Part shown: one piece after another, positions 1 through 64,000 of the stretch
How positions within the stretch are numbered: the first letter of the stretch is position 1
How the letters are laid out: the number at the start of each line of letters is the position of its first letter
Origin: a virus
Virus record (IMG/VR): IMGVR_UViG_3300025073_000036
Coordinates: 1 to 64,000 of that record
Reading direction: 5' to 3' (one strand)
Length of the DNA stretch: 64,000 nt
Notes under the pieces: model-generated
Database searches by the model: none
What the model was told of the DNA's origin: nothing
The model's input: the letters and a program-made list of their open reading frames with translations, nothing else
Program-made: the position numbers and the translations under genes

Positions 1-45
1 TTGCCCAAGGTGCCGCGGCGCAAGGATCACTGGGCGCTGGTCTAA
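1..45 (+). CDS. C-terminal end of an upstream gene, probably portal protein (partial)
   Basis: An open frame runs in from the left edge and stops at a TAA at 43-45, leaving 14 residues (LPKVPRRKDHWALV). Nothing in so short a tail identifies it. The gene order argues for the portal protein: the next genes are a large head-region protein, the prohead protease, a scaffold-like protein and the capsid, and the right edge of the window begins a small terminase-like gene. That identity is inference from position only. Confidence 0.4.
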   Translation: MPKVPRRKDHWALV

Positions 46-65
46 CCGTCATAGTCCTGACGGTT
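44..65 (+). terminator. Short hairpin after the upstream gene
   Basis: An 8-bp stem AACCGTCA / TGACGGTT with a 6-base loop overlaps the stop codon and is followed by TTTCC. The T tract is too short for a strong intrinsic terminator; it may be a weak terminator or an mRNA-stabilising hairpin before the 4.2-kb gene. Confidence 0.35.
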
Positions 66-125
66 TCCTGTGGGTCGGATTCAAACTGTACCAGTACCCT
101 CAAGGAAGAGCAGCGGTTCGGCGGT

Positions 126-3100
126 ATGTCCATCTACCGCACGAAGAACGGCCGCACGTTCGCCGCACCGACGGGCGCCAACGCGCACGAGATCGTCCAG
201 GCCTGGATGCGCGAGATGCTGCACGAGGCCATGCCGACCATGCCCGAAGAGATTGCCGAGAAACACGGCATCACCGACGAGGATGAGCGGGCCAACCCCG
301 TCACACCCGGCATGGAACGAGTGCTGGGCCGCGTGCTGCGGCAGGAGGCGACCCAGGCCGTGGTCGGCAACGTCCAGCGCCTCAACAACGAGGCGCTGGG
401 GGCCATGGCGCCGGCCAAGGGGTCGAGCGCGTGGAAGTCGCTGGCCGAGCGGGCCACGCAGCAGCAGGCCGAGATGACGGCCAGCCGGCAGGGGCGCGAC
501 ACGCGGGCGCAGCAGTACCTCAACGGCCTGGACAGCAAGGCCGAGAAGAGCTACGCGCTGGCCGCCGGCATCGCCATCATGCACGGCGGGCAGGTGACTT
601 TGCCCCGGGGAAAGGCCGGCCAGGCGGCCGCCGATCTGCCCAAGGACGTGAAGATGCGCCTGCGGCGCGAGATCGCGGCGGCCATGGGTCACACCGGCCA
701 GGGAGCGGCCCCGGTCGAGATCGCCGAGACGCGCACGGACGCACCGCAGCCGGCGAGCTTGCACGAGGCGGCCCGCACCGGCCTCGCGCCCCCCGTCGAG
801 GCCACGGTGGGCGCTCGTCAGGCCCAGGTGGCCGCGCAGGCCCCGGCGGCGCCGAAGCCGGACAAGGCAAAGGCAAACGATCACGAGAGCCGGGCACGCG
901 CCTACGAGCTCACCGGCGACAAAGAAGGCGCGGCACTGCACCGAGAGGCCGCAGCCGCTCATGAGAGCGGCGCGCCCGGAGCGCAGGACGCCAGCGACAA
1001 GGCGGAGGCCTGGCGCGGCGGTTGGAATGCCGGCGCCTCCGACGATCCGGCGCAACCTGGCGCGGGCGGCAAGCACGATGAGACGTGGCAGGCCGGGCAT
1101 GCCCACGGCGCGGCATTCAGCGCGGGCGGTAGCGCCAGCGGCAAGAATCCGCACCCGGCCGGATCGACCCTGGCGGGCGCGTGGAGCCGAGGAAGTCGGG
1201 AGGGCGCTGGCGACCGAGCAGCGGAACAGAGGGCCGCCGCTGCGCTGCCGTCCAGGCCGAAACTCGTACCCTCACCTGCGCCTGAGCCGAAGGCCAGTCA
1301 GGCGCAGGTGACGCCCCCGGAAGCCCCCGCAACGCCGCAAGCCGCAGAGGCGGCCGGCCAGGCGGCGGCGGGTGGTCAGGGGATCGCCCCAATCGCCCTC
1401 AAGGGCGGGCAGGTGGGGATCGGTCAGGCCACGATCAAGCAGGACCGCCACCCGACCACCGGGGAGGCCACGCACGTCGTCAACCTCGGTTACCGGCTGG
1501 GGTCCGATCACTTCTACGACGCGGCCGCCAAGGCCCGCGAGCTCGGCGGAAGCTACGTGCGTCGGGTCGGGTTCTCGTTCTCCGATCCGGGGAAAGCCCA
1601 CGACTTCGCGCAGCACTACGCCCGCCCGCCCGCCGGGGCAAATCAGACTGCACAGGCCACGCAGACGGCCGATGCGGCGGCCCGCAAGGCCGCCGGGGTG
1701 GCTCCGCGCGCCAGCAACCTTCACCCCAGCTCGGCCGTGAGTGAGATCCAGCTCAAGGCGCACGGGGAGGCCACCGAGGCCATCAACGCCTACGCTGCCG
1801 CCGTGGACGCCGGGGCCAGCCCGAAAGAGCTGGCGGCGAAGCGAGCGGCGGCCATGCGCCGCATCGACGCGCACGCGGCGACGGACAAGCGGCAGGGCTA
1901 CAGCGGCAAGGCCACCATCCAGCAGCACGGGGCCGCGTTGCTCCGCCAGGTCGAGGGCGTCGATGGCCACGCGCACGACAAAGGCGCGGCCGCAAAGCCG
2001 GGTGCCGATCCAGAGGCGTTCGCGCGCCACATGGAGAGCATCAAAGGCGACCAGCACATGGGGGCCGATTTCAAGAACGCGGTCGACAAGGCCCTGTCCG
2101 GGCACGCTTGGCAGGTTCCGGGCGGCCAGCGGGCGGCCACGGGCGAGGTCAGCCTCGAGCAGGCCGTGCGGGCGGCGCACGACCTGCATGGCGACCCGGG
2201 CCGGCTCTCCGGCCCTGTGCATCGCGCGGCCTACGCCCTCGGCCTGCCCGTCGCACCGCGCCAAGGGTCCGAAGCGGACGTGCCGCACGCTGCCCTGCAG
2301 GCCGCCTTGCAGAAGGTCAACGACCCGAAGGCCTACACGGCGAGCTACGAAAAGGAAAAGTGGCAGGGCGAGATGAAGCGCCGGCAGAGCGTCGCCAAGG
2401 CGCTCGGTGTGCCTGTCGAGAAGGTCGGGCCGCAGATCGGCACCGACGTGACGAGCCTGAGCACCGGACTCGACGCGATCCGGGCGCGCCTGCACGACCA
2501 CAAAACCCGCGACTCGGCCAAGTCTGAGCTCGCGTGGCGGCAGGGACTCGCCGACGCCGCCGGCCACAAGGTCGATCTCTCGACGCTCGGCGAGGGCGGC
2601 AAGAAAGACGCCGCCTGGTCGGGCGAGCAGGTCGTCAACGGCAAGGGCGAGCGGTACGTGCGCCGGGGCGACAGGTGGCACAAGGTCGAGGCCAACGGCG
2701 CCGTGGCCGACTGGGGCCAGCATCGCAACGAGATCGAGGGGGGCCAGACGTGGAAGGGGCAGTCGGTATCGACCGCCGACTTGCACAACGCGACCGCGAA
2801 CGAGGTGGCGCGTTCCCCCAACGCCAAGGCCGATCTCATGGCCGCGCTGCGGGGCCATGCCGGCCACGCTTTCGGGCGGCCCATCGAGTCGAAGGGCGGC
2901 GGGGCGCTGCCGTTCGATCATGTCGTCCAGGCGATGAACATGGTGGAAGGCCGGCGCGGCCGGAAGGAAGAACCGACGCCCTGGCACGAGTACATGAGCG
3001 ACGATCAGCTCAAGGCCGTGCACGCCATGCCCGGCGTCGCCGGTGTGATCTCGGCAGGGGTGCAGAACGAGATGGAGGCGCGCGAGCACGTCGGCCTGGG

Positions 3101-4283
3101 CGCCGCCGTGCAGAGCACGCCCGCCGAGGTCGAGCTCAAGAACGCCGCCGGCACCAAGGTCAAGACCGCGAAGGCCGAGACCGCGCATGGCCTGGCCGTC
3201 CACAAAACGCTCGACGACAAGGGCTGGATCGTCACGCACCACGGCAGCGGTCAGGCCGTGACCGACCCGACAAAGACGAAGGGCGAGGCCATGCAGGCCT
3301 TGGCTCTCTTCCGCAAGCACTACGGGGCCGATCTGCCGGCGAACGCGGCAAAGGTGGACCACGCGAAGGGGGTGGCCGCCCAGGAGATCGTCAACCGCCA
3401 CATCCATTCCGGCATCGCCGCCCGCTCGGTGGCCCTGACCGGAGGCGAGCGCACCGCCAGCGCCTCGCACGTCCAGGCCAACGACGCGCTGCGGAGGATG
3501 GCGACCGAAGAGGTCCCGCGCGCCAAGGCGCCCGGGAAGGAAGAGCCGAAGGCCCTGACGCCGGAACAGGCCCGAAAGCGGCTCGGCACGTTCGCCAGCA
3601 AGGAAGAGAGCCGACCGAACCTCAACGGCTACTACGTGGGCGCTGGCGCCGATCACGGGGTCGCCACGGACGGACACCGCCTCGCCACGATCCCCGTGGC
3701 CGGGCACGACGTTCAGAACGAGGGGGCCAAGGAAGGGGCGATCTACCGGCACCAGCACCCCAAGGGCCACGAGGCCGCGCGCGAGAAATACGCCGCGCAA
3801 CAGCTCGCGTCCGGCACATCGCCCGAGGCGGTCGAGAAGTGGAAGGCCGGCTGGGATCGCGACACCGGCGCTGGCTCCAAGGTCGACGCGGCCTTCCCCG
3901 ACTACACCCAGGTCGTGCGCAAGCGCGGGACGCAGGCCGAGGACCACATCGACCCGAAGCGGCTGCGGGACGTGCTCACCCACGCGAGCACCCTTTCGTC
4001 CACACGAACGCACGGGGTCATCCTGTCGCGCGAAGGCGGCAAGGTGTACGTCGGGGTCGGCGGTCCGGGGAACGACGTTGCCCCGGAGCACATCCGGGTG
4101 CAGGTCGGTCACACCGACCACCCGGACGGCAAGCTCGCGGTGCACTCCGGCTATCTCGGCGAGGCCGCCAAGGGGGCCAAGGACACCTTGGCCGTCGGCT
4201 GGGACAGTGACGAGCCGCTGGCGCCCATGAGCCTGCACCGCACGGACGGTGAGCACCACACCATCATGCCCCTGCGCATGTGA
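126..4283 (+). CDS. Large polyvalent-type head-region protein with C-terminal DnaN (sliding clamp)-like domain
   Basis: This 1385-residue protein lies between the probable portal and the prohead protease, where phages often place proteins packaged in or attached to the head. The N-terminal half is low-complexity, rich in Ala, Gly, Gln and charged residues, with no domain I can name; several basic Gly/His segments resemble large polyvalent proteins that travel with injected DNA. The last 250 residues are different. They carry three marks of bacterial beta clamps in the right order: ATDGHRLA near residue 1180, AFPDYTQVV near 1257, and an extreme C-terminus of MPLRM preceded by a YL.EA.KG..DTLAVGW segment (E. 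coli DnaN ends MPMRL). This suggests clamp domains II and III. The family link is recognised by motif, and the ejection role is inference. ATG start; a weak GGCGG lies just upstream and AAGGAAGAG is farther away. Confidence 0.6.
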   Translation: MSIYRTKNGRTFAAPTGANAHEIVQAWMREMLHEAMPTMPEEIAEKHGITDEDERANPVTPGMERVLGRVLRQEATQAVVGNVQRLNNEALGAMAPAKGSSAWKSLAERATQQQAEMTASRQGRDTRAQQYLNGLDSKAEKSYALAAGIAIMHGGQVTLPRGKAGQAAADLPKDVKMRLRREIAAAMGHTGQGAAPVEIAETRTDAPQPASLHEAARTGLAPPVEATVGARQAQVAAQAPAAPKPDKAKANDHESRARAYELTGDKEGAALHREAAAAHESGAPGAQDASDKAEAWRGGWNAGASDDPAQPGAGGKHDETWQAGHAHGAAFSAGGSASGKNPHPAGSTLAGAWSRGSREGAGDRAAEQRAAAALPSRPKLVPSPAPEPKASQAQVTPPEAPATPQAAEAAGQAAAGGQGIAPIALKGGQVGIGQATIKQDRHPTTGEATHVVNLGYRLGSDHFYDAAAKARELGGSYVRRVGFSFSDPGKAHDFAQHYARPPAGANQTAQATQTADAAARKAAGVAPRASNLHPSSAVSEIQLKAHGEATEAINAYAAAVDAGASPKELAAKRAAAMRRIDAHAATDKRQGYSGKATIQQHGAALLRQVEGVDGHAHDKGAAAKPGADPEAFARHMESIKGDQHMGADFKNAVDKALSGHAWQVPGGQRAATGEVSLEQAVRAAHDLHGDPGRLSGPVHRAAYALGLPVAPRQGSEADVPHAALQAALQKVNDPKAYTASYEKEKWQGEMKRRQSVAKALGVPVEKVGPQIGTDVTSLSTGLDAIRARLHDHKTRDSAKSELAWRQGLADAAGHKVDLSTLGEGGKKDAAWSGEQVVNGKGERYVRRGDRWHKVEANGAVADWGQHRNEIEGGQTWKGQSVSTADLHNATANEVARSPNAKADLMAALRGHAGHAFGRPIESKGGGALPFDHVVQAMNMVEGRRGRKEEPTPWHEYMSDDQLKAVHAMPGVAGVISAGVQNEMEAREHVGLGAAVQSTPAEVELKNAAGTKVKTAKAETAHGLAVHKTLDDKGWIVTHHGSGQAVTDPTKTKGEAMQALALFRKHYGADLPANAAKVDHAKGVAAQEIVNRHIHSGIAARSVALTGGERTASASHVQANDALRRMATEEVPRAKAPGKEEPKALTPEQARKRLGTFASKEESRPNLNGYYVGAGADHGVATDGHRLATIPVAGHDVQNEGAKEGAIYRHQHPKGHEAAREKYAAQQLASGTSPEAVEKWKAGWDRDTGAGSKVDAAFPDYTQVVRKRGTQAEDHIDPKRLRDVLTHASTLSSTRTHGVILSREGGKVYVGVGGPGNDVAPEHIRVQVGHTDHPDGKLAVHSGYLGEAAKGAKDTLAVGWDSDEPLAPMSLHRTDGEHHTIMPLRM

Positions 4284-4307
4284 CCGGCCTGTGAGAAGCT
4301 GCGTCAG

Positions 4308-4574
4308 GTGAGCGACACGCCGGCCATCCGCTGCCCGCACTGCGGCGCGCACTTCTCGCACGCCGTCGAGGGCAAGGTGAAGCTGCGGGTGCGGCTCATC
4401 GCCTTCGGTCCGGACGGGCGCGGTGAGGTCCACTGCTCGAGCTGCGGGCGGGACGTGCCGTTGCCGGTGACGCTTGGCGAGAGCCACCGGCCGAAGACAC
4501 CACCGCCCCGAGCGCGGTCCCAGGTGCGGTTCGTCCTGCCGAAGGGCTTGACAGCGCGCCCGGGCACCTCATAG
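4308..4574 (+). CDS. Small zinc-ribbon protein
   Basis: This 88-residue protein has two Cys pairs, CPHC near residue 9 and CSSC near residue 45, spaced as in a treble-clef or zinc-ribbon fold. The size and arrangement recall the Com-type zinc-finger regulators of Mu-like phages, but the sequence does not prove this. It starts at GTG 24 bases after the clamp-domain gene. The last part of its coding sequence contains a TTGACA promoter box whose -10 overlaps the stop codon, so the gene end doubles as the start of the next transcription unit. Confidence 0.6.
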   Translation: MSDTPAIRCPHCGAHFSHAVEGKVKLRVRLIAFGPDGRGEVHCSSCGRDVPLPVTLGESHRPKTPPPRARSQVRFVLPKGLTARPGTS

Positions 4575-4577
4575 CGT
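4548..4577 (+). promoter_or_regulatory. Sigma70-type promoter upstream of the head operon
   Basis: A perfect -35 TTGACA (4548-4553) is followed after 18 bp by TAGCGT (4572-4577), then CG. The same arrangement TTGACA-N18-TAGCGTCG occurs at 51813-51844, the rightward promoter of the replication operon. The predicted start is near 4584, only about 55 bp before a strong intrinsic terminator at 4637-4670. Confidence 0.55.
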
Positions 4578-4636
4578 CGGGGCTCGACAGGCGCGTGATG
4601 CGCAACTGAGGTGGCCTAGTCCTGACGGGACACGAG

Positions 4637-4670
4637 AGGCGGCCGGGTTTTGACCCGTGCCGCCTTTTTG
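4637..4670 (+). terminator. Rho-independent terminator before the prohead protease
   Basis: A GC-rich stem (AGGCGGCCGGGT pairing with ACCCGTGCCGCCT, one C-T mismatch) with a TTTG loop is followed by TTTTTGCGTTTT. This is the clearest intrinsic terminator in the window. It separates the promoter at 4548-4577 from the protease, so transcripts must read through it or be antiterminated to express the capsid genes from that promoter. Confidence 0.8.
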
Positions 4671-4685
4671 CGTTTTGGGGGGTCG

Positions 4686-5603
4686 GTGTTTCGAGGGGGA
4701 GCAATCAACAGCGCGAGGACAGCGGCCGCCGAGGGCGGCTGCGCGGTCCTGCACGCCTGGATGCCCTTCGAGGCCTTCGAGAAGGCCGGGGCGTCGGCCG
4801 CCAAACGCCTGCGCATCCGGGGCGTGATCAGCACCGAGCACCGCGACCGCCACGGCGAGCTGGTCAAGCAGGACGGCCTCGACTTCGGGCCGATCCTGGC
4901 CGGGTACGGCTGGCTCAACGACGGCCACGACTCGCGCAGCGGCGCCGAGCTCGGCATCCCCGAGCGCATCTACCGGGTGACCGTGCCCGGCCCGGACGGC
5001 AAGCCGATCAAGGCGACGGCGATGGAGGGCTACCTGCTCGACACGCCGCGCGGGCGGGCCATTTGGGAGAACAGCAAAGCCCTGCGCGGGACCGGCCGCT
5101 CGCTCGGCTTTTCGGTCGAGGGCGGGGTGCTCGAGCGGGCCTGTGGCTGCAGCGCGCGCAACCCGGGGGCGATGTGCCTCAATCCCACGGCGCACAAAGA
5201 CGTGGAGCGCGCGCTCGTCAAGCAGATCGCCATCACCCGCGTGCCCGTCAACCCGCACACCACGCTCGAGCCGCTGGCGAAGAGCCTGGACGCCACCATG
5301 CGCGCGGTGTGGGCCAAGGCCATGAGCGTCGGCTACCCTACGCAGGTGCCCGGCATGGGCGCGCCTGGCGCGCTCGGCCCCACGGTGCCGCAGGGCTGGA
5401 CTCGGCCGACGGTGCAGGTATTCGACGGCGTCCCGTTCGATTGGGAGGCCTTCAACCAAACCGGTTCGTCCCGGGCAGCCGTTCAGTCGGCGCGAGGGGG
5501 ACGCACTCTGACCAAGGGCGAGGCGGAGGCGTTCATCCGCGCCCGGCTCCCCAACGCCTCGACTGCGCAGGTGCGGGCGCTGCTCGACCGCGCGGCGATC
5601 TGA
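4686..5603 (+). CDS. Prohead protease (HK97/T4 gp21-type serine protease)
   Basis: Caudoviral prohead protease, which cleaves scaffold and capsid N-termini during head maturation. The core RIRGVISTEHRDRHGE...DFGPIL leads to GWLNDGHD with the probable catalytic His (about residue 81), and RSLGFSVEGG carries the probable nucleophilic Ser (about residue 143). The 317-codon open frame begins inside the upstream terminator, so the true start is uncertain: GTG at 4686 follows a GGGGGG ribosome-binding stretch and gives 305 residues, whereas ATG at 4761 would give 280. Neighbours are the scaffold-like and capsid genes, as expected. A C-terminal extension after about residue 200 may be an oligomerisation or scaffold-binding tail. 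Confidence 0.85.
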   Translation: MFRGGAINSARTAAAEGGCAVLHAWMPFEAFEKAGASAAKRLRIRGVISTEHRDRHGELVKQDGLDFGPILAGYGWLNDGHDSRSGAELGIPERIYRVTVPGPDGKPIKATAMEGYLLDTPRGRAIWENSKALRGTGRSLGFSVEGGVLERACGCSARNPGAMCLNPTAHKDVERALVKQIAITRVPVNPHTTLEPLAKSLDATMRAVWAKAMSVGYPTQVPGMGAPGALGPTVPQGWTRPTVQVFDGVPFDWEAFNQTGSSRAAVQSARGGRTLTKGEAEAFIRARLPNASTAQVRALLDRAAI

Positions 5604-5621
5604 CAGGAAGGGAACGATCCG

Positions 5622-6428
5622 ATGCGCAACTGCCACAAGATGCTGCTCGCCAAGGCCAAAGGGGGCGACAAGCACGCCTTCGCCTGCCTCAAGTCGATGG
5701 CCGACGACGACGACGACGACGGCGCCCGCGAGGCCCTGAGCGAGCTCGACCCGGAAAACGACGGCAACGGGGCCGATCCGGACGACGACCTCGACAAGGC
5801 CGAGCAGGGCAACCTCTTCGACCTCGACGCCCTCGACGGTGAGCTGCGTCAGCTCGAGCCGTTCGCCAAGGGCGAAGGCGCGCCCGACATGCCCTCCGGG
5901 GCCGACCTGCTCGGCGGCCAGCCGGAGATTCAGGCGGCGGCCGCGATGGACGCGGGCGATTTCGTCAAGGCCATGGTCGACGCCAACGTGCAGGCCATCG
6001 ACCGCCTGGGCGACGGCGTGCTGTGGAACGCTTCGGCCGTCGAGGCCTTGGCCAAGGGCCAGATCGCCCAGGGCGAGCTCATCCACAAGTTCGTGGGCCT
6101 GCTCGGCGAGATGCAGGCGGGCCTCGACACGCTGAACAAGGCCCTGAGCTCGCGTGGAGCCGGGCCGGTGGGCGCGCAGACGCCGCAGCAGCTCGCGGCC
6201 CTCCAGGCGCAGCGCCGGGCGGCCGTCCAGGGCGCCGGTGGCGGCGCGGGCGGCGCGCCGCAGCGCCAGGCGGGCAAGCCGTCCGAGCTCAACGACCTGC
6301 AGAAGTCGTTGCGGACCATGCGCGCGACGGAGACCAACGAAGACGTGCTCGGCCGGATCAACGACGCCCTCGAGGACCTGACCATCGGGAACCTCGAGCG
6401 CGCCCGGTCGCTGGTGCGAAGCAAGTAA
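5622..6428 (+). CDS. Scaffold-like protein preceding the capsid gene
   Basis: This 268-residue protein lies between prohead protease and major capsid, the usual scaffold position. It is strongly acidic near the N-terminus (an Asp run at residues 28-33 and an Asp/Glu-rich stretch to residue 75), has Gln/Ala-rich helical regions typical of scaffolds, and ends with a helical, charged segment (DVLGRINDALEDLTIGNLERARSLVRSK) that could bind capsid. A good ribosome site (AGGAAGGGA) precedes the ATG. The assignment rests on position and composition; no conserved motif proves it. It could also be a capsid-associated minor protein. Confidence 0.55.
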   Translation: MRNCHKMLLAKAKGGDKHAFACLKSMADDDDDDGAREALSELDPENDGNGADPDDDLDKAEQGNLFDLDALDGELRQLEPFAKGEGAPDMPSGADLLGGQPEIQAAAAMDAGDFVKAMVDANVQAIDRLGDGVLWNASAVEALAKGQIAQGELIHKFVGLLGEMQAGLDTLNKALSSRGAGPVGAQTPQQLAALQAQRRAAVQGAGGGAGGAPQRQAGKPSELNDLQKSLRTMRATETNEDVLGRINDALEDLTIGNLERARSLVRSK

Positions 6429-6466
6429 CCGACACCCCGCCGACCGAGGGGTTGGCGGAAGACACC

Positions 6467-6485
6467 GCAGCGGCGCCGCCGCTGC
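6467..6485 (+). other. Perfect hairpin upstream of the capsid gene
   Basis: An 8-bp perfect inverted repeat GCAGCGGC / GCCGCTGC with a 3-base loop lies 19 bases before the capsid ATG, with GAGGGGG as ribosome site after it. It lacks a T run, so it is more likely an RNA-stabilising or processing hairpin than a terminator. Confidence 0.5.
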
Positions 6486-6504
6486 CCATGAGGGGGTTTC
6501 GACA

Positions 6505-8016
6505 ATGAACGACGTGGCGCTCCCCAGCGACATTTTCGGCGGCGCGGCCGAGGTCTCGGCCGGCGACGTGGCCAGCGCGCTCGGCTTCGGCGGGGTCAAC
6601 GACCTGCTCAAGGCCATGACGGTCGGCGACCAGTTCCCGGCCACCATCGGCGAGCTCTCGCCGGGCGCCATGATGGCGACGGTGCCGCAGGATCTCGACG
6701 ACGTGCTGCACAACGCCAGCTTCGGCGACCGGCAGATCGTGCTTCAGAAGATGCTGAAGACCGACAAGGTCTGGTCGACGGTCCACCAGTACGTCCGCAA
6801 GCACTCGCCCGGCTCGGCCGGCCGGCGCTTCATGTTCCACCGCGAGGGCGGGCTGCCGGTCGAATCCGACTCGACCTACAGCCTCGAGTCGCTGGCGATG
6901 AAGTACCTCGGTGCCGTGCGCCGCCTGCCCATCCAGGCCCGCCTGGTGAAGTCGGTGGCCGGCGACGCGGTCAAGAACCAGAACAAGGACGGCGCGCTCG
7001 AGATCCTGGCCTCGCTCGAGTGGCACCTGTTCTACGGCAACAGCGCCACCAACCCGCTCGCCTTCGACGGGATCAAGACGATCATGAAGCGCGAGGGCAT
7101 CCTGCTGGACGCCCGCGCTGCCACGCCGAGCGAGAGCCTGCTCGACGAGGCCATGAGCAAGGTGTGCGAGCGCCCCAACTGGGGCTACCCCACGCACCTG
7201 ATGTCCAGCTCGGCCGTCAACCGCACCCTGCGGCAGACCTACGCCGGCCGCATCCGGGCCATGATGGGCGACAAGTTCCACCCGAACTACCAGCTCAAGG
7301 GCATGGTGTACGACCACTGCGCCGACGGCGACGAGGTCAAGATCATCAAGCACCCGCTGGTGATCGAGGAATCCGGCCTGCCCGACGAGCGCGGCGCCGG
7401 CCCGGACCCGTCCAGCCGTCCGGTCGAACCGCTCATCGTGGTGCAGCCGGCCAGCGGCGCGGCCGGGGCGAACCGCTCCGATTTCGTCGCCAACGACGCC
7501 GGGGCCTACTACTACCGGATCGTGGCCCTGAACGGCGGTGGCATGTCCAAGCCGGTCACGACCAACGCGGTCAACGCGGTGGCCGGCCAGGTCATCAGCA
7601 TCACGATCCGCGACGGCGCGGTCCCGGGCAGCAAGCAGGCCGCCACGGCCTTCATGATCTACCGCACCGAGAAGGGCGGCGCGGCCACGACCGCGAAGTA
7701 CATCACCGAGGTGGCGGTGGCGGCCAACAACGCCGACACCGTTTTCATCGACGGCAACGGAGATCTGCCGGGCTGCTCCGACATCTTCATCCTGTCGAAC
7801 GACAGCGAAGCCATCGAGATCAAGCAACTCCTGCCGTTCTTCAACTTCCCCCTCGGGAACATGGACACGTCCTACCGCTGGGCGCTGCTCCTGTTCCTGG
7901 CCCTCAAGATCGCGCTGCCCCGCAAGCACTGCGTCATCAAGAACGTGAAGCCCGACGCGCAGCTCATCCAGCTCGTCGGTTCGGGCGATCAGAGCGGCCC
8001 GCAGCAGCACGTCTGA
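6505..8016 (+). CDS. Major capsid protein with inserted beta domain
   Basis: This 503-residue protein directly follows protease and scaffold-like genes. The N-terminal two thirds has the layout of the large SPO1/Twort-like and related capsids (VPQDLDDVLHNASFGDRQIVLQKML, then YVRKHSPGSAGRRFMFHREGG). The C-terminal part returns to capsid-like sequence (FFNFPLGNMDTSYRWALLLFLALKIALPRKHCVIKNV). Between about residues 310 and 425 there is a separate beta-rich segment with fibronectin-III-like strands (AYYYRIVALNGGG...KPVTT...AFMIYRTEKGG...TVFIDGN), likely displayed on the capsid surface. Hairpins flank the gene on both sides. The fold is inferred, and the capsid role is strong from order and size. 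Confidence 0.85.
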   Translation: MNDVALPSDIFGGAAEVSAGDVASALGFGGVNDLLKAMTVGDQFPATIGELSPGAMMATVPQDLDDVLHNASFGDRQIVLQKMLKTDKVWSTVHQYVRKHSPGSAGRRFMFHREGGLPVESDSTYSLESLAMKYLGAVRRLPIQARLVKSVAGDAVKNQNKDGALEILASLEWHLFYGNSATNPLAFDGIKTIMKREGILLDARAATPSESLLDEAMSKVCERPNWGYPTHLMSSSAVNRTLRQTYAGRIRAMMGDKFHPNYQLKGMVYDHCADGDEVKIIKHPLVIEESGLPDERGAGPDPSSRPVEPLIVVQPASGAAGANRSDFVANDAGAYYYRIVALNGGGMSKPVTTNAVNAVAGQVISITIRDGAVPGSKQAATAFMIYRTEKGGAATTAKYITEVAVAANNADTVFIDGNGDLPGCSDIFILSNDSEAIEIKQLLPFFNFPLGNMDTSYRWALLLFLALKIALPRKHCVIKNVKPDAQLIQLVGSGDQSGPQQHV

Positions 8017-8033
8017 TCGGCAACCCCTGACGC

Positions 8034-8050
8034 GGGCGGCCCGGCCGCCC
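8034..8050 (+). other. Hairpin after the capsid gene
   Basis: GGGCGGC / GCCGCCC with a 3-base loop forms a perfect 7-bp stem 18 bases after the capsid stop codon. There is no T tract. With the hairpin at 6467-6485 it brackets the most highly expressed gene of the virion operon, which fits a role in mRNA stability. Confidence 0.5.
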
Positions 8051-8066
8051 TCATGGAGCCCCCACC

Positions 8067-8480
8067 ATGAAGTTCCGCGCCCTCCACGCCCACGTCCGGG
8101 GACCGATCCACGCCTGCGATCCGGTCACGGACGAGGCCCGCGTTTTCGAGGTCGTGCCATCGCCCGACCTGCCGGACATCGGCCAGATCGGGAACCTCTC
8201 GCCCGGGTGGGCCGACTACTTCCGCCGCTGCGGGGACTGGCGGGTCGAGGAAGACCGCGACGCCCCCCAGGACAAGGCGCCCGCTGCGCCCGAAGGCGGC
8301 CAGGAAGGCGACGGCGGGGGCGCTCCTGCGGGGGGCCGAGGGGCGCCCCCGCCGGAGTCTGCCGAGAACGGCGCCCCGGCGGGCCAGGAAGGCGCCCCGG
8401 TGGCCGACGGCGCGGAGGTTGCGGCCGACGACGCCGACGCCTCCGCCCGGGGCCGCAGCGGCGCGCGGAAGGGGCGCTAA
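8067..8480 (+). CDS. Head-region protein with acidic Gly/Ala-rich tail, unknown function
   Basis: This 137-residue protein follows the capsid gene. The first 65 residues look folded (FRALHAHVRGPIHACDPVTDE...GNLSPGWADYFRRCGDWRVEED). The remainder is a disordered stretch rich in Gly, Ala, Pro and acidic residues, ending in a short basic tail. The position suits a head-stabilising or neck-adjacent protein, but I do not recognise the family. The next ATG follows the stop after only three bases. Confidence 0.6.
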   Translation: MKFRALHAHVRGPIHACDPVTDEARVFEVVPSPDLPDIGQIGNLSPGWADYFRRCGDWRVEEDRDAPQDKAPAAPEGGQEGDGGGAPAGGRGAPPPESAENGAPAGQEGAPVADGAEVAADDADASARGRSGARKGR

Positions 8481-8483
8481 CCG

Positions 8484-8978
8484 ATGGCCTTGACGCCCAC
8501 CGAGATCCTGCGCGCGCTCGACCGTGCGGCCCAGGCCGTGGTCCGCAACGAGCTCGCGCGGGCCTTCTCGCGCTTCTCCAACGCGCTGCACGTCGTCAGC
8601 GGTACGGGTTTCCCCGCCTACACGCAGGGCGATCCGTTCCGCGACAACGACAGCCGCGACCCCATCTTCGCCCTGGCGCTCGCCGTGGCCAACGCGGCTC
8701 CGGCCGCCGAGGGCGCCGGTTTCGACTGCCAGGCCTTCGGGGCGGTGCGCCTGCACTGGCGCAACACCAACGCCGGCACACGCACCAGCATCGACTTCGA
8801 CGTGTGGGCGGAGACCCGGCTCGGCTGGGTCCTGCTCGACGGCGAGAGCAAGGCCGGGCTGACCGAAGCCCGTGAGGTCCGCATCGCCAGCGCCGGCTAC
8901 CGGCGCCTCTACATCCGTGTCTCCGCCCTTAACGGTGGGGCAGGTGAGGCCACCGTCTACCTGGGCGGAGAGCCATGA
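8484..8978 (+). CDS. Beta-rich minor head protein, unknown function
   Basis: This 164-residue protein has a helical N-terminus (TEILRALDRAAQAVVRNELARAFSRF) and then alternating hydrophobic beta strands (VRLHWRNTNAGTRTSIDFDVWAE, YRRLYIRVSALNG, EATVYLGG). It is tightly packed between a capsid-adjacent gene and a 93-residue gene starting two bases after its stop codon. This fits a decoration or head-surface protein, which is inference. Confidence 0.6.
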   Translation: MALTPTEILRALDRAAQAVVRNELARAFSRFSNALHVVSGTGFPAYTQGDPFRDNDSRDPIFALALAVANAAPAAEGAGFDCQAFGAVRLHWRNTNAGTRTSIDFDVWAETRLGWVLLDGESKAGLTEAREVRIASAGYRRLYIRVSALNGGAGEATVYLGGEP

Positions 8979-8979
8979 G

Positions 8980-9261
8980 ATGCGCCGCCTGAATCCCGCG
9001 CCTGTCTCGGCGCCGCCTGGCGACAGTTGGCAGCGACACACGTTGAGCGTCGAGACCGACGACCAACGCGTGTTCGTCATGCCCTGCACGGCAGCGTCAG
9101 ACGAAGACGGCGATTCCAAGGCGCGCATTGAATACAGCGGGGGCACCTACAACGGCCCCACCGACTTTACGACTTCGGGCACCACGCTGACGTGGGCCGG
9201 GACGATTCCCCTGGAGACGGGGGAGTCGCTGACACTCTGGATTGTGCCACAGAGCACGTAA
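8980..9261 (+). CDS. Small beta-rich structural protein, unknown function
   Basis: This 93-residue protein (MRRLNPAPVSAPPGDSW...LWIVPQST) starts at the ATG at 8980. Earlier in-frame starts would overlap the preceding gene by over 100 bases without a ribosome site. The GGCGGAG at 8964-8970 serves this start. The sequence alternates polar and hydrophobic residues, as in a small beta sandwich (RVFVMPCTAAS, TTLTWAGTIPLETGESLTLWIVP). Likely a head decoration or fibre-base protein by position only. Confidence 0.55.
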   Translation: MRRLNPAPVSAPPGDSWQRHTLSVETDDQRVFVMPCTAASDEDGDSKARIEYSGGTYNGPTDFTTSGTTLTWAGTIPLETGESLTLWIVPQST

Positions 9262-9281
9262 CCGACGAGGAGAAGAGGAAC

Positions 9282-10685
9282 ATGGGGAAGATCAAGGCGA
9301 AGCAGATCGCGCTGAGCGCGGCATTCACCAACGGCTCCGGCGACGCGCTGGACCTCGCCGACGAGGGCGTTTCCAACGCCAAGCTTGCCGGCGGCATCAC
9401 CGCCGGCAAGCTGTCACAGTCGCTCCTGAACCAGATCGTGACGGGCCAGCGCCAGCGCGAGAGCGTGCTCGTGCTGGAGCAGCTCATCAGCGGCGGGATC
9501 AGCTCGGGCATCGCACCGGCCACGGTGATCTACGTGGACACGGCGCCGTCGGCCAACGACACGCTGATCATCAAGAACGCGGACCAGACGGAGACCTACA
9601 CCTTCAAGGCGAGCGAGGCCGCCGCTTTCGACGTGGAGATCGGCACCGCGGCCGAGACCGCCGCGTTCCTGGCGCAGGCCATCAACGACGACTCGGCGGG
9701 CTGGTCCGCCGTGGTCAAGGCTACGCTCGGGGACATCGGCAACCCCGTCGTGGTCATCTACCGCAAGACCGCCAGTGCGGCGGCAGACGACCGCGTCTAC
9801 AAGACCACGGGTGGTGGTCTCCGCCACATCGCCTTTGCGGACGGCCGCTACGACGCAACCGTGAGCAGCAGCGGCGTGATGACGGCCATCGACGCCGACA
9901 ATCTGACCACCCTGGGCGCGTCTGACCCCGGGACGCCGACCTTCGGATTCGGGCGAGCCATGGCGAGCCTGATCGATGGCGAACTCCGTTTCGCCATGGC
10001 GGGGGGTGCCAGCTACGTCTACGACGCCGACGCGAACCAGTGGGACAACGCCGGTGCCGCCGTCATCGGCGCCGGTGCGGTCGGCGTGGACGAGATCAGC
10101 ACGGCCATCGCCGGCCCCGGGCTGGCGGGCGGTGGCGGCGCCGCCCTGTCCGTCAACGTGGACGACACGGGCATCGAGATCAACGCGGACACCCTGCGCC
10201 TGAAGGACGGCGGCGTCGTGGCCGCCAAGCTCGGCGCCACGAGCGTCACCGCCGCCAAGCTCGGCAGCGACGTGGCCGGCAACGGCCTCACCGGCGGCAA
10301 CGCAAGCGCGCTCGCCGTGCTCGCCGCCAATACGTCGGTCAACGTGGCCGTCGGCGGAGTCAAGGCCGCCGTGCCCGTCAAGGACGACAAGGCGCTCGCC
10401 CCCACCGGCGCGATCACCACGGACGACGCCGACACCGGCCTCACCATCACGAAGACGCCGGCCGCCGGCTCCTACGTCAAGGTCAGCCTCAACGGCGTGG
10501 GCATCGAGGTGGGCGACGGCGTGAAGACCAAGGACGGCTATTTCACCGGCGACTCCGGCACGACGGCCCGCGCGATCTCCGCCGTCGTCGCCACCGACAA
10601 GTTCTTCTGGAATGCGGTCATTTCCGGGGTCAATCTCTCGACCAGCGATGAGTTCGACTTCGACTACCTCAACACCACCCCGTAA
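9282..10685 (+). CDS. Repetitive fibre-like structural protein of the head/neck region
   Basis: This 467-residue protein starts at ATG 9282 after GAGGAGAAGAGG. It contains short repeats typical of phage fibres and appendages: AGPGLAGGGGAALSVNVDD, then AGNGLTGGNASALAVLAAN, with KLGATSVTAAKLGSDVAGN linkers, and LADEGVSNAKLAGGITAGKLSQ near the N-terminus. The middle (TVIYVDTAPSANDTLIIKNADQTETYTFKASE) looks like a beta sandwich also seen in other phage structural proteins. The C-terminus (TDKFFWNAVISGVNLSTSDEFDFDYL) resembles a trimerising cap. Because it sits before the neck genes it may be a head or whisker fibre rather than a tail fibre. It may bind carbohydrate; no enzyme motif is seen. Confidence 0.6.
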   Translation: MGKIKAKQIALSAAFTNGSGDALDLADEGVSNAKLAGGITAGKLSQSLLNQIVTGQRQRESVLVLEQLISGGISSGIAPATVIYVDTAPSANDTLIIKNADQTETYTFKASEAAAFDVEIGTAAETAAFLAQAINDDSAGWSAVVKATLGDIGNPVVVIYRKTASAAADDRVYKTTGGGLRHIAFADGRYDATVSSSGVMTAIDADNLTTLGASDPGTPTFGFGRAMASLIDGELRFAMAGGASYVYDADANQWDNAGAAVIGAGAVGVDEISTAIAGPGLAGGGGAALSVNVDDTGIEINADTLRLKDGGVVAAKLGATSVTAAKLGSDVAGNGLTGGNASALAVLAANTSVNVAVGGVKAAVPVKDDKALAPTGAITTDDADTGLTITKTPAAGSYVKVSLNGVGIEVGDGVKTKDGYFTGDSGTTARAISAVVATDKFFWNAVISGVNLSTSDEFDFDYLNTTP

Positions 10686-10697
10686 GCCCGCCACCCC

Positions 10698-10728
10698 GGC
10701 GCGGCAGGAGGCTCCCCTTTGCCGCGCC
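10698..10728 (+). promoter_or_regulatory. Hairpin holding the ribosome binding site of the next gene
   Basis: GGCGCGGC (10698-10705) pairs perfectly with GCCGCGCC (10721-10728). The AGGAGG ribosome site (10706-10711) lies in the 15-base loop, and the TTG start (10719-10721) sits where the loop meets the descending stem. The structure could expose or block initiation. Confidence 0.5.
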
Positions 10729-11522
10729 TATCCCGCCTCGCGCCCGATCCTTTCTCGTTCCCTGGCCGCATCGTGAACGACTCGCAAACGTCGTGCAAAC
10801 CGGCGTCCCGTGTCCTGATCTCAAACGCGGATCTGGTGCGAGTTTTCGGCGTGGCCGGCCAGTGGAACGAGGCCACGCGCCAGGTGGACTACCAGCCTGG
10901 CACACCCGAGCCCGGGGCCATGCTGGATCTGGAGACCGCCCTGCGTGTCTTGATCGGAGAGCTGCGCCGGCTCGAACGCGACCGGGCCACCACGGCCCTA
11001 CTCCTGCGCTCCATCATGCACGGAGCCATCGCCGAGGGACTGCGGTTGCAGCCGGTGAAAGGGTCGCGGCAACTCTACATGAGCGGCGGCATAGCGATCC
11101 TGTTCGAGCGCGACGAGGCCGGCGGGTACGCCATCAACCGCTACACAATCCCGATCCTGAACCCTCTGAAGTTCTACGTCGCAGCGGGGGCAACCCTCAT
11201 CGACTCGCGCCTCTTCCACACCCTCCCCAGCGTGTGTGCGGGCGATGAGCCGGGCTTGAGTGTCGCTTGGCCGGCGAAGACATACCGGGTGGACACCCTG
11301 GCGCTCATCCCCAAGGGCGAGGATCCCGTGCCCGAGTGGTACGTGTTCTTGGGGCAGCCGACACAGGCTCGCACCGTGGAGGAGATCCAGGGCATTCCAA
11401 CCCCTGCGATTCCGGCCGAGTATTCGGGCGAGGTCCTGCCGCTCTACCGCATCGTGACCCGCCAGGGGGACAAGGGGATCTGGGGCAGCGAGCAGATCGC
11501 AAACCGAGTCAACGGCCTGTAA
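10719..11522 (+). CDS. Neck-region structural protein, unknown function
   Basis: This 267-residue protein starts at TTG 10719, chosen because AGGAGG lies seven bases upstream. It has a helical segment (LDLETALRVLIGELRRLERDRATTALLLRSIM) and a beta-rich second half (YMSGGIAILFERDEAGGYAINRYTIPILNPLKFYVAAGATLIDSRLF). It lies between a fibre-like protein and the connector gene, so it is probably part of the head-to-tail region. I do not recognise the family. Confidence 0.55.
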   Translation: MPRLSRLAPDPFSFPGRIVNDSQTSCKPASRVLISNADLVRVFGVAGQWNEATRQVDYQPGTPEPGAMLDLETALRVLIGELRRLERDRATTALLLRSIMHGAIAEGLRLQPVKGSRQLYMSGGIAILFERDEAGGYAINRYTIPILNPLKFYVAAGATLIDSRLFHTLPSVCAGDEPGLSVAWPAKTYRVDTLALIPKGEDPVPEWYVFLGQPTQARTVEEIQGIPTPAIPAEYSGEVLPLYRIVTRQGDKGIWGSEQIANRVNGL

Positions 11523-11545
11523 GCTGCCGCGTGGAGTGAGGTGAC

Positions 11546-12952
11546 ATGGACTACGTCGGCCGCCTGAATCAGCCTCTCGCAATCGGCCCCTGGCCGATCT
11601 TCGCCGCCGACGGTTTCACCACCGTGCCCGGCGAGGCCGAGGACACCGACTGGACGCTCTACCGCAACGGCGACGTGCACGCGGTCAATGGCGGCGTCAA
11701 CGACGAGCTCGTGGTCGTGGCCGAGCTGGACGCCAAGCCCGGCCGCTACAAGGCCACCTACACCCCGCGCGAGCCCGGGAACTACACGCTCGAGGTTCGC
11801 CACCCGGGGGCAAACGGCGGCGCGGCCGTGCACTTCGAGGCCGTGATCCGGGTGGACTCGGTCACGCTCACCGAGGTGGGCGGCTTTGCCGTCGTGCCGC
11901 TCGAGCGCGGCGTGGCCGCCGTGGGAAATCTCGTGGAGTTTCGGGTGCGGTTTGTCCTGCCGAGCGGCGACCCGTTCGACCCGTTCGAGCTGCGCAAGGT
12001 CGAGCTGCGCGATGCGGGCACGGACCGACTCGTGGCCACCGTCGGCGCCGCAGACATCGACGCCCTGGGCGCTGGCATCTACCGGGTGTTCACTCCCCTG
12101 GCCGTGGGCGCCTCGGTCACACTGCGCGACAGGTGGTACTTTCGAGGGTTCGACGGGCCGGAGGTCACAAGGGAGTTCACGCGGGTCGTGGCCGAGGCCG
12201 TCGCAGCCGGCGACCTGCTCGTGAGCATCGAGCGCCTGAAGCGCCAGGAGCTCGGCGGGGTCGACCTGCGTCACAACGACGGATCGCCGTTTTCCGATCA
12301 GGACTTCATCGAGAGCATCACCGAAGCCACCGACCGCCTGGCGGCCGAGCTGGACATCGTGCTCGTGCCCACCGCGATCACCGAGCGGCACGACTACCGC
12401 ATCGATCACTACATGGAGTTCGGCTGGTTCGAGCTCGACAAGGTGCCCCTGGCGGAGATCACGGCCGTGCGCGCCCGCTGGCCCAACGGCGACACGCTTT
12501 TCGAGATCCCGAAGGACTGGCTGGTCGTGCTCAACCCGAACTACGGGCAGTTCAACCTCGTCCCGCAATCGGGGCCGCTGCACACCGCGCTGGCGCAGAA
12601 CGCGCGCGGCATCGGCCTGATGATCCCGGGCATGAACAGCTATTGGCCGGGCCTCTTCGAGATCAGCTACCGCGCAGGTTTCGACGTGGGGAAGGTCCCG
12701 CCGCGAATCGGCAAGGCCATCGCGCTCACCGCCGCCATCGACAACCTGAACAAGGCGGGCGAGATGATCATCGGCTCCGGCATCGCCTCGCAGTCGATCA
12801 GCATTGGCGGTCTGTCGCAGTCGGTGTCGACCACGAGCTCGGCCACGAACGCCGGGCATGGGGCGCTCATCCTCGAGTACCGCAAGACGCTCAAAGAGAT
12901 GCTGCCCGCGATCCGCCGGCAGTATCACGGCGTCGGGATCGGGTGCGCCTGA
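11546..12952 (+). CDS. Head-tail connector protein with N-terminal beta domains
   Basis: This 468-residue protein has two parts. Residues 1-225 are beta-rich and Ig/PKD-like (DWTLYRNGDVHAVNGG, GRYKATYTPREPGNYTLEV). Residues 226-468 resemble adaptor/connector proteins of large myophages, with FSDQDFIESITEATDRLAAELDIVL near the middle and a C-terminal GSGIASQSISIGGLSQSVST plus long helix (ALILEYRKTLKEMLP). The gene lies where the capsid-to-neck connector is expected, and its stop overlaps the next ATG (TGATG). The connector assignment is moderate; the Ig-like extension is probably surface exposed. Confidence 0.6.
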   Translation: MDYVGRLNQPLAIGPWPIFAADGFTTVPGEAEDTDWTLYRNGDVHAVNGGVNDELVVVAELDAKPGRYKATYTPREPGNYTLEVRHPGANGGAAVHFEAVIRVDSVTLTEVGGFAVVPLERGVAAVGNLVEFRVRFVLPSGDPFDPFELRKVELRDAGTDRLVATVGAADIDALGAGIYRVFTPLAVGASVTLRDRWYFRGFDGPEVTREFTRVVAEAVAAGDLLVSIERLKRQELGGVDLRHNDGSPFSDQDFIESITEATDRLAAELDIVLVPTAITERHDYRIDHYMEFGWFELDKVPLAEITAVRARWPNGDTLFEIPKDWLVVLNPNYGQFNLVPQSGPLHTALAQNARGIGLMIPGMNSYWPGLFEISYRAGFDVGKVPPRIGKAIALTAAIDNLNKAGEMIIGSGIASQSISIGGLSQSVSTTSSATNAGHGALILEYRKTLKEMLPAIRRQYHGVGIGCA

Positions 12953-13824
12953 TGTCCGGGTGGAAGACCGATCAGAGCGGCAAGCCGGCCAGGGTGGCGC
13001 CGCCGTTCTACGGCAAAGAGCTCGGCGTCGACTTCGACCCCAATGACTTCGACAGGTCCATCCAAGAGCAGGGCGACCGGATCGCCTGGGAGCAAGCCGC
13101 GCGCTGCCCGTGTGCGGCCAACGACGACACCGGCCAGCCGGACCCGACCTGCGACACCTGCGGCGGAGCGGGGTGGGAGTATCACAGCCCGCTCGAAATC
13201 CGGGCCATCGTGGACCGTCTCGAGTATCACCTCGACCTGCTCGGCGGCAGCATCGGAGACTGGGTGTTCGGGGCTGCGATGTTCACGATGCAGCCGATCC
13301 ACCAGCCCAACTTTCGGGACAGGTTTCGCCTGATCGACAGCGTCGTCTCGCACAGCGAGGTCATCACCCGAGGCCTCGAGCAGCGCCCGGATCGTCTGGC
13401 GTTCCCGGTCAGCGGCCGCAGCGAGGCCGTGCTCGTGGGGGAGGGCGACGAGCAGGTGCGGCGCACCTTTACTTGGCGGGTGCTGCGCCTGCGCCTGATG
13501 AGCGAGACTCGGCAGCCCGGGCCGGTGCTGCGAGAGGGTGTTCACTTCGAGGTGGACACCGCCGGGCGCATCGACTGGACACGGGGCGACGCTCTCGGCC
13601 TGGCGCCAAGGCCTGCCCAGGACGCCAGACGGCCGGGCGGCCGATACGCCGTCACCTACCTGCACAACCCGTCATACCTCGTCCAGAATTGGCCCTACCC
13701 CATGCGGATCCTGCACACCAAACGCAAGGTGCCGGTGCCGCTGCACACGCCGGGACCGGTGTCGGCCATGGCGATGATGGAGGCCCGGCAGGACAAGCCG
13801 GGCGCGCAGACGCCCGATGGCTGA
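12952..13824 (+). CDS. Neck/head-completion protein with zinc-binding cysteines
   Basis: This 290-residue protein begins at ATG 12952, overlapping the previous stop by one base. Near residues 50-75 it has CPCAANDDTGQ..PTCDTCGGAGW, a four-Cys zinc site followed by a Gly-rich turn; the same kind of Cys block occurs in head-completion proteins of several myophages. The rest is beta-rich. The position between connector and tail-completion genes supports a neck role. The exact ring it forms is unknown. Confidence 0.6.
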   Translation: MSGWKTDQSGKPARVAPPFYGKELGVDFDPNDFDRSIQEQGDRIAWEQAARCPCAANDDTGQPDPTCDTCGGAGWEYHSPLEIRAIVDRLEYHLDLLGGSIGDWVFGAAMFTMQPIHQPNFRDRFRLIDSVVSHSEVITRGLEQRPDRLAFPVSGRSEAVLVGEGDEQVRRTFTWRVLRLRLMSETRQPGPVLREGVHFEVDTAGRIDWTRGDALGLAPRPAQDARRPGGRYAVTYLHNPSYLVQNWPYPMRILHTKRKVPVPLHTPGPVSAMAMMEARQDKPGAQTPDG

Positions 13825-14752
13825 GAACCTGCCCGAAGTCGGCGCCGTGCTCGACCTCGAGGGCTGGGGGCGCGAGAGCGTGCGCGTGCGCCTGGAAGGC
13901 CTACTCGACCTCGTGCGCGGCTTCCTGGTGGCCAAGGCCCGCAGCGAGCTCGGCAGCACGGCCAGCAAGTACGTGGAGGCCATCGGCGAGCCGGTGTTCT
14001 ACGAGCCTCGTCCGGGTGTGCTGGCCGCCTCGATCACGCTCGGCCAGGGGGCGGACGGGGGTGACGCCGGTCTCGCGCTGCTGCTGGAGAACGGCTGCGG
14101 CCCGTGGGATATGCGGCAGACCTTGCTCCCCGGGCGCAGCCCGAGCGGCCTGCAGGTCTCCGAGGACGGCTACTTCTACCGCTCGATCCCGTTTCGGCAC
14201 GGGGCGGCGGGCGGCGCGGCGCGCAACTTCCCCGCCATGGGGTCGCAGTTCACTCGCGAGGGCCAGCAGCGCATGAGCATGGCCCACCGGGGCGCCCTCG
14301 ACGCCGCCCACGCGCAGGCCATCGGTGAGCGTGTCCACGGGGCCGCGCGAGAGCTCGACCCGACGTTGTCCGGGCCAGGGAAGGGCAAGCAGTACGGCGG
14401 CCGCCTGGACGCTGGCTTGGCCCCCCTGCTGCGCCCGCGCCACGTCACGGACATCTTCGCCGGCATGATCCGAGAGACGAAGACCTACGAGCGCGCGACT
14501 CAGGACTCGTTCATGACGTTCCGCACGATCTCGCAGCGGCCGTCGACCTTCCGCTACGACACGAAGAGCCGGCGCGGCGCCGACCACCCGGGAGGTGTGT
14601 TCAACGTCATGGGCAACACGCAGGAACGCAACTGGACGCACCCGGGATTCGTCGCCCGGGGTTTCTTCCGCCAGGCGGAGGACTACGTGCAGGTCTTGCT
14701 CGACAGCGGCGAGAGCTTCGGCGAGCTGCCGCCCGGCGCGGGTGGCCCCTGA
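13817..14752 (+). CDS. Tail-completion/neck protein
   Basis: This 311-residue protein starts eight bases before the end of the previous gene. It has an N-terminal helix (LEGLLDLVRGFLVAKARSELG) and a central stretch seen in gp10/neck-type proteins: LALLLENGCGPWDMRQTLL followed by a Gly/Ser-rich loop, then FRTISQRP...WTHPGFVARGFFRQAEDYV at the C-terminus. The last motif, an aromatic Pro-Gly-Phe before a long helix, is common in minor tail proteins that insert into the neck. Order before the terminator-like and sheath genes supports tail completion. Confidence 0.6.
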   Translation: MAENLPEVGAVLDLEGWGRESVRVRLEGLLDLVRGFLVAKARSELGSTASKYVEAIGEPVFYEPRPGVLAASITLGQGADGGDAGLALLLENGCGPWDMRQTLLPGRSPSGLQVSEDGYFYRSIPFRHGAAGGAARNFPAMGSQFTREGQQRMSMAHRGALDAAHAQAIGERVHGAARELDPTLSGPGKGKQYGGRLDAGLAPLLRPRHVTDIFAGMIRETKTYERATQDSFMTFRTISQRPSTFRYDTKSRRGADHPGGVFNVMGNTQERNWTHPGFVARGFFRQAEDYVQVLLDSGESFGELPPGAGGP

Positions 14753-15483
14753 TGGCCGGCCGCACTTCCGAGCGCCTGGACAAGGGCGCCAAGGCCCCGG
14801 GAGACGGCAGCGCCGACGGCTCCTACGCCTTCACCGAGCGCCTGATCACCGCCGCGCTGCACAACGGCCTCGCCCGCTTCGAGGAAGAGCCCCGGCACTG
14901 GGACTGGATGTTGCGTTTCCTCGACCGGCGCGAGCGCGAGGTCGTGCGCAGCCTGATGGCCAAACGCCCGCCGACGATCCGCTACGGCTACGCCCGGGAC
15001 ACCGACCGCTGGCCCATCATCGGCGTGGTGCTGGCCAGCGAGCAGGTGCATCCGCAGGGCGAGTATCTGGACAACGTCATGGGGGTCGAGGAAGTGGACT
15101 TCGGCGAGGACGGCGGCCTCGAGCTCGTCGAGTCCGAGGGCGAGATCCACGAGCAACGTCTCGACGTGACGCTCTACTCCGACCACCCGGACCTGACGCT
15201 GTACCTGTACCACTGGGCCAAGTACACGCTCGAGGCGCACCGGCGCTGGTTCTCGCGGTGGGTCATCAACCCATCGTTCATCGCCGGGGGCGAGATCGCG
15301 CCCGATCCGCGCTACCTGCCGGAGGCCTGCTACCTGCGGCGCGTGACGTGGTCGTTTGCGGGCAAGGCGAGTGTGATTTCCGCCATGCCAGATCCACCGA
15401 GAGAGCTATTCGCCATGGTGGAAGGTACGGTACAAAGCGGTCACGTTGGCCGTGTGACCGGTGTTCGTTCAGGAGGGGGTTGA
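14752..15483 (+). CDS. Tail-terminator-like protein
   Basis: This 243-residue protein overlaps the preceding stop by one base (TGATGG) and lies directly before the sheath gene. It has a helical start (FTERLITAALHNGLARFEEEPRHWDWMLRFL) followed by beta strands (RWPIIGVVLASEQ, QRLDVTLYSDHPDLTLYLYHWAKYTLEAHR). The position and alpha/beta layout fit the terminator (gp15/gpU-like) ring that caps the tail tube before head joining. The similarity is structural guesswork, not a recognised motif. Confidence 0.5.
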   Translation: MAGRTSERLDKGAKAPGDGSADGSYAFTERLITAALHNGLARFEEEPRHWDWMLRFLDRREREVVRSLMAKRPPTIRYGYARDTDRWPIIGVVLASEQVHPQGEYLDNVMGVEEVDFGEDGGLELVESEGEIHEQRLDVTLYSDHPDLTLYLYHWAKYTLEAHRRWFSRWVINPSFIAGGEIAPDPRYLPEACYLRRVTWSFAGKASVISAMPDPPRELFAMVEGTVQSGHVGRVTGVRSGGG

Positions 15484-15485
15484 CG

Positions 15486-17966
15486 GTGGCTGCGAGCTCG
15501 ATTCAGACCAAAAAGGGCCGGACCCGCGTTCCGGGTGTGTACTCCGAGACGATCCCGGTCGGCGTGCCGCTCGCGAGCCCCGGAATCAAGAGCCTCGTGC
15601 TCGTCGGCGACTGCGAGGGGGGCGAGCCGGGGGTGATGCACAAGCTCACCCGGCCCGATCAGGCCCGGGCGCGCTTCCGCTCCGGCGACTTGCTCGACGC
15701 CTGCCTGATGGCTTTCGACCCGGCGCGCGACGAGGGCATCCCCGGCCGGCCTACCCAGGTCTACGCCTACAAGCTCAACCCGGCCAAGGCGGCCACGGCC
15801 ACGCTCGGCAACCTGAGCGGGCCGGTGATGCGCCTCGACGCCCGGGACTGGGGCGACTTCACCAACCGCATCGGCTACGACGTGGCCCCGGGCACGAACC
15901 GGGGCACGAAGTTCGTCGTGCAGCTCGACGGCAAGGTGGAAAGCGCCGACGACATCGGCGGCACCGCCGCCTTCACCGCGCGCTACGACACGGCCGGTGA
16001 GGCCTCGTCGATGCTGCTCGTGAAAAACGACACCGGCCTGCGGCTCTCCTACGCCGCCCCGCTGGCGGCCGCTCCGGTGACCGCTGCGGCCCCTGGCGGG
16101 GCCGTCAAGGTCGTCTCCGCCTCCGCCTACGACGTGGGCCAGCGGGTGACCGTCTACGGCCTCACGGCGGGCAACGTGCCGGCCTCCGAGACCCTGACCC
16201 TCAACGGGGCCAGCGCGGTCACGGGCTCGACCGTCTGGACGGCCGTGACGGCCGTGGCCATCGACGCCGCGACGGCGGGTGTGATCTCGGTCAAGGACGC
16301 CTCCGACGACACCGTCATCGCCACCGTGGCGGCCACGCTCACGAACGGCGTGACCGGCCAGGTCAACGTGATCTCGGCCAACGCCGCCGACGTGGGGACC
16401 ATCACCCTCTACGGCACGAGCGCGGCCGGTAACCAGATCTCCGAGGTGCTGACCCTGAACGGCACGACCGCCGTGGTCAGCACGCTCGCCTACACCCGCC
16501 TCGTGGCCGCGCGTCTGACCGTGGCGGCCGCCGGGCAGGTGCAGGTACGACAGCAGGCGGACAACGCCGTCGGCTTCCAGCTCGCCGCTGGGACTCTCAC
16601 GGCCGGGATCAACGTCGGCAAGCACCGCTACCTGCCGAGCAAGCTGGCCTTCGACGGCACGATCACCGCGCAGCTCGGCGCTGCGCCGGCCGGCGCGCCG
16701 TTCGTGGTCATCCGGGGCACGAAGCGCAACGGGGACGCGGCGGCCGAGTACCTGGCGGTGACCGAGAACGAGGTCACGACGGCCAACGACTGGGTGGCGA
16801 TCTCGCAGGTCGAGCTCGGCATGCTCGAGGCGGCCTCGACGTTGACCCTGAGCGGGACGGCGGCCCAGTCGCCGGTGGCCAAGCGCCCGCTCCTGCGCGA
16901 CGCGGTGGCCTTCCTGGCCGGCCTGCCCGGCTTCGAGGCCGTCTCGCTCGTCGATGCGGCCTTCAAGGTGGCTGATCTCGACTCGGCCTCGAAACAGATC
17001 CGCTCGGCCGTGGCGGTCTCGTTCCTGGCCGACGGCTACGCCCTGGGCGCGTGGATCAACGCCAACAGCTCGCTCGTCAAGTCCACGCTGCTCGCCGGCT
17101 TCACGGGCGCGCCGTCGGCCACGCCGGCCCGCACCTACCTCCAGGGCGGCGAGAACGGCACGACCACCAACGCCCACTGGCGCGCGGCGATCTCGGCCGC
17201 CAAGAAACTGCTCGACGTGGTCATCGTGCCGCTCTCGGGCACGGCCAGCGTGCATAACCTGTGGGTCGGCCACCTGCGGGAGATGGACGGCGTCGACGAG
17301 CGGCAGATGTGGGTCGGGCTCGACGACAGCCTCACGAAGGATCAGGTCATCAGCGCGATCAACGCGCTGAACAACCGGCAGACCTGCTCGGTGGCCGAGA
17401 AGGCCGTGGTCTACGACGACAACGGCCTGCAGGTCACGAAACCGTCCTGGGCGGTGGCGACCCTGTGCGCGGCGGCGCAGTGCGGCTCGCCGCTTGCGAC
17501 GCCCCTGACCGACAAGCGCCTGAACCTCATCGACACCGTCGCGCACAGCTCGTGGAATCCGGTGGACGACATCGAAGAGATGATCGGCGCCGGCCTCGTG
17601 GTCGTGCAGGGGTCCACCGTGGTGCGCTCGGTGTCGAGCTACCGGGAGGACGACAACCCCTTCTTCAACGAGATGTCTACGGTCGAGTGCCTGGACAACT
17701 CGGCGAAGATGTGGCGGCGCAACCTTCGCCCGAAGATCGGCGACAAGAACTTCGACGGCGCGCGCTCCACGGTGAAGACGCTCTCCATCGCCGAGCTCGA
17801 GCGCCAGGTGCGCGACGGCGAGATCAAGTCGTTCAACGTGGACTCGGTCGAGATCGACGACATCGGCGACGGCTTCGACGGCGCCGCCGAGGTCGAGCCC
17901 ATCGAGCCCATCAACTTCATCCGGCTCAAGGCCTTCGCCATGCGCCTGAGCACCCGAATTCGGTAA
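15486..17966 (+). CDS. Contractile tail sheath protein
   Basis: This 826-residue sheath subunit starts at GTG 15486, six bases after AGGAGGGGG. The N-terminus (GVYSETIPVGVPLASPGIKSLVLVG) and C-terminus (ECLDNSAKMWRRNLRPKIGDKNFDG...INFIRLKAFAMRL) are typical of sheath proteins that polymerise around the tube and contract on infection. Between about residues 195 and 390 it carries a long insertion with two related beta units containing ETLTLNGASAV and EVLTLNGTTAV, likely displayed on the outside. Followed at once by the tube gene, which confirms the contractile tail. Confidence 0.88.
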   Translation: MAASSIQTKKGRTRVPGVYSETIPVGVPLASPGIKSLVLVGDCEGGEPGVMHKLTRPDQARARFRSGDLLDACLMAFDPARDEGIPGRPTQVYAYKLNPAKAATATLGNLSGPVMRLDARDWGDFTNRIGYDVAPGTNRGTKFVVQLDGKVESADDIGGTAAFTARYDTAGEASSMLLVKNDTGLRLSYAAPLAAAPVTAAAPGGAVKVVSASAYDVGQRVTVYGLTAGNVPASETLTLNGASAVTGSTVWTAVTAVAIDAATAGVISVKDASDDTVIATVAATLTNGVTGQVNVISANAADVGTITLYGTSAAGNQISEVLTLNGTTAVVSTLAYTRLVAARLTVAAAGQVQVRQQADNAVGFQLAAGTLTAGINVGKHRYLPSKLAFDGTITAQLGAAPAGAPFVVIRGTKRNGDAAAEYLAVTENEVTTANDWVAISQVELGMLEAASTLTLSGTAAQSPVAKRPLLRDAVAFLAGLPGFEAVSLVDAAFKVADLDSASKQIRSAVAVSFLADGYALGAWINANSSLVKSTLLAGFTGAPSATPARTYLQGGENGTTTNAHWRAAISAAKKLLDVVIVPLSGTASVHNLWVGHLREMDGVDERQMWVGLDDSLTKDQVISAINALNNRQTCSVAEKAVVYDDNGLQVTKPSWAVATLCAAAQCGSPLATPLTDKRLNLIDTVAHSSWNPVDDIEEMIGAGLVVVQGSTVVRSVSSYREDDNPFFNEMSTVECLDNSAKMWRRNLRPKIGDKNFDGARSTVKTLSIAELERQVRDGEIKSFNVDSVEIDDIGDGFDGAAEVEPIEPINFIRLKAFAMRLSTRIR

Positions 17967-17978
17967 GGGGAGGGAACG

Positions 17979-18431
17979 ATGGCAGGCCAGCAAAACGCGA
18001 ACGCCGGTGTGCCGCGCGGCAAGGTCTTTCACGGCGCGCGCGGCTACTTGGTGATCGGCGGAAAGACCGTCGGTTACGTCACGAACGTCAGCGGGACCGA
18101 AAACCTCGAGCACCAACCGCTCGACGTGCTCGACAACCTCGAAACCGAGGAATTCGTGCCGGTGGCCTACACCGTGAACTTCACCTGTGGCCTCGTGAAG
18201 GTCATCGGGCGCAGCCTCAAGGCGGCCGGCATTCAGATCCCGCTCTCCCAGGTGCTTTCGCACGGCGGTCTGACGGTCGAGATCAAGGACCGGCCGGAGG
18301 ACAAGGCCATCTACGTGATCGAAGAGGCGAAGGCCACGTCCAAGAACTTCGGCGCCGCCAAACGGCAGCTCACGGTCGAGAACCTGAGTTTCGTGGCCAA
18401 GCGCCTGCGCGACGAGGCCGGCCTCGTCTGA
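17979..18431 (+). CDS. Tail tube protein
   Basis: This 150-residue protein follows the sheath gene, the universal sheath-tube order. The sequence alternates beta strands (YLVIGGKTVGYVTNV, FVPVAYTVNFTCGLVKVIG, LTVEIKDRPEDKAIYVIEEAKA) as in the single beta barrel that stacks in hexameric rings to form the inner tube. GGGGAGGGAACG precedes the ATG. Length and composition match tubes of SPO1-like and related myophages. Confidence 0.8.
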   Translation: MAGQQNANAGVPRGKVFHGARGYLVIGGKTVGYVTNVSGTENLEHQPLDVLDNLETEEFVPVAYTVNFTCGLVKVIGRSLKAAGIQIPLSQVLSHGGLTVEIKDRPEDKAIYVIEEAKATSKNFGAAKRQLTVENLSFVAKRLRDEAGLV

Positions 18432-18434
18432 TCT

Positions 18435-18466
18435 CCTGACAACCTGACAACCGGACAACCGGAGGA
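18435..18466 (+). repeat. Four tandem 8-bp repeats in the chaperone leader
   Basis: CCTGACAA, CCTGACAA, CCGGACAA and CCGGAGGA follow each other without gaps, and the last one contributes the GGAGGA ribosome site for the next gene. This is the only such tandem repeat in the virion operon leaders I noticed. Its role is unknown; it may arise from replication slippage. Confidence 0.5.
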
Positions 18467-18477
18467 CATCGCCCCCC

Positions 18478-18963
18478 ATGCCCCCCGCCAGCACCAGCCG
18501 CAACGACGAGCTCGACCCGGAAACACTGCTCGCGCAGGTCGACGAAGGCCTCGAGAAAGCCACCGAGGACCCGGACGGTGAAAAGGATTTCGAGCCCGTC
18601 GAACGCCGCAAGACGATCCTCGTTCACTACCGATCCGCCGACGGCGAGGTCATCAAAGGCGCCTGCACCTTCGAGGTGCCGGACATCGGCGCCAAGTTGC
18701 GCATGGACCTGCTGCGGGCCAGATACCGGGGCGGCGTCCCGATGCTCGACCCGGACGGGGAAGCTCTCATCGAGATGCTGGCCTACCTCGAGGTCGGTTT
18801 CGGCGACCGGCGACCGCCTGCGCTGCGCGACCTGCGGCGCCTGCCTGATCCGGCGCTTCTCGGGGCGCTGTATGGGGAGGCGAAGCAGCATGAGGCCCGA
18901 TTTCGCAACGGCGGGCGCGATCTCCGCGCGAGCCCTGCACCTGTCGCGCAGCCTGGCGGGTAA
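18478..18963 (+). CDS. Tail assembly chaperone, first frame (gpG-like)
   Basis: This 161-residue protein lies between tube and tape measure, the position of tail assembly chaperones that coat the tape measure. The N-terminus is acidic (DPETLLAQVDEGLEKATEDPDGEKDFEPV) and the middle is a compact alpha/beta domain (TILVHYRSADGEVIKGACTFEVPDIGAKLRMDLL). The frame ends 74 bases inside the next frame. In many phages the upstream frame is extended by ribosomal frameshifting into the downstream one; GGGG tracts at 18862-18865 and 18874-18877 would allow a +1 slip. The chaperone role is from position and length. Confidence 0.7.
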   Translation: MPPASTSRNDELDPETLLAQVDEGLEKATEDPDGEKDFEPVERRKTILVHYRSADGEVIKGACTFEVPDIGAKLRMDLLRARYRGGVPMLDPDGEALIEMLAYLEVGFGDRRPPALRDLRRLPDPALLGALYGEAKQHEARFRNGGRDLRASPAPVAQPGG

Positions 18964-19252
18964 GGTCCAACTCGCCTGGGAGCGTCGCTACGGACAGCCG
19001 GCGGCCGGTAATCCCCTGTGGGAAGGGCGGCCGTTCGCTGACCACCTGGCGAGTCTGTGGGCGCATCGCATCCTCGAGCAGGACGCCGGCCCGCCGGAAG
19101 AGCGCACACTCGAGGGCCTTGCCCGCCAACTGCTCGCGACGGAAAACGGTGGGCAGACCTACGACGAGATCGCTGCCGAGATTGACGGCATCGCCGACGA
19201 AGGCGGCGACCCGTTCGAGGCCGTCAACAGCCCCGGGAAGGCCCGCCCGTGA
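18890..19252 (+). CDS. Tail assembly chaperone, second frame (gpT-like)
   Basis: This 120-residue frame starts at ATG 18890, which has GGGGAGG nine bases upstream, and overlaps the first chaperone gene by 74 bases. It encodes a helical domain (SLAGKVQLAWERRYGQ..., FADHLASLWAHRILEQD, TYDEIAAEIDGIADEGGD). It could be an independent protein or the C-terminal part of a frameshift product with the preceding frame. The frame is open upstream as far as 18578, so both routes are possible. Confidence 0.65.
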   Translation: MRPDFATAGAISARALHLSRSLAGKVQLAWERRYGQPAAGNPLWEGRPFADHLASLWAHRILEQDAGPPEERTLEGLARQLLATENGGQTYDEIAAEIDGIADEGGDPFEAVNSPGKARP

Positions 19253-21183
19253 AGAGCTACACCACCCGAATCGAAGTCGAGGCCGATGTCGCCGGCCTCG
19301 ACGAGATGAAACGCAAGCTCGAGGAAATCGAACAGCTCAAGCAGCGGATCGGCGGCTGGGGACCCAGCGGGGGCGGTGGCCCGTCTGGCGGCGGAGGCGG
19401 GGGTAGCTCCGGCGGCGGGGGACCCAGCGGGGGCGGTGGGTCTGGCGGCGGGGGCGGTGGGTCTGGCGGCGGGGGCGGAAGCGGCGGAAGCGGCGGCGGT
19501 TCCGGCGGAAGCGGCGGCGGTTCCGGCGGTTCGTCCGGTGGGGGTGGCGGTGGAAGCTCATGCACGACCTGTAACGGCCGTGGCGGCGCGGGCGGCTCCA
19601 ACTGCCCGGCGTGCGGCCGGAAGGGGAAGCCTGCGCACACCAACATGAACCCGCTCGGCCCGATGAATCAGGCCCCTGGTTACGGCATGGTCTCGTCGTC
19701 GCTCGGCGCGGTCCCGATCATCGGCGGCATCCTCGCCGGGGCCGTGCTCGGCCTGATGGAGACGCGCAAGAACTACACAGACTGGGAGAGCGCGCGCGCC
19801 GACCGGCTCGGCCTCGAGGGCACGAACCTGCTGCCGGAGTTGCGCGGCCGGGGCGCCGCGCTCGGCCTGACGCCCGGCGCCCTCAATCGAGAGATCGCGT
19901 CCATGCTGGCCGGCGGTTTCGACCGTGACGCGCTGGCGAAAGACGTGTTCGGGCGCAACGCCGGGGACGCCTTCGGCTTCGGCCTGGGGGCCAGCAAGGC
20001 CTACGGCATCGGCGCGGGCGCCATGGGCCAGTATCTCGGCATGTGGCGGCGCGGGGGCGGCCTCGCGCGGGCCTTCATGAACGAGTCCGATCCCGAATTC
20101 GAGCTGCAGACGGCCATGGGGCAGGCCGTCAACGCCGGGGTGGGCGCGCCGGAGATGGGTCGATACCTCGGCATCATCGCCGAGGCCACGAGCCGGATGG
20201 CCGAGCAGGGCCTCAATCTCGCGCCCAACGTGCTGCCCGTCCTGGCCGAGACGCTGCGCTTGGCGGGGGGTGGCAAGATCGCCGGCGTCGACCTCTCGCA
20301 GCAGTTCACCGGCCTGCGAGGCATCAACGCGGGGCAGAGCTTCCTGGGCGCGATGCAGTCCACCGGGCGCGGGCAGGGCAACCCGATTCAGGAGGCATTG
20401 CTCTTCGACATCTTCGGCGTGGGCCAGGGCGAGAGCTACTTCGAGACCAAGTTCCGCATGCAGAACATCGTGCAGAATCCTCGGGCGGCCGCGACGGCCA
20501 TGCTCGAGGTGGCGCGCCGGTTCCGTACCGCCCCGGGGGACATCTTCGAGCGATGGGATGTGATGTCGCAGGCCTTCCCGCAGATGAATCCCAACGACCT
20601 GATGGCCCTGCTCACGGCCGACACGCTGCCGACGGCCGAAGAGATCGAGGCCTCGATGGCCCGGGGCGCGGTCGGTGTGGACGAGCTCGTGAAATCGCGC
20701 CTCGCCCGGCAGCCGCGCCACTTCGCGCGTCAGGATGCGCGCCTGGCCGGAAAGGACGTGGCCCTGCTCTCCGATCCCAACAAGCGCGCGGCCGTGCTGG
20801 CGCTCGAGCGCCTGTTTCATAGCGCCAAGTCCGGCCTGGCCGACAACCTGTTGCTCGAGCCGGGGGCGAACATCCACAAGGTTTTCGAGGCCGTGAGCAA
20901 TGCCCCGAAGGGACAGGGCGTATCGGCCTTCATGGATGCCATCACGGACATCATGACGGGCTCCGGCACGTCGCCGGTCACGAACCAGGGCGGCCCGGGC
21001 GCGACCGGCCTCAAGGTGCTGCGCAACCTCTTCAACGGCCAGAATTGGAACAAGGGCATTACTCCGCCGAAGGCGGGCAAGAATCAGGGGGCGATGATCC
21101 TGCACATCGAGGCCGGCCCGGGTCTCGAGAGCCTGCTGCGTTTCCAGATCGGCGAGCCGCAGTCGCCCACGAACATCGGGTGA
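19249..21183 (+). CDS. Tape measure protein with poly-glycine linker and zinc knuckle
   Basis: This 644-residue protein follows the chaperones and precedes the hub, the tape measure slot. A short coiled coil (residues 12-34) leads into about 70 residues of almost pure Gly/Ser (35-103). A DnaJ-like Cys pair arrangement follows, CTTCNGRG (from 105) and CPACGRKG (from 119). A hydrophobic stretch (VPIIGGILAGAVLGLM, about 160-175) may cross the host membrane during ejection. The rest is helical with Gly turns. At 1.5 angstrom per residue the length would suggest a tail near 100 nm, which is only an estimate. The Gly linker is unusual for tape measures. Start GTG overlaps the previous stop by 4 bases. 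Confidence 0.75.
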   Translation: MKSYTTRIEVEADVAGLDEMKRKLEEIEQLKQRIGGWGPSGGGGPSGGGGGGSSGGGGPSGGGGSGGGGGGSGGGGGSGGSGGGSGGSGGGSGGSSGGGGGGSSCTTCNGRGGAGGSNCPACGRKGKPAHTNMNPLGPMNQAPGYGMVSSSLGAVPIIGGILAGAVLGLMETRKNYTDWESARADRLGLEGTNLLPELRGRGAALGLTPGALNREIASMLAGGFDRDALAKDVFGRNAGDAFGFGLGASKAYGIGAGAMGQYLGMWRRGGGLARAFMNESDPEFELQTAMGQAVNAGVGAPEMGRYLGIIAEATSRMAEQGLNLAPNVLPVLAETLRLAGGGKIAGVDLSQQFTGLRGINAGQSFLGAMQSTGRGQGNPIQEALLFDIFGVGQGESYFETKFRMQNIVQNPRAAATAMLEVARRFRTAPGDIFERWDVMSQAFPQMNPNDLMALLTADTLPTAEEIEASMARGAVGVDELVKSRLARQPRHFARQDARLAGKDVALLSDPNKRAAVLALERLFHSAKSGLADNLLLEPGANIHKVFEAVSNAPKGQGVSAFMDAITDIMTGSGTSPVTNQGGPGATGLKVLRNLFNGQNWNKGITPPKAGKNQGAMILHIEAGPGLESLLRFQIGEPQSPTNIG

Positions 21184-21190
21184 GCGCGTC

Positions 21191-22762
21191 ATGATGGCCG
21201 ACCTCCCGATCACGAGCCTGATGGACGGCGGCCGCGTCCACATGGGGCACCGCATTCGGCCCGGCTGCCGGTTCTTCGCTTTCGACAACGAGGAAGCGGT
21301 CGAGGCCGACCGTTTCCTGACCGCGTTTCGCACCACGAAGAGCGTGGGCGAGCAGTCGGGGTCCTGGCAGGTCACGGCGGCCACGAAACCGCTGCTGTAC
21401 GACAATCTGCGCGCCTCCGAGGTCGTGCCATGGCACGAACGGGTCAAGCCCGGCGACTGGGCCTTGCTCGACGCTTCAGACGGCTCGGCCGAGTGGCCCA
21501 TCATGCTCGGCATCGTCGACCGCGTGCATCGGAGCAAAAAAGGCCCGGTCACCACCTACACGATCAGCGGGCGCGACCACGGCAAGGTCTTCGACTCCGA
21601 GATCATCGTCCTGCCGCAGTACAAAAGCGCGGCCGCGCTCGACTTGGGCAAGGATCTCGGCCCCTTCTACGCCGGCCTGGGGGCCGTCGTGCGCCAGCAC
21701 GGGGCGAACGGCCTCTCGCCGGCCGAGCTGATCGAGCAGTTGGCGCTCTTCTTCCTCGGGTCGGTCACCCGGGGCGTGCGCGGCGCGGCGCCCGTGTTCC
21801 ACACCCCGCGCTCGCTGCGCCTCCAGGCGAACACCGGGCCGGTGGATCTCGAGGCGGCCGGGCTCCCGGTCGAGCTCGGCCTGCCCATCGCCGAGCTGCT
21901 GGCCTTCGCCATGGACAAGACCATCACCGGCCGGGCGGTGCTGCGCGAGCTCTTCGAGGGCCTGCCCGACGGGCTGCGCCTGTGGGACTACCTCACGAGC
22001 TGGGCGAATACCGAGATCAACGAGTTCTACACGGATTTCTTGCCCCGCAGCGTGCTCGCGGGGGGCGTGCCGCGCGCGGAGGCCTACAGCTACACGAACA
22101 AGGCCGGGCAGCACCCGTTCCTGCCCGCCGTCGTGCTGCGGCGTCGGCCGTTCCCGCAGGGCGCCCAGGCGGCCTCGGTGGCGGCCGGCTTCGACCCTAA
22201 CCCGGTCGAGCCGGCGGGGGCCGATCTGTGGCGGGCGCTGCCCTGGACGACGGTGGATGAGGCGCAACTCACGGTGGACGAGACGAGCATGTCCGACGCC
22301 GACCGCTTCAACTTCTACCTATGCACCCCGCACGCCAGCTACACCGGCAATCCATACACCCTGGCCCTGGGGGCCAGCGGGCGCGGCAAGTTGCCCATCG
22401 TCTCGCCCGACAGCGCCCCGCGTTACGGCTGGCGGCGGCGCATGATGTCGAGCCCGTTTCTTCCGACCGATCCTGAGCTGCCGATGGCGACCTACTTCCG
22501 CTGGTCGCGCATGCTGGCCGACTGGAACGAGCACAACCCGGAACAGTGGACGGGCGACCTCGAGCACGCGGTCATGCTGCCGGGCGTGCATGTGGGCGAG
22601 AAGCTGAACGTGCGGCGAGAGAACCGGACCCGGACCGAGAGCTACTACGTGGAATCGGTCACGCACGGCTGGCAGAGCATCGGCCAGGCAAAGGCGACCT
22701 CGTCCAGCTCGTTCGTGGTCACGCGCGGGTCCGAGGACGAGCTCGGCGGGTGGCGGCCGTGA
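21191..22762 (+). CDS. Baseplate hub protein (gp27/gpD-like)
   Basis: This 523-residue protein follows the tape measure and precedes the spike. It alternates beta-rich hub segments (PGCRFFAFDNEEAVEADRF, EVVPWHERVKPGDWALLDAS, PVTTYTISGRDHGKVFD) and ends with the GVHVGEKLNVRREN...ESYYVESVTHGWQ motif, which matches the late strand of hub proteins where a virtual rotation of two beta barrels forms the trimeric hub. It would hold the spike and start the tube. The family is inferred from order and the SYYVESVTH.W pattern. Confidence 0.7.
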   Translation: MMADLPITSLMDGGRVHMGHRIRPGCRFFAFDNEEAVEADRFLTAFRTTKSVGEQSGSWQVTAATKPLLYDNLRASEVVPWHERVKPGDWALLDASDGSAEWPIMLGIVDRVHRSKKGPVTTYTISGRDHGKVFDSEIIVLPQYKSAAALDLGKDLGPFYAGLGAVVRQHGANGLSPAELIEQLALFFLGSVTRGVRGAAPVFHTPRSLRLQANTGPVDLEAAGLPVELGLPIAELLAFAMDKTITGRAVLRELFEGLPDGLRLWDYLTSWANTEINEFYTDFLPRSVLAGGVPRAEAYSYTNKAGQHPFLPAVVLRRRPFPQGAQAASVAAGFDPNPVEPAGADLWRALPWTTVDEAQLTVDETSMSDADRFNFYLCTPHASYTGNPYTLALGASGRGKLPIVSPDSAPRYGWRRRMMSSPFLPTDPELPMATYFRWSRMLADWNEHNPEQWTGDLEHAVMLPGVHVGEKLNVRRENRTRTESYYVESVTHGWQSIGQAKATSSSSFVVTRGSEDELGGWRP

Positions 22763-24162
22763 TCCACCCGTTCCTGCCGCCGCTGCGTCGACCGTCGAGC
22801 ACGCCCGCGCGCCCCTACGTGCCGCGCAAGTTGCGGCCGGCGTATGTCACCCGGGGCGTGGTGATGGCGGTGCATTACGCGGACGAGAGCGAGGGCGGCG
22901 CGCTGCCGCCACGGGCCTACCACCAACCGGGCGGCATCACGGTCGACATCCTGACCAGGGGTGGCGGCGAGCTGTGGGACGTGCCCGTGATGCAGCGCGG
23001 CAGCTCGGTGACCAACCTCGGCCTGTGGGTGCCGCACCCTGCGACGCGCACCCTGGACGGCACACCGCTCGCGTGGCCGGCGACATCCGACGGGCCGGTG
23101 CTCGATCCGGAGAACACAGACGGCGAGTGGGTGGTCATCGACTTCCTCGAGGGCGACACGATGGCCCCCATCGTGATCGGGAGCACGACACACCCGCGCA
23201 CCCGCCGCCCGCAGGAGGGCAGCCCGCCCAAACCGTTGCCCACCTACACCCCTGGCGAGGCCGAACAGCTCTCGACCCTGCCGGGCGGCCTCGAGCGGTT
23301 TGTGGCCCACCAGGGGGCCGTGGCCCGCTTCGACCGTGCGGGCAACCTGCGCATCGATCTCGGCGGGGCCGGCGTGGCCGACGACGGCGAAACGCCGGAG
23401 GGCGCCGTCTCGGCCGCCGTGGCCTCGCTGGGGGAGAAGGCCGGGGCCGTGGCCGGCGCGGCCGCTGGCGCGGCCGCTGGCGCCCGCGCGGCCGCTGCCG
23501 GGGGAAACGCTCGCTCCGCCGCCCGTTCGGCCGCCAGGCGGGTCGGAACGGTCGCCGGACGGGCCGCCAAGATCGCCGGCCAGGCGGCCGAAGCGGCGGG
23601 CGAGGTGATGGCCGTCGTCAACGCCGTGCTCAACGCCGAGGCGCTGGCCGCCGCCGCCGTACAGGCCGCCGCCGCGCAGGCGGCCGCCGCCGCCGCCGCC
23701 ATCGTCGAGGCCGAGGCCCGGGCGCTGCTGCGCGACGCGGCCGCCGAGCCCGCCACGCTGACCGCGCGGCGCGCCGCCGGGGCCGCCGCCGGGGCCGCCG
23801 CCGGGGCCGAGGCCGGAGCGGAGGGCGCGCGCGAGGCGCAGGCTTCGGCCGTTGGGTGGATCGACCTGAACATGAAACCAGGGGCCTCGCTCATCGTGCG
23901 CAGCTCCGGCATGCCCGTGTTCGTCATCACGGCCGAAGCGGACGGGCAGGTCACGGTCGACATCGGCCAGGACGCGGGCGAGCGGGCCGTGCTCGGCGAA
24001 CGCCTGGCGACGCTCTTCGACGAGCACCGCCACTACGACGTGACGGGCCTCACGGGGCCGGTGGTCGTGGCCGACCGCATCACCACCGCCCAGGGTGATC
24101 CGGCGCGCGCGGTGCTCTCAGAGCGCGTGCGCCTGCCAGTGGCCGACGCAGGAGCCCCATGA
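22759..24162 (+). CDS. Baseplate spike protein (gp5/gpV-like) with Ala-rich helix
   Basis: This 467-residue protein starts at GTG 22759, overlapping the preceding stop (GTGA). An OB-fold-like domain lies at about residues 40-150 (ITVDILTRGGGELWDVPVMQRG...GEWVVIDFLEGDTMAPIVIGS), as in spikes that pierce the outer membrane. A long Ala/Gly helix-prone region follows (about 215-365), with AAAGAAAGA repeats. A C-terminal beta segment (GASLIVRSSGMPVFVITAEADGQVTVDI) resembles the beta-helix needle. The Ala-rich stretch is odd for a spike and may be a flexible or coiled rod. No lysozyme domain is visible. Confidence 0.65.
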   Translation: MIHPFLPPLRRPSSTPARPYVPRKLRPAYVTRGVVMAVHYADESEGGALPPRAYHQPGGITVDILTRGGGELWDVPVMQRGSSVTNLGLWVPHPATRTLDGTPLAWPATSDGPVLDPENTDGEWVVIDFLEGDTMAPIVIGSTTHPRTRRPQEGSPPKPLPTYTPGEAEQLSTLPGGLERFVAHQGAVARFDRAGNLRIDLGGAGVADDGETPEGAVSAAVASLGEKAGAVAGAAAGAAAGARAAAAGGNARSAARSAARRVGTVAGRAAKIAGQAAEAAGEVMAVVNAVLNAEALAAAAVQAAAAQAAAAAAAIVEAEARALLRDAAAEPATLTARRAAGAAAGAAAGAEAGAEGAREAQASAVGWIDLNMKPGASLIVRSSGMPVFVITAEADGQVTVDIGQDAGERAVLGERLATLFDEHRHYDVTGLTGPVVVADRITTAQGDPARAVLSERVRLPVADAGAP

Positions 24163-24386
24163 TCGCCATCCCTACGATGCAGGCCGCGTTGCAGGCCTCG
24201 ATTCTGGCCGCCTTCGCGGCCGAGTTCGCAGACGAGATCGCCGCCTCGCCCACCGCCTTCGGGCTCAAGGGCCAGCGGTTCAGTCGGGCGCTCGCCGCCG
24301 GCCTCGCCGCCGGCCTCGTGCCCTACTTGCAGACCCAGGCGCAGGTCATCAGCCCGGCCGGCGCGGTGATCGGAAAGGTGGGGTGA
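24159..24386 (+). CDS. Small hydrophobic baseplate-region protein, unknown function
   Basis: This 75-residue protein overlaps the spike stop (ATGA) and ends where the next gene starts. It is Ala-rich and helical (MQAALQASILAAFAAEFADEIA, FSRALAAGLAAGLVPYLQTQAQV). It has no charged membrane anchor pattern and no recognised domain. Tight coupling to spike and LysM genes suggests a small baseplate component or chaperone. Confidence 0.5.
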   Translation: MIAIPTMQAALQASILAAFAAEFADEIAASPTAFGLKGQRFSRALAAGLAAGLVPYLQTQAQVISPAGAVIGKVG

Positions 24387-26155
24387 TGGTCGAGCCCATC
24401 GAACGGCCGAGCCGCTGGCGGCTCACCTACTGCTTCGAGATCGTGGCCATGTCCGGCGGGGGTCGGGGGGCAAACCGGGTGTGGAACTTCCCGGTCAACC
24501 CCTCACGCACCTTCATGCACACCCGCCCGGCGGTCGAGCTCGTCTACACCAACGGCGGCGTGTCCGTGCATGAGAGCGGTTTCGTGCCCCGCGACGTGCG
24601 GATCTCCGGCTCGATGGGCCTCGAGCGCAAGGCGGGCTGGGCGCTCGAGGACACGAGCGAGCACAACCCCGCGACCGGCATCGTCTACCGCGACGGCAAC
24701 GCGCTCTATGACGAGATGCACAAGGTCTTCGAGTGGTATTGGAAGACCAAACGCTCGCAGGACGCGGCGAACCGCTGGATGCTCGTTTTCCACGACTTCC
24801 GGCGCGACCGGCACTGGGTCATCGTGCCCACCGACATCGAGAGCGACCGGGAGACGCGCAGCCACCGCCTGCACTACCCCTACGAGCTGGCCTTCACCGC
24901 CATCGCTGATTACGACACTTTGGAGCCCGGAGGGATCGCGGGCGTCCTGGCCGCCATCCGCAAGGGCATCGAGCTCATCCAGAACGTGATCGGCACGGTG
25001 ACCGGGTGGATCAAAGACGCGGCCGCCCTCATTCGCGAGATCGACGCCGCCATCAGCGGCCTCGTCAACGCCGTGGTCAACGGCATGAACGAGCTGCGCA
25101 ACGCGCTGACCGACCTCGTCCAGGCCGGCCGCAACTTCCTGAGCCTGCCGCGCCGAACCGCCAGGAACTACCTGGCGGCGCTCGACAACCTCAACGGCGA
25201 GCTGCGCCGTGGTCTCGGTCTGTCGGAGCAGGCGGGCGATCAGGGCGAGCCGTGGTCGCCGACCAACAGCAGCGCGAGCCGCCTGGCCGCCTTCTACAGC
25301 AGCACTCGGCAACTCGAGGCGGCGGTCAACAGTCTGCTCGCCGACCGCAACCTGTGGGCGCCGGACATGCAGGACGCGCGCAACCGGCGCGACCGTCTGG
25401 CCACGGGCGAGGCGGGTCTCACGGCGGCCGAGACGGCCGGGGAAGGCTCGCTCTCACTCGCCGCCAGGGCCATGCCCGGATCGGGCCAGCGCGCGGCCCT
25501 GCGGCGCTTGGAACGCACCCGCGCTCGGCCGGCCTACACCGGCGTGCGAGAGTACGTGGTGCAGCGCGACGACAGCCTGCGGCGGATCGCCGTGCGCGAG
25601 CTCGGCGACGCCTCGTTGTGGGCCGACATCGCCGATCTGAACAACCTGCGGCCGCCCTACGTGAGCCGGGCCGCCCTGCCCGGTACGGTCATGCCCGGGC
25701 GCTCGATCCTGCTGCCCACCCTCGACCGCCCGGTGGGGGCCGTGGGGGGCGAGAGCGTCGAGGACATCGAGATCGACGCCCTGGGGGTCAACTGGGAGCT
25801 GACCGACGAGGGGGAGTTTCAGCCGAACGCCGCGCGCAACGGTTGCGACCTCGTGCGCGGCATGCCCTGCTACATCCAGGCCCTCGAAAAGGTCCGTTTC
25901 CGCACCCGCGTGGGGGACAACCCGGTCTTTCCCGACGTGGGCATCCTGGCCCCCGTGGGGCACAAAAACGGCGCCGGCATGGTGCAGGCCGTGGCCTTGA
26001 GCGTCCGGCGCGCGTGCCTGACTGACCCGCGCACGCAAAGCGTGGTAGACCTCGCTGTGAACGACGAGGGAGACGGCGTGACGGTCGAGGTTTCCGTGCA
26101 GCCCAGGGCCATGAGCGGCCCGGTGCTCGTCACCAAGCGGGGGGTGGCGGCGTGA
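24386..26155 (+). CDS. Baseplate protein with LysM domain (gp53-like)
   Basis: This 589-residue protein starts at ATG 24386, overlapping the preceding stop by one base. The N-terminal 180 residues form a beta-rich tail domain (RTFMHTRPAVELVYTNGG...PRDVRISGSMGLER). A helical middle follows (GVLAAIRKGIELIQNVIGTV). A LysM domain lies at about 390-427 (YVVQRDDSLRRIAVRELGDASLW) and would bind peptidoglycan. The C-terminus is beta-rich and resembles a tube-to-baseplate adaptor. Comparable LysM baseplate proteins join the hub and wedges in large myophages. Confidence 0.7.
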   Translation: MVEPIERPSRWRLTYCFEIVAMSGGGRGANRVWNFPVNPSRTFMHTRPAVELVYTNGGVSVHESGFVPRDVRISGSMGLERKAGWALEDTSEHNPATGIVYRDGNALYDEMHKVFEWYWKTKRSQDAANRWMLVFHDFRRDRHWVIVPTDIESDRETRSHRLHYPYELAFTAIADYDTLEPGGIAGVLAAIRKGIELIQNVIGTVTGWIKDAAALIREIDAAISGLVNAVVNGMNELRNALTDLVQAGRNFLSLPRRTARNYLAALDNLNGELRRGLGLSEQAGDQGEPWSPTNSSASRLAAFYSSTRQLEAAVNSLLADRNLWAPDMQDARNRRDRLATGEAGLTAAETAGEGSLSLAARAMPGSGQRAALRRLERTRARPAYTGVREYVVQRDDSLRRIAVRELGDASLWADIADLNNLRPPYVSRAALPGTVMPGRSILLPTLDRPVGAVGGESVEDIEIDALGVNWELTDEGEFQPNAARNGCDLVRGMPCYIQALEKVRFRTRVGDNPVFPDVGILAPVGHKNGAGMVQAVALSVRRACLTDPRTQSVVDLAVNDEGDGVTVEVSVQPRAMSGPVLVTKRGVAA

Positions 26156-27567
26156 CCATGTTCCGCATCAAAGGCGCGCCCGAATACACGGCCCGGCTCG
26201 TGGCCTACCTCGTGGCCCGAAGCGTGCTCACCGACCTGTCGCCAGGCGATCCGCTCATGCAGGTGTGCGGGGCCGTCGGTTTCGAGCTCGAGGACGTGAG
26301 CCTCGACATCGCGCGCCTGCTCGACTTCTTCAACCTCGACAACGTCCAGGGCGAAGATCTGGACGCCCGGGCGGTCGAGTACCTGCCGGACGGCTTCGGC
26401 CGCCGGGGCGGCCTGCGCTCCAACGGCCGCTTGCGCTGGCGCACACAGAATCCGGTCGCCGTCGAGGTCCCGATCCCGGCCGGTGCCGTGGCCGCCAAAC
26501 CCGGCACGCCGCGCGTGCTCTACGTCACCACCGTGGCCGGCCGTATCCCGGTCGGCTCGACGCAGAGCGAGCGGGCGGACGGCACCCCCGGCGACATTCC
26601 GGCCTTGGCCGTGGAGTACGGCGAGAGCGGCGACGCCGACGTGGACGAGGTCTCGGTCATCGTCACCCCGGTCCCGAACGCCGTGCGCGTGCACAACCCG
26701 GTTCCGTTCCGAGACGGGCGGGCGGCGGAGAGCGACGACGACTTCCGCGCCCGCATCCGGGCCGAGACGCGCTCGCTCTCGCGCTGCACACCCGAGGCCT
26801 TGCGCACCCGCGTCCTGCAGGCCGAGGCCGACGGCCGGCGCGTGCGGGTGGCGGCCGTGTGGGAGGACCCGATCAATCGGGGCAACGTCACGATCTTCAT
26901 CGACGACGGGGCCGGCACGGTGAGCGAGACCGCGCAGGCCCCGGCCGAGGCCCTGACAGATCCGGTCAACGGCGCCGTGGGGGGCGAGCAGGAGTTCTAT
27001 CTGCGCCACCGCCCGGTCAAGGGCGCGGTCACCCTGCAGCACATCCCCACCGCCGGGCCGCTGCGTGTGCTCGTGGCCGGCGTGGATTACGTCTTCCTGC
27101 CCTCGCGCGGGTACGTCTGGCTTCACCCCGACGTGTTCCCGACCGGCCTGGCCGCCGGTGAGGGACTGGTGGCGCAGCCGTACACGCATTACACCGGCCT
27201 CGTGCGCGAGGCGCAGCGTCTCGTCGAGGGCGATCCAAACGACGCCCGCAACTTCCCGACCTGGCGCGCCGCCGGCATCGTCACCGCCGTCCTGCCGCCG
27301 CTCGTGGTCCAGGGCATCGTGCGCGCCCACATCGTCGTCGACACCGACGCCGACCGGGACGCCGTGCGGGCCGAGGTGCGCCGCCGGATCGGCAGCTACT
27401 ACAACGGCCTGGGCATCGGCGCGCCGTGGATCGAGGCCGAGGCCATCGAACGCGCGATGGCCGTGGCGGGCATGGTCGACATCACATTCGAGGCCCCGGC
27501 CGGCAACGTGCCCGTGGCTTACAATCAGGTGCATCGCATTTCCAGCGGCAACCTGACGGTCCTGTGA
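26152..27567 (+). CDS. Baseplate wedge protein (gpJ/gp6-like)
   Basis: This 471-residue protein overlaps the preceding stop by 4 bases. It carries the baseplate J pattern: a beta region with VEVPIPAGAVAAKPGTPRVLYVTT, the acidic SDDDFRARIRAETRSLSRCTPEALRTRVL helix where the family has D.EYR.R, and a late VRAEVRRRIGSYYNGLGIGAPW helix before the C-terminal NQVHRISSGNLTVL. This protein forms the ring of wedges around the hub and controls sheath contraction. Confidence 0.8.
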   Translation: MTMFRIKGAPEYTARLVAYLVARSVLTDLSPGDPLMQVCGAVGFELEDVSLDIARLLDFFNLDNVQGEDLDARAVEYLPDGFGRRGGLRSNGRLRWRTQNPVAVEVPIPAGAVAAKPGTPRVLYVTTVAGRIPVGSTQSERADGTPGDIPALAVEYGESGDADVDEVSVIVTPVPNAVRVHNPVPFRDGRAAESDDDFRARIRAETRSLSRCTPEALRTRVLQAEADGRRVRVAAVWEDPINRGNVTIFIDDGAGTVSETAQAPAEALTDPVNGAVGGEQEFYLRHRPVKGAVTLQHIPTAGPLRVLVAGVDYVFLPSRGYVWLHPDVFPTGLAAGEGLVAQPYTHYTGLVREAQRLVEGDPNDARNFPTWRAAGIVTAVLPPLVVQGIVRAHIVVDTDADRDAVRAEVRRRIGSYYNGLGIGAPWIEAEAIERAMAVAGMVDITFEAPAGNVPVAYNQVHRISSGNLTVL

Positions 27568-27577
27568 GGCGGGGAAC

Positions 27578-28021
27578 ATGGCGAAACCGACGGCCATCAC
27601 CAGCGGCGTGCAGACCTTCCCGGCGACACTGCCGCGCACCGTGCAGCTCGACGGCAGCTCTTCGACCGCACAGAGCGGGCGCACCATTGCCGCCTACCTG
27701 TGGACCGTCATCGAGGTGCCGGAGGGAAGCGCGGCGGTGCTCTCCGGGGCCACGACGGCAACGCCCACCATCACGCTCGACAAGGCCGGCACGTACCTGT
27801 TTGTCCTGCGCGTGACCGACAGCGAGGGCGAGGTCTCCGACACGGACGTGCGCACCATGCCCGCGTCGGCCTACGCCGCGTTGCAGGTGCCCACCGCCCG
27901 CATGGGGTTTCTCATCCCGGCCTGGCAGCAGCGGTTTTGCAGCCGGCAGATTCAAGGCAACTGGCACGCGCTCGAGGCCAAGATCCTCGAGATCGAAGGC
28001 CGACTCGACGCGCTGGAGTAA
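27578..28021 (+). CDS. Small protein with a PKD/Ig-like domain
   Basis: This 147-residue protein has one PKD-like domain at about residues 18-95: LDGSSSTAQSG..IAAYLWTVIEVPEGS, and DKAGTYLFVLRVTDSEGEVSD with the typical G.Y.F.L.V.D.EG strand. Such domains on phage tails bind carbohydrate or other surface polymers. A helical C-terminus (WHALEAKILEIEGRLDALE) could trimerise. It lies among baseplate and fibre genes. Confidence 0.65.
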   Translation: MAKPTAITSGVQTFPATLPRTVQLDGSSSTAQSGRTIAAYLWTVIEVPEGSAAVLSGATTATPTITLDKAGTYLFVLRVTDSEGEVSDTDVRTMPASAYAALQVPTARMGFLIPAWQQRFCSRQIQGNWHALEAKILEIEGRLDALE

Positions 28022-28027
28022 GGCGGC

Positions 28028-28996
28028 ATGCAGCACGCTCTTTTCGTCAAGAACGGGTCGGGCGCCGGCATCGGCGGGCTCGCGCCGACGTGGGAGGCCT
28101 GGGTGGGCATCGGGGGCGCCACGAGCGTCACTGAGCCGACCGTGACCGCCAGCAGCACCGTCCCCGGCCTCTACACCTTCGAGGTCAACGCCGTGGGCGT
28201 GCCGATCTTCGGCCGCCTGGACTTCGGCTCGAGCGTCACGGACGTGGCCCAGCGTTGGCGCGAGCTGACCTTCGACCCGGCCGACGGGACGCTCACCTCG
28301 ACCCGAGCGGCGAAGCTCGACGAGATCACGGCCGCGCGCATGGGCCGCCTGGACAACGCAGGGCTCGACAGCCTGACGGCCGGCCGGGCCGCCAACCTCG
28401 ACCAGGTCAACAGCACCCGCATGGGGCTCATCGACGGGCTCACGTCCACGCGCACCGGGAACCTCGACAACATCGGCGGCACGCGCATGACCAACCTCGA
28501 CGGTCTGACACCGACGAGGACGGGCCACCTCGACCTGCTGCCGGCCGTGCCGGACGGTGTGTGGACCTACCCCATGCCGCCGACGCCGTCGGCGGGCACG
28601 ATGGCCGACTGGGTGGCCACGACGGACGAACGGGTGTGGGGTTTCACCATCGAGGGCGCGATACTCGGCGATCTGCTGGTCTCGATGGCCGAGACCGTGG
28701 CCGGGATCTGCGACTGCGTTTGGAACCGGCTCGTGACCGACGCATGGAACCCGAACACCATGGGCTGGGCGGTCAAGGTGCTGATGGGCGTGGCGTCCAA
28801 GCGCAACGTGGCGCTCGTCGGCCCGGACGGGACCGGCTCGCCGACCTACGACGGCGACAAGCTCGTGGCCGGGCGCCTGCGCGTCTACGCCAGCAAGGCG
28901 GACACGCTCACGAACAGCAACCCGATCTTCGAGGTCGCCGTCGGCTCGGCCTACACGGGGGACAACCTGACCACCTTCCGCGTGACCGACCCCTGA
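28028..28996 (+). CDS. Tail fibre-like protein with LD-repeats
   Basis: This 322-residue protein contains about seven repeats of 14-15 residues at roughly 98-180, each with a LD.(L/I)...R.G/A core (KLDEITAARMG, RLDNAGLDSLT, NLDQVNSTRMG, NLDNIGGTRMT, NLDGLTPTRTG). The repeat probably forms a trimeric helical or triple-stranded shaft. The N-terminus is a beta domain, and the C-terminal segment (IFEVAVGSAYTGDNLTTFRVTDP) resembles a receptor-binding or trimer cap. The role as fibre is from composition and position. Confidence 0.6.
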   Translation: MQHALFVKNGSGAGIGGLAPTWEAWVGIGGATSVTEPTVTASSTVPGLYTFEVNAVGVPIFGRLDFGSSVTDVAQRWRELTFDPADGTLTSTRAAKLDEITAARMGRLDNAGLDSLTAGRAANLDQVNSTRMGLIDGLTSTRTGNLDNIGGTRMTNLDGLTPTRTGHLDLLPAVPDGVWTYPMPPTPSAGTMADWVATTDERVWGFTIEGAILGDLLVSMAETVAGICDCVWNRLVTDAWNPNTMGWAVKVLMGVASKRNVALVGPDGTGSPTYDGDKLVAGRLRVYASKADTLTNSNPIFEVAVGSAYTGDNLTTFRVTDP

Positions 28997-29000
28997 GCCC

Positions 29001-29615
29001 GTGAGCCGCCACGTCACCATCGCTTTGTTGACCGGTGGCCTGGCGCTGCCCGGCGGCTACGCCCCGGGCATCCTCACCGACCTCGTCGGCCCCAACGCCC
29101 CGGGCGATCCGGTGCGCCCGGAAGTGCCCGGCTTCGGTGAGGCCTTCGGGGACTTCGAGGGCGGGCCGCCCCAGGTGGCGCCCACGATGCCGCACGCGGT
29201 CGTACCCGACGACGGCGGCGTGCGGCTGGCCATCGACCTCGTGGGGGCCATGCCGGGCGTCTACCTCGTGAGCGTGGGCGGGGTCTCCTGTTTCTCCGGT
29301 GTGCCGGGCCAGGGGCCGCGCATCGCCCCCTTCGGCCCCATCGTCAGCGAACCCATCGGGGAAGAGCCGGTGCCGTACCGCCGTCACGAGCTGCGTTTCA
29401 TCGTGCCCGCCGGCCTGCGCGTCGGGCAGCACGATGTCGTGCTCACGATGCCGAGCGGTCAGCAGTTCACGTTCGGCGAGAACGTGCAGATCGTGCGCCG
29501 CCCGCGCCGCTCTCGTGACTACTCGCTGCGCGCTCTCTTCCCAGCCGGCTCATACGGGGCCGGCCGGGGCCACCTCGACCCGGCGGCCGAACCGATCTTG
29601 GAGCCCGCCGAATGA
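29001..29615 (+). CDS. Structural protein of the fibre region, unknown function
   Basis: This 204-residue protein starts at GTG, five bases after the preceding stop. It begins with a Gly-rich stretch (GGLALPGGYAPGILTDLVGP) and continues with beta strands (GVYLVSVGGVSCFSGVPG, HELRFIVPAGLRVGQHDVVLTMPSGQQFTF) reminiscent of an Ig-like adhesin fold. I do not recognise a family. The tight operon with I-like and fibre genes suggests a tail component. Confidence 0.5.
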   Translation: MSRHVTIALLTGGLALPGGYAPGILTDLVGPNAPGDPVRPEVPGFGEAFGDFEGGPPQVAPTMPHAVVPDDGGVRLAIDLVGAMPGVYLVSVGGVSCFSGVPGQGPRIAPFGPIVSEPIGEEPVPYRRHELRFIVPAGLRVGQHDVVLTMPSGQQFTFGENVQIVRRPRRSRDYSLRALFPAGSYGAGRGHLDPAAEPILEPAE

Positions 29616-30967
29616 GCCAGAACATCAGCCAGCAGAGCACGCAGGGCGGGCAGGCCTGGGTGTACGGCCCTCTGCGGGCGCTGCTCTCCGGCATCGGACA
29701 GGAGCTCACTGAGACGGCCGGCGTCTGGCAGACCCGGCTCGCGCAGGCCTTGCCCCCCGCCGGCCATGCCAATCCCCCGCCGGACGCGCTCTACGCCGTG
29801 GTCGAGACCTGCCACGGCCTGCCAGCCGGCGGCGGGGTACTCGTCATCCGAGGCGAGCGCATCCGATACAGCTCGGTCAACGTGGCCACGGGCGAGCTCG
29901 GCGGCCTCGAGCGCGATCCGTTTGTCACCGAGACCTACCGTCGGGGCGAGGTCGTGGCGCTGCTGCGCGGGTACTCCGACCTCGACCGGGCGCGCGAGGC
30001 GCTGCTCGTCGAGAGCGCGGAGGGGCCGTTCCTGTCGGTCCTGGGCCGCAATTACGGCGTGCCGCGCGTGCTCGACGTGGGCGACGACACCTACCGGCGC
30101 CTGGTGCGCACGCTGGCCTACCAGCCGGGACGCGGCACCCGGGGGGCCATCGACGCCTTTCTGTACGCCGTGCTCTACAACTACGGCCTGACGGGCGCGG
30201 GGAACACCACCGAGAGCGGCACGCTGGTGGCCGCCGCCGGCACCTTCAAGCCCGGGATGCGTCGGCTCATGGTGGACATCGTCACCGACACCAGGACGCG
30301 CCGCACGCGCATCCTGGCCGTCTCCGGCGATGGCAGCACCCTCACGCTCGACCCGGCCGGCTCGCCGCACTGGCAGGCCCACGGGCTCGCCGACGAGGCC
30401 TGCGCCTTTCGTGTCCTGCCCTGGGAAGTGGTCGAGCCCGCGCACCGGGCCTGTACCGTCTGGATTCGCATTCGGGTGGCGCCCCCGACGGGCGAGCTCG
30501 GTTTCGCCTACCTGCAGGGCAACGAGCGCGTCATCCCCGCGCAGCTCGGCGAGATCGCGGTCGCGCACCCGATCCGCCAGGTGCTCGGCGTGTGGCTCGC
30601 CACGGACGCCCGGCGCGAGGGCACGAACTACGCCACGACCAACAACTTCGCCGGCCAGACGATCACGCTCTCGACCCCACTGCCCGGCCTCGTGCCCGTG
30701 CTCGTGGATTACGGCAGCATCTACGAGCCGCCGGAGGCGCCCACGACCGGCATCCCGGGCGACGCGGGGGGGCGGGCCACGGCCGAGCTCCTTTCGGGTG
30801 TGTTCGTGCGCAACCCGGAGCCGGTCATGGTCGACGGCGTGGTCGTGCGTCGCATCGTGCGGTATCCCCTCTATCTCGGTGGGCGCCTGTCGCTGCTCGG
30901 CGCCTTCCTCGACGATCTGACCGTGGCCGGGGTGATCCCTGAGCTGGACGTGAGCCTGTGGACGTAG
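29612..30967 (+). CDS. Tail protein I-like baseplate component
   Basis: This 451-residue protein overlaps the previous stop by 4 bases. The segment DRAREALLVESAEGPFLSVLGRNYGVPR...DDTYRRLVRTLAYQPGRGTRGAIDAFLYAVL at about residues 127-190 matches the usual middle of gpI-like proteins that link the wedge to fibres. The C-terminal half is beta-rich (VVEPAHRACTVWIRIRVAPPTG) and may carry the fibre attachment site. Assignment is from motif plus gene order. Confidence 0.6.
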   Translation: MSQNISQQSTQGGQAWVYGPLRALLSGIGQELTETAGVWQTRLAQALPPAGHANPPPDALYAVVETCHGLPAGGGVLVIRGERIRYSSVNVATGELGGLERDPFVTETYRRGEVVALLRGYSDLDRAREALLVESAEGPFLSVLGRNYGVPRVLDVGDDTYRRLVRTLAYQPGRGTRGAIDAFLYAVLYNYGLTGAGNTTESGTLVAAAGTFKPGMRRLMVDIVTDTRTRRTRILAVSGDGSTLTLDPAGSPHWQAHGLADEACAFRVLPWEVVEPAHRACTVWIRIRVAPPTGELGFAYLQGNERVIPAQLGEIAVAHPIRQVLGVWLATDARREGTNYATTNNFAGQTITLSTPLPGLVPVLVDYGSIYEPPEAPTTGIPGDAGGRATAELLSGVFVRNPEPVMVDGVVVRRIVRYPLYLGGRLSLLGAFLDDLTVAGVIPELDVSLWT

Positions 30968-30977
30968 GAGGTGGCCG

Positions 30978-31451
30978 GTGGCTGAATATTACGAGGCGCT
31001 GGAGAAGATGAAGGCGGGCGAGAAAACGGGGCGTTTCGACATGACGCGCCGCACCGACGACCCGAAGAGCGGGCCGCACGCGGTCGGCTACTGCGCCGGC
31101 TGGCCGGGCGACTGGACGAGCGGCGACGAGGCGCGCGACCGGGCGGCCATCCTGAACGCCTACCGCAGTCTCGAGGCCTACGAGGCATTTTTGCGCCGCG
31201 AGGAACCGCTGCGGGCCAAGTACCACACCGACGGCCACGACAGCGAGGCAGCGGCCGAGGCCTGCCACCGCGCGTTCCGCTTCGACCACGACCTGCACTT
31301 CCACGAAGAGCCGCAGACGTTCCGGCCGTGCGCGGAATGCGGCACACTGACCACCGCGCGCGCAGCCCTCCAGGGCTGCTTTGCGTCCCGATCCGTGCCG
31401 TTGTGTCCGGCGCATCAGGACCGGGCGCAGGCCGAAAAACACCTGCCGTAA
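30978..31451 (+). CDS. Small Cys/His-containing protein, unknown function
   Basis: This 157-residue protein starts at GTG after AGGAGG. It is hydrophilic, with a C-terminal CAECG...C...C zinc-like set (CAECGTLTTARAALQGCFASRSVPLCPAH) and an HHH-poor helical middle. It is placed between the I-like gene and the large fibre. It may be a fibre chaperone, which is only a guess from position. Confidence 0.5.
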   Translation: MAEYYEALEKMKAGEKTGRFDMTRRTDDPKSGPHAVGYCAGWPGDWTSGDEARDRAAILNAYRSLEAYEAFLRREEPLRAKYHTDGHDSEAAAEACHRAFRFDHDLHFHEEPQTFRPCAECGTLTTARAALQGCFASRSVPLCPAHQDRAQAEKHLP

Positions 31452-31470
31452 CAGGCCCGAGGAACTACGC

Positions 31471-33915
31471 ATGAAGCGGCTGATCTTCAAGCTCGACGGC
31501 CAGCGGGTCGACAAGCCCGACGCCAACGCGATCCACGACCTCGTCGTGAGCGAGTTCCGGCGGCACGCGCGCGACCTCGTGGCCGGCACGTCCGTGCTGG
31601 TGGTCAGCGGCTTCACGGTGGCCCGCACCGGGCCGGCGGAGCCGAAACAGGTGCTCGTCAGCCGGGGCGTGGCCATCGTCGGCGAGCTCAAGGGCGACGG
31701 CTCGCTCGAGCTGGGTCAGGTGCTCTCCGAGGGGCCGGCGCAGATCGCGTACAGCTTCATCGGCAAGGACCCGGGCACCTATAGCGTGTGGGTTGGCTTC
31801 CAGTACGTCGAGGGCGACTCGGCCAACCGGGCCTACCTCGTGGACGTGGACGGCGCACAGGCCGAGCGCGTCGACATGACGCAGACTCGCCTCGTGCCCA
31901 CCTGGCAGGTGGTCGCCACCCTCGACGGGGTGGAGGACGATCCCGGGCCGGCCGGGGCCTGGGCGCGGGTCAAGCGCGTCACCTACGACGGCGGCGACCT
32001 CATCGACGCCGACCTCGCAGAAGCGCGCGACCTCGTCTATGAGGGCCAGGGTGGGAGCGACTGGGCACTGCCCGACTTCGACCGCAACAACAACCGCACC
32101 GGCGTGGCGCTCGGCAACCTGCGGGTGTGGGCCTGGGCGGTGATGAAGCGCCTCGAGGAAGTCAACGGCCGGCGCTGGCACAACAAACCGGTGTTCGGCG
32201 AGAACCTGCGCAGCGCGAGCGCGCAGGTGACGATCCGGCACACCGGAGGTGACCCCACGACCGCGCACTTCACGCTCGGCGACGACGGGAACACCAACCG
32301 GGCCGCCTTGACCCTGATGCTGCTGGCCCCGTCGAAAACGGGGGGCGATCCGCGCCTCGACCTGCTCTTCCTGCCCGACGACACCGACGAGCTGGCGGTG
32401 ATCCCCATCGACAGCTCGGCCGGCGGCGTCCAGTGCATCGGGGCCGTCATGCGCCGGAACATCGCAGGCGCGGCCAACCTGCGGCGCACGGTGGGCGACG
32501 GCGACCTCGTCACCACCCTGGGCGGCAGCGGGTACGTGGGCACCTTCGAGGGCCTGACCTTCTCGGCCTCGGCCGGGGCCGGCGTGCTCTTCCGCTCCAA
32601 CAAGGCCGGCGACCGCCTGGTGTTCCGCGACTGCACCTTCGACGGCTCGGCCGCCGGCTCGCTCGTGGCCCTCGTGGCCGTGGACGCCAACGCCCGGATC
32701 ACCTTCGAGCGGTGCAAGTTCGTGGCCCTCTCGACCACAAAGGGCGTGACCTTCGGGGTCAACAGCGAGGCCGTGGCCACCTTCATCGGCTGCGACTTCA
32801 TCGGCGGCAGCCGACAGATCGAGATGCTGGACTCGCCGAGCCCGCAGGTGACGTGTGCGGGCTGCACGTTCGTGGACGGCACCCGGGCGATCTTCGGCGC
32901 CGACGAGGACCGCCTCGTCCTGCACAACTGCTACTTCGAGAACACGATCCCCATCGACACCCCGGGCATGGTCTACCCGGCCGGCAGTGAGGTGGTCGCC
33001 AACGGCGGCACGCTGGCCGGCGGCATCACCTCCGGCCAGGTGATCGAGACCCGGGGGCGGATCATCTTCTTCGGCACCGGCCGATTGAGCGTGCTCTCGC
33101 ACGACGGGACCATCATCAGCGGCAGCCGGGAGGCGGGCGGGGCCGCCGACTTCTCCGGCCGCTACCTGTACGCCACGGGCGACCGAATCGCTTTCACCAC
33201 GAGCTCGCCGGACTCGCTGCGCCTCCATCGTCTCAACCCGGCCTCTCCGGTGGTCGCGCTGCTCGACACGGCCGGCGACGAGCCGGTCGCCTCCATGCTG
33301 CGCATGTACCGCCTGCTGCTCGGCCCCACGACCGGCACGGGGCTCGACCAGTTCAACCGCAACCTGTTGCCCAAGGCCTGGGGCAACATCCGGCGGGTGT
33401 GGGATGAGGACCCGCCCGGCAGCTCGTGGACGGGCACGGGCGACCGGGCGGCCAGTCGCGCCGGCCAGCTCGGCAACGGCTACTACGAGAGCCGCACCGT
33501 GCGAGGCAACGGGACCGCGCTCACCGTGCGCGGCTATTTCATCGACGGCAGCGGCAACCTGCTGGAGTGGACGCAGGCCAACGGGGCCGGGGCCAACAGC
33601 GGCCCGGACTGCATGATCTTCCGCGTCAGCGGTCTCGGCCTGCCGGACAAGAAGTACCTCGTGCATGCCTGGGTCGAGAGCGACCGGACCCCCACCTTCG
33701 ACCCCAGCGCGCGCATGACGACCGACCTGCCGGGTGTGTTCGTGTGGGGCAAGACGAACAACGAGTTCTACGTCGCGATCTTCAACGACGCGGCGGCCGA
33801 CCCGCGCACCACCGACATCCTGACCTGGCTGCAGGCGGCGACCGAGATCCGCGTGCAATTCGCCGTCCTGGCGATCTGCGACGCGGGCACGTTCGTCAAC
33901 GGCGGGGCGGGCTAA
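31471..33915 (+). CDS. Large tail fibre or tailspike with right-handed beta-helix
   Basis: This 814-residue protein starts at ATG 31471 after GAGGAA. A folded N-terminal anchor (residues 1-200) precedes a beta-helix region at about 330-500 in which successive rungs repeat a C-x-F pattern: DCTFDG, RCKFVA, GCDFIG, GCTFVD and NCYFEN at about 20-30 residue spacing. Such stacked rungs form pectate-lyase-like helices used to bind or cut host polysaccharide. The C-terminus is a beta-rich head (EFYVAIFND...IRVQFAVLAICDAG). No catalytic triad is evident. It ends convergently with the leftward operon, overlapping by four bases. Confidence 0.65.
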   Translation: MKRLIFKLDGQRVDKPDANAIHDLVVSEFRRHARDLVAGTSVLVVSGFTVARTGPAEPKQVLVSRGVAIVGELKGDGSLELGQVLSEGPAQIAYSFIGKDPGTYSVWVGFQYVEGDSANRAYLVDVDGAQAERVDMTQTRLVPTWQVVATLDGVEDDPGPAGAWARVKRVTYDGGDLIDADLAEARDLVYEGQGGSDWALPDFDRNNNRTGVALGNLRVWAWAVMKRLEEVNGRRWHNKPVFGENLRSASAQVTIRHTGGDPTTAHFTLGDDGNTNRAALTLMLLAPSKTGGDPRLDLLFLPDDTDELAVIPIDSSAGGVQCIGAVMRRNIAGAANLRRTVGDGDLVTTLGGSGYVGTFEGLTFSASAGAGVLFRSNKAGDRLVFRDCTFDGSAAGSLVALVAVDANARITFERCKFVALSTTKGVTFGVNSEAVATFIGCDFIGGSRQIEMLDSPSPQVTCAGCTFVDGTRAIFGADEDRLVLHNCYFENTIPIDTPGMVYPAGSEVVANGGTLAGGITSGQVIETRGRIIFFGTGRLSVLSHDGTIISGSREAGGAADFSGRYLYATGDRIAFTTSSPDSLRLHRLNPASPVVALLDTAGDEPVASMLRMYRLLLGPTTGTGLDQFNRNLLPKAWGNIRRVWDEDPPGSSWTGTGDRAASRAGQLGNGYYESRTVRGNGTALTVRGYFIDGSGNLLEWTQANGAGANSGPDCMIFRVSGLGLPDKKYLVHAWVESDRTPTFDPSARMTTDLPGVFVWGKTNNEFYVAIFNDAAADPRTTDILTWLQAATEIRVQFAVLAICDAGTFVNGGAG

Positions 33916-34376
33916 CGGCCGATCCGAAGGGATAGATTCCAGGCGCGTTCGAGCTCGTCGGCCGTCGGGGTGTGTTCAGAGCAGGCCGATCCGAGGTCGG
34001 CCACGACCGGCCCCAACGGGTCGAGATGGCCCTCCGGCCGTGGTAGCACCCAGCGAGGCGGGGCGGTGGGCGAAAGCGCCTCCACGGGGCAGCCGAGAGC
34101 CTGCGCGAGGCGTTCGATGGTCACTCGGCCGCGTGAGCGGCCCCACGAGGCCGGCGGCCCCCGGTGGCCGGCCAGGACGGCGCGCAGGGCGCCCAGGTTG
34201 GCCTCCATGGCCTGCGCCAGCTCCGCCACGTCCGTCGGGCGCCCAGGCGTGCCGGCGGCGGCGTGGTAGGCCAGCGCGAGCCGGATGCGCGCCCCGACGG
34301 CCAGCGCGTCGGGATGGCCGGCCGGGGGCGGTCGGTCCGGCCGGGTGGCGCGGGACGGCGTGCGGCCCCTACCCAC
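33912..34376 (-). CDS. Helix-turn-helix-like protein, unknown function
   Basis: This 154-residue protein starts at GTG 34376, chosen because GGAAGAGG lies just upstream and the overlap with the previous gene is then only 8 bases. The middle reads like a regulator HTH (IRLALAYHAAAG, VAELAQAMEANLGALRAVLAGH, VTIERLAQALGCPVEAL), similar to XRE-type repressors where the last helix recognises DNA. It is the last gene of a three-to-four gene leftward operon. It may regulate neighbouring late or lysis genes. Confidence 0.55.
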   Translation of the reverse strand: MGRGRTPSRATRPDRPPPAGHPDALAVGARIRLALAYHAAAGTPGRPTDVAELAQAMEANLGALRAVLAGHRGPPASWGRSRGRVTIERLAQALGCPVEALSPTAPPRWVLPRPEGHLDPLGPVVADLGSACSEHTPTADELERAWNLSLRIGR

Positions 34377-34917
34377 GGTGCGCCTCTTCCCGGCTGACAG
34401 CGGGCACCATGGGCAGGAAGGCCGCCGAGACCTCGACCCCCACGCCCGCATCGGCCACGGCGCCCAGCGCGGCCGAGAGCCGCCGCCGCACGTTCTCGAC
34501 CGGTTGACGGGTGTGGACGTGCAGCGCGGCCACGGCCTTCGCCACCTCGATCACCCCATCGGACACGTTGCGGATCAGCAGCTCGGTCGGGCAGCAGGGC
34601 CATTCCGGCGTCCAGGCATCTTCCTCATCTTCGATGTCATCCCACACCCAGCGCAGGTCGCCGTCCCGGTCGAGATAGGCGGTCAGGCCGACGGGGCCGC
34701 CGTTCACCACGGCGTAGTACCGGCCCGGCCGGTCGGGGCCGGGGAATGCGCCGGTGGCGGGGTTGGCGCGGGCGACACGGTGGATCTGCGAGGCCGACGG
34801 CCAGCGGTGATCGTCGGCGTGATCCTCGCAGTGCGAGTACCCGTGATTGCCGGGGCCGAAGTCCTGCCCACACTGCGAGCAGGACGTGGCCGAAAAGCGG
34901 GGGGGCGTGCGGTTCAT
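34369..34917 (-). CDS. Zinc-finger protein, unknown function
   Basis: This 182-residue protein has a CxxC...HCEDHADDH cluster at residues 13-36 (CSQCGQDFGPGNHGYSHC), likely binding zinc. A CC pair follows in WTPEWPCCPTELL. The rest is alpha/beta with no recognised family. AGGAGG precedes the ATG. The gene is downstream of a small membrane protein and overlaps it by 4 bases. Confidence 0.6.
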   Translation of the reverse strand: MNRTPPRFSATSCSQCGQDFGPGNHGYSHCEDHADDHRWPSASQIHRVARANPATGAFPGPDRPGRYYAVVNGGPVGLTAYLDRDGDLRWVWDDIEDEEDAWTPEWPCCPTELLIRNVSDGVIEVAKAVAALHVHTRQPVENVRRRLSAALGAVADAGVGVEVSAAFLPMVPAVSREEAHRG

Positions 34918-35165
34918 GGTGCCTCCTGGCAGGACGTGGCAACAAACGGCCGGCCGCCTTCGGGATGGACGACGAGGCCGAACGGGGTATGCACGAGCGC
35001 ATCCCGGCGCAGCGTCAGATCCACCGGGTTGTCGCCGTCGACGGTCTCGACCACGCAGCGGACCCGAAACTCCGCGCGGCCGGCGGTCATGGCGTGCAGG
35101 TAGAAGGCCGCCCCGGCAGAGACGGCCAGGATGAGCGGCAGGTGCTTGAGCAGACGGTTGGCCAT
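34914..35165 (-). CDS. Small secreted or membrane-anchored protein
   Basis: This 83-residue protein begins MANRLLKHLPLILAVSAGAAFYLHAM, a positively charged then hydrophobic segment typical of a signal anchor, with the rest outside the membrane. It ends in VATSC, where a lone Cys could be lipidated or oxidised. Its overlap with the next gene suggests co-translation. It may alter the host envelope (superinfection exclusion is one option), but this is inference. Confidence 0.55.
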   Translation of the reverse strand: MANRLLKHLPLILAVSAGAAFYLHAMTAGRAEFRVRCVVETVDGDNPVDLTLRRDALVHTPFGLVVHPEGGRPFVATSCQEAP

Positions 35166-35166
35166 G

Positions 35167-35463
35167 TCAGGCCACCGCCCGCCCGGTGGCCTGCGCGGCC
35201 AGCACGCCGAGCGCGGCCGAGGCCGCGTCACGGAAGGTCGCACCCGGGCCGCCCGTGGTCTCGCCGACCTTGAAGTACCATCCCCGGGCGGTCTCAGAGT
35301 GCCACACCCGGGCGAGATCGCCCCGGTCATCGCCCAACCGGTAGAAGCAGGTGAAGCCGACCCGGCGCCCCTCGTTGTCGGTGACCGGCTCGCGTCCGGG
35401 CTCCCATCGAAAGCCGCCGTGCATGATGGCGCGAGGCGCCCTATCCATTCCGAATCGCTGCAT
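35167..35463 (-). CDS. First gene of a leftward early operon, unknown function
   Basis: This 98-residue protein (MQRFGMDRAPRAIMHGGFRWEPGRE...) starts at ATG 35463, chosen because it has the AAGGGG ribosome site; ATG-like starts farther out lack one. The sequence is alpha/beta with a beta hairpin (RVGFTCFYRLGDDRGDLARVWHSETARGWYFKV). It is the first gene after the promoter at 35506-35534. No family is recognised. Confidence 0.6.
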   Translation of the reverse strand: MQRFGMDRAPRAIMHGGFRWEPGREPVTDNEGRRVGFTCFYRLGDDRGDLARVWHSETARGWYFKVGETTGGPGATFRDAASAALGVLAAQATGRAVA

Positions 35464-35665
35464 GATGTTCCCCTTGTCCGTCGGCAACGGGCCGACCGAC
35501 CGCCGACACTAGGCGCCGCGCGCCAATGTGGCAAACAAAAAGTGCGACTCTTGAAAAGGCGTGTTAAAACAGTGCGTTGCGGTAGTTGAGCCCGCTGTGT
35601 GTCGCAGGCCTACCTCACTTGTCGCGCGGCGCGTAGAATCCGACGCGACATCACGGGGGGACGCC
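35464..35665. other. Divergent intergenic region between early operon and lysis cassette
   Basis: This 200-bp gap is the longest in the window. The left part holds the leftward promoter and operator described at 35506-35534. The right part is A/T-richer (about 35530-35570) than its surroundings, and TAGAAT at 35634-35639 is a possible -10 for the lysis cassette without a convincing -35 at the proper spacing. The lysis genes may instead be transcribed from a phage- or host-specific promoter type I cannot identify. Confidence 0.5.
35506..35534 (-). promoter_or_regulatory. Leftward promoter with operator in its spacer
   Basis: On the minus strand TTGCCA (35529-35534) and TAGTGT (35506-35511) are 17 bp apart. 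The 17 bases contain TTGGCGCGCGGCGCC, related to the operator at 51763-51779 and to those at 46351 and 51796. Transcription would start near 35499, 36 bases before the first gene's ATG. Confidence 0.55.
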
Positions 35666-36445
35666 ATGTACCGACAGACGCTCACGGTCGCCGACCTGCA
35701 GCAGCTCGGCCTCGAGGCCTTCGACCTCACCGGCCAGGGCACGGACAACCGGGATCGCGAGGCGGTCCCGCCGGGCATCGTCACGCACACCCCTTCGGTG
35801 ACCTTCGCCCGCAAGGCCCTGACCGCTTTCGAGGCCCATCACGGCCGGCTCCCCACGCCCCACGAGCTCGACGCCACGGCCGCCGCTCGCTTCGACCGCG
35901 CGGCCTACCAGCCGGGCTACCTGATCGGCACGGCGGCCGGTGTGTGGCAGCTCGACCTCGACCACCAGCGCGCGCAGCACTCCGGCATGCTGGCCGACGA
36001 CTCGCCGGCCGGTGATGTCTACAAGGCCGGCACCTGGCGCGAGTGGGCGAGCCCTTCGGACGGCTCCGGCTGGCAGCGCCACGGCCGGCCCGGCCACGTC
36101 GTCTACGACTACTGGGATGCGGCCTTCCCGGGCGCACGCTCGCCCTACGACGTGTTCGTGTGGGGCCGCTACCCGAACAACTGCATCGGCATCGACCTCC
36201 TGCCCGATCCCATGACCGGGGCCTACACGGCCGAGCAGCGGCGCACCTACGTGGCCCTCGCCCGGGCGCTCTCCGGCCTGCACGCCTTCCCGATCCGCTT
36301 CGACCGTGTCACCACGCACACCTACGCCTCGCCGGTCGAGCGCGGCACGCAGCGGCTCAAGGGCGGCAAGATCATCGGTGTGCATTGGGACCCGGACGCA
36401 AAGGTGTGGCCGCACGCGCAGGTCGTGGCCGAGGCGGCCTCGTGA
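35666..36445 (+). CDS. Endolysin, N-acetylmuramoyl-L-alanine amidase (Amidase_2-like)
   Basis: This 259-residue protein cuts the amide bond between muramic acid and the peptide of peptidoglycan. The family pattern is seen in order: IVTHTPSV with the first zinc His (about 41), VWQLDLDHQRAQHSG as in AmpD, NNCIGIDLL with the conserved N..IGI, TAEQRRTYVALARAL, and VTTHTYASPVERG with a second zinc His. GVHWDPDAKVWP supplies the last ligand. There is no signal peptide, so a holin is needed. GGGGGG precedes the ATG 35666. The gene begins the rightward lysis cassette. Confidence 0.75.
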   Translation: MYRQTLTVADLQQLGLEAFDLTGQGTDNRDREAVPPGIVTHTPSVTFARKALTAFEAHHGRLPTPHELDATAAARFDRAAYQPGYLIGTAAGVWQLDLDHQRAQHSGMLADDSPAGDVYKAGTWREWASPSDGSGWQRHGRPGHVVYDYWDAAFPGARSPYDVFVWGRYPNNCIGIDLLPDPMTGAYTAEQRRTYVALARALSGLHAFPIRFDRVTTHTYASPVERGTQRLKGGKIIGVHWDPDAKVWPHAQVVAEAAS

Positions 36446-36900
36446 GCGGCCCCGCCGTGCTCGCGCGCCGCCCGGCCGTCTCGACGGCCCGCATGGCCGG
36501 TTACCGGAAGCTGCTGGCCTTCGGGATCACGGCCGTGTGCGCCACCGTTCTCCAGGCGCTCGACAAGTTCGATCCCACGGTGGCCACCTTCCTGGGCACG
36601 GCCCTGTTGACCTACGTGGGCGGCAATGTGCGGGAGCATGCCCACAGGGCCGCGCAGGCCCGCAGCGGCCTCGAGGAAGTCATGGCGGGCACGAGCCTGC
36701 CGCCGCTGCCGACCCGGCCGCTTGCGCCGCGTCCCGGGGTGCCGGCGCCCTTCGACGAGCGCGAAGCGGGCGACCGGACGGAATTCGACCCGGAACGGCC
36801 GGCCGTGGATCGCGAAACGCTCGTGAACCTGCTGACCGACCTCATGGCCGACCGCATGGCCGGCAGACCGAGCGGTCGGCCGGTGGGGGGCGGCCGGTGA
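36442..36900 (+). CDS. Holin-like membrane protein
   Basis: This 152-residue protein starts at GTG overlapping the endolysin stop (GTGA). Two hydrophobic segments (KLLAFGITAVCATVLQAL, about 22-40, and PTVATFLGTALLTYVGG, about 44-61) are separated by a short loop with Asp and Lys. A long charged C-terminus follows (about 90 residues). This is the layout of a two-TM holin or antiholin that would open the membrane for the endolysin. The family is not named by motif; position supports the role. Confidence 0.6.
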   Translation: MSGPAVLARRPAVSTARMAGYRKLLAFGITAVCATVLQALDKFDPTVATFLGTALLTYVGGNVREHAHRAAQARSGLEEVMAGTSLPPLPTRPLAPRPGVPAPFDEREAGDRTEFDPERPAVDRETLVNLLTDLMADRMAGRPSGRPVGGGR

Positions 36901-37553
36901 ACCTGCTCGACGTGCTGGCCCGGTTCTTCGGCGTTGCGCGCCAGGCGTCAGACGCCGACGAGGCCGACGCGCGCCGCCTCGAGGCCGCGCGCGCTGCCGG
37001 ACGGACGGCTGGGCAGATCGCCAGCGAGGCGGAGGCGGAGGCCAGGCGGTTGCACGCACGGACCGGGCCGCGCTGCCGCGTTTGCGGGGGGACTGGCTTT
37101 CTGCGCGCGCACGTTGACGAGCCTGGGGCGCCCTGCCCGCGCTGCGGCGGCAGCGGCGACGAGCCGGGCGGCCGGTTCTCGGGTGGTCCGCCGCCGGCCG
37201 TGCCGGTCCTGATCGTGGCTCTCATGCTGCCGGCGCAGCTCGCGGCCGCTGCACCGCCCGGGCTGGCCAGCGTGCCGCCACCCCTGCCGCAGCCTCCGCC
37301 GATCTACTGCGAGCGCATGCTCGCCGAGCCGGACCCGCAGGATGCGGCAGGCCTGCAGCGCGTGCTCGTCTGTGAGCGGCTGACGAGCGGCTACCGGTTG
37401 GGGCTCGACGCGCTGGCCCTGCATCGGGCAGAAGAGACGGCGGCCGCGCTGCGCGACCCGCCGAGCCGCCTGCAATGGCTGCTCGTGGGGGCCGGGTTGG
37501 CGGTGCTCACCTTTGGAGCATTCGAGACGTATCAGGAGGTCAACCGGAAATGA
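36897..37553 (+). CDS. Lysis-region protein with DnaJ-like zinc knuckle and C-terminal membrane helix
   Basis: This 218-residue protein overlaps the holin-like gene by 4 bases. It has a charged helical start, then CRVCGGTGF and CPRCGGSGD at about 60-87, two CxxCxGxG motifs like the zinc centre of DnaJ. A hydrophobic Ala-rich stretch follows (VPVLIVALMLPAQLAAAA, about 100-117), with a Pro-rich loop after it. The C-terminus ends with a clear membrane helix (LQWLLVGAGLAVLTFGAF). It may be part of the lysis apparatus or a membrane chaperone; the role is unknown. Confidence 0.5.
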   Translation: MNLLDVLARFFGVARQASDADEADARRLEAARAAGRTAGQIASEAEAEARRLHARTGPRCRVCGGTGFLRAHVDEPGAPCPRCGGSGDEPGGRFSGGPPPAVPVLIVALMLPAQLAAAAPPGLASVPPPLPQPPPIYCERMLAEPDPQDAAGLQRVLVCERLTSGYRLGLDALALHRAEETAAALRDPPSRLQWLLVGAGLAVLTFGAFETYQEVNRK

Positions 37554-37858
37554 TGAAGGGCAGCATGGGCGAATGGATACGGTGGCTGCTGGCAGCGGTC
37601 GTGATTCCGCTCGGTCTGATGGTGATCGACCTGCGGGAGACCATTGCACTCCAGGGCAAAGACATCGCGGGCCTTCAGAAGACCCTGACCGAACACATCC
37701 AGGCCGACGGCCAGCGCATCGAAAAAATCACGGAGCGCGGCCTCGCGCAGAACGACAACCTGATCAAGGCCAACGAGGCCTTGACCGCCCTCAAGGAGCG
37801 ACTCGATGACCTTCTCGAAAGCCTCCGGGCATCATCACGTCGCAGCCGGGGAGGATGA
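37550..37858 (+). CDS. Putative inner-membrane spanin-like protein
   Basis: This 102-residue protein starts at ATGATG after AGGAGG and overlaps the preceding stop. It has one TM helix near the N-terminus (WIRWLLAAVVIPLGLMVI, residues 9-26) followed by a helical coiled-coil domain (ALQGKDIAGLQKTLTEHIQ...ALTALKERLDDLLESLRA). An N-terminal anchor followed by a periplasmic coiled coil is the layout of i-spanins, which fuse inner and outer membranes. Some small holins look similar, so this is moderate. Confidence 0.55.
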   Translation: MMKGSMGEWIRWLLAAVVIPLGLMVIDLRETIALQGKDIAGLQKTLTEHIQADGQRIEKITERGLAQNDNLIKANEALTALKERLDDLLESLRASSRRSRGG

Positions 37859-37862
37859 CCTC

Positions 37863-38162
37863 ATGCCGATGGCCGTTTCTCTATTTCTCGCCATGGTCGT
37901 GTCAGTCGTGCTCAGTGCGACCTCGTCGGCCATCACATCGCACGGCCGCAGCAGCCGCCCGTTGTCGGTAGAGCAGGCCCCGGCGGCCACGCCGACACCG
38001 GCCCCGTCCGCGCCGTCGGAACCTCCGGCGCACGACCCGCTCGACATGATGGGCATGCTCACGGCCGAGCTACAGGATCAGGCGTTGATCCTGGCGTTCG
38101 AGACCGAGCGCATCCGGGCCACGCAACGCCCGCCCGCCCGCCGCCGCCCGCCACCGCGCTGA
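37863..38162 (+). CDS. Small membrane-anchored protein, last gene of lysis cassette
   Basis: This 99-residue protein starts at ATG 37863, chosen because GGGGAGG lies eight bases upstream. Its N-terminus (MAVSLFLAMVVSVVLSATSSA) is a membrane anchor or signal, followed by a Pro/Ala/Ser-rich linker (APAATPTPAPSAPSEPP) and a helical tail with Arg/Pro. It could be the outer-membrane partner of the spanin-like protein, but there is no lipobox Cys, so that is doubtful. It ends convergently with the leftward operon. Confidence 0.5.
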   Translation: MPMAVSLFLAMVVSVVLSATSSAITSHGRSSRPLSVEQAPAATPTPAPSAPSEPPAHDPLDMMGMLTAELQDQALILAFETERIRATQRPPARRRPPPR

Positions 38163-38163
38163 T

Positions 38164-39285
38164 CTACTCGGCACCGATGGCCCGACGCGCGTAGTCGCGG
38201 ATTGCCCATAACACGCCGTCCTTGTGCGGCGCCGCGAAGTTGGGCGAAGCCGGATCGCCGATGGTCCGCAGCGCCTCGCGCAGGCGCGCCGCCTCGTCTC
38301 GGGCCTCGACGAGCTGCGCGTCAGCCGGTTCGGCCGCCGCAGCGGTGCCGGATGCCTTCCGCCGGTCGCGCACCGTCTCATGCACGCGGTCGACCCAGGC
38401 CACGCGCTCGGCCTCGTCCTGACTGCGCAGGAAGAGCACCCGCTTGCCGTCGTGGCCAAACGGGATCTCGGCCAGCAGGTCGAACAGCGACTCGTGATCT
38501 CTCTTGGCGCGTTCCAGCTCGGCGATGCGGTCCTTGGCCGTGGCAAGCGCGTTTTCGAGCTGCGACCGCATCCTCTCGTGCGCGCTCTCGGCGTCGAGCG
38601 CCCGTGTCTCGGCGGCGTGGATGCGCTTGGCGACCTCGCCGGACTCGACCGCCACCGGAGCCGGCCGGTGGGCGTCCACCCAGGTCCAGTCGTGCAGCCG
38701 GGTCGGATCGGCCGGGTTGTCGGTCAGGCCGGCGAAGTCAGCCCGCAGGCCTTGCACCCAAGCGCGCAGCGCGTCGAGCTCGCCCTGCGCGGCGCCGAGC
38801 GAGTGCACAAGCGAGCGGCCGCCCGGGCGGCGGATCTCGATGTCGCAGGCCTCGCCGTCCTTGCCATCGGTGCGGAACACGAGGCCGTTGCGCACGCCAC
38901 CCAGGCGCAACAGGGCGCGCCCGGCGTTGCCGAGTACAATGTGCAGCGCCCGGTCAAGCGTGGCCTCCTGCAGTGGCGGCAGGGCCTCGCCGACGGCCTG
39001 GCCGAGGGCCACCGACTCGATGAGGCCTGAGAAGGCCTCGTACTGCTCGCGCGCGTCGTCGAAAAGGGCCAGCACGAGGGCCACGAGGCGCGGCGAGTAG
39101 GAGCGGGCGGGCAGGACGCAGTCGCCGGGATCAGCCCCCGGGTGCAGCGGAGCCAGCACGTCGCGTGCGAACCGTTCGTGCAGGGCCTCGATGGCCGCGC
39201 CGGATGATGGATGGTCGGCCCAGGCCTCGCGCATCTTGTCGAGCAGCCATGGGGGGAGAACGTCTTTCGTTTCGGCGTCGCTCAC
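38164..39285 (-). CDS. Protein with coiled-coil segment, unknown function
   Basis: This 373-residue protein starts at GTG 39285, overlapping the preceding stop (GTGA). The N-terminus (LPPWLLDKMREAWADHPSSG) is helical and the middle is mixed alpha/beta (LDRALHIVLGNAGRALLRLGG, VFRTDGKDGEACDIEI). A long coiled coil runs from about 230 to 275 (AKRIHAAETRALDAESAHERMRSQLENALATAKDRIAELERAK). I know no family for it. It is the last gene of the long leftward operon and ends two bases from the lysis cassette. Confidence 0.55.
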   Translation of the reverse strand: MSDAETKDVLPPWLLDKMREAWADHPSSGAAIEALHERFARDVLAPLHPGADPGDCVLPARSYSPRLVALVLALFDDAREQYEAFSGLIESVALGQAVGEALPPLQEATLDRALHIVLGNAGRALLRLGGVRNGLVFRTDGKDGEACDIEIRRPGGRSLVHSLGAAQGELDALRAWVQGLRADFAGLTDNPADPTRLHDWTWVDAHRPAPVAVESGEVAKRIHAAETRALDAESAHERMRSQLENALATAKDRIAELERAKRDHESLFDLLAEIPFGHDGKRVLFLRSQDEAERVAWVDRVHETVRDRRKASGTAAAAEPADAQLVEARDEAARLREALRTIGDPASPNFAAPHKDGVLWAIRDYARRAIGAE

Positions 39286-39908
39286 GCGGATCTCCGTTGC
39301 AGCAGTTGAGCGGCCACCGCAGCGGCGGCCGGTTCGTCCACGTTCCACAAGCCTTGCGCGCCCGCGTGAGGCACGGGCTCGGCCAAGGCCTGCACCTCTT
39401 CGAGCACCCATCCGAAGGGGCCGAAGTACCAGGGGTCATTGACGATTTCGCGCGCCCGCTGCGCGCTCACCCCGGAGAACGCATCGAGCACGCCATCCCG
39501 GCTCGTGGTGCGGGGCATGCCCTCAACCCAGCCGACCACGCGCACCACCCCCACGAGCACGCTCTCCGGGTGGCAATAGACCACCGGATCGCTGCCCTTC
39601 GCCCGAGGGAACGCCGATTCTCTCCAGGGCAACCGGATGCCGAGATCCGAGCAGTGCAGGCCGCAGCCGTCGTCCCATTTCTTCCCGGCGTGCAGGGCGA
39701 TCAGGCCGTCGCGCGCGGCCTGCGGCGGCTTCATCGGCCGATTCTCGACTCGTTTCGGACCCGGGCCTTCACCCGGGCGGAGGTGAAAGATCGTGTACGG
39801 CCAGGGTCGCCAGAGAGTCAGCGCGCGCAGGATCATGACGGGCGGGTCCTTTCCGAAGCCCTTGGCGGCCAGCAGGCCGCGCACATGGGAAGGGTGCAGG
39901 GTGGGCAC
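39282..39908 (-). CDS. ASCH-domain protein
   Basis: This 208-residue protein shows the ASCH (ASC-1 homology) pattern: ILRALTLWRPWPYTIFHL near residue 26, then KRVENRPMKPPQAARDGLIALHAGK with the Asn-Arg of the family, VGVVRVVGWVEG, and NDPWYFGPFGWVLEEVQALAEPVPHAGAQGLWNV at the C-terminus. ASCH domains are small PUA-like folds that bind RNA or nucleosides; phage copies often sit beside other DNA/RNA genes. A shorter start at ATG 39836 is possible. The next upstream gene in the same operon is another ASCH-like protein. Confidence 0.75.
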   Translation of the reverse strand: MPTLHPSHVRGLLAAKGFGKDPPVMILRALTLWRPWPYTIFHLRPGEGPGPKRVENRPMKPPQAARDGLIALHAGKKWDDGCGLHCSDLGIRLPWRESAFPRAKGSDPVVYCHPESVLVGVVRVVGWVEGMPRTTSRDGVLDAFSGVSAQRAREIVNDPWYFGPFGWVLEEVQALAEPVPHAGAQGLWNVDEPAAAAVAAQLLQRRSA

Positions 39909-39914
39909 GGGCGG

Positions 39915-40550
39915 TCAGGTGGGGCGGGCGGTGACGTGCAGCACCCACGTCCAGGGGCTTGCCTCGGCGCCGACCGCCAGGCGGCCGCCGTGGTCGCTGC
40001 GGAAGGCCTCGACCAGGGCCTCTCCGGAGGGGAAACCCTCGGCCCCCGCGTCCTCGTCGCCCGCCTCGAGCAGCCGTTGAACGGTCAGGCCCGTCACGTC
40101 GAGGTCGAGCCTGGACATGGCGCGCACCATCTTCGGCGCCGGCTCCCACATCAGGTCATGGAAGCCGCCGCCGCTGGCGTAGTCCGCTTCGTAGGCGAGC
40201 CCGTCCCGCTCTCGGAACCGCTCGGCGTAGTAGGTGGGCGGGTGGTCAGCGTGGAAGCGTTCGCGCACCCACAGGCGCAGCCCGTCGTGGAAGCGGCAGT
40301 CGATCCGGTGCTCGGTGTCGAGGTCAGGATCGCGGGCCTTGAGGCATGGCCCGGGGCCGGTCCCCGCCTGGACGATGTCGAGGGCCGACCAGCGCCGGGG
40401 GCCAGCTCGCGACCCGTCCACGATGGACGTTCCGCAGCGCACGGGCAGGCGGAGGCGGGTGGCCGGCGCCCGCCCGTGCAGGCCGAGGAAGCGGCGCACC
40501 TGATCCGGCGAGAGCGTGAGCGGCCGCTCGGTGGCAACGTGGCGGTTCAC
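39915..40550 (-). CDS. Second ASCH-like (phage morphogenetic-type) protein
   Basis: This 211-residue protein has the pattern of a phage ASCH-like family: TERPLTLSPDQVRRFL near the start, FHDGLRLWVRERF, WEPAPKMVRAMSRLDLDVTGLTVQRLLEAGDEDAGAEGF and PWTWVLHV at the end. The block W.P...M.R.MSR..L.VT...VQRL...DA.AEG is very recognisable in members that bind nucleic acid or nucleotides. A binding pocket is expected between the two beta layers. It is transcribed with the other ASCH gene. Confidence 0.75.
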   Translation of the reverse strand: MNRHVATERPLTLSPDQVRRFLGLHGRAPATRLRLPVRCGTSIVDGSRAGPRRWSALDIVQAGTGPGPCLKARDPDLDTEHRIDCRFHDGLRLWVRERFHADHPPTYYAERFRERDGLAYEADYASGGGFHDLMWEPAPKMVRAMSRLDLDVTGLTVQRLLEAGDEDAGAEGFPSGEALVEAFRSDHGGRLAVGAEASPWTWVLHVTARPT

Positions 40551-40753
40551 TCGGCCCCCTCCGCCGGGGGAGCGGTCTCGCCCCGCGTCGCGCGAATGAC
40601 CTGGGCGGCGCGGTGGCGCTTGTAGGCCTGCACGGCCGGGTTGATCTCGTGCAGGCCACGCAGGCGACCGGCGGTGCGCTCCAAGGCCTCGGCGGTGCCG
40701 AGCAGGACCGCCTCGCTCACCATCACCGCCGCCGTGATGAGCGCGGCGGTCAC
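40547..40753 (-). CDS. Small Ala-rich protein, unknown function
   Basis: This 68-residue protein starts at GTG 40753, overlapping the preceding gene by 4 bases (GTGA). It has a hydrophobic Ala/Val N-terminal helix (VTAALITAAVMVSEAVLLGTAEALERT) that may insert in or touch a membrane, followed by a basic helix. Nothing more can be said of its function. Confidence 0.5.
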   Translation of the reverse strand: MTAALITAAVMVSEAVLLGTAEALERTAGRLRGLHEINPAVQAYKRHRAAQVIRATRGETAPPAEGAE

Positions 40754-42366
40754 GGGGCCACCGGGGAGACAGGCAGGACGCGGACGTTGGCCCCGGCCTC
40801 GCGCAGCCGATCCGCCACCTCGTCGAGCGGCTGCTCGCCCTTCGGCGCGCGCCCGGGCTGCCGGCGGGTCTCGTCGCCCATGTCCGACAGGCCGGGGATC
40901 TCGCCGCGCCGGTAGGTCACCCAGCCGTCCGGCCCGCCTTCCTCGCACGCCCGCTTCATCAGGCCGCGCGCGGCGTCGCGCGACCACCCGATCTCGCGCA
41001 GGACGGCCTCGACCGCCTCTTTGCATCCCACGGCGATGTCGTCCATGACCACGACGCCGTCCGGCCCCATGTCGACCTTGGCACTGCCGACAGCGCGCAG
41101 GTCCGTGATCTCGCACTGTCCGTCGAGGCCATCGAAGCGTCCGAACACGACAAACCGCTGCCCCCCGTTGACCTCGAAATGTTGCTGATCGGACCCGTCG
41201 CCGTCCGTGGCGATCCAGCGGGAGAACAGCGGCAGGCCGCGATGGGCGAGCAGGGCGGCCACGGCCGTTTCGAGCGTCGGGCCGCCCGCGATGGCATCCG
41301 GGGACGGCGCCGCGCTCTCGGCGCTCCCGTCGGGGTCGAACGGCGGGGCCTTGTCCGGGCCGCTGGCGGGCTCGCTGCCGCCACCGGTGAGCCAGTGCCC
41401 CGTCACCGTGCCGCCCGGGTTGAGGAAACCGCGCAGGGCACCCGCCCGACGCGCCCGCGCCCGGTAGCCGGTGTCGGTCTCGTGCGAGCTGCGCGTGAGA
41501 TCGGGCAGGACGCCCAGGACGCCCGCGTCGAGCTCGGCCCCGGCCAGCTCGTCGAGGTGGGGGAAGAGATCGTCGGGGCTCTTCGGCGCGTCCTCGGCCC
41601 GATGTGGCTCGATGGCCTCGACCTCGAGATCCGCGCAGCGCAACTGGTCGAGGCCGCTGTGCAGGGCATTGCCCGACAAGCGCCCGACGAAGCGGTGCTC
41701 GCCGTTGTCCACGGCGTCGATGTGGCCCTTGGCCTCGACGAGCGGCATGGAGCGGAAGGCGTTGCGCAGGGCGGCCACGGCCCGGATCTTCTGGTTGGGC
41801 GCGCCGTTGAAGCGCCGCAGCCAGATCTCGCGCACGCCGTTGGTGGCCTCGAGGTCTCCGCCGTCGGCGTCGTCGGTCACGCGCGGCAGGGTCGGGCCGG
41901 TGTCGCCGTCGTCGGGGAGCGCGTGCAGGGGGAAGAGGTTGCCCTGCCGGGCCTTGGCCTCGGCCTTGAGGTCGTGCTCGCTGGCGGGCTCGGTGGCGAG
42001 GATCACGCCACGCAGGGCGCCGTCCACGTCCGTGAGGCCCATCACGAAGTACACCCGGCCCCGGTCGCGGTCGATGAACACGTCGACGGCCACCTTGCGG
42101 GGCTCGGCCCGCTTGCTGACCACGTTCGCCAGGCGCGCGCTTTCGGCCACGAGCTCGTCCGACTGGGCCTTGAGCAGCTTGCGCACGCGGGCCGAGTAGT
42201 CGTCGTGCACGCCGATCCGGACGTGCTGCATCGCCAGATCCTCGGCGCGCATGACGAACTCTTCGTCGGTGAGGGTGAACTCGTGCGTGTGCGTGTCCTT
42301 GCGAACGCGCACGCCGGGGATGTCCACCGCGTTGAGCCCGGGGGGGAGGGGCGGGGTGATGCTCAT
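40750..42366 (-). CDS. Large protein of unknown function
   Basis: This 538-residue protein starts at ATG 42366, overlapping the previous stop by 4 bases (ATGA). It has a folded N-terminal domain (VRVRKDTHTHEFTLTDEEFVMRAEDLAMQHVRIGVHDDYSARVRKLL). Acidic, loop-like stretches follow (about 130-160 and 330-360). A C-terminal segment (EAVEAVLREIGWSRDAARGLMKRACEEGG) resembles a compact helical DNA- or protein-binding unit. I do not recognise a family. Confidence 0.6.
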   Translation of the reverse strand: MSITPPLPPGLNAVDIPGVRVRKDTHTHEFTLTDEEFVMRAEDLAMQHVRIGVHDDYSARVRKLLKAQSDELVAESARLANVVSKRAEPRKVAVDVFIDRDRGRVYFVMGLTDVDGALRGVILATEPASEHDLKAEAKARQGNLFPLHALPDDGDTGPTLPRVTDDADGGDLEATNGVREIWLRRFNGAPNQKIRAVAALRNAFRSMPLVEAKGHIDAVDNGEHRFVGRLSGNALHSGLDQLRCADLEVEAIEPHRAEDAPKSPDDLFPHLDELAGAELDAGVLGVLPDLTRSSHETDTGYRARARRAGALRGFLNPGGTVTGHWLTGGGSEPASGPDKAPPFDPDGSAESAAPSPDAIAGGPTLETAVAALLAHRGLPLFSRWIATDGDGSDQQHFEVNGGQRFVVFGRFDGLDGQCEITDLRAVGSAKVDMGPDGVVVMDDIAVGCKEAVEAVLREIGWSRDAARGLMKRACEEGGPDGWVTYRRGEIPGLSDMGDETRRQPGRAPKGEQPLDEVADRLREAGANVRVLPVSPVAP

Positions 42367-42662
42367 GCTTCGCCTTTCGTTCCGTGCCGGGCGAACTCTT
42401 CGACCGGCATGTCAGAGACGGCGCGGATCGGGACACTCAAGGTCCGGCCGTCGAGTGAGACCACAGGTTCATCCGGCCCGGGCTCGCCGAGCGGGATGAG
42501 GTCAGAGAAGAGAAACGGGCTGCCGCAGAGACGACAGAGCACCCGCACTTCGACGGTCATGCCGACCACCCGGCCGTCGTCGGCGCGGTAGGCGGCGCCC
42601 TTGGCCTCGACGTGGACGGCGTCGTGCGGGCACGGCGCGGCAGCATGGGCGGGGCCGTTCAC
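42363..42662 (-). CDS. Small zinc-binding protein
   Basis: This 99-residue protein starts at GTG 42662 and overlaps the preceding stop (GTGA). It has a CPHD...LCRLCG pattern (residues about 10-55), indicating a zinc site, with a beta-rich C-terminal half (PVVSLDGRTLSVPIRAV). It belongs to the run of small Cys-rich genes in the early operon. Confidence 0.55.
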   Translation of the reverse strand: MNGPAHAAAPCPHDAVHVEAKGAAYRADDGRVVGMTVEVRVLCRLCGSPFLFSDLIPLGEPGPDEPVVSLDGRTLSVPIRAVSDMPVEEFARHGTKGEA

Positions 42663-43348
42663 AGGCCGTGCTCGTGGCAGGTCGAGTCGTGGCAGGTGTC
42701 CGACACGTCGCCGCAGATGTCGCACCACTTCATTGTCCCGTGGCATTGCCCATCGCCCGGGCACGACTCGGCCAGGCGGGCGGCCTCGCGCTCTTCATCG
42801 GCACGGCGCACAACCTGCCGGTGCGAACGCAGGGCCGACTCAATGTTGAGCGCGAGCCAGGACTTGAGCGTGCCCGCAGGCCAGCCGTGCGCGACGCCGA
42901 AGGTCAGATCGGCCCGGGTCTTTCGGTCGGCGGCGGCGGCCAGACGCAGGACGATCCGGCCCTCGACGCTTGGCGTGCCGTCGGCCTCGGGCGGTGCAAG
43001 CTGAAACGGCTCGGCCAACGACCCCAGGATCTCGGCCGTCTCCTGCTCGCCGATCTCATCGGCGTGGGGCGCCTCGACTCCGCACGGACGAACGTCGGAA
43101 TGGGCGAGCTCCATCGTCTGCCACAACCGGCGGGCCACCTCGTCGGCCTTCACCCAGGCGGCATGCAACAGCGGCAAGGCCGGCACCATGATCGACCGGT
43201 CGCTGCGTTCGACGATCCGGCGGGCCTCGTCTTCGGTGTAGAGCCCGGCTGCGGCCACCTCGTCGGTGTAGCCGGACGACTCCGGCCGCCAGTAGCGGCC
43301 CCGGCCCGATTGGTGTTCGGGCAGAACTTCCACGAGAAAGCGCGACAT
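42659..43348 (-). CDS. Protein with C-terminal Cys/His cluster, unknown function
   Basis: This 229-residue protein starts at ATG 43348 (GTG 43351 is the alternative), overlapping the SbcC stop. The middle is helical, and the C-terminus holds a dense zinc-binding cluster (CPGDGQCHGTMKWCDICGDVSDTC, then HDSTCHEH). It may be a DNA- or RNA-binding accessory to the SbcCD complex, suggested only by position. Confidence 0.55.
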   Translation of the reverse strand: MSRFLVEVLPEHQSGRGRYWRPESSGYTDEVAAAGLYTEDEARRIVERSDRSIMVPALPLLHAAWVKADEVARRLWQTMELAHSDVRPCGVEAPHADEIGEQETAEILGSLAEPFQLAPPEADGTPSVEGRIVLRLAAAADRKTRADLTFGVAHGWPAGTLKSWLALNIESALRSHRQVVRRADEEREAARLAESCPGDGQCHGTMKWCDICGDVSDTCHDSTCHEHGL

Positions 43349-46269
43349 CACATGACCTCGAGCGTGGAGCCGTTGACGCCCGGCCGGACTTCGACCCGGT
43401 GCGGCAGGCAGTCGGCCACAGCGTCGATGTGCGTGACCACGAGCACGAGCGGGTAGAGCCGCTGCAGGCCGGTGACGGTGTCCTTGAGCGCGTCGATGCC
43501 GCTCACGTCCAGGGCGCCGAATCCACCTTCATCGATCAGCAGCCATTCGACGGGCACACCTTCACGGTCGGCCAGCAGCCGGGCCAAGCCGAGGCGGAGG
43601 GCGATGTCGATGCGGAATTGCTCGCCGCCCGAGAAGTCCTCGTATTCACGCTCCCCCACGTCGTCGGTGACCACGAAGCGCATGACCTCGCGCTGCCCGC
43701 CGTCGTCGGTCGTGGCCTGGGTCTCGATCCGCAGGCGCATGCCGCGCGTGGAGATCGCCCCGAGCACCCGGTTGGCCTCCAGCTCGAGCACCGGGATCGC
43801 TTTCTCGATCACGAGCGTGGGGGCCAGCGCGCAGGCCTCGGCCGTGCGGTCGAGCTGCCGCGCGGTCTCGGCGTACATGGCGGCCGTCTCCAGCTCGCCC
43901 CGGGCCTGCTCGGCACGGCGGGCCACGTCCTCGAGCACGGCCTCGGCCCTGGCGTGCAGCCGCTCGGCCTCGGTGACCGACTTCTCGGCCGCCTCGCGCG
44001 CCTGGCGGGCCTCGCTGGCGGCCGTCTCGGCCACCATGGCGTTCATGGCCTGCTCGTCCGTGCTGCTGGCGCGCTCGACCTCGGCGGCGCGCTCGGCGCG
44101 CTCGGTGTCCAGCCGGGCGATCTGCCGCTCGATGTCACTGCGCTGGGAGACGGCCAGCTCGGCCGCAGCGCGCTTCCCCGCCGTGGTCTCGCAGCTCGTC
44201 ACGGCCGCGCGGGCGGCGGTCACGGCCGCTTCGGCGGCGGCCACGTTGGGCACGCCGAGCTCGTCGATCTTGCCGCGCACGCTGGCACCCTCGCGGGCGA
44301 GGCGCGCCACCTCGTCGGCCTCGGTGCGGGCACGCTCGGCGGCGCCGCGTTTGGCGTCCACCGTGGCCGAGTCGCGCTCGGCCTGGGCCAGCGCGGTACG
44401 GGCGTTGTCGAGCGCGGTGCGCGCCACGCTCTCGGCGTGCGCGGCGGTGCGCCGGGCGGCGGCGGCGGCGGCCTGCCGCTCGCGCAGCGCGTTGCGAGCG
44501 TTCCCCAGCGCCCGACCGGCGTCGGCGTCCAGTCGGTCGGCCGCGTCGTAGGCCTCGGTCGCCTGTCGGACGGCGGCCTGGGCCGCCTCGTGGGCCGCCT
44601 CGGCCTCGGCCAGCTTCTCGCGCGCTGCGGGCAACCCGTCGCGCGCGGCCACCGCGTCGGCGATGAGGGGGCAGGTGCCGGCCAGGTCACACGACACCTG
44701 CCCGATCATCGGGTCCGTTGACATCCACTGAGGGTGCCGGGCGCACGGCGCCTGGGTCAGTCGAGCGGCCGCTTGGGTCAGCCGCTCGGCGTTGCTCGTC
44801 GCCGTGGCGAGCGCGATGTGCGTTGCGTTGCGGGCGTTGCCGGCCTGGATCTGCGCCTGCTGCGCTTCGGTCAGGGCGGCCCGGGTGGTCGTGGCCGTCG
44901 TCTCGTCCACCTGCTCGGCGCGCGCCGCGTCGTCCGCCACCTCGGCCGTGCGCATCGCCGCGCTGGCGGTGTCGAGCGCGCCCTTGGCCTCGTCCACCTT
45001 GACCCGCAGGCCTTCGATCTGCCCGGCCGCCGCTTCGGCCTGGGTCAGCCCGGCCGCTTCGGCGTCGGCGGCCTTCTGGCGGCCGCTGGCGGCCGTGTAG
45101 AGCTCGACGAGGCGCTTGCGCTCGACCACGAGCGCGTCGAGCTTCCCCTGCGCCTCGCGCACCTGCACAAGGGCCGCCTCGGCCTCGGCCAGCCGCTCAC
45201 GCACGCCGGGCAGATCGGTCTCGGCCTTCGCTGCCGCGTCCAGCTCCGCCGCCGGCCCGGCCAGCTCGTTGAAGCGGGCACGCGCGGCGGTGATCTCGCC
45301 GTCCAGGGCGGAGATCCGCCGCCGTGCCTCGTCCACGTTGCGGGCGGCCGCCTGCGCCGCTTCGAGGGCCTGCTGCGCCGCCGTGTGCGCCGCGTGTGCG
45401 CTCGCCTCGGTGGTCTTGGCGCACGCGAGGCGCACACGGGAGGCCTCGACCACGCCGGAGGCCTCCTGGGCCAGCAGAGCGAAGACCTCCGCCATGCGCG
45501 GCGCCTCGACCGCTCCGCCCGTGTTCTTCAACGTGAAGTAGATCACGTTCCACGCGCCTTCATCGTCGTACCGGGCGAGCTCGTGGCCGTCGGGCGCGCA
45601 GGCCAGGACCGGGCGGTCGACGGGCAGCATGGCCCGCAGGCCGGCCGCGATGGTCGCCGCCCGGGCGTTGGCCTCGTCCCGCTTGGCCGTGGCGTCCCGG
45701 GCGCCGGCCCGGGCGCGGTCGAGCCAGACGCGCCAGCGGCCGAGATCGAGCGAGCGACGCAGGATGTCGCGCCGCTCTTCCGGCTTCGCCCGGGTGAGCC
45801 GGTTGGCGTCGTTCTGCATCATCACCGACGCCGCGAGCAGGGTGTCGTACTCGATGCCCAGGATGCGGCGGATCTCCGCCTGCGTCTCGCGCGCGCCCTT
45901 GCCGCTCATCGGCTCCCAGTGCTCGTCGTGCACGCCGTCGACCGGGCTCGTCTCCAGCACCCATCGGTACAGGTCGAGCTCGCTCTTGGTGCCCGATCCG
46001 CGCACGCTGATCTTGCGCACGATCTTGTAGGTCTCGCCGGTGCTGCTGAACTCCAGCTCGCCCACGCAGTCGGTGGCGCCCTTGCGCACCACGCCGGTGA
46101 TGCGGCTCGACCGGCTCTCGCCGAACGGCACCCACACGATTCCCTCCGCGAGCGAGCTTTTGCCCGCCCCGTTGGGGCCAGTGATCACCGCGCCCGGCAT
46201 GGTCGTGAAGTCGAGATCCACGTCCGCCCAGGCGCGGTAGTTCCGCAACCGAAACCGCTTCAAACGCAT
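43348..46269 (-). CDS. sbcC: SbcC/Rad50-like nuclease ATPase subunit (phage gp46-like)
   Basis: This 973-residue SMC-type ATPase pairs with the SbcD-like nuclease encoded upstream at 48714-50123. The Walker A GPNGAGKSS is at residues 31-39, the ABC signature FSGGEQFRIDIALRLG from about 879, Walker B WLLIDEGG near 910 and the H-loop VVTHID near 945. Long Ala/Glu-rich coiled coils fill the centre. The hook region around 505-535 has CARHP and CDLAGTCP instead of the usual CPxC, so the zinc hook is degenerate. The complex makes 3' ends for recombination. ATG 46269, first gene after promoter 46348-46375. Confidence 0.85.
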   Translation of the reverse strand: MRLKRFRLRNYRAWADVDLDFTTMPGAVITGPNGAGKSSLAEGIVWVPFGESRSSRITGVVRKGATDCVGELEFSSTGETYKIVRKISVRGSGTKSELDLYRWVLETSPVDGVHDEHWEPMSGKGARETQAEIRRILGIEYDTLLAASVMMQNDANRLTRAKPEERRDILRRSLDLGRWRVWLDRARAGARDATAKRDEANARAATIAAGLRAMLPVDRPVLACAPDGHELARYDDEGAWNVIYFTLKNTGGAVEAPRMAEVFALLAQEASGVVEASRVRLACAKTTEASAHAAHTAAQQALEAAQAAARNVDEARRRISALDGEITAARARFNELAGPAAELDAAAKAETDLPGVRERLAEAEAALVQVREAQGKLDALVVERKRLVELYTAASGRQKAADAEAAGLTQAEAAAGQIEGLRVKVDEAKGALDTASAAMRTAEVADDAARAEQVDETTATTTRAALTEAQQAQIQAGNARNATHIALATATSNAERLTQAAARLTQAPCARHPQWMSTDPMIGQVSCDLAGTCPLIADAVAARDGLPAAREKLAEAEAAHEAAQAAVRQATEAYDAADRLDADAGRALGNARNALRERQAAAAAARRTAAHAESVARTALDNARTALAQAERDSATVDAKRGAAERARTEADEVARLAREGASVRGKIDELGVPNVAAAEAAVTAARAAVTSCETTAGKRAAAELAVSQRSDIERQIARLDTERAERAAEVERASSTDEQAMNAMVAETAASEARQAREAAEKSVTEAERLHARAEAVLEDVARRAEQARGELETAAMYAETARQLDRTAEACALAPTLVIEKAIPVLELEANRVLGAISTRGMRLRIETQATTDDGGQREVMRFVVTDDVGEREYEDFSGGEQFRIDIALRLGLARLLADREGVPVEWLLIDEGGFGALDVSGIDALKDTVTGLQRLYPLVLVVTHIDAVADCLPHRVEVRPGVNGSTLEVM

Positions 46270-46294
46270 GTTGGTCCCCCGACCATGAAGTTGT

Positions 46295-46311
46295 GCGCCG
46301 CCGGGCGGCGC
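46295..46311 (-). other. Hairpin in the SbcC leader
   Basis: GCGCCGC / GCGGCGC with a 3-base loop forms a perfect 7-bp stem in the untranslated leader between the promoter at 46348-46375 and the SbcC start. There is no T tract, so it may act as RNA stabiliser or attenuator. A second, weaker 4-bp stem at 46273-46284 holds the GGGGG ribosome site in its loop. Confidence 0.4.
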
Positions 46312-46347
46312 CCGCCTGTAGGGCACCGGACAAGCGGCAGGTGCGAG

Positions 46348-46375
46348 CATTTAGCGCGACGCGCTAAGAAGTCAA
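46348..46375 (-). promoter_or_regulatory. Leftward SbcC-operon promoter with perfect-dyad operator
   Basis: On the minus strand TTGACT (46370-46375) is followed at 16-17 bp by TAAATG/AAATGC. The spacer contains the 17-bp palindrome at 46351-46367, with arms TTAGCGCG and CGCGCTAA around one central base. It belongs to the operator group at 35510-35526, 51763-51779 and 51796-51812. Transcription would start about 70 bases before the SbcC ATG. Confidence 0.55.
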
Positions 46376-46390
46376 CAGGAAAGCGCGCGG

Positions 46391-46837
46391 TCAGTCGGAC
46401 CGCGACGACTCGGCGGTGAGCTCGTGAATGGACACGGTGCGCTCCGAGTGGCCGATGCACTCGTTGTCGTAGGTCTGGACGGACGCGGCCACCCGAATCA
46501 GGCCGCGCGCGAAGTCGATGCCGGACCGTGTCGGACGGTAATTGCCGCGCCCTTCGCGCTCGATCAGCCCCCAGTGCACGAGGAAGGCCAGATCGGTCGA
46601 GGCCTTGGTGGCCTTGGCGCTGCCCTGGACAAAGTCGCGCACCTGGCACCACTGGCCCGGCCGCAGCTCGTGAAGGTCCACGAGCCGCACGAGGTTGATC
46701 GCGATCTCACGGTGCAACTTGCGGGTGTAGATCTGCGTGGTGCGCTGGCAGCAGGGGCAGGTCACGGGCTTGCCACCCTCGAGGGCGACGAAGTGTTCGT
46801 GCGAGGCCTCGGCCAGGGTGCGCGGGGAGCTGGACAT
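46391..46837 (-). CDS. Zinc/winged-helix-like protein
   Basis: This 148-residue protein has a CPCC pair near residue 27 and a domain with winged-helix character from about 75 to 120 (ATKASTDLAFLVHWGLIEREGRGNYRPTRSG, a helix-turn-helix plus wing). It may bind DNA and regulate the early operon. AGGTAACC before the ATG is the ribosome site. Function is not assigned. Confidence 0.55.
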   Translation of the reverse strand: MSSSPRTLAEASHEHFVALEGGKPVTCPCCQRTTQIYTRKLHREIAINLVRLVDLHELRPGQWCQVRDFVQGSAKATKASTDLAFLVHWGLIEREGRGNYRPTRSGIDFARGLIRVAASVQTYDNECIGHSERTVSIHELTAESSRSD

Positions 46838-46840
46838 GGG

Positions 46841-47020
46841 TTACCTCCGGCCTCGCAGGATCTCGCGCACGATGGTCCTGGCGTAGGCCTGATTTTCGCG
46901 GCGCAGGCGCCGGACGGTGGCGGTCAGACACATCAGGTCGAGCCGGTGCTCGAAACACCGCCAGGAGAGCCACACGAGGCCCGCAGCGAGCAGGCCGTGC
47001 ATCACCTCGGCAAGGTTCAC
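46841..47020 (-). CDS. Small single-span membrane protein
   Basis: This 59-residue protein starts at GTG 47020, overlapping the previous stop by 4 bases. A hydrophobic segment (VMHGLLAAGLVWLSWRCF, about 6-23) is followed by a positively charged C-terminus (RRLRRENQAYARTIVREILRGRR), so the tail probably faces the cytoplasm. It could alter the host membrane or tether another protein. Confidence 0.5.
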   Translation of the reverse strand: MNLAEVMHGLLAAGLVWLSWRCFEHRLDLMCLTATVRRLRRENQAYARTIVREILRGRR

Positions 47021-47778
47021 AGATCGTCCGTGTCCAGGCCGGCCGCGTCGGCCAGGTGCTCGACCACGAGGGCCAGATCGGTCGAGTCCACCTCGACCGT
47101 GGGATCGTTGCGGCGCGAGGCACGCAACAGGCGCAGCAGGGCCTCGTGCGTGTCGTCGTCGAGCCGGACGGTGCGTGGGGGCTCGACGGTCACGACCGGA
47201 AGCGGCGCGGTGGTCGGGCGTCGGTCGGGCCGGGCGTCGGCGTAGACGCGGTCGAAGGCCTCGCGGTTGACCGGATCGCCGCCGACCAGCAGCGCAGGGG
47301 GGTAGTGGGCCTCGATGCAGCCGGCGGGGTCGAGGCCGACGAACGCACCGCAGGTGCACCGCAACTTCATGCCCGGCGGGCCGTGGACAACCCGTATCGG
47401 TGCGCCGGAGGCCGGGCAACGTGCTGAATCGCTCCGGGCGGCCGGCGGGCGAGGGGGGCTTCCCGCCGGCCGCCCGTGGGCGAATCCGATCTGTACGAGC
47501 AAGGCCGCCGCTTCGGTGAAGCGGCCGACGTAGGCCGTGTGCGCCCAGCTCCCGAGCGCGCCGCTGTACGTCCACCCCAGGGCCGTCAGGCCGCGCGCGT
47601 GATCCACGCTGCCCGTCCAGTAGTGCAGGCGGTTGCAGGCCGGGCACGGCCGGGCGTCGCAGGGCGGATCGCCGACGTTGTGGCACATGCCGTTGCACTT
47701 CCCCACGTCGCCCAGGAAGAGCACGTCGCAGCCGGAGCACTGCCACAGGTTGCGCACGGTCAGGTCAGGCAGGGCCAT
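47017..47778 (-). CDS. Cys-rich zinc-binding protein, unknown function
   Basis: This 253-residue protein carries a dense N-terminal zinc cluster (CSGCDVLFLGDVGKCNGMC, CDARPCPACNRLHYW) and a second set near 130-145 (RCTCGAFVGLDPAGC). The C-terminus is helical (DTHEALLRLLRASRRN, DLALVVEHLADAAG). Several zinc knuckles in one protein point to nucleic-acid or protein binding. No family is recognised. It overlaps the membrane protein's start. Confidence 0.55.
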   Translation of the reverse strand: MALPDLTVRNLWQCSGCDVLFLGDVGKCNGMCHNVGDPPCDARPCPACNRLHYWTGSVDHARGLTALGWTYSGALGSWAHTAYVGRFTEAAALLVQIGFAHGRPAGSPPRPPAARSDSARCPASGAPIRVVHGPPGMKLRCTCGAFVGLDPAGCIEAHYPPALLVGGDPVNREAFDRVYADARPDRRPTTAPLPVVTVEPPRTVRLDDDTHEALLRLLRASRRNDPTVEVDSTDLALVVEHLADAAGLDTDDL

Positions 47779-48535
47779 CGGGCACCTCCGCCGGGGCCAC
47801 GCGCACGCCGAAGGCGACGATGTCGGCCTCGTCGAGCATCACAGCGATCCCGGTGAACTCACACTGCCACGGGACCGCCCGGGCCGCGCAGGCCCGCACG
47901 AAGGCCTCGGCGTCGGCCAGCTCGCCCCCGTTCTCGCCCTCGTTCTCGTCGCTGCCGAAATCCTCGCTGAAACGCTCGGCCCACCAGTCGAGCAGGTCAC
48001 GAGCTGCGCGCCGGATGTAGTCGTCGTCGATGTCGCGCCGTTCGTAGACGTGGAGCGCGACCGGGCCGGAGACCACGGGGCCGTGCACGTCCTCGAGCGC
48101 GGCCTGTGGGTCATCCCACATGCGTTCGGCATCGTGCGGGCCATACAGCGGCTCCCAGCCCTGCGCGAGGGCCTGGAAGTCGCGCCAGGCCACCGTGCGG
48201 GTGGGCGCCTTGAAGCCGCTGCCACGACAGATCGGGCAGACCTCGTCCTTGTCGTCCGGGCACGGCGTCCAGCAGCAACCGTTCTTGCGCTCCGCCGTCT
48301 CCTGGCGGCCCCAGTCCTTCGGCTCGCCGTGGACCCAGGCGAACTCGTTTGGCTTCACACCCAGCCGGCCACCTGGCGTCAAAACCGACACCGCGCCGTA
48401 GTGATTCATGTAGGCCAGGTGCTCGGCCGGCTCGGCCACCGCAGTCGGCTTGTCCGGGTTCACCAAGCTGGCCAGAAAGGGGAAGTCGGCGGTCACGCGC
48501 TTGACAAGCCTCACGGTGGGGTTGTTGCGCTTCAT
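47765..48535 (-). CDS. Protein with CxxCxGxG motif, unknown function
   Basis: This 256-residue protein starts at ATG 48535, overlapping the previous stop (ATGA). It has CCWTPCPDDKDEVCPICRGSGF at about 88-108, with a DnaJ-type CPICRGSG. Acidic stretches (SEDFGSDENEGENGGELADAEAF) occur near the C-terminus. It may be an accessory protein of the early operon; function is not recognised. Confidence 0.55.
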   Translation of the reverse strand: MKRNNPTVRLVKRVTADFPFLASLVNPDKPTAVAEPAEHLAYMNHYGAVSVLTPGGRLGVKPNEFAWVHGEPKDWGRQETAERKNGCCWTPCPDDKDEVCPICRGSGFKAPTRTVAWRDFQALAQGWEPLYGPHDAERMWDDPQAALEDVHGPVVSGPVALHVYERRDIDDDYIRRAARDLLDWWAERFSEDFGSDENEGENGGELADAEAFVRACAARAVPWQCEFTGIAVMLDEADIVAFGVRVAPAEVPDGPA

Positions 48536-48717
48536 CCCTCGCAACCCATCTGGTAGTGACCGCCGCAGGTGGGCGAGCAGAAGGTCAGTTTACGTCTGCG
48601 GACGTACTTCTTTCGCTTTACCTCGTCGAAGGCCAGGTCGGTGATCGTCGTCGTGTGTGGCGTGGCGATGAGCGCGCCGCACTGCGGACACTTGGCGGGC
48701 TGGTTGAGGGCGCTCAC
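48532..48717 (-). CDS. Tiny zinc-ribbon protein
   Basis: This 61-residue protein starts at GTG 48717 and overlaps the preceding stop (GTGA). It has CPQCGALIATPH and CSPTCGGHYQ separated by 36 residues, a four-Cys zinc ribbon. A basic segment (DEVKRKKYVRRRKL) suggests nucleic-acid binding. The small size and operon place it as an accessory of SbcD. Confidence 0.6.
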   Translation of the reverse strand: MSALNQPAKCPQCGALIATPHTTTITDLAFDEVKRKKYVRRRKLTFCSPTCGGHYQMGCEG

Positions 48718-50123
48718 GCCGCACCGACCTTCCCGGCCGACCCCTGCTCGGCCGCCCAGTTGCGGATGTTGCCACGGATCGCTTCCTCGTCCGGGGCGAG
48801 GTCGGGGCGGGCGCTGAACACGGCGGAGAGCACACCCTCGAAACCGAGCTCGGTCTGCACGTCCTCGACGCGCGCCCGGTCGGCCCGGGCCACCTTGCAG
48901 CCGTTGGTGATCGTCACCCCGCAGGCCTTGAGCTCGCGCACGAGCCCGGCCACGACCTCGTTCTCGGCCTCGGTGATGCCGTCCCGGTCGGGCGAGACCA
49001 CGCGGTAGACCCAGGCCTGGTCGCCCCGCTCCGCCTCGGCCTTGAGCTCGGTCAGGTGGTCGTGCACCTCGTCCGGGTGCAGGGTGACAAAGCGGCGGGC
49101 GCCCGGGTTGGCGTGGAACTGGCAGGCCCACCGTTCGCGCACCGGCCCGCCATCGTCGGCCACGAACTCGCGCGCGAAGGTGCTCACGCCCTTCGGCTGG
49201 CCCTCTTCGCCGAAGTCCATGCGGTCGGGGCTGCCGATGTAGCCGTGGGTGAAGAGCATGCCCCGCCCGTCGTCGGTCTCCGCGTCCTCGACCACGGGCG
49301 AGGCCACGGCCTGCCGCTTGTGCAGGTGGCCCCACACGGCCAAGTCGAAGGCGGGGAAGGTGTCGGTCGAGATCGGAGAGTCGGCGAGCGGCACGGTCTG
49401 GTAATCGTTGTATGCCGCGCTGGCGAGCGTGCCGTGCCCGAAGAGGATGCAGGGCGCCCCGGGCGCGACCTCGCGACAGAGCGGCACGAGCTGCGCGTGC
49501 GCGCCCAGGACGGCGTTGAAGCCGCCGGCCAGCACCGCCGACGTAACAACCACGCTGCCGCTCACCTCCGCCGCCGCCGCCCGGGCCGGGTAGGGCACGG
49601 GGAAGATCCAGGCCTCGACCTCGAGCCCGGCCATCCCGGCCGGGTCGGTGAAGGCCACGGCGGCCAGCCGCCCGTTGACGCCGTCACGCACGAGGGCCTG
49701 GGGCGCGAAGGTGTCGAGCACGACGACCTCGGCCGGCCGGAGGTGTTTCAGCGGCTCGAGCGCGTGCGTCCCGCTCCCGTTCGGGCGGTCGTGATTGCCG
49801 AGCAGGACGAGCACGAGAACGCCCGCGTCGGCCCACGACGCGAACGACTCCTGCACGACGGCCTCGGCGGCCGGCAGCGGGCGCGGATCGGGGTAGACAT
49901 CGCCGGCCACGAGCACGAGGTCGCAGCGGTTGGTGCGGGCGGTCTGGCCGATCCACGCGAGCGTCTGGCGGGCCTGGGCCAGGACGAGCGGCCGGCGGGT
50001 GGCCCGGTCGACCGGCTGGAGGCCGGCGAGGTTCTGTGTGGCGCTGACGTGCAGGTCGGCGCAGGCGAGGATGCGCAGCTCGCGCGCGGCCTCGTCAAAG
50101 TCGGTGTCAATGGTCTCGTTCAT
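48714..50123 (-). CDS. sbcD: SbcD/Mre11-like nuclease subunit (phage gp47-like)
   Basis: This 469-residue metallophosphoesterase nuclease contains all five Mre11 motifs: ACADLH (D23, H25), VAGDVYPDP (D75), LGNHDR (N110, H111), FGHGTL (H230) and WGHLHK (265-268). It would bind two Mn ions and process DNA ends with the SbcC ATPase. The start at ATG 50123 was chosen because GACAAGGGGAACACC lies directly before it. It lies 3 kb upstream of SbcC, with several small zinc proteins between them, an unusual separation. The C-terminal domain (about 340-430) joins the SbcC coiled coil. Confidence 0.85.
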   Translation of the reverse strand: MNETIDTDFDEAARELRILACADLHVSATQNLAGLQPVDRATRRPLVLAQARQTLAWIGQTARTNRCDLVLVAGDVYPDPRPLPAAEAVVQESFASWADAGVLVLVLLGNHDRPNGSGTHALEPLKHLRPAEVVVLDTFAPQALVRDGVNGRLAAVAFTDPAGMAGLEVEAWIFPVPYPARAAAAEVSGSVVVTSAVLAGGFNAVLGAHAQLVPLCREVAPGAPCILFGHGTLASAAYNDYQTVPLADSPISTDTFPAFDLAVWGHLHKRQAVASPVVEDAETDDGRGMLFTHGYIGSPDRMDFGEEGQPKGVSTFAREFVADDGGPVRERWACQFHANPGARRFVTLHPDEVHDHLTELKAEAERGDQAWVYRVVSPDRDGITEAENEVVAGLVRELKACGVTITNGCKVARADRARVEDVQTELGFEGVLSAVFSARPDLAPDEEAIRGNIRNWAAEQGSAGKVGAA

Positions 50124-50244
50124 GGTGTTCCCCTTGTCGAAGTTGGTGCCGGTCTCTCCCCGGCAGTCACGCATGGTTGAGCGGCCGCGTTCCCTGGATC
50201 GCCCTCGGCCTCGCGGCGTCACCGGGCGATGCGTGTCCCGTCGC

Positions 50245-51429
50245 CTACCAGGGGATCGGGTCGTCTTCCACGTCGTCGAGCTTTGACCACAAGCGGCACT
50301 GATGCAGGGGCGAGAGCGCGCGGATCGCCTGCTCGCTCATCGTGCCCGGACCGGGGCCGACCTTGCCCTTGCTGCGAGCGTACTTCACGAGCTCGTCGAC
50401 GCTTGCGCGCGGTGTCGGCTCGCCCGGCGGTGGCCCAGCGGCCCCCGGGTTGCCCGCGTCGTCGTCGGCCCATCCGTCGGCCGGGCCGTCGGCGGGGCCG
50501 AGCCCGTGCTCGTCGTCGTCGTCGATGTGCGTGACCGCCGTGACCGGCACCTCGGCGCCTCGCATGTCCGGTAGCAGGCCCCCGGTCATCATCGACCCGA
50601 TGGCCCGGAAGAGCGCGTCGCCCATGCCCAGCGCCTTGCTGGCGGTCATCAGGGCCACGGCCCGGTTCGTCTCCGGATCGCCGAAGTCACCCGTCCACAC
50701 CAGCCGCCCGGCCACGAACGGCTTGGCCAGCTCTTCGGCGGTGTACTCGTGCCGCAGGCCGAGCACCCGACGGATCAGGCGCGACCACGCTTTCGTCTCG
50801 CAGTGCTCGGCGATGAAGGCGCGCGTGCGGCGGAGCTGTTTCGCGCCCGCTTCGGCCGAGCTGGCGCTCGCCAGCAGCTCGAGCGTGGCGGGCGAGTCGT
50901 CGTTGAGGTCGAGCGAGCGCGTGGCCGCGTAGAGGTGGTCGGCGCCGTCCATGCCGCGCAGCTTCCCGACCGCGCGGCAGCGCACGTACAGCGGATCGTC
51001 GCCCCGGTCGATGCGGGTGCACAGCTCCGGCACGCAAGAGAGCCCGGCCGCGTTGCCGATCCGGTCGAGCAGCGGGCGGAGCATGGAGAACATCGTAGGG
51101 CCGTCGCGCTTCGTGGCCTGGGTGTTCCGGTAGATCTCGCCCGACGTGGGCAGCACGGCCGACATGGCCAGCCGGTAGCCGGCTGGCACGGCGTCCACGG
51201 CCGTGACGGGCAGGATGAGGTTGGTGTGCTCCTGCAGCCACGCCATCGCCTCGCGCAGGCGGGCCGGATCGCCGTGGGCGAGCCGCTGGCCCACCTCGGT
51301 CATCAGCGACGGATCGGTGCGGATGATCTCGGCACGCTGCTGCCCGCCTTCGGGCGGGACGAAGTCGCCGTTGGCCGGTTTCTGCCACGGCCGCCGCTGG
51401 CCCTGCTGGCCCTGCCTCGGTGGTGTCAC
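50245..51429 (-). CDS. Putative single-strand annealing protein (RecT/Rad52-like)
   Basis: This 394-residue protein has features seen in phage annealing proteins: a core with beta strands around AGYRLAMSAVLPTSGEIY, then IAEHCETKAWSRLIRRVLGL, where the ETKA..R..R...GL pattern resembles the conserved helix of this group, and YTAEELAKPFVAGRLV. The C-terminus is acidic and Pro/Gly-rich, which fits an SSB-like partner-binding tail. GACAAGGGGAACAAC precedes the GTG 51429. Neighbouring SbcCD supports a recombination role. The fold is not proven by these motifs; a replication or DNA-binding function remains possible. Confidence 0.45.
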   Translation of the reverse strand: MTPPRQGQQGQRRPWQKPANGDFVPPEGGQQRAEIIRTDPSLMTEVGQRLAHGDPARLREAMAWLQEHTNLILPVTAVDAVPAGYRLAMSAVLPTSGEIYRNTQATKRDGPTMFSMLRPLLDRIGNAAGLSCVPELCTRIDRGDDPLYVRCRAVGKLRGMDGADHLYAATRSLDLNDDSPATLELLASASSAEAGAKQLRRTRAFIAEHCETKAWSRLIRRVLGLRHEYTAEELAKPFVAGRLVWTGDFGDPETNRAVALMTASKALGMGDALFRAIGSMMTGGLLPDMRGAEVPVTAVTHIDDDDEHGLGPADGPADGWADDDAGNPGAAGPPPGEPTPRASVDELVKYARSKGKVGPGPGTMSEQAIRALSPLHQCRLWSKLDDVEDDPIPW

Positions 51430-51480
51430 GTTGTTCCCCTTGTCCTGATGGCCCCCGGGGTGCCGACGGGGGCGTGCTGG

Positions 51481-51729
51481 TCAACTGGCGGCCGACTCCT
51501 GCGCCGGCCGCCGCTTCACCGGGTAGCCCCCGCTGTAGCCCGGCAGATCGTTCAGACTCACGCGCTCGTGGCCGTCCTTGTCGAGGCAGGCCTCGACGAT
51601 GCGAGCGGCCAGGGGCGGGGACGGCATGAGCGTGCCGCAGCAGATGCGGTCGATGTTGCTCTTGGAGCACCCGACCCGCTCGGCGAATGCGCGCCGTTCT
51701 CCGCGCCGCAGGAAATCCTCAAGTCGCAT
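51481..51729 (-). CDS. Cro/YdaS-like DNA-binding regulator
   Basis: This 82-residue protein (start ATG 51729; ATG 51738 is the alternative) begins MRLEDFLRRGERRAFAERVGCSKSNIDRICCGTLMPSPPLAARIVEA. The segment GERRAFAERVGCSKSNIDRICCG is a helix-turn-helix of the Cro/YdaS type, in which S-K-S-N-I-D-R forms the recognition helix. The GGGA ribosome site is eight bases before 51729. It sits beside a divergent pair of promoters carrying two operators, as expected of a repressor that controls its own synthesis. The C-terminal 30 residues are likely for dimerisation. Confidence 0.7.
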   Translation of the reverse strand: MRLEDFLRRGERRAFAERVGCSKSNIDRICCGTLMPSPPLAARIVEACLDKDGHERVSLNDLPGYSGGYPVKRRPAQESAAS

Positions 51730-51758
51730 TGGCGACATCCCGTACAAGTCAAGGCCCA

Positions 51759-51787
51759 ACAATAGGCGCCACACGCCAACAAGGCAA
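51759..51787 (-). promoter_or_regulatory. Leftward early promoter of the regulator gene with operator in spacer
   Basis: On the minus strand TTGCCT (51782-51787) and TATTGT (51759-51764) are exactly 17 bp apart, a good sigma70 promoter. The spacer contains the operator TTGGCGTGTGGCGCC. The layout is the same, base for base in many positions, as that of the promoter at 35506-35534. Transcription would start near 51752, about 23 bases before ATG 51729. Confidence 0.7.
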
Positions 51788-51795
51788 GATGAAAA

Positions 51796-51842
51796 TTAGC
51801 GTGTGAGGCGTATTGACAGCCCGGCGACCCTGAACGTAGCGT
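51796..51842 (+). promoter_or_regulatory. Rightward replication promoter with adjacent operator
   Basis: The operator TTAGCGTGTGAGGCGTA (51796-51812) directly abuts -35 TTGACA (51813-51818), and -10 TAGCGT (51837-51842) is 18 bp downstream. The start of the replication operon is near 51849, 22 bases before GTG 51871. A repressor bound to the operator could block RNA polymerase. The promoter core TTGACA-N18-TAGCGTCG also occurs at 4548-4579. Confidence 0.65.
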
Positions 51843-51870
51843 CGCCGTAACGTATCGACGGGGGACGTTG

Positions 51871-52845
51871 GTGCACGGTCGCTGGGCGGCTACGCCGCTG
51901 CTCTTCTCCACATTGCGAATCGAGGCCTATCCCGACGGCACGCCGTTCAAGGGCCTGCACAAGATCGTCTTGGCGGTGCTGCTCGAGCGGTGTGACGCCG
52001 CAGACGGCAAGGACGGCCGTGGGCGGGTGCGCAACCGCGCCCTGGCCGAGGCCTCGACCGCCGCCGCCCTGGCCGAGGCGCACGCCCGTGGCGGCTCGCT
52101 CGTGAGCGTTGTCGAGCTGGCCCGGCAGGCCGTCGTGGCCGAGAAGGTGGCGCGCGAAGCGGTGCAAGCCTTCAAGGGCGCCGGGTGGGTTCAGGCGTTC
52201 GGACGGCCCGGGCGCCGTGACCTGCTCGTGGTGAACGACTCCGCCCTGCTGGCCGCCGATCCGCGTCTAGGGGTGGCAGATTTGCCAGGGGTGGCAGATT
52301 TGCCAGGGGTGGCAAAAGAGGAAGGCCCGGCAGATCTGCCACCACACCCCTTGCAGATCTGCCACCCCACCCCTGCCGTATTTGCCACCCCCCTCAACGA
52401 TCATGACGCGCGCGCGGCTGTCCCTACCCGGCCCTATCCGACCCTAAACGCACCCCCAGTGGCCCCCGGGCCTGATGAGGCGGAGGTCGCCAGGAAGGCG
52501 GCCGCCTTCCGGCGCTTGTCGGCCGCCTGGGGGGACGGATTCGGGCGGGCTCGACGTGGCCGGGGCGTGATGGAAGTGAACGGTGCCGAGACGGAGACGT
52601 TGCGGCGCCTTGTTGATGCGTATGCCGAGGCGGAAGTTGCGGAGGCGATTCGCCGGGAGATTCTTCGGGCTGCGAATGATCCGCGCGGCCCGCGTCTGGA
52701 CTGGGTCGAGGACGCCTTGCGGGGCGCCCGGCCGAACACCAACCCGCCCGGAGCGGCCAGGCCACCAGCCAGGACCCGCGCGGGCGCCGTTCCCGGGGCG
52801 TCGAAATGGGCGCGTCCGGATGCACGAGGGGAGAAGCCAGGATGA
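51871..52845 (+). CDS. Replication initiator (lambda O/DnaD-like) containing internal iterons
   Basis: This 324-residue protein is the first gene of the rightward replication operon. Residues 1-130 form an HTH/winged-helix domain (FKGLHKIVLAVLLERCDAADGKDGRGRVRNRALAEAS, VVAEKVAREAVQAFKGAGWVQAF) as in initiators that bind the origin. A short linker follows (residues 132-178) that is encoded by five to six iteron-like repeats. The C-terminal part (AEVARKAAAFRRLSAAWG..., DAYAEAEVAEAIRREIL) is a DnaB/DnaC-interaction-type helical region. GTG 51871 was chosen for its GGGGGA ribosome site. It is followed by a DnaC-like loader, as in lambda O and P. Confidence 0.65.
   Translation: MHGRWAATPLLFSTLRIEAYPDGTPFKGLHKIVLAVLLERCDAADGKDGRGRVRNRALAEASTAAALAEAHARGGSLVSVVELARQAVVAEKVAREAVQAFKGAGWVQAFGRPGRRDLLVVNDSALLAADPRLGVADLPGVADLPGVAKEEGPADLPPHPLQICHPTPAVFATPLNDHDARAAVPTRPYPTLNAPPVAPGPDEAEVARKAAAFRRLSAAWGDGFGRARRGRGVMEVNGAETETLRRLVDAYAEAEVAEAIRREILRAANDPRGPRLDWVEDALRGARPNTNPPGAARPPARTRAGAVPGASKWARPDARGEKPG
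52270..52393. repeat. Iteron cluster inside the initiator gene, candidate replication origin
   Basis: Two exact tandem 18-bp units GGGGTGGCAGATTTGCCA (52270-52287 and 52288-52305) and a partial GGGGTGGCA (52306-52314) are followed by palindromic copies GGCAGATCTGCCA (from 52329), GCAGATCTGCCACCCC (from 52353) and TGCCGTATTTGCCACCCC (from 52374). The core TGGCA-N4-TGCCA occurs five times plus one half. Iterons in an initiator gene mark the origin in lambda and related phages. Confidence 0.65.
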
Positions 52846-53735
52846 GCGACGAGACGACGCGGGCACCGTCGGCGCCGAAGGCGGAACCGGAGATGCGCTA
52901 CGCGCGAACCGACGGTTTTGTGACCGCCACGGTCAGCCCGTGTGGCCACTGCCACAAGGGGTCGATCTTCATCGAGGACGAACACGGCAATACGACGGTG
53001 AGGAATTGCCCGAAGTGCGGCCCGCTCCTGATGCAGGCCGCCGCGCTCAACATGGCGCGCCTGCCGGTCGATCCGCCCGGGGCCAACCTGTCGGCCTTCC
53101 AGCTCGACCGCCCGGGTGATCCGCCGAAGATCGGCGGTGGCAACGGCGTGATCCTCGTGCACACCGAGGACGGGAGCATGCCGCACCCGGCGCACTACCG
53201 CGCGGCCGCCCTCGAGGCGGCGGTGGCGTTCTGCAACGCGGCCATCGCTCGCGCGGCCGCCCCGGACGATGGGGGCGGCCTGCTGCTGGCTGGCCCGCCC
53301 GGGACCGGAAAATCGCACCTGTTGCACGGCATCCTGCGTCGGCTGGCCATGCGGGCACCGAAGATCCGGACCCGCTACGCCAGCGCCGGGCAGGTGATGG
53401 CCGACTGCCGGCGCTCTCTCCAGGCGCAGAAGGAAACGCAGAAGCTCGTCGACGACCTCGTGCTCGTCCCGCTGCTGGCCCTCGACGAGCTCGGCAAGGG
53501 CCGCGCGACCGACTGGGAGGTCAGCATCGCCGACGAGATCGTGACGCGCCGCTACGAGGCCGGGAGGGCCACCATCTACGCCACGAACTACTCGCTCGAG
53601 CGCGATCCGCCGGTGGACGATCTCGACGCGCTGGCCAACCGCATCGGGGAGCGCGCGTTCTCTCGCGTGACGCACCGCAACCGCGTGCTCGTGTTGGTCG
53701 GCAGCGACCAGCGATTCGAGGGGAGGGCCGTCTGA
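52842..53735 (+). CDS. DnaC-like helicase loader with zinc ribbon
   Basis: This 297-residue AAA+ ATPase starts at ATG 52842, overlapping the initiator stop, after GGGGAGAAG. Two Cys pairs (CGHC at 34 and CPKC at 56) form a zinc ribbon. Walker A GPPGTGKS is at 151-158, Walker B LLALDELG at 211-218, sensor-1 ATNY at 247-250 and the arginine-finger region RIGERAFSRV at 267-276. It would deliver the host DnaB helicase to the origin. The preceding initiator and iterons give the lambda O-P layout. Confidence 0.85.
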   Translation: MSDETTRAPSAPKAEPEMRYARTDGFVTATVSPCGHCHKGSIFIEDEHGNTTVRNCPKCGPLLMQAAALNMARLPVDPPGANLSAFQLDRPGDPPKIGGGNGVILVHTEDGSMPHPAHYRAAALEAAVAFCNAAIARAAAPDDGGGLLLAGPPGTGKSHLLHGILRRLAMRAPKIRTRYASAGQVMADCRRSLQAQKETQKLVDDLVLVPLLALDELGKGRATDWEVSIADEIVTRRYEAGRATIYATNYSLERDPPVDDLDALANRIGERAFSRVTHRNRVLVLVGSDQRFEGRAV

Positions 53736-54370
53736 TGGGCCTCAACCGAGAGCAGGCCCGCAAGCTCCTGGGTCGGGACCTGCCCGAACCTGAGCTACCG
53801 CCGCAGCTCGCGGCCGTGTTCGGTCAGAAACCCGGGCAGCCGAAGGCCGTGGCCGTCGTGCACACGGTCGGTCAGGCCGGCCCGGTCGAGCGCGTGCGGC
53901 CCCACTGGGAAAAAGACGGCGAGGCCAAGAAGCCGAAGGCCACGAAACGAAAGCTCGAATGGGCCGAGCAGGTGAACCTCGTGAGCGCCCTGATCGCGGC
54001 CGAGCTGATGTTCTCCGGCTCGCTCAACGGCGTGCCGCTGCCGCCCGGTCAGGCCAAGATGGCGAAGGCGGCGGGCATGGTGCGCGGGGACGCGGACCTC
54101 ACGATCTGGACGCACCCGCCCGCCCACCCGGACGCGCCGGGCATGATGGTCGAGCTAAAGTTGCCGTCGGCGGAGCCCTCGACCGAGCGCGCCGGCCAGT
54201 TCTCCGGCGCCCGCCCGCACCAGAAAGACCGGCTCGGCCAGTTTCAGGCCCTCGGCTGGCACGTCGTCATCGGCTACGGCTGCGCGGACGCGCTGTGCAA
54301 GATCCGCGCAGCCGGCTACGACCTGAGCATGCTGCCCGCGTGCTCGTTCGTGAAGACGGGGCAGCCGTGA
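53735..54370 (+). CDS. VRR-NUC nuclease
   Basis: This 211-residue protein has the VRR-NUC core: RKLEWAEQVNLVSALIAAEL, then MVRGDADLTIW with the metal-binding Asp (about 121), MMVELKLPS with Glu-Leu-Lys (139-142), and DRLGQFQALGWHVVIGYGCADAL with Gln 171 and the conserved G..V. It would cut branched or flap DNA during replication or repair. The N-terminal 70 residues are disordered and basic. It overlaps the loader gene by one base. Confidence 0.8.
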   Translation: MGLNREQARKLLGRDLPEPELPPQLAAVFGQKPGQPKAVAVVHTVGQAGPVERVRPHWEKDGEAKKPKATKRKLEWAEQVNLVSALIAAELMFSGSLNGVPLPPGQAKMAKAAGMVRGDADLTIWTHPPAHPDAPGMMVELKLPSAEPSTERAGQFSGARPHQKDRLGQFQALGWHVVIGYGCADALCKIRAAGYDLSMLPACSFVKTGQP

Positions 54371-54864
54371 CGACGCCCACCGAGCCGCAGCTCGACCTTT
54401 TCGGCGGCCCCGCGCCGCGCTCGGCGCACACGCCCGCGCCGGCCGTGGCAGGGCGGGCCACGAGCGTCCTGAGCGGTCAGCAGATCCTCGACGCGATGCC
54501 GGAGCTGCGCCGCCAGGTGTTCGCCTTCATCCGCGTCCAGGGCGGCAGGGGGGCCACCGACGACGAGATGCAGGCGGCGATGGGTCTCAACCCCTCGACG
54601 CAGCGCCCGCGCCGCATTGAGCTCGAGCGGCAGGGTTTCATCCGCCAGGACCCGGAGGGCCGCACGCGCGAGACCCGCAGCGGCCGTCAGGCCGTGGTGT
54701 GGGTGATGGTGCCGGAGGCCGAGCGGCAGGGCCTCGGGGAGCGCCGCCAGGTCGAGACCGAGGTGCGCGGCGCACTGCATCACTTCATCGCTGCCCTCGA
54801 CCTCGAGCAGTGTCGAGCGGCCATCGGTGTCCTGCGTGCGCGTTTCCCGAGCGTTTCGACCTGA
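54367..54864 (+). CDS. Winged-helix protein with clamp-binding motif
   Basis: This 165-residue protein starts at GTG 54367. Residues 8-12 read QLDLF, the consensus peptide by which proteins bind the bacterial DnaN sliding clamp. Residues 45-110 form a winged helix (RRQVFAFIRVQGGRGATDDEMQAAMGLNPSTQRPRRIELERQGFI). The C-terminus is helical (ETEVRGALHHFIAALDLEQCRAAIGVLRARF). It may load or direct a DNA enzyme, for example the nuclease encoded just upstream, to the clamp. The motif is seen; the partner is inferred. Confidence 0.65.
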   Translation: MTTPTEPQLDLFGGPAPRSAHTPAPAVAGRATSVLSGQQILDAMPELRRQVFAFIRVQGGRGATDDEMQAAMGLNPSTQRPRRIELERQGFIRQDPEGRTRETRSGRQAVVWVMVPEAERQGLGERRQVETEVRGALHHFIAALDLEQCRAAIGVLRARFPSVST

Positions 54865-54889
54865 CAGACCGACAGACAAGTGGAAAAAC

Positions 54890-55627
54890 ATGAAACGGAA
54901 AACGACAGACGAAGAGGCCGGCGGCGTCCCGGTCTACAACGCCACTAACGGCAACAACAACTGGGCGAGCCCGCGCGACTTCCTCACCGCCGCGCTGGCA
55001 GAACTCGACCTGCCGGCCATCGGGCTAGACCTCGCGGCCGAGTGCTCGACGGCCCTGGCCCCGCTCTACTTCGCGCCCGACCACGCCGATCCGCGACGAC
55101 GCAACGCGCTGTTGCCGCGCAGTTCGTGGCATATCCGGCGCGATGAGACGGCGCCCGGAGCGCCGAGCACGCGCTACCTCAATCCGCCCTATGGTCGCCT
55201 GTGCGTGCAGTGTCGAGACAAGGTGTGGAAGGGGAAAAAGAGCGGTCTGCCGAAAGCGAAGTGGTGCGAGAGTCGGAAACACACATCGACGACGGTGTGG
55301 GAGTGGATCGAGCGCGCGGCCAGAGAAGGCACGCGCGGCCTCGACCCGCTGCTGCTGCTCGTCCCGGCCCGCACCGATACCGACTGGTGGCATTCCCACG
55401 TCCACGGCCTCGCGGCCCGCGTGGTGCTGATCAAGGGCCGGCTCACGTTCCTCGACGCGGCGTTGAAGGCGACAGACTGCCCGGCGCCGTTCCCATCGGC
55501 CTTGATCGAATACGTGCCGTGCCCGGCTGCGTCGGCGTGGGTGACGCAGTACGGCACCATGAGAAACGATGGACGGATGATTGACAAGCCGGAGCGGCGC
55601 CTGGTCGTGGCCGGCGAGGTGTATTGA
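54890..55627 (+). CDS. Phage DNA N6-adenine methyltransferase (Dam-like)
   Basis: This 245-residue protein starts at ATG 54890. It has NNNWASPRDFL and LPAIGLDLAAECSTALAPLYF near the start, the catalytic NPPYG at 98-102, and LLLLVPARTDTDWWHSHV late in the protein. These belong to the phage DNA N6-adenine methyltransferase family that methylates adenine in a short motif. It likely protects phage DNA from restriction or marks strands. It overlaps no neighbour and shares the GACAAG-GGAA-type leader. Confidence 0.8.
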   Translation: MKRKTTDEEAGGVPVYNATNGNNNWASPRDFLTAALAELDLPAIGLDLAAECSTALAPLYFAPDHADPRRRNALLPRSSWHIRRDETAPGAPSTRYLNPPYGRLCVQCRDKVWKGKKSGLPKAKWCESRKHTSTTVWEWIERAAREGTRGLDPLLLLVPARTDTDWWHSHVHGLAARVVLIKGRLTFLDAALKATDCPAPFPSALIEYVPCPAASAWVTQYGTMRNDGRMIDKPERRLVVAGEVY

Positions 55628-55628
55628 C

Positions 55629-55940
55629 ATGACATTGAAGCCGTTGTCGCCGCGTCAGGCCCAGGTTTTGCGCGTGATGATCCTGCACCTGCTCGAGTAT
55701 CAGACACACGCGACCAAACGATTCATCGCAGAAGCGTTGAAAACACGCTCGCTCGTCAACGTCCACGAACACTTGACCGCCTTGGAGCGCAAGGGCTACG
55801 TGCGCAGCGAAGAGCGCGTGAAGGGACGCCTGACGTGGCTCATCCTGCGCACGCCGGAGGGCGTGACATTTCACCTCGGCAATCTGGCCGCCGTGGCCCC
55901 CGACTACGTGCCCGCCCGGGCCGCCGAGGCCTCGCCGTGA
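55629..55940 (+). CDS. LexA-type winged-helix protein
   Basis: This 103-residue protein resembles the N-terminal DNA-binding domain of LexA: LSPRQAQVLRVMILHLLEYQTHATKRFIAEALKTRSLVNVHEHLTALERKGYV, with the recognition helix near SLVNVHEHL. There is no protease domain. It may compete with a host regulator or control its own operon. ATG 55629 is two bases after the methyltransferase stop. Confidence 0.6.
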   Translation: MTLKPLSPRQAQVLRVMILHLLEYQTHATKRFIAEALKTRSLVNVHEHLTALERKGYVRSEERVKGRLTWLILRTPEGVTFHLGNLAAVAPDYVPARAAEASP

Positions 55941-56458
55941 GTCGCCCCGTTCCCGACCTGCCGGCCTCGACGATCCGAGTGCTCAACGCGCTCGTGGAGC
56001 GGCGGCCGCGCTTCCTGAACGTCCTGCAGGTGCATGGAGCGTCAGACGTTTCGATCAGCACGGCCCGCGCTGCCTGCTGCGAGCTCGCCCGGCTCGGCCT
56101 GGTCGAGAAGCTGCCGGTTCGCTCGCCCTTCATCGGCGAGGCGGCCACCATGACCTACGGCGCCCGGGCCGGTGTGTCGGGCATGGAAGTACCGGCCCCG
56201 AAGCGTAGGCGCACGTCGAAGCTCGGCCGGCCAGCATATCAGAAGGTCAGGAGCGCCATGCACGTCATGCCGCCCGGCGTTCTCATCGCCGACGTGGCGC
56301 GCGCGACCGGCCTGGACATTGGCACCACGGGCACCGTGCTGCGCGACCTGCTCGAGGCTGGCGAGGTCACGCGCACGGCCGGAGAGTCGCACGCCGGTGG
56401 TCAACGGCCGTGGCTGTGGAGCCGGGCCGAGCCGGCGGAGGTGGCGGCATGCCTCTGA
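55937..56458 (+). CDS. Two-domain winged-helix DNA-binding protein
   Basis: This 173-residue protein starts at GTG 55937, overlapping the previous stop. It has an HTH near residues 18-55 (VSISTARAACCELARLGLVEKL) and a second near 110-150 (VLIADVARATGLDIGTTGTVLRDLLEAGEVTR). The two domains may bind a symmetric site as a single chain. Its role is probably transcriptional. Confidence 0.6.
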   Translation: MSRPVPDLPASTIRVLNALVERRPRFLNVLQVHGASDVSISTARAACCELARLGLVEKLPVRSPFIGEAATMTYGARAGVSGMEVPAPKRRRTSKLGRPAYQKVRSAMHVMPPGVLIADVARATGLDIGTTGTVLRDLLEAGEVTRTAGESHAGGQRPWLWSRAEPAEVAACL

Positions 56459-56742
56459 TCGCCAAGGCCGCCGTGCGCTGGCAGGACGTGCTCGGTACGA
56501 CGCCGGAGACGCGCTGGGGTGTGGACCCCGCCAAGCTCGCGGGCGTCACGCCGGACATGGCCCGGCTCGTGCGCCGCACCGCGCAACTTCCGCCGCACGA
56601 TGTCATGCTGGCCATCGAGATCTACGTCGAGGATGGCAGGCCCGACCTGGCCGATATGTTTCTCGGCCTGATCGAGCAGGACATCACACGCCTCAAGCTG
56701 GACAACGAGGTCCGCTTGCGGCGCCGGAGGGCGGGCCAATGA
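56449..56742 (+). CDS. Small helical protein, unknown function
   Basis: This 97-residue protein starts at ATG 56449 after GGAGGTGG. It is mainly helical (AKLAGVTPDMARLVRRTAQL, DVMLAIEIYVEDGRPDLADMFLGLIEQDI) and ends basic (RRRRAGQ). It may bind DNA or act as an adaptor. No family is recognised. Confidence 0.5.
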   Translation: MPLIAKAAVRWQDVLGTTPETRWGVDPAKLAGVTPDMARLVRRTAQLPPHDVMLAIEIYVEDGRPDLADMFLGLIEQDITRLKLDNEVRLRRRRAGQ

Positions 56743-57098
56743 AACTGTTTCTCGCACAAACAGACGAACAGACCGACGCCGCGTTGCGCGATGCGCTCGA
56801 CGAGGTGCTGCAGTCGCCGAAGGTCCGGCTTGCGCTCGTGATCCGCAGCGCGCCGGAGGCCACGCGCGCCGCCATTCAGACCGCCGATGCCGTCTTCGGA
56901 GTGTGGAGCCCGGATGACGCCGACGCCGTCGGAGAGCTGGCCTACGCGGCCGGACAGGGGCGCCCGGTCTACGTCGTGGCCCCCGCTGTGGCGCCGCCAT
57001 GGTTCTGCGCTGGCACCGGGCAGGGTGGGCACTACACGAGCGCGCTGCGGGCCGTGGCGGCCTTCCTGCGCGACCTGACGGCCAGGAGGGCGGCATGA
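56739..57098 (+). CDS. Nucleoside 2-deoxyribosyltransferase-like protein
   Basis: This 119-residue protein has the Rossmann-like layout of the NDT/DUF4406 group: a strand MKLFLAQT, a middle ADAVFGVWSPDDADAVGELAYAAGQGRPVYVVAP in which the family has a catalytic Glu (here in GELAYA), and a helical end. The enzyme could exchange or hydrolyse a base on a nucleotide or on a signalling nucleotide. A second NDT-like gene lies at 59982-60665. Confidence 0.55.
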   Translation: MKLFLAQTDEQTDAALRDALDEVLQSPKVRLALVIRSAPEATRAAIQTADAVFGVWSPDDADAVGELAYAAGQGRPVYVVAPAVAPPWFCAGTGQGGHYTSALRAVAAFLRDLTARRAA

Positions 57099-57973
57099 CG
57101 GCCAGGACGCGCCCGGGGGTCGGCGTGGTGCTGCGCCGGCCCAAGAACGAAACACCGGAACACTGGGCGGCCAAGATGCACGCCTGGGTATGGCTGTGGC
57201 GGCGCGGCTGCCGACACATCGGCTTCGAGGTCGAGGTGACCGCGCGCTGGAAGGTGGACGTGCTCGGCATGGTCTTCACGCGCGACCGTTCGCGCACCGT
57301 CGTGTATGCCGTGGAGGCCAAGGGCCACCGCTCCGACTGGCTGGCCGATCTGAACGCCGCCCAGGCCGGCCTGGCCGCCTTCGAGCGTCTGCGTGCCGTG
57401 CATGCCGAGGCCATTGCGCTCGGTGTGCCGGAGCCGGGCTACTACATCGAGCCGATCCGGGCGAAGAGTCAGCAGAGCGAGGAAGAGAAACACCGGGGCG
57501 AGATCATGGAACGCTACCGGAAGGCTCGCCGAGCTGCGTCGAAACACGGACACATCGCGGGCGAGCGTTCCGGCTACTGCGCTGCGCCGATTGGGGTGGA
57601 TGATGCGGAGTGGGAGCGCGTTGTCCAGCCGGGCAAGGGCCTGCGTTTCCTGCCCAACCCGACGAAGGTGGCGTGCAAGGACCTGGCGCGGGTGACGAGC
57701 GCCCGCTACGTGATGGCTCCGCCGGGTGTAATCTTGCCCGAAGAGCGGCCGGACGGCTGGGGCATCCTTGAGCCCGGGCCGCGCACCGTACACAAGATCG
57801 ACAAGCCGCAACCCGTGTCCGACGAGGTCGCGGTCGACCTGCTGCGCAAGTTGGCGCTGGCGCAGACCTACCGGACGAAGGCGGCGATCCCGGGTGAAGA
57901 GCGCGGGACCGATCTCACCATCGAGCCGTTCGACGACATCGTGCGCCGAGAGCAGGAGGCCGCTCGTGTCTGA
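57095..57973 (+). CDS. PD-(D/E)XK nuclease-like protein
   Basis: This 292-residue protein has a restriction-type nuclease core near the N-terminus: VTARWKVDVLGMVF with Asp 55, then YAVEAKGHRSDW with Glu 74 and Lys 76, the D...ExK motif. This resembles MmcB-type repair nucleases and other single-domain nucleases. The rest is helical with basic residues (EIMERYRKARRAASKHGHI). It may act in replication-fork repair or in degradation of host DNA. Confidence 0.65.
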   Translation: MTARTRPGVGVVLRRPKNETPEHWAAKMHAWVWLWRRGCRHIGFEVEVTARWKVDVLGMVFTRDRSRTVVYAVEAKGHRSDWLADLNAAQAGLAAFERLRAVHAEAIALGVPEPGYYIEPIRAKSQQSEEEKHRGEIMERYRKARRAASKHGHIAGERSGYCAAPIGVDDAEWERVVQPGKGLRFLPNPTKVACKDLARVTSARYVMAPPGVILPEERPDGWGILEPGPRTVHKIDKPQPVSDEVAVDLLRKLALAQTYRTKAAIPGEERGTDLTIEPFDDIVRREQEAARV

Positions 57974-58313
57974 GAGAACACCAGCCGGAGAGATCCCGGT
58001 CGATGTGCGCAAGCTGGCCGTGGCCTGGGTGCGACGAGAGATCGGCGCCGAGCGCCAGATCGTCGGCGCGCGCGGCCTGCCATTTGACGGCGGTGTGGTC
58101 TATCACTTCCGCACCGAGCGGGGCGCCGATGGGGCGCCCGTCGTGCGCCTGGAGGTCATCGTCAACGCCGACGGCAGCGTACAGGGACCCCGGCGCGTTG
58201 GGTCGCACGAGCGGCGGCGGGAGGCCCGCGCGGTGCGTTGCATCGAAGGTCAACCGGTCGCCCCGCGCACCCGCTACATGGACACCGAGTACAAGCGGCG
58301 GGGGTGGCGCTGA
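57966..58313 (+). CDS. Small basic protein of unknown function
   Basis: This 115-residue protein starts at GTG 57966 (eight-base overlap with the nuclease gene). It is alpha/beta, with VVYHFRTERGADGAPVVRLEVIVNADGS forming a beta hairpin, and ends strongly basic (RRVGSHERRREARAVRC, YMDTEYKRRGWR). Basic composition hints at nucleic-acid binding. Confidence 0.5.
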   Translation: MSERTPAGEIPVDVRKLAVAWVRREIGAERQIVGARGLPFDGGVVYHFRTERGADGAPVVRLEVIVNADGSVQGPRRVGSHERRREARAVRCIEGQPVAPRTRYMDTEYKRRGWR

Positions 58314-58690
58314 TGGCAAAGCTCTCCGCCTGCGTCACCTGTGGGGCCGTCGTGGACGGCTACAACCCGGGTGTGTTCACGCTCAAGATGGATGAAGTCA
58401 ATGGCGGCCCGTGTGTCACGCTCGCGTGGTGCAACGGCGTCGAGGGCCGGCGCTGCGCCGAGGTCGATCCGCTGCACCTCGAGATGGCGGCCGCGCAGGG
58501 CATGTCGGACGGCCAGGAAGGCGACGACGCGGTCTGCACCGCTTACCTGCGCATCATCGACCGCATCGCGGCCGAGCGTGGCGCCGATGGCCTGCGCGCG
58601 GCCGTGAAGGTTCGCCGCGACGTGGCCCACCCCAGGGTGACAATGCGCGGTCCTGGGCTCCTGTGGGGCCGCCGCGTGGAGCTCGTTTGA
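58313..58690 (+). CDS. Cys-containing protein of unknown function
   Basis: This 125-residue protein overlaps the preceding stop by one base (TGATGG). It has CVTCGAVVDGYN near residue 7, a CNGVEGRRC near 40-48, and a helical C-terminus (AYLRIIDRIAAERGADGL). The Cys pairs suggest a small zinc site. It is one of a chain of translationally coupled genes. Confidence 0.5.
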   Translation: MAKLSACVTCGAVVDGYNPGVFTLKMDEVNGGPCVTLAWCNGVEGRRCAEVDPLHLEMAAAQGMSDGQEGDDAVCTAYLRIIDRIAAERGADGLRAAVKVRRDVAHPRVTMRGPGLLWGRRVELV

Positions 58691-58917
58691 GCCGTCGCCG
58701 CCCCACGAACCAGCAGCGCCGCGAGGTCGAGGTGTGCCGCTGCCCGTGCATCGAGCCCGTCACCGGGCTGCGCTGCGAGGCCGTGCTCGTGAATCTGCGT
58801 CACGCCGGCCGCTGCTGGTCCGTTCCGCGCAACGCGCAGGACTTGCCGAGCGGGCGCCGTGTGTTCTGGACGCCGGCCACGCCGCCGGCCATTCGTGAGA
58901 CAAGGGGAAACACATGA
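58687..58917 (+). CDS. Small Cys-rich protein of unknown function
   Basis: This 76-residue protein starts at TTG 58687, overlapping the previous stop (TTGA). It contains CRCPCIEPVTGLRCE near residues 17-31 and a further Cys (GRCW) near 44, enough for one zinc ion. The gene ends inside GACAAGGGGAAACACATGA, the leader and start of the next gene. Confidence 0.5.
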   Translation: MSRRRPTNQQRREVEVCRCPCIEPVTGLRCEAVLVNLRHAGRCWSVPRNAQDLPSGRRVFWTPATPPAIRETRGNT

Positions 58918-59972
58918 CAGGAATTCAGTGGACGGACGAGACATGGAATCCGATCTGCGGGTGCTCCAAGGTCTCGCAGGGGTGCCGGGGCTGCTACGCC
59001 GAGAAGATGGCGGCGCGCCTGCGGGCGATGGCGCTGGCCGACATCGAGGCCGGACGCGACCCTGGCCGCAAGCGGTACTACATCGAGGCCGTGGACGAGC
59101 GCGGCCGCTGGACGGGCAAGGTCGTGCCCGTGCCGGAAGCGTTGCCGGACCCGCTGCACTGGACGCGGCCGCGCCGTGTGTTCGTCAACAGCATGTCCGA
59201 TCTCTTTCACCCGGAACTTTCGTTCCAATACATCGCGGCCGTGTTCGGTGTGATGTGGGCGGCGCACGAACACACGTTTCAGGTATTGACCAAGCATCCC
59301 GACCGGGCGGCCGAGTTCTTCGCCTGGCTAGGCTGTGCCATCGGGCGAAACGTCAACGATGGGGCGGCCGTGAAGATGGCGACGGACCCGCTCACGTCCT
59401 GCCAGATCCAAGCGGGCCGGCACGTCCGGCTCGGCCCGTACACCGTCGGGACGGGGCAGCCGAGCCGTGGGGCGTGGCCGCTGCCAAACGTGTGGCTGGG
59501 TACGTCCGTGGAGTCGCCGAGCGAGCAGCACCGCGTCGACGAGCTGCGCCGCTGCCCGGCGGCCGTCCGGTTCGTCTCGCAGGAGCCGCAGATCGAGGCC
59601 ATCGACTGGGCCGGGCGCCTCGACGGGATCTCATGGGTCATCGTCGGCGGCGAGAGCGGATGTGGCGCGCGCCCGTTCAACGTCGCCTGGGCGCGGCGGA
59701 CCATCGAGCAGTGTCGGGCGGCCGGCGTGGCCGTGTTCCTGAAACAGCTCGGCCGGGTGCCGCTCGTCCGTCTGTTGGAAACGCCCGGGTTGTCGGCGCC
59801 GGGCGCGCCCGGTGGGTGGCAGTGGCCCGTGCCGCTCGACACCGCGCCCTCGTCGCTCTCCGGCATCTTGGCCGCCTGGACGCCACGCCTGCGTCACCCG
59901 AAGGGCGGCAACTGGGACGAGTGGCCGGAAGAGCTGCGCGTGCGCGAGTATCCGGCCCCGGTGGCGGCGTAG
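58914..59972 (+). CDS. DUF5131 (phage Gp37/Gp68-type) protein
   Basis: This 352-residue protein is a clear member of DUF5131: IQWTDETWNPICGCSKVSQGCRGCYAEKMAARL at the N-terminus with the Cys set (C15, C17, C23, C26), RVFVNSMSDLFH, LTKHPDRAAEFF, PNVWLGTSVES, FVSQEPQIEAIDW and GISWVIVGGESG. The Cys pattern recalls a radical-SAM-like or Fe-S binding fold, but the reaction is unknown. It has the GACAAGGGGAAACAC leader. Common in tailed phages, near DNA-metabolism genes. Confidence 0.85.
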   Translation: MTGIQWTDETWNPICGCSKVSQGCRGCYAEKMAARLRAMALADIEAGRDPGRKRYYIEAVDERGRWTGKVVPVPEALPDPLHWTRPRRVFVNSMSDLFHPELSFQYIAAVFGVMWAAHEHTFQVLTKHPDRAAEFFAWLGCAIGRNVNDGAAVKMATDPLTSCQIQAGRHVRLGPYTVGTGQPSRGAWPLPNVWLGTSVESPSEQHRVDELRRCPAAVRFVSQEPQIEAIDWAGRLDGISWVIVGGESGCGARPFNVAWARRTIEQCRAAGVAVFLKQLGRVPLVRLLETPGLSAPGAPGGWQWPVPLDTAPSSLSGILAAWTPRLRHPKGGNWDEWPEELRVREYPAPVAA

Positions 59973-59981
59973 GAGGCGGCC

Positions 59982-60665
59982 GTGACAGACACACGAGAAC
60001 CGATCTACGTGGCCAGTCGTGCCATTCCCGAGCGCGTGGCGATGTGGCTCGCGATGCGCGAGCAGGGCTTCAACGTCACCTCGACGTGGATCAACGAGGC
60101 CGGACCGGGCGAGACGGCGTCGTTTCCCGACCTGTGGCAGCGCATCATCGCCGAGATCGGTCGGTCGTCTCGGTTCGTGCTCTACGCCGAGACGCAGGAC
60201 TTCCCGCTCAAGGGCGCGCTGGTCGAGGCCGGGGCGGCCATCGCGCTCGGCAAGCCCGTGATCTGCGTTCTGCCCGGCGTGGTACTCGAGCCGCGCAACA
60301 TGCGCCCGCTCGGCTCGTGGGCGCAGCACCCGCTCGTGACGCTGTGCCAGGTGTGGCCGGAAGATCTCGTGCCGTGGATGGCCGAGCGGCGTGCGCCGGT
60401 GCAGGGCATCGGCGACGGTCGCAGCATCACACCGACCTCGAGGCCGCCCGGTACGGTGCCGTGGCTTGTCCACATGCAGGCCTTTGAGGCCTACGCTCGG
60501 CACTTTGGGCTCGGCCAGTCGGCCGAACGCCTGGCCGAGCGAGGCGGTTTCAGTTACGGCGAGATGCAATGCCTGCTGGCAGGACACTCGCCGATCAGGA
60601 GCGCATGCGGAGAGCATCCGGCGGTGCCCGGGTGGATGCCGCGCACGAAAGGGGACCACAAGTGA
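59982..60665 (+). CDS. Second nucleoside 2-deoxyribosyltransferase-like protein
   Basis: This 227-residue protein starts at GTG 59982 after AGGAGGCGG. The N-terminus (IYVASRAIPERVAMWLAMREQGFNVTSTWIN) and the segment SRFVLYAETQDFPLKGALVEAGAAIALGKPVICVLPG show the NDT-like fold with the Glu-containing GALVEAGAA helix. The C-terminus (about 140-227) is extra and helical. It may handle free nucleosides or modified nucleotides. It may be related to the 56739 gene, but the two differ in length. Confidence 0.6.
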   Translation: MTDTREPIYVASRAIPERVAMWLAMREQGFNVTSTWINEAGPGETASFPDLWQRIIAEIGRSSRFVLYAETQDFPLKGALVEAGAAIALGKPVICVLPGVVLEPRNMRPLGSWAQHPLVTLCQVWPEDLVPWMAERRAPVQGIGDGRSITPTSRPPGTVPWLVHMQAFEAYARHFGLGQSAERLAERGGFSYGEMQCLLAGHSPIRSACGEHPAVPGWMPRTKGDHK

Positions 60666-60796
60666 GAGTCGGGACTGCAGTGTGTTCCATCGGCCTGTGT
60701 CTCATCGGCGCCGGCATGGCCTATCTCAAGTTTGATCCTGCATGGCCCGGGTGGGTCTGTTTTGCGTTCGGCATCGTGATCGGAGCGGCTCGGTGA
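60662..60796 (+). CDS. Tiny membrane protein
   Basis: This 44-residue protein starts at GTG 60662, overlapping the previous stop by 4 bases. It has two hydrophobic stretches (GTAVCSIGLCLIGAGMAYL and WVCFAFGIVIGAA), so it is probably a two-span hairpin. A role in envelope modification is possible. Confidence 0.5.
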   Translation: MRVGTAVCSIGLCLIGAGMAYLKFDPAWPGWVCFAFGIVIGAAR

Positions 60797-61095
60797 GCGG
60801 CATCGTGCGGCTCGTGGCCGCGTTCAAGTTGGCATGGCTGGCCTTCCGCATGGGGCTGGCCGGGTGGACGGTCGAGGAATTCGAGGCCCCAAATCAGGCC
60901 GGTGGCGGTCGTGTGTTCACGGTCAATCTGTCGCGGGCAAATTGGGGCCTTGGAGCGCCAGAAGGATGGAAAGTCTCAAGCGGAGGCGCGACCTTTCAAA
61001 CGGTCTACCCGACGGCCACGGCGGCGGCACGCGGCGCGCGTCGTCTGCCGTGCCAGTTCCGAGGCGGCGTCGCCCCGTGGGAGCGCCGGCAGTGA
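60793..61095 (+). CDS. Small protein of unknown function
   Basis: This 100-residue protein starts at GTG 60793, overlapping the preceding stop. An N-terminal amphipathic helix (IVRLVAAFKLAWLAFRMGLAGW) may touch the membrane or a partner. The remainder is beta-rich (RVFTVNLSRANWGLGAPEGWKVSSGGATFQTVYPTATAAARG). Function is unknown. Confidence 0.45.
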   Translation: MSGIVRLVAAFKLAWLAFRMGLAGWTVEEFEAPNQAGGGRVFTVNLSRANWGLGAPEGWKVSSGGATFQTVYPTATAAARGARRLPCQFRGGVAPWERRQ

Positions 61096-61898
61096 GCGGC
61101 CGTGTCGTCGTCGAGCTCTTCGCAGGCCTCGCGGCCTGGACGCTCTACATGCACGACCTGCGGCCGCCGTGCTCGCGCATCGGTTGCAAGAGCGGCTACG
61201 CAGCGGCGCTGGTCGAAGCCTTCGGTGTGCCGGACAAGCCCGCGCGCTCGCTGCTCGTCGAGGCCGATCCGCAGCTCGCCAACGCGCTGCGCTTCCTCGT
61301 GCGCCAACCGCGCGACCTGGCCCGCACGATCCGCCTGCTCGGCGGCCCGTCGAGCGAGCCGCGCGCGATCTGGCAGCGCGCCAAGGAAGAGAAGGCCGCC
61401 GGGGCGCTGCTCGGTGCGGCCTCGTGGTGGATCTGGACGGCGGGCGCGCGCGGCGGCATCGGGGGCTTCAAGGGGGCGCACAAACTGCGCCCGAGCGTGG
61501 AGGGCTTCATCCCCACCCTGGACTCGTTGCAGCGGCGGATCTCGCTCTTCCCGGCGCTCGACCACGTCGAGGTCATCCATGCCAACGCCGAGGCCGTTCC
61601 GCCCATGCCTGGCGCCCGCGTCTACCTCGACCCGCCTTACGTGGGCACACAGGTCTACGGCGGCCCTGCGCCGTCCGTGGAGGCCGTCTGTGAGCTTGCC
61701 CGGCAGTGGCGCGACGAGGGCGCCCTCGTGGGGGTCAGCTACAACCGCCGGCTCGACACCTACGCGGCCGGCCTGCCGGAGTGGCGTGCGCTCGACCTGA
61801 CCGAGCGGCGGCGCGGCCAGGTGCGCCGCTCGCTCACCCGGACTCGCGACGAATGGCTCACGATCTCGGCGGAGGTGTCATGCCCAGGATCTACCTGA
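61092..61898 (+). CDS. D12-class DNA adenine methyltransferase-like protein
   Basis: This 268-residue protein starts at GTG 61092 (GTGA overlap). It has VVVELFAGLAAW as the SAM-binding start, SRIGCKSGYAAALVEAFGV and the catalytic VYLDPPYVGTQVYGG (DPPY at 180-183), followed by VGVSYNRRLDTYAAG. This is the D12 family that methylates adenine N6. It lacks the usual long target-recognition domain, so specificity may be short or partner-dependent. It is the second methyltransferase in the window. Confidence 0.75.
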   Translation: MSGRVVVELFAGLAAWTLYMHDLRPPCSRIGCKSGYAAALVEAFGVPDKPARSLLVEADPQLANALRFLVRQPRDLARTIRLLGGPSSEPRAIWQRAKEEKAAGALLGAASWWIWTAGARGGIGGFKGAHKLRPSVEGFIPTLDSLQRRISLFPALDHVEVIHANAEAVPPMPGARVYLDPPYVGTQVYGGPAPSVEAVCELARQWRDEGALVGVSYNRRLDTYAAGLPEWRALDLTERRRGQVRRSLTRTRDEWLTISAEVSCPGST

Positions 61899-62707
61899 CG
61901 AGCGCGGCGGCCGTGGCGGCCGTGGACCGTGCGAAGGCCAAGGCGGTCGCGCTGCCGCAGAACGCGCCGGCCAGCGCCAAGGCGAGCGCGCGGTGGCACG
62001 GTGTCATCCCGCCCGTGGCGGCCAGCGTGGGGCCGGGCCGTGTGTTCAGCATCATGCGCTGCCCGCCCGACTGGCTGCGCGAGCGGATCGTCGGTCAGGT
62101 GCTCGCCTTCACGCCCACGATGGAGCTCTTCGGACGTGCCTACGAGAGCCGTCAGGTGGTCGAGGGCAAGCGCAAGGCCCGCCGACACACGCAGCACTGC
62201 CTCACGCGGCAGAAACATGGGGACGGGGAGTGCGAGTGCGGCGCGGCCGTGCTGCGGTTCGCCGAGTACGCCCGGCGCCTGCTCGAGGTGTGGCCCCGCC
62301 CGGCCCGCGTGGCCCCCGGCGTGCTCCAATTCGGGCGCGAGCTGACCGAGCAACAGGCCGCCGGACTCCGGGCCGCTGGCGAGGTCACAGAGGGCGGCCC
62401 GCGCGTGGCCGAGTGGGATCGCTCGCTGTGGCACGGCCCGCTCGGCCAGGTGGAGGACGGCGACACGCTGGTCTGTACCTGCGGGCTACACGCGCAGTGT
62501 CATCGCATCGCGGGCGCCCTGCGCCTGCACGAGGCCGGCTGGGACGTGGTGCTCGACGGCAACGAGCTGGACGAAGTGCATCGGGGTTTCGCCTGGGTGC
62601 AGGTGAACGAGGACACGCTCGCTCGTGGCGGCAGCGGATGGCACAAGACACCCGACGGCGTGGCGGTCCACGTCAACGCCGGGGACGGGAAAGGAGGGGC
62701 GCGGTGA
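61880..62707 (+). CDS. Protein with Cys/His nucleotide-type motif, unknown function
   Basis: This 275-residue protein starts at ATG 61880 after GGAGGT (19-base overlap). The first 70 residues are helical. A Cys-rich stretch (TQHCLTRQKHGDGECECGAAVL) lies near 104-124. A later block, LVCTCGLHAQCHRIAGALRLHEAGWDVVLDG, resembles the C-terminal end of DUF4326/DUF488-like domains that have Cys-x-Cys and CH..I. It may be a nucleotide-binding enzyme, not certain. Confidence 0.5.
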   Translation: MPRIYLTSAAAVAAVDRAKAKAVALPQNAPASAKASARWHGVIPPVAASVGPGRVFSIMRCPPDWLRERIVGQVLAFTPTMELFGRAYESRQVVEGKRKARRHTQHCLTRQKHGDGECECGAAVLRFAEYARRLLEVWPRPARVAPGVLQFGRELTEQQAAGLRAAGEVTEGGPRVAEWDRSLWHGPLGQVEDGDTLVCTCGLHAQCHRIAGALRLHEAGWDVVLDGNELDEVHRGFAWVQVNEDTLARGGSGWHKTPDGVAVHVNAGDGKGGAR

Positions 62708-62928
62708 TCTTCCATGTCCACGTTGAGGCCGGCGTCGAATTCATCACGGCCGAGCTCGACCCGGGCGAGCTGACCTACAACCCCGCGACGGACGTGGCCA
62801 CGTTCACGATCTCGCTGCCCGGGCATGTCATCGGCCACGAGCTGCGGCCCCGCGAGTGGATGGCCATGGCCCGGGCGATGGTCGAGGGCGCCCGCGCAGC
62901 TCGTGAGGCCCGGGTGCCGTCGTTGTGA
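62704..62928 (+). CDS. Small beta-rich protein of unknown function
   Basis: This 74-residue protein starts at GTG 62704, overlapping the preceding stop by 4 bases. It has beta strands (VIFHVHVEAGVEFITAEL, TDVATFTISLPGHVIG) and a C-terminal helix (EWMAMARAMVEGARAAREA). No family is recognised. Confidence 0.5.
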   Translation: MIFHVHVEAGVEFITAELDPGELTYNPATDVATFTISLPGHVIGHELRPREWMAMARAMVEGARAAREARVPSL

Positions 62929-63350
62929 GCGCGCCGGACACGCTGCGCAAGGCCACCGAGCGAGTCGACGCCGCGCGCCGGACCCTGGACGCCTGCCTGA
63001 ACCGCGCCCAGCAGTTCATCGAGCCCCGCCGGGTCGAGAAGGCCCGCCAGCGCCTCGCAGATGCAGAGGCCGCCTACGCGGCGGTGGTCGAGCGCGAGAG
63101 CCGGGAGGCGGCGGCACGCCGGGCCGAGATCGAGCACGCGCGGGCGTTGCAGGCGCAGACCGGGATGGACCGCGCGAAGGCCTGGGTAGAGGCCGGATTC
63201 GAGCCCGTGGCCAGCGTCGAGGTGGCGGCCAGGATGGCGCGCGTCACGGTGGACGAGATGCGCCGCGCGCTCGGCGGCGGCGTGGTCCGTGGGCAGGTGG
63301 TCAAGGTGAACGGCCGCTGGGAGCACTGCGGGCGAGTCGGTGGCCTGTGA
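62925..63350 (+). CDS. Coiled-coil protein with HTH-like C-terminus
   Basis: This 141-residue protein starts at GTG 62925. A long coiled coil runs from about 5 to 85 (LRKATERVDAARRTLDACLNRAQQFIEPRRVEKARQRLADAEAAYAAVVERESREAAARRAEIEHARAL). A C-terminal piece (VASVEVAARMARVTVDEMRRALGGG) is like an HTH. It may be a DNA-binding adaptor for packaging, because it is close to the small terminase gene. This is inference from position. Confidence 0.5.
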   Translation: MSAPDTLRKATERVDAARRTLDACLNRAQQFIEPRRVEKARQRLADAEAAYAAVVERESREAAARRAEIEHARALQAQTGMDRAKAWVEAGFEPVASVEVAARMARVTVDEMRRALGGGVVRGQVVKVNGRWEHCGRVGGL

Positions 63351-63574
63351 CAGGCTCTCGACGTCTTCTACGAGCCGTGACCCCGGGAAACCGGCCCGGC
63401 CCATCATTCCCGACGTCTCGCGGCGACGAGCCGCCCCCGGCCCAACCGCCGCACACCTGGGCACGCGCCGTGGACGGCCCCGGCTGGTACTGCCTCGACT
63501 GCACACGCGCACCCGGCGAGCTCGGCGTCTGCCCTGGTCCGGCGCAGCCGGCGGGCCACGGGGACGGCACATGA
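63347..63574 (+). CDS. Short protein with Cys motif, unknown function
   Basis: This 75-residue protein starts at GTG 63347, overlapping the previous stop. It is Pro/Arg-rich with WYCLDCTRAPGELGVC at about 47-62, a three-Cys zinc-like element. It could be real or a conserved small accessory; composition fits a disordered protein. Confidence 0.45.
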   Translation: MTGSRRLLRAVTPGNRPGPSFPTSRGDEPPPAQPPHTWARAVDGPGWYCLDCTRAPGELGVCPGPAQPAGHGDGT

Positions 63575-63816
63575 GCGCGCAGCGCCTACGAGTGCGCGAC
63601 CGAGTGCGACGAGAGCAGGCCCGGAGCGGCCTGAAGGGCTACTCCGGCGAGACCCTGTTGACGGTCGTACAACTGTACGATATTCCGACTGGGCCAGATG
63701 CACCCGAAACGCACCCGAAACGCACCCGTTCGCACCTGTTTTGCACCCGACGTGCGCTCGCAGGTGGTCGGCCGAGTGCGCCCGGGGCGCATGAGACAAG
63801 GGGTTTGCGAACGTGA
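63571..63816 (+). CDS. Short open frame spanning the regulatory region before the small terminase gene
   Basis: This 81-residue frame starts at ATG 63571, overlapping the preceding stop (ATGA). The first 35 residues are basic and helical (LRVRDRVRREQARSGLKGYSGETLLTVVQLYD). The second half is encoded by the promoter, dyad and phased repeats at 63658-63753, giving a low-complexity sequence (PETHPKRTRSHLFCTRRALAGG). Perhaps only the first half is under protein selection. Functional status is uncertain. Confidence 0.4.
   Translation: MSAQRLRVRDRVRREQARSGLKGYSGETLLTVVQLYDIPTGPDAPETHPKRTRSHLFCTRRALAGGRPSAPGAHETRGLRT
63658..63686 (+). promoter_or_regulatory. Promoter with perfect dyad operator before the small terminase gene
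   Basis: TTGACG (63658-63663) and TATTCC (63681-63686) are 17 bp apart. The spacer contains the perfect 16-bp inverted repeat TCGTACA-AC-TGTACGA (63665-63680). A protein bound here would block RNA polymerase. The promoter would feed the small terminase and, past the window edge, the late structural operon. An alternative reading is a nicking site of a packaging region. Confidence 0.6.
63700..63753. repeat. Five phased 10-11 bp repeats before the small terminase gene
   Basis: GCACCCGAAAC (63700-63710), GCACCCGAAAC (63711-63721), GCACCCGTTC (63722-63731), GCACCTGTTTT (63732-63742) and GCACCCGACGT (63743-63753) follow head to tail at one helical turn. This is a typical array of binding sites on one face of DNA. 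With the dyad at 63665 it may be the pac or cos site bound by the small terminase, or an operator cluster for the promoter upstream. Confidence 0.6.
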
Positions 63817-64000
63817 GCGAGGCGGGCACACCCGAGACCGCGCAACCCAGGCCGGCCGAGGCGGACGAGAGGGCCTTCAAGGTGCTCGAGGCCATCGACG
63901 GCGGGAGGTCTCTGCGGACTCTCAAAGTCGAGTTCGGCATCGGGCAGTCGAAACTTGCCAAGATCAGGACCGACGAGGCGCTACGAGCTCGGTGGGTGGC
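63813..64000 (+). CDS. Small terminase subunit-like protein (partial, runs off the right edge)
   Basis: The frame starts at GTG 63813 after GACAAGGGG and continues to the edge (62 residues seen). After a disordered start (VSEAGTPETAQPRPAEADERA) it has FKVLEAIDGGRSLRTLKVEFGIGQSKLAKIRTDEALRARW, a helix-turn-helix of the small terminase kind that recognises the packaging site. The phased repeats and dyad just upstream fit a packaging site. With the probable portal end at base 1, the large terminase would lie outside this window. The small terminase call is inference from HTH and layout. Confidence 0.5.
   Translation, partial: MSEAGTPETAQPRPAEADERAFKVLEAIDGGRSLRTLKVEFGIGQSKLAKIRTDEALRARWV

Follow-up and report, generated by a model that had tools for sequence, protein, structure and literature searches.

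Half of a β clamp, without the ring, at the C terminus of a giant head-cluster phage protein

A giant protein encoded in the head gene cluster of a contractile-tailed phage ends in half of a bacterial β clamp (DnaN). The window analyzed herein is a stretch of 64,000 nucleotides (positions 1–64,000 of the 94,886-bp IMG/VR record IMGVR_UViG_3300025073_000036), and the half-clamp comprises residues ∼1144 to 1385 (∼242 residues) of its gene product g001, which are homologous to clamp domains II and III. The half-clamp is not a whole clamp and probably can no longer assemble into the known two-subunit ring. We lean slightly toward the reading that it is a peptide-docking module on a head-packaged giant protein, which would tether clamp-binding proteins or compete for them. 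The features discussed are collected in Table 1.

That the C terminus of g001 is a true DnaN homolog with the clamp fold is practically certain. A phmmer search of the PDB with a 305-residue query matched β clamps only (best E 1.5e-6, query residues 72–305 aligned), and a two-sequence profile of this domain and its counterpart from a related phage (L010) reached an E value of 1.2e-11. PHROG 947, annotated as "DNA polymerase processivity factor," matches the half-clamp with E 1.8e-12 and TIGR00663 (dnaN) with E 1.2e-7, the latter below the equivalog cut-off and in an alignment covering domain III alone; the Pfam model of domain II stays sub-threshold. The first-pass annotation of this DNA had named three DnaN hallmarks in sequential order, and these are found exactly there: ATDGHRLA begins at residue 1180, FPDYTQVV at residue 1257, and MPLRM forms the extreme C terminus (residues 1381–1385). 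Its wider claim of a clamp domain II–III homolog fused to a large head-cluster protein is borne out by the PHROG, TIGR00663, and PDB matches. It had also suggested predicting the structure of residues 1100 to 1385 for comparison with DnaN; the AlphaFold model of this region (32-row alignment; pLDDT 79, pTM 0.77) has the clamp fold and aligns with residues 133 to 366 of E. coli β at a Z score of 18.5 and an rmsd of 3.5 Å over 205 residues. Chance occurrence of the motifs is ruled out by the predicted fold together with the E values. An antisense ORF (1272–4487) that overlaps g001 was rejected, being without homology support among neighbors that all lie on the plus strand. The remaining 1,140 residues of g001 matched no solved structure by sequence in the PDB, and outside the clamp domain no significant Pfam, NCBIfam, or PDB match was obtained, leaving the clamp as the only recognizable domain.

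Each subunit of the bacterial β clamp consists of three domains, and two subunits encircle DNA as a head-to-tail dimer. Domain III of the half-clamp is complete, and the first half of domain II, which contributes to the pocket, is canonical. An HMM search of the entire 94,886-bp viral record for domain I (PF00712) gave no match. In a second model (residues 960–1385), the place of domain I is taken by low-confidence helices and a small strand–helix unit, and no clamp-like fold is seen in residues 960 to 1140, that is, in the ∼180 preceding residues, where model confidence is low. The remodeled second half of domain II carries a segment, GHDVQxEGxxEGAIYRHQxPKGHxxxREKYAA, that is strongly shared between g001 and its L010 counterpart and absent from ordinary clamps. 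Y153 and Y154 of E. coli β, which touch DNA and aid loading (PMC5042465), are replaced by P and N in the half-clamp, and the pore residue K198 by G. Most other known DNA contacts belong to the absent domain I, all of whose contacts are gone, and the acidic interface residues of domain III are largely not kept in either half-clamp copy. With domain I and most DNA-contact residues lost, the known two-subunit ring probably can no longer form. An earlier proposal that a clamp is delivered with the DNA is thus not supported as far as a ring is meant, with domain I absent, half of domain II remodeled, and the DNA-contact residues lost.

In the usual arrangement, the partner protein carries a motif that fits into the pocket of the clamp. 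Scoring used the pocket residues given in PMC11139829 and was limited to positions that are conserved across at least 75% of a set of 30 phage clamps. Of the 16 pocket positions, 13 are retained in the window copy and 14 in the L010 copy; of the 32 remaining positions, the two copies retain 16 and 18, respectively. Kept in both half-clamps are 13/16 pocket versus 15/32 other positions (Fisher p 0.023); ordinary phage clamps in the same alignment keep 22 to 32 of the 32 non-pocket positions. R246 and N320 of the pocket are altered in both copies and V360 in the window copy. The docking pocket thus appears to have been kept preferentially while the DNA-handling parts were lost, a contrast that is statistically modest and drawn from two related copies. 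Pocket residues rank with the best-conserved residues of all clamps, and their retention partly reflects ancestry.

Table 1. Features of the giant gene, its half-clamp, and genes referred to in the text (window coordinates; residue numbers with a letter refer to E. coli β)
Feature	Position	Strand	Basis or remark
IS1-like transposon right end; terminal inverted repeat GATTCAAACTGTACCAGTACC at 78–98	1..98	+	Repeat match
8-bp target duplication CTCAAGGA	99–106	+	After transposon right end
g001, 3′ portion (1385 codons) of giant head-cluster gene	126..4283	+	Single ORF with 5′ part in L010/L090
C-terminal half-clamp: DnaN domain II (first half canonical, second remodeled) and complete domain III	3555..4283	+	Homology, fold
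FASKEESRPNLNG loop (E. coli β loop II region, 145–157)	3591..3629	+	Pocket R152, L155 kept; Y153-Y154 to P-N
ATDGHRLA	3663..3686	+	Pocket T172, G174, H175, R176, L177 all kept
Remodeled second half of domain II (residues ∼1190–1253)	3693..3884	+	Alignment; predicted helices in place of strands
FPDYTQVV	3894..3917	+	Pocket P242, V247 kept; R246 to Q
C-terminal MPLRM	4266..4280	+	Pocket M362, P363, R365 kept; M364 to L
Head maturation protease g002	4761..5603	+	Annotation match
g003, head-region protein of unknown function	5622..6428	+	QGNLF at residue 62, weak clamp-binding-motif candidate
Major capsid protein g004	6505..8016	+	Annotation match
DnaC-like loader g052	52842–53735		Two genes upstream of g054
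g054 (phrog_1123, function unknown)	54367..54864	+	Consensus clamp-binding motif QLDLF at residue 8

The first-pass annotation described a protein of 1385 residues. A clamp on a large protein is indeed present, but the 1385 residues are not a natural unit; they correspond to the 3′ portion of a larger gene that a transposon splits. The 5′ portion, g095, lies at 87,773 to 89,884 of the viral record, and a transposon of ∼4.1 kb, spanning record positions 89,824 to 93,970 plus window positions 1 to 106, separates it from g001; the record begins inside the transposon right end (nt 1–98). Its 21-bp inverted repeats are identical (GGTACTGGTACAGTTTGAATC at 89,824 and its complement at 78–98). Assignment to the IS1 family draws on the IS1-type transposase g097 (PF03400 just above cut-off), the terminal inverted repeats, the short target duplication, and an uninterrupted site in L090; the cargo gene g098 encodes an N6-DNA-methyltransferase (type I RM-like). 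In the related phage IMGVR_UViG_3300044996_000447 (L010/L090), the insertion site is uninterrupted, and g095 and g001 form a single ORF of ∼2,340 residues that ends in the corresponding half-clamp, about 54% identical to the window copy. This phage was recovered from a second sample as well (L091; two contigs identical over 16 kb). Its capsid protein is 94% identical to that of the window, and protease and capsid are 86 to 94% identical between the two phages. The arrangement of a half-clamp on a giant protein is accordingly found in two phages, L010/L090/L091 being the only relative among the matches listed. With the giant gene split by the transposon in the assembled genome, the protein may not be produced in that phage, or may not be needed. 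At record positions 93,971 to 94,886, the transposon right end is joined to another g001 version (residues 48–344, 78% amino acid identity), which reflects a chimeric assembly junction or else the insertion of the element a second time, in a related strain. A 99-bp exact repeat at both record ends suggests a circular map of ∼93.9 kb.

The gene order reads large terminase, g089, portal, MuF-like, g095/g001, protease, g003, SPO1-type capsid, tail sheath, and baseplate. Herein, g095/g001 is placed after the portal and MuF-like genes and before protease and capsid. Searches of the whole 94.9-kb record for Pol A, B, and C and for DnaB_C gave no match, extending the earlier remark that no polymerase gene is recognizable in the window, and no separate clamp gene was matched elsewhere in the phage genome. 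A DnaC-like loader is present while Pol A, B, C, and DnaB are unmatched, and the phage therefore probably relies on the host replisome. The QLDLF peptide previously pointed out in the gene at 54367 is real. A second giant protein, g089 (1892 residues; record 77,356–83,034), is encoded upstream of the portal and shares its N-terminal domain with g095 (56% identity to the g095 counterpart in L010 over this domain). The C-terminal domain of g089 matches phage proteins labeled primase; this label was set aside as evidence of a replication pair, as the C-terminal 532 residues gave no PDB or NCBIfam match. A DpdA-like protein (7-deazapurine DNA modification; record 75,285–76,241, minus strand) suggests modified phage DNA, and SbcC-like and SbcD-like genes form a single minus-strand cluster at window positions 43,348 to 50,174.

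In the favored docking reading, the giant protein would be packaged in the head and enter the cell with the DNA. Packaging is probable, judging from the gene location and from the parallel with polyvalent proteins, which are proposed to travel in this manner (PMC5512222). The half-clamp pocket would then bind clamp-binding motifs of the QLxLF type, and docking of proteins that carry them is moderately probable on the strength of the retained pocket residues. Host targets might include Pol III α, the clamp-loader subunit δ, Hda, and repair polymerases, with the phage's own motif protein g054 as an alternative; the outcome may be tethering and recruitment of clamp-binding proteins, or competition and sequestration. 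By analogy, a monomeric half-clamp pocket could bind δ well: for a monomeric clamp variant, binding to δ is ∼50 times stronger than for the dimer (PMC11139829). A low copy number in the virion would argue against stoichiometric sequestration and favor tethering or action on scarce partners. That the ring-incompetent half-clamp acts as a virion-borne mimic, capturing or blocking replication proteins at infection from an injected giant protein, is put forward only tentatively and is rather doubtful. The suggestion that a clamp here works or competes with host enzymes accordingly holds as predicted peptide docking, the pocket being retained, and is not supported as a DNA-encircling clamp.

It is unlikely that a head protein has recruited the clamp fold for its surface or for assembly, with a pocket that binds a head partner such as g003 or nothing at all. 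The giant gene does adjoin protease and capsid, overall half-clamp identity outside the pocket is low, and QGNLF of g003 is identical in three phages; strong motifs, however, have an aliphatic residue in second position, which this peptide does not, and it sits in a generally conserved stretch of g003. A half-clamp that is about 54% identical between phages whose protease and capsid are 86 to 94% identical would moreover be odd for a close structural partner. The half-clamp also stands out from neighboring segments by its dN/dS (0.61 versus 0.19–0.29, from one sequence pair and by a simple method). Faster evolution fits a host-facing role and fits relaxed constraint as well. The latter would apply to a degraded captured clamp that is carried along without a current role in a gene tolerating insertion, and the transposon within the giant gene, the same transposon end joined to a g001 variant elsewhere, and the highest dN/dS among the tested segments are in its favor. 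Such decay is nonetheless quite improbable: the long frame is intact in both phages, dN/dS is still below 1, the pocket is retained, and both phages have the same strongly conserved new insert.

The clamp gp45 of phage T4 has activity in late transcription. A working, DNA-encircling ring that the half-clamp might form, for instance together with host DnaN or in an unusual oligomeric state, to serve processivity or late transcription is very improbable. The clamp domains are genuine, and no separate clamp was matched in the phage genome, which speaks for this possibility. It would have to function without domain I, for which the preceding ∼180 residues give no clamp-like fold in the low-confidence model, with Y153/Y154 replaced and half of domain II remodeled, with the acidic domain III interface residues largely gone in both copies, and alongside no recognizable phage polymerase.

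Compared with the bacterial β clamp (TIGR00663, phrog_947; E. coli β, Stenotrophomonas maltophilia 7rzm), the half-clamp shares the domain II–III fold, the pocket residues, the C-terminal MPxR tail, and the FPDY and ATDGHRL motifs. It differs by the missing domain I, the remodeled second half of domain II, the loss of the DNA-contact tyrosines, and the over 1,100 additional residues to which it is fused. Free-standing phage clamps (Aurantimonas phage AmM-1, Paracoccus and Rhizobium phages; IMG/VR L011–L089) have the same C-terminal domains, and those of AmM-1 and of the Paracoccus and Rhizobium phages are the nearest sequence relatives in annotated phages. Unlike the fused half-clamp, they are mostly separate genes of ∼350 to 450 residues among the matches listed, and the annotated ones are not located beside head genes within the stretches read. 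Polyvalent proteins (Iyer et al. 2017, PMC5512222) resemble g095/g001 as very large multi-part proteins whose genes lie among those of the virion, beside a MuF-like gene, with a replication-related domain at one end; in contrast to them, the giant protein has a single recognizable domain and no matched metallopeptidase domain. The text of that survey makes no mention of clamp, DnaN, or PCNA, and no head-cluster phage protein with a clamp domain turned up in the literature searched. The truncated clamp on a polyvalent-type giant protein is a variant of known clamp and polyvalent types, seen in two phages, and brings a replication-hub domain into the repertoire of polyvalent-type proteins. In this case, it is the pocket that the phage encodes, without the ring. 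A functional half-clamp would be a natural case in which the docking of partners is uncoupled from the encircling of DNA, and would provide a compact clamp-pocket module for binding experiments.

Phages with a distantly related capsid (24% identity) encode a MuF-type protein of 1094 residues in the corresponding region upstream of the protease. One of these (L097:2764–6048), upstream of protease and capsid, has polynucleotide kinase, NUDIX, RNA ligase, and MuF-type matches; this combination is the polyvalent pattern that PMC5512222 describes.

Viral contigs scanned with a single sequence, either the half-clamp domain or whole g001, gave no match, nor did whole g001 against phages or the half-clamp domain against plasmids, and a scan of genome contigs found no relative. 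A narrower peptide scan and the pattern EESRPNLNG matched only two contigs, both of one phage. A profile scan of viral contigs with the clamp domain yielded at least 80 loci, and more fused clamps may exist. The family phrog_3007, labeled RusA-like, is probably a mini-clamp family, and the label looks wrong; it was rejected as a sign of a resolvase, as the match covers clamp domain II itself. A free-standing phage protein of 241 residues (L054:3378–4103), which matches phrog_3007, comprises clamp domain II and the end of domain III, terminating in MPMRV.

Follow-up and report, generated by a model that had tools for sequence, protein, structure and literature searches.

A 17-bp dyad, TWRGCG-N5-CGCYWA, stands in or beside the promoters of several separate operons of the viral contig IMGVR_UViG_3300025073_000036, and on balance we read its copies, from their sequence and placement, as the dispersed operators of a P1-like regulon, governed by a single XRE repressor that also controls its own gene. 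The first-pass annotation had described four copies in the window (the first 64,000 nucleotides of this contig), with the consensus TTRGCG-N3-SRSGCSTA. On inspection of the sequence all four are there, in position and in strand, and the consensus fits those at 35510, 51763 and 51796, but not the copy at 46351, which has two mismatches, yet is the best palindrome. The dyad is matched at 30 of 42 positions versus 11.7 in shuffled sites (30 being reached in 0 of 20,000 shuffles), and the half-site letters over 18 halves are T (18), T/A/G, A/G/C, G (17), C (18), and G (17).

We built a weight matrix from the four sites and searched the entire 94,886-bp contig, a check that had been proposed along with the sites themselves. 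The seven top places (≥16.2 bits) are all intergenic (7/7), with intergenic DNA making up 6.4% of the contig; the best match inside a gene reaches 13.8 bits, below every one of the seven, and shuffled contigs give 0.04-0.15 matches at ≥16.2 bits versus the 7 places in the real one. Three of these places were not in the matrix and serve as held-out sites: 35619-35635 (+), inside the window, and 76509-76525 and 76608-76624, beyond it. The original count was thus too low, the contig carrying at least seven sites, with one site pair in each of three divergent intergenic regions. The exact IUPAC consensus occurs four times in 94.9 kb (35510-, 51763-, 51796+, and the new 76509-) versus an expectation of 0.027 under an order-2 Markov model (maximum 1 in 300), and once in an unrelated 7.6-Mb high-GC genome. 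A matrix match at 63572-63588 (14.0 bits) was dropped because it starts at the ATG of a short ORF.

Promoters were scored by a generic sigma-70 scan blind to the element. Its four top-ranked intergenic promoters in the contig are all operator-bearing, and the scan bore out the earlier view that one common operator-like element sits on a number of early promoters, leftward and rightward, among them those of the XRE/Cro-like gene and the replication operon. Four promoters, three leftward and one rightward, have a 17-bp spacer filled by the site, which mostly reaches into the -10. It had been placed exactly inside such spacers, but part of it extends beyond them. Where the match is best, in three leftward promoters, the last TA of the site supplies the two leading bases of the -10, for example TTGCCT-TG[TTGGCGTGTGGCGCC-TA]TTGT.

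At 35.5 kb, operator 1 (TTGGCGCGCGGCGCCTA; 35510-35526, minus strand) lies in the leftward promoter TTGCCA-17-TAGTGT of the 35.4-33.9 kb operon (35506-35534, minus strand; 11.5 bits, ranking third among the contig's intergenic promoters). Nearby, the new operator 2 (TTGTCGCGCGGCGCGTA; 35619-35635, plus strand; intergenic, matrix 16.2) reaches into TAGAAT (35634-35639), a -10-like hexamer upstream of the rightward gene at 35666; the promoter score here is weak (9.4), without a good -35. The four-gene operon that follows (35666-37858, plus strand) is a possible lysis cassette; its first gene has a weak Amidase_2 match, below cut-off, and its last an N-terminal hydrophobic stretch. Operator 3, the perfect dyad TTAGCGCG-T-CGCGCTAA (46351-46367, minus strand), lies in the leftward promoter TTGACT-16-TAAATG (46348-46375, minus strand; 11.5 bits), and the first gene behind it encodes an SbcC-like ATPase (43348-46269, minus strand; phrog_77, E = 3.6e-49; AAA_23, E = 4.6e-13). 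Operator 4 (TTGGCGTGTGGCGCCTA; 51763-51779, minus strand) is in the leftward promoter TTGCCT-17-TATTGT (51759-51787, minus strand), which at 13.4 bits is the top intergenic sigma-70-like promoter in the contig and precedes the HTH gene and the genes behind it, among them one for an SbcD-like phosphoesterase (48714-50174, minus strand; phrog_100, E = 2.3e-14; Metallophos, E = 2e-9). Operator 5 (TTAGCGTGTGAGGCGTA; 51796-51812, plus strand) abuts the -35 of the rightward replication promoter TTGACA-18-TAGCGT (51813-51842, plus strand; 12.7 bits), behind which the replication operon starts with a 324-aa protein and a DnaC-like helicase loader (51871-53735, plus strand; phrog_50, E = 3.8e-32). Beyond the window, the exact-consensus site at 76509-76525 (minus strand) belongs to a leftward operon with DpdA/Mom-like DNA modification, and the site at 76608-76624 is shifted and reversed relative to its promoter.

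The sites at 76.5 kb recur in a 38-kb relative with ~83% nucleotide identity overall, whose two best matrix matches are the orthologous pair. The promoter hexamers at both sites are kept, one -35 base excepted, and the substitutions within the sites affect either the N5 centre or a half-site position at which both letters already occur. Furthermore, the pattern TTGC-N4-operator-NTGT, common to three promoters, matches one other IMG/VR contig, which is this relative. Because no relative was found that spans 34-64 kb, comparative support is limited to the 76.5-kb pair. In IMG/VR, the HTH, neighbouring 394-aa, SbcC-like, and DnaC-like proteins had no close relative and the 352-aa phrog_2045 protein only distant ones; the phage collection gave no nucleotide match to the contig and only remote protein matches. 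Among GTDB genomes, TerL has a 37% match, on a 98.8-kb contig of a Planctomycetota MAG, and no motif enrichment was found in the genome of that MAG.

The protein binding the sites is most likely the product of 51481-51729 (minus strand), an 82-aa XRE/Cro-like HTH protein. Whole-contig searches returned it as the sole XRE/Cro-like gene, and the site at 51763-51779 falls in its promoter; because the only such gene sits directly behind a site, autorepression is likely. The assignment to the XRE/Cro family is marginal, HTH_31 (E = 7.5e-6) scoring 26.6 bits alone and 27.3 bits with neighbours in frame at a cut-off of 27, and HTH_3 falling below cut-off. PDB matches to prophage Cro proteins are weak (E = 0.3), and the predicted fold is poor (mean pLDDT 56), with no significant structural match. 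The relative of the HTH protein in L007 is a cI/Cro-type pair of the classical kind; upstream of that pair stands GTTTGC-N5-GCAAAC, of the same 17-bp geometry and with other letters, which we do not count as proof.

We propose that the dyad would be the operator of a single dimeric phage repressor, whose dimer, bound between -35 and -10, overlapping the -10, or set against the -35, would keep RNA polymerase off. Promoters of MerR activators typically have spacers of 19-20 bp; the operator-bearing spacers here are 16-17 bp, so that a protein bound there would occlude the polymerase. The repressor would lower leftward transcription at 35.5 kb, 46.3 kb (SbcC-like), 51.7 kb (itself and the SbcD-like gene), and 76.5 kb (DpdA/Mom-like), and rightward transcription from the replication promoter at 51.8 kb, the promoters at 35.6 kb (possible lysis cassette) and 76.6 kb being probable further rightward targets. 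With its own gene in the regulon, its level would be set by negative feedback, and with at least seven copies of the site in or beside promoters, one small regulator could turn down several gene blocks together.

The same operators might instead serve another phage protein, LexA-type winged-helix or IclR/MarR-like, with the XRE gene merely one target. Candidates exist: two proteins with only the LexA DNA-binding domain and no protease domain (55629-55940 and contig 70789-71118), whose LexA_DNA_bind matches are strong (E = 1e-11 and 7e-14) and whose kind also binds dyads, and an IclR/MarR-like protein (55937-56458). We consider this unlikely, given that no site adjoins any of these genes, in contrast to the XRE gene, whose promoter contains one; to our knowledge, the half-site TWRGCG is also unlike known LexA boxes, which counts against a LexA-type binder. 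Another explanation keeps operators and binder and departs from ours in purpose: a lysogeny repressor maintaining a prophage, as a P1-like plasmid or by integration of some kind, and shutting down replication, lysis, and the early operons at once. The site set, which includes replication and the possible lysis cassette, and its distribution, like that of the P1 C1 operators (PMC8546580), would suit such a role. It is nevertheless improbable: no tyrosine or serine integrase (PF00589, PF00239) and no ParA was found in the contig, the regulator gene shares its operon with early nuclease genes, and the main rightward promoter (4548), before the structural genes, has no operator. The overlapping ends of the contig suggest that it is nearly complete.

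We give a low probability to the element being a promoter-class signature, that is, the box of an activator or phage sigma-like factor activating one temporal class. Its register to the -10 is fixed in three leftward promoters, as is also seen with activator boxes and alternative sigma factors, but it is a dyad, its position varies (51796 lies upstream of the -35, 46351 in a 16-bp spacer, and 76608 is shifted and reversed), fair sigma-70 hexamers are already present in the promoters, and a search of the contig for a Sigma70_r4 domain found none. A chance likeness between GC-rich promoter spacers, which the 70% GC of the contig and the GC-rich motif core might invite, is already refuted by the held-out sites, all intergenic, and is further opposed by conservation in the relative and by shuffle expectations (0.03 exact and 0.04-0.15 strong matrix matches versus 4 and 7 places).

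More tentatively, the proposed regulon may time a lytic programme. In this large tailed phage (SPO1-type major capsid protein, no integrase or ParA), one small Cro-like repressor with P1-style dispersed operators could damp the early nuclease, DpdA/Mom-like DNA-modification, replication, and lysis operons together, the structural operon standing on an operator-free promoter and then a terminator, as in lambda PR'. From a motif spotted by eye in one window, additional promoter sites were predicted both beyond that window and in a relative, and the regulon is unusually clean for one read from sequence alone. One regulator would link otherwise anonymous operons (SbcCD-like, DnaC-loader, DpdA/Mom-like, and possible lysis genes) in a phage lineage without a close isolate, for which exact sites are now given for binding and reporter work. 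Were the phage strictly lytic, it would exemplify dispersed-operator control outside lysogeny.

Lambda operators are 17-bp dyads, as here, and lambda OR/OL with CI and Cro likewise combines divergent early promoters, an XRE/Cro-like HTH gene, and a replication operon at one side. The lambda-like switch that the first-pass annotation saw in the sites finds no support, however: each promoter has one operator, not three, the matrix scan finding one or two sites per control region (seven in four regions) and no cluster of three, and there is a single XRE-type gene, with no integrase or ParA. No second repressor opposed to the XRE product was found in the contig. An HTH gene leading an early leftward operon with an SbcD-like nuclease suits early-gene autoregulation over bistable opposed repressors.

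Other parallels are phages with repeated or dispersed sites. In Streptomyces phage phiC31, an integrating temperate phage, conserved inverted repeats (CIRs) of about 17 bp stand at many early promoters under one c repressor; CIRs are far more numerous than the sites here, and the comparison is of general features, not sequence. The P1 genome, of ~94 kb, is comparable in size to this contig. P1 C1 also has scattered 17-bp operators at the promoters of separate operons, including replication and, as would apply here to a repressing XRE product, its own, but these are asymmetric (ATTGCTCTAATAAATTT) whereas ours are dyads, so that the sites do not belong to a homologous P1 C1 regulon; P1, moreover, lysogenises as a plasmid and has Coi/Lxc/c4, whereas ParA was not found here. 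P1 has 22 C1 operators (PMC8546580). Stoperators of Cluster A mycobacteriophages are likewise many genome-wide sites for one repressor, but they are asymmetric, oriented with transcription, in many cases located in genes or between them, and stop elongation (PMC9283540, PMC4351075), whereas the present sites are symmetric and at promoters, which sets them outside that class. Mycobacteriophage Cluster O (Corndog) has a repeated 17-bp dyad, TGTTCGG-N3-CCGAACA, and, like our phage, has neither integrase nor parAB and is not clearly temperate (PMC4351075); its >30 copies, about one-third of them genic, are not tied to promoters and have no assigned function, whereas the at least seven copies here are all intergenic and mostly in promoters. 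One operator at the promoters of several separate operons, and rare elsewhere, is the mark of a dispersed-operator regulon, and the 7 places here, all intergenic and most of them in or against predicted promoters, bear it. The principle is familiar from P1 and similar phages, but no earlier description of the present sites and operons is known.

The four 17-bp putative operators of the first-pass annotation (51763-51779 (-), 51796 (+), 46351, and 35510 (-)) were confirmed as written. Their consensus, TTRGCG-N3-SRSGCSTA, has four exact matches in 94.9 kb, i.e., three of these sites and 76509-76525 outside the window, with 0.027 expected on average in order-2 Markov copies; one exact match occurs in an unrelated 7.6-Mb high-GC genome. 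We scanned the whole contig with a matrix built from the four sites, counting 46351 on both strands, and the top places rank as 51763 (-), 51796 (+), 46351, 35510 (-), 76608 (-), 76509 (-), and 35619 (+) (23.7 to 16.2 bits). All seven are intergenic, and intergenic DNA is only 6.4% of the contig (gene calls from a simple codon-usage script over the whole contig, including the 31 kb past the window). The next score (63572, 14.0 bits) falls where a short ORF begins, and shuffled contigs hold a mean of 0.04-0.15 matches at 16.2 bits or more. The motif thus passes the test proposed with it, namely whether equally good sites lie inside genes, the best genic score being 13.8 bits.

The seven sites and two orthologues share the half-site T-(T/A/G)-(A/G/C)-G-C-G, with positions 1 and 5 never varying among the 18 halves and positions 4 and 6 kept in 17 of them; dyad matches total 30 out of 42, compared with 11.7 for shuffled sites. 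Half-site centres are 11 bp apart, which suits a dimer on one helix face.

In a generic sigma-70 scan ignoring the element, the four highest-ranked intergenic promoters were 51759-51787, 51813-51842, 35506-35534, and 46348-46375. Sites 51763, 35510, and 76509 lie in TTGCCT-TG-TTGGCGTGTGGCGCC-TATTGT, TTGCCA-CA-TTGGCGCGCGGCGCC-TAGTGT, and TTGCAT-TG-TTAGCGGGCCGCGCC-TACTGT, respectively, site 46351 in TTGACT-TC-TTAGCGCGTCGCGC-TAAATG (16 bp), and site 76608, read rightward, in TTGTCG-GGTAGGCGCCGCACGCT-CATAGT; site 51796 is directly ahead of TTGACA-18-TAGCGT, and site 35619 extends into TAGAAT, without a clear -35. The sites extend over spacer and -10, or lie directly against the -35, in promoters with 16-18 bp spacers, a geometry of steric repression and not of MerR-type activation. 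A bound protein would sterically block these promoters, and because site positions and spacers match steric repression, we read the set as a putative repressor regulon with dispersed operators, in which the regulator would also repress its own gene.

Leftward operons in this proposed regulon run from 35.4 to 33.9 kb (unknown content), 46.3 to 38.2 kb (SbcC-like and others), 51.7 to 46.4 kb (HTH, SbcD-like), and 76.4 to 74.3 kb (DpdA, PF23859 E 7e-19, and Mom-like). Rightward, the replication operon with a DnaC-like loader starts from 51.8 kb, a possible lysis cassette read from 35.6 kb is a probable member, and a non-coding stretch lies at 76.6 kb. The adjacent DpdA-like and Mom-like genes (74260-76450 (-)) form one operon with a conserved operator-promoter, probably a DNA hypermodification module. 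At 76600-76943 of the contig, the rightward operator-bearing promoter precedes a GC-rich hairpin of 16 bp (z -3.4), after which about 250 bases without coding function are conserved; the stretch has no Rfam match and is possibly a leader or small RNA.

The rightward promoter at 4548-4577 has hexamers identical to those of the replication promoter, is kept in a relative, and bears no operator, so the element marks only a subset of promoters. Within about 90 bases of this TTGACA-18-TAGCGT promoter is a strong hairpin ending CCTTTTTG; the genes for the head protease and capsid lie downstream of this region (4548-4672 (+)), and the relative has almost the same leader. The layout resembles an attenuated late promoter of the lambda PR' type, or else a small RNA.

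Three fragments with a 94%-identical capsid protein were found. One IMG/VR contig, 3300044996_000447 (38 kb), covers the 76.5-kb region, with aligned blocks mostly at 74-88% nucleotide identity. Its orthologue of 76509 has one central base changed, and that of 76608 has three changes, two central and one A-to-T at a half-site position where both letters occur; these are its two best matrix scores. Both -10s and the rightward -35 are unchanged, and the leftward -35 goes from TTGCAT to TTGCGT. Among 2.9 million contigs, the source record not counted, TTGC-N4-TTRGCG-N3-SGCGCC-TANTGT occurs only in this relative. A search for a relative covering 34-64 kb found none, which is the main gap.

The candidate regulator, encoded at 51481-51729, is the only XRE-type domain gene in a search of the whole contig, and stands first behind the operator at 51763-51779 (-), followed by a 394-aa gene of unknown type and an SbcD-like gene. 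Its 82-aa product has an HTH at residues 12-48 and, among PDB sequences, weakly matches Cro proteins of prophages (E 0.3). One relative, Cro-like and at 51% over the HTH, belongs to a classical cI/Cro pair with an upstream dyad, GTTTGC-N5-GCAAAC, likewise 17 bp. Competing candidates for the binder are two LexA-type wHTH proteins and an IclR/MarR-like protein. A Sigma70_r4 domain and a resolvase were looked for in the contig and not found. The LexA DNA-binding-domain proteins are encoded separately, at 55629-55940 and at contig 70789-71118, and are too short for a protease domain.

The source is a 94,886-bp IMG/VR record of 70% GC, of which the window is bases 1-64000, with TerL, portal, and protease genes; none of 50,697 phage records matches it at the nucleotide level. 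SPO1-type proteins are about 27% identical to its major capsid protein. A TerL 37% identical to its own is encoded on JALORE010000001.1, a contig of 98.8 kb assigned to a Planctomycetota MAG, which is possibly a mis-binned relative and may point to the host range. The contig ends (1-1157 and 93873-94886) repeat: bases 1-99 are exactly equal to 93873-93971, and 785 bp (373-1157) recur near the opposite end with 86.6% identity. The pattern resembles an assembly that ran round a permuted genome and into a variant copy of it; judged from these repeats, the record probably represents almost all of a permuted genome of about 93.9 kb.

Some evidence favours a regulon that times the lytic cycle: integrase and ParA were not found in the contig, and the regulator is predicted from its operon to be co-expressed with early nucleases. 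Some evidence also favours a prophage repressor, a possible lysis cassette being among the targets. The lambda-like switch of the first-pass annotation, over three leftward operons and the replication operon, is not supported, lambda's defining features having been sought and not found.

The phiC31 CIRs are one comparison case for the proposed regulon. By function, the nearest described parallel is C1 of P1, whose 22 dispersed operators (PMC8546580) are likewise 17 bp long but asymmetric, whereas the sites here are dyads. Cluster A stoperators (PMC9283540, PMC4351075) are asymmetric and stop elongation. Cluster O phages, in which integrase and parAB are absent, carry >30 17-bp dyads of unknown function (PMC4351075), a likeness in both the 17-bp dyads and a phage without integrase.

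Follow-up and report, generated by a model that had tools for sequence, protein, structure and literature searches.

A candidate replication origin within the presumed initiator gene of a tailed phage

The window analysed here (the whole stretch of 64,000 bases, 1-64000 of the 94,886-base virus record IMGVR_UViG_3300025073_000036) contains, at positions 52270-52391, an array of six iterons that is likely to be a replication origin located within the gene for the phage's own initiator, as is the case of lambda O and SPP1 gp38. The first-pass annotation had proposed a candidate in-gene origin at this site, and the prediction gains support, being favoured because the array is constrained at the DNA level, a helicase-loader gene lies next to it, a homologous module (G010) has an array at the same place, and a further locus (L027) shows the same layout. 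The window genes include members of the terminase, portal, major head protein and baseplate families, which identify the source as a tailed phage whose tail is probably contractile.

The repeat array

The array consists of six copies of a directional unit, three on the plus strand followed by three on the minus strand; the constant part of the unit is GGGGTGGCARAT, and the right arm, TGCCA, is weaker and degenerate. Iteron 1 (52270-52287, plus strand) is a perfect 18-mer, GGGGTGGCAGATTTGCCA, followed head-to-tail by iteron 2 (52288-52305, plus), which has the same sequence, and by iteron 3 (52306-52323, plus), a partial copy in which the left part GGGGTGGCA alone is kept; the two perfect tandem 18-mers and the partial third reported in the first-pass annotation are therefore borne out. 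The three further relatives that it listed also exist, namely iterons 4 (52328-52345, GTGGTGGCAGATCTGCCG), 5 (52351-52368, GGGGTGGCAGATCTGCAA) and 6 (52374-52391, GGGGTGGCAAATACGGCA), all on the minus strand; however, they are inverted directional copies, whose cores show 1, 1 and 2 mismatches when read on their own strand, and they are poor as the TGGCA-N4-TGCCA palindromes that had been described.

The repeats are confirmed as genuine. Allowing up to three mismatches, GGGGTGGCARATNTGCCA has six matches in the window versus 0.32 expected; one of them, at 52324-52341 on the plus strand, is the near-palindromic copy at 52328 read from the opposite strand, and iteron 3, the partial copy at 52306, falls outside the six. 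No iteron match with up to two mismatches occurs elsewhere in the 94,886-base record, in which the array is the strongest local inverted-repeat cluster and ranks fifth for direct repeats. Among viral contigs, the exact iteron pattern was found in seven, with one exact match each, all lone sites or palindromes and none an array, and the two-site pattern in none. A Hymenobacter locus matching the two-site pattern sits in an unrelated ORF and was discarded as a chance match, as was the sole blastn match of the array in phages (28 bases, E 6).

Other repeats are present in the record. The other strong direct-repeat clusters were attributed to low-complexity coding sequence (19.36 and 23.65 kb), to the duplication of an 87-bp unit near a transposase-like ORF (90.2 kb) and to a run of 27 G (93.0-93.2 kb). 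The duplication comprises 2.1 copies of the 87-bp unit, 98% alike, just 5′ of the transposase-like ORF (L014:8213-8396, record 90213-90396). The G run lies outside the window, inside a methyltransferase/helicase-like ORF (L014:11173-11199, record 93173-93199), and reflects either phase variation or an artefact of assembly. Intergenic direct repeats with the unit GCACCCGAAAC, spaced by about one helical turn, are located at 63700-63750.

The presumed initiator gene and its surroundings

The array is contained in ORF1 (51868-52845, plus strand; 325 aa), listed with a TTG start and with a GTG at 51871 as the alternative. ORF1 is probably the replication initiator; its status as a replication gene, within which the iterons are clustered, derives from its position before the loader gene and from the G010 module. 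Curated family libraries gave nothing above their curated cut-offs for ORF1, and a match of residues 68-115 to a GntR winged helix is below significance (E 0.31). The Phage_rep_O profile is absent from ORF1, although the same library does find it in L027; hhalign and BLAST comparisons with other initiators revealed no similarity, and the AlphaFold models (mean pLDDT of 40 for ORF1 and 50 for its N-terminal part) were too poor for a fold search. The ORF1 family has no name in the libraries searched. Searches by tblastn gave no close relatives of ORF1 or DnaC in phages and none of ORF1 in plasmids; scans of viral contigs with ORF1, DnaC and the 50245 protein, and of genome contigs with ORF1, detected no close relatives.

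The gene directly downstream (52842-53735, plus strand) codes for a DnaC-like helicase loader (phrog_50, E 3.7e-32; IstB_IS21, E 3.1e-7); its ATG overlaps the ORF1 stop codon by four bases (ATGA), and its translation contains the Walker A motif AGPPGTGKS, so that both profile and motif place it in PHROG 50. The earlier statement that the repeats lie inside the first replication gene, with a loader gene next, thus agrees with the identity of the downstream gene, and the initiator role of ORF1 is presumed. Divergently upstream of ORF1 are a phrog_13782 gene and a gene for a small HTH protein resembling Cro or a repressor (51481-51774, minus strand; HTH_31, E 7e-6, just below the cut-off). At 43348-50222 the window also includes SbcC-like and SbcD-like genes; palindromic DNA is the substrate of both families, and the presumed origin of this phage is a large imperfect inverted repeat.

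No AT-rich tract was found adjoining the array, which ranks in the least stable 1.4% of 60-base windows; nearby, stability is lowest in the upstream intergenic region. A G-poor, C-rich tract at 52358-52457 overlaps the end of the array and has a GC skew of -0.50; no 100-base window in the record has a lower value. It may be speculated that this tract, together with the low stability of the array, replaces an AT-rich element in melting. GC skew had been suggested as a check on the origin, but its cumulative minimum is at 46284, approximately 6 kb from the array, and the skew does not locate the origin. A search for DnaA boxes returned four scattered one-mismatch matches and no cluster.

Constraint at the DNA level

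The constraint on the array acts on the DNA, because the copies occur in mixed frames and in either orientation, codons rare in this phage are used in the forward ones, and ORF1 beats all synonymous shuffles on four repeat measures. The forward iterons share one frame, which gives GVADLP repeats, and the linker peptide GVADLPGVADLPGVA had been correctly attributed to the repeats; each of the three reverse iterons begins in a frame of its own, and the peptides that they encode are different. In twelve other phage genes, the codons used by the forward iterons are rare within their families: 3.6% for GCA, 5.7% for TTG and 2.4% for CCA.

In 1000 synonymous shuffles of ORF1 the repeat score averaged 6.5 and reached at most 27, versus 63 observed. 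ORF1 contains four exact 12-mer sites, compared with at most two and at most one in two kinds of recoding (2000 trials each), obtained by shuffling its own codons or by drawing from phage codon usage; the mean of about 0.2 exact sites per recoding indicates that one site occasionally arises by chance, and we think that copy 5, written in common codons, is a site of this type. When 61 genes selected from the record were compared, ORF1 alone beats all 100 synonymous shuffles on all four measures (direct, inverted, summed and tandem); eleven others do so on at least one.

A homologous module

Terminase relatives were sought, yielding 4 loci and later 22. The first search for ORF1 covered eight records, four terminase relatives and four contigs with a lone iteron-like site, and found it in none (0/8); twelve of the 22 terminase loci were then searched for ORF1 and DnaC (two more, L033 and L040, are in contigs searched earlier), and ORF1 was found in one of these 12 further records, G010 (IMG/VR, 89,587 bases). 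The G010 homologue has 28% identity to ORF1 over 235 columns (BLASTP, E 2e-13) and is followed by DnaC (41%, E 4e-52); the upstream genes are in the same order, with a phrog_13782 gene and a frame resembling the HTH protein. The N- and C-terminal parts of the two ORF1 proteins align, whereas the linker hardly does. In the G010 linker, ACCCGGTGCGAAAACGA, ACCCGGTACGAAAGCGG and CCCCGGTCCAAAAAGAG follow one another head to tail as three tandem 17-bp repeats, read in three frames; their tandem score exceeds that of all 1000 synonymous shuffles, and the simple count of repeat pairs is not significant, being equalled or surpassed in 67 of 500 shuffles.

Thus, the two phages share homologous ORF1 and DnaC, the neighbouring genes and an array in the corresponding linker, but the G010 repeats are direct, 17 bp long, of another sequence and devoid of an inverted half, and the iteron core GGTGGCARAT is absent from G010. 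Between the two, the array has kept its position while its motif and the linker peptide changed, as would be expected for iterons co-evolving with the initiator that binds them. The conservation of the repeats across homologues, which the first-pass annotation had proposed to examine, holds in the one homologue found for the location of the array in the same linker and fails for the nucleotide motif; the adverse case that it had named, a linker retained after loss of the repeats, is not seen in G010, where the linker peptide has changed and an array is present. A more specific proposal, which we regard as rather doubtful, is that ORF1 and its G010 homologue represent an unnamed initiator family in which the origin would be fixed in the linker of the gene and the iterons wholly replaced between relatives (18-bp GGGGTGGCARATNTGCCA versus 17-bp ACCCGGTNCGAAANCG-like); in the window phage, melting would then depend on the convergent array and the G-poor tract flanking it, with no need of an AT-rich element.

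Other genes preceding dnaC

A scan with an alignment of two DnaC proteins retrieved 11 loci, to which L020 of G002 was added, making 12; 11 are assignable, L021 being omitted as it has no clear upstream gene, and L022 and L023, which scored alike, are probably copies of one virus. In the comparison with PHROGs, from which L021, L023 and L030 were left out, seven of nine upstream genes match a replication-initiation family (E <0.001); the L031 gene matches an HTH DNA-binding family and, weakly, an initiator, and the L029 gene had no match. Not every gene that precedes a DnaC-like gene has significant internal repeats: these beat all 100 shuffles in two of the 11 assignable loci (L020 and L026, the signal of the latter being partly simple purine-rich repetition), are suggestive in L025, L027, L022 and L023 (2 to 5 of 100 shuffles), and are not significant in the other five.

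The L027 locus (IMG/VR) has a Phage_rep_O gene upstream (E 9e-11), with two palindromic 29-base in-gene repeats, 90% alike; its loader is related to that of the window (29% identity) and the repeats likewise lie inside the upstream initiator gene, whereas the initiator sequence and the repeat motif are unrelated. In G002, three TGTAACGTTACA-like palindromes are contained in the gene preceding dnaC. In G012, a terminase relative (48%), dnaC is preceded by a ParB-like gene with in-gene repeats (score 49; 0 of 500 shuffles as high), possibly an in-gene origin served by a DNA-binding protein of a different kind. The ParB-like gene (L062:1475-4135) also carries purine/pyrimidine tracts.

Proposed mechanism and alternative explanations

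By analogy with lambda and SPP1, the ORF1 product would bind the six iterons as a complex resembling the lambda O-some, the complex would melt the DNA nearby, and a strand would be passed to the host DnaB helicase via the DnaC-like loader that the adjacent downstream gene encodes; ORF1 would tolerate the DNA repeats in the linker separating its two conserved parts. Points against the origin reading are the unrecognised ORF1, the lack of an adjoining AT-rich tract, the skew minimum about 6 kb away and the single homologue.

The divergent Cro/repressor-like HTH gene, and the imperfect 18-bp dyads that would suit a dimeric repressor, are also compatible with an operator or regulatory site for the early operon, bound by ORF1 or another phage protein and without origin activity; this is unlikely, as the array is about 400 bases inside the ORF rather than at a promoter, a scan limited to the sigma-70 consensus found no promoter-like site at 51400-53000, and six sites together, with none elsewhere in the record, are atypical of operators. 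The array transcript could form a long hairpin controlling transcription or translation of the operon, since the RNA fold of 52255-52405 reaches -78.6 kcal/mol (z -6.45) and stable folds are likewise predicted for the arrays of G002 (z -4.44) and L027 (z -5.24). However, the fold of the G010 array, the nearest homologue, is not unusual (z -0.74), so the hairpin is probably a by-product of the inverted DNA repeats, and such a control is very unlikely.

It is hardly credible that the repeats are merely a repetitive protein linker, generated by slippage or duplication and without a function in the DNA: the tandem 18-base units are in frame and give GVADLP repeats, but the inverted copies are in other frames with other peptides, rare codons are kept, and the observed repeats are never reached by synonymous shuffles. 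The main origin might be elsewhere and the 52.3-kb array auxiliary, as SPP1 has two origins according to the account in PMC6316719, and at 63700-63728 there are 2.6 copies of an 11-bp direct repeat, with two more similar GCACCNG units up to about 63750. No replication gene was recognised beside these 63.7-kb repeats, and the scanned part (62 residues) of the neighbouring 63813 ORF matches no NCBIfam model; a main origin away from the 52.3-kb array is highly improbable. An origin at the 52.3-kb array is the reading preferred here.

Comparison with known in-gene origins

The kind of layout is already known from lambda and SPP1, and it is the initiator family that is unrecognised. The unnamed ORF1 family becomes testable as an initiator, and homologous presumed initiators with different iterons would offer a natural system for the joint change of initiator and origin specificity.

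In SPP1, as described in PMC6316719, the repeats of oriL are within gene 38, which codes for the initiator gp38; a helicase loader, gp39, is also needed, and the phage has an unwinding element rich in AT as well as oriR, a second origin. Repeats inside the initiator gene and a helicase loader are shared with the window, while the AT-rich unwinding element and the second origin of SPP1 were not found in the window phage. The lambda ori, in the accounts of PMC6022878 and PMC7466680, comprises several 18-bp iterons that show hyphenated dyad symmetry and lie midway through gene O, and the helicase-loader gene is next to O. The window is similar in having several 18-bp iterons in the middle of the presumed initiator gene, with the loader gene next. 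Unlike lambda, whose iterons form one direct series and whose helicase loader is P, the window has three iterons facing three inverted ones, a DnaC-like loader and no AT-rich tract, and ORF1 resembles neither Phage_rep_O nor its member in L027. The in-gene layout of lambda and SPP1 would thus be extended to a high-GC phage lineage, whose initiator is not recognised by the libraries used.
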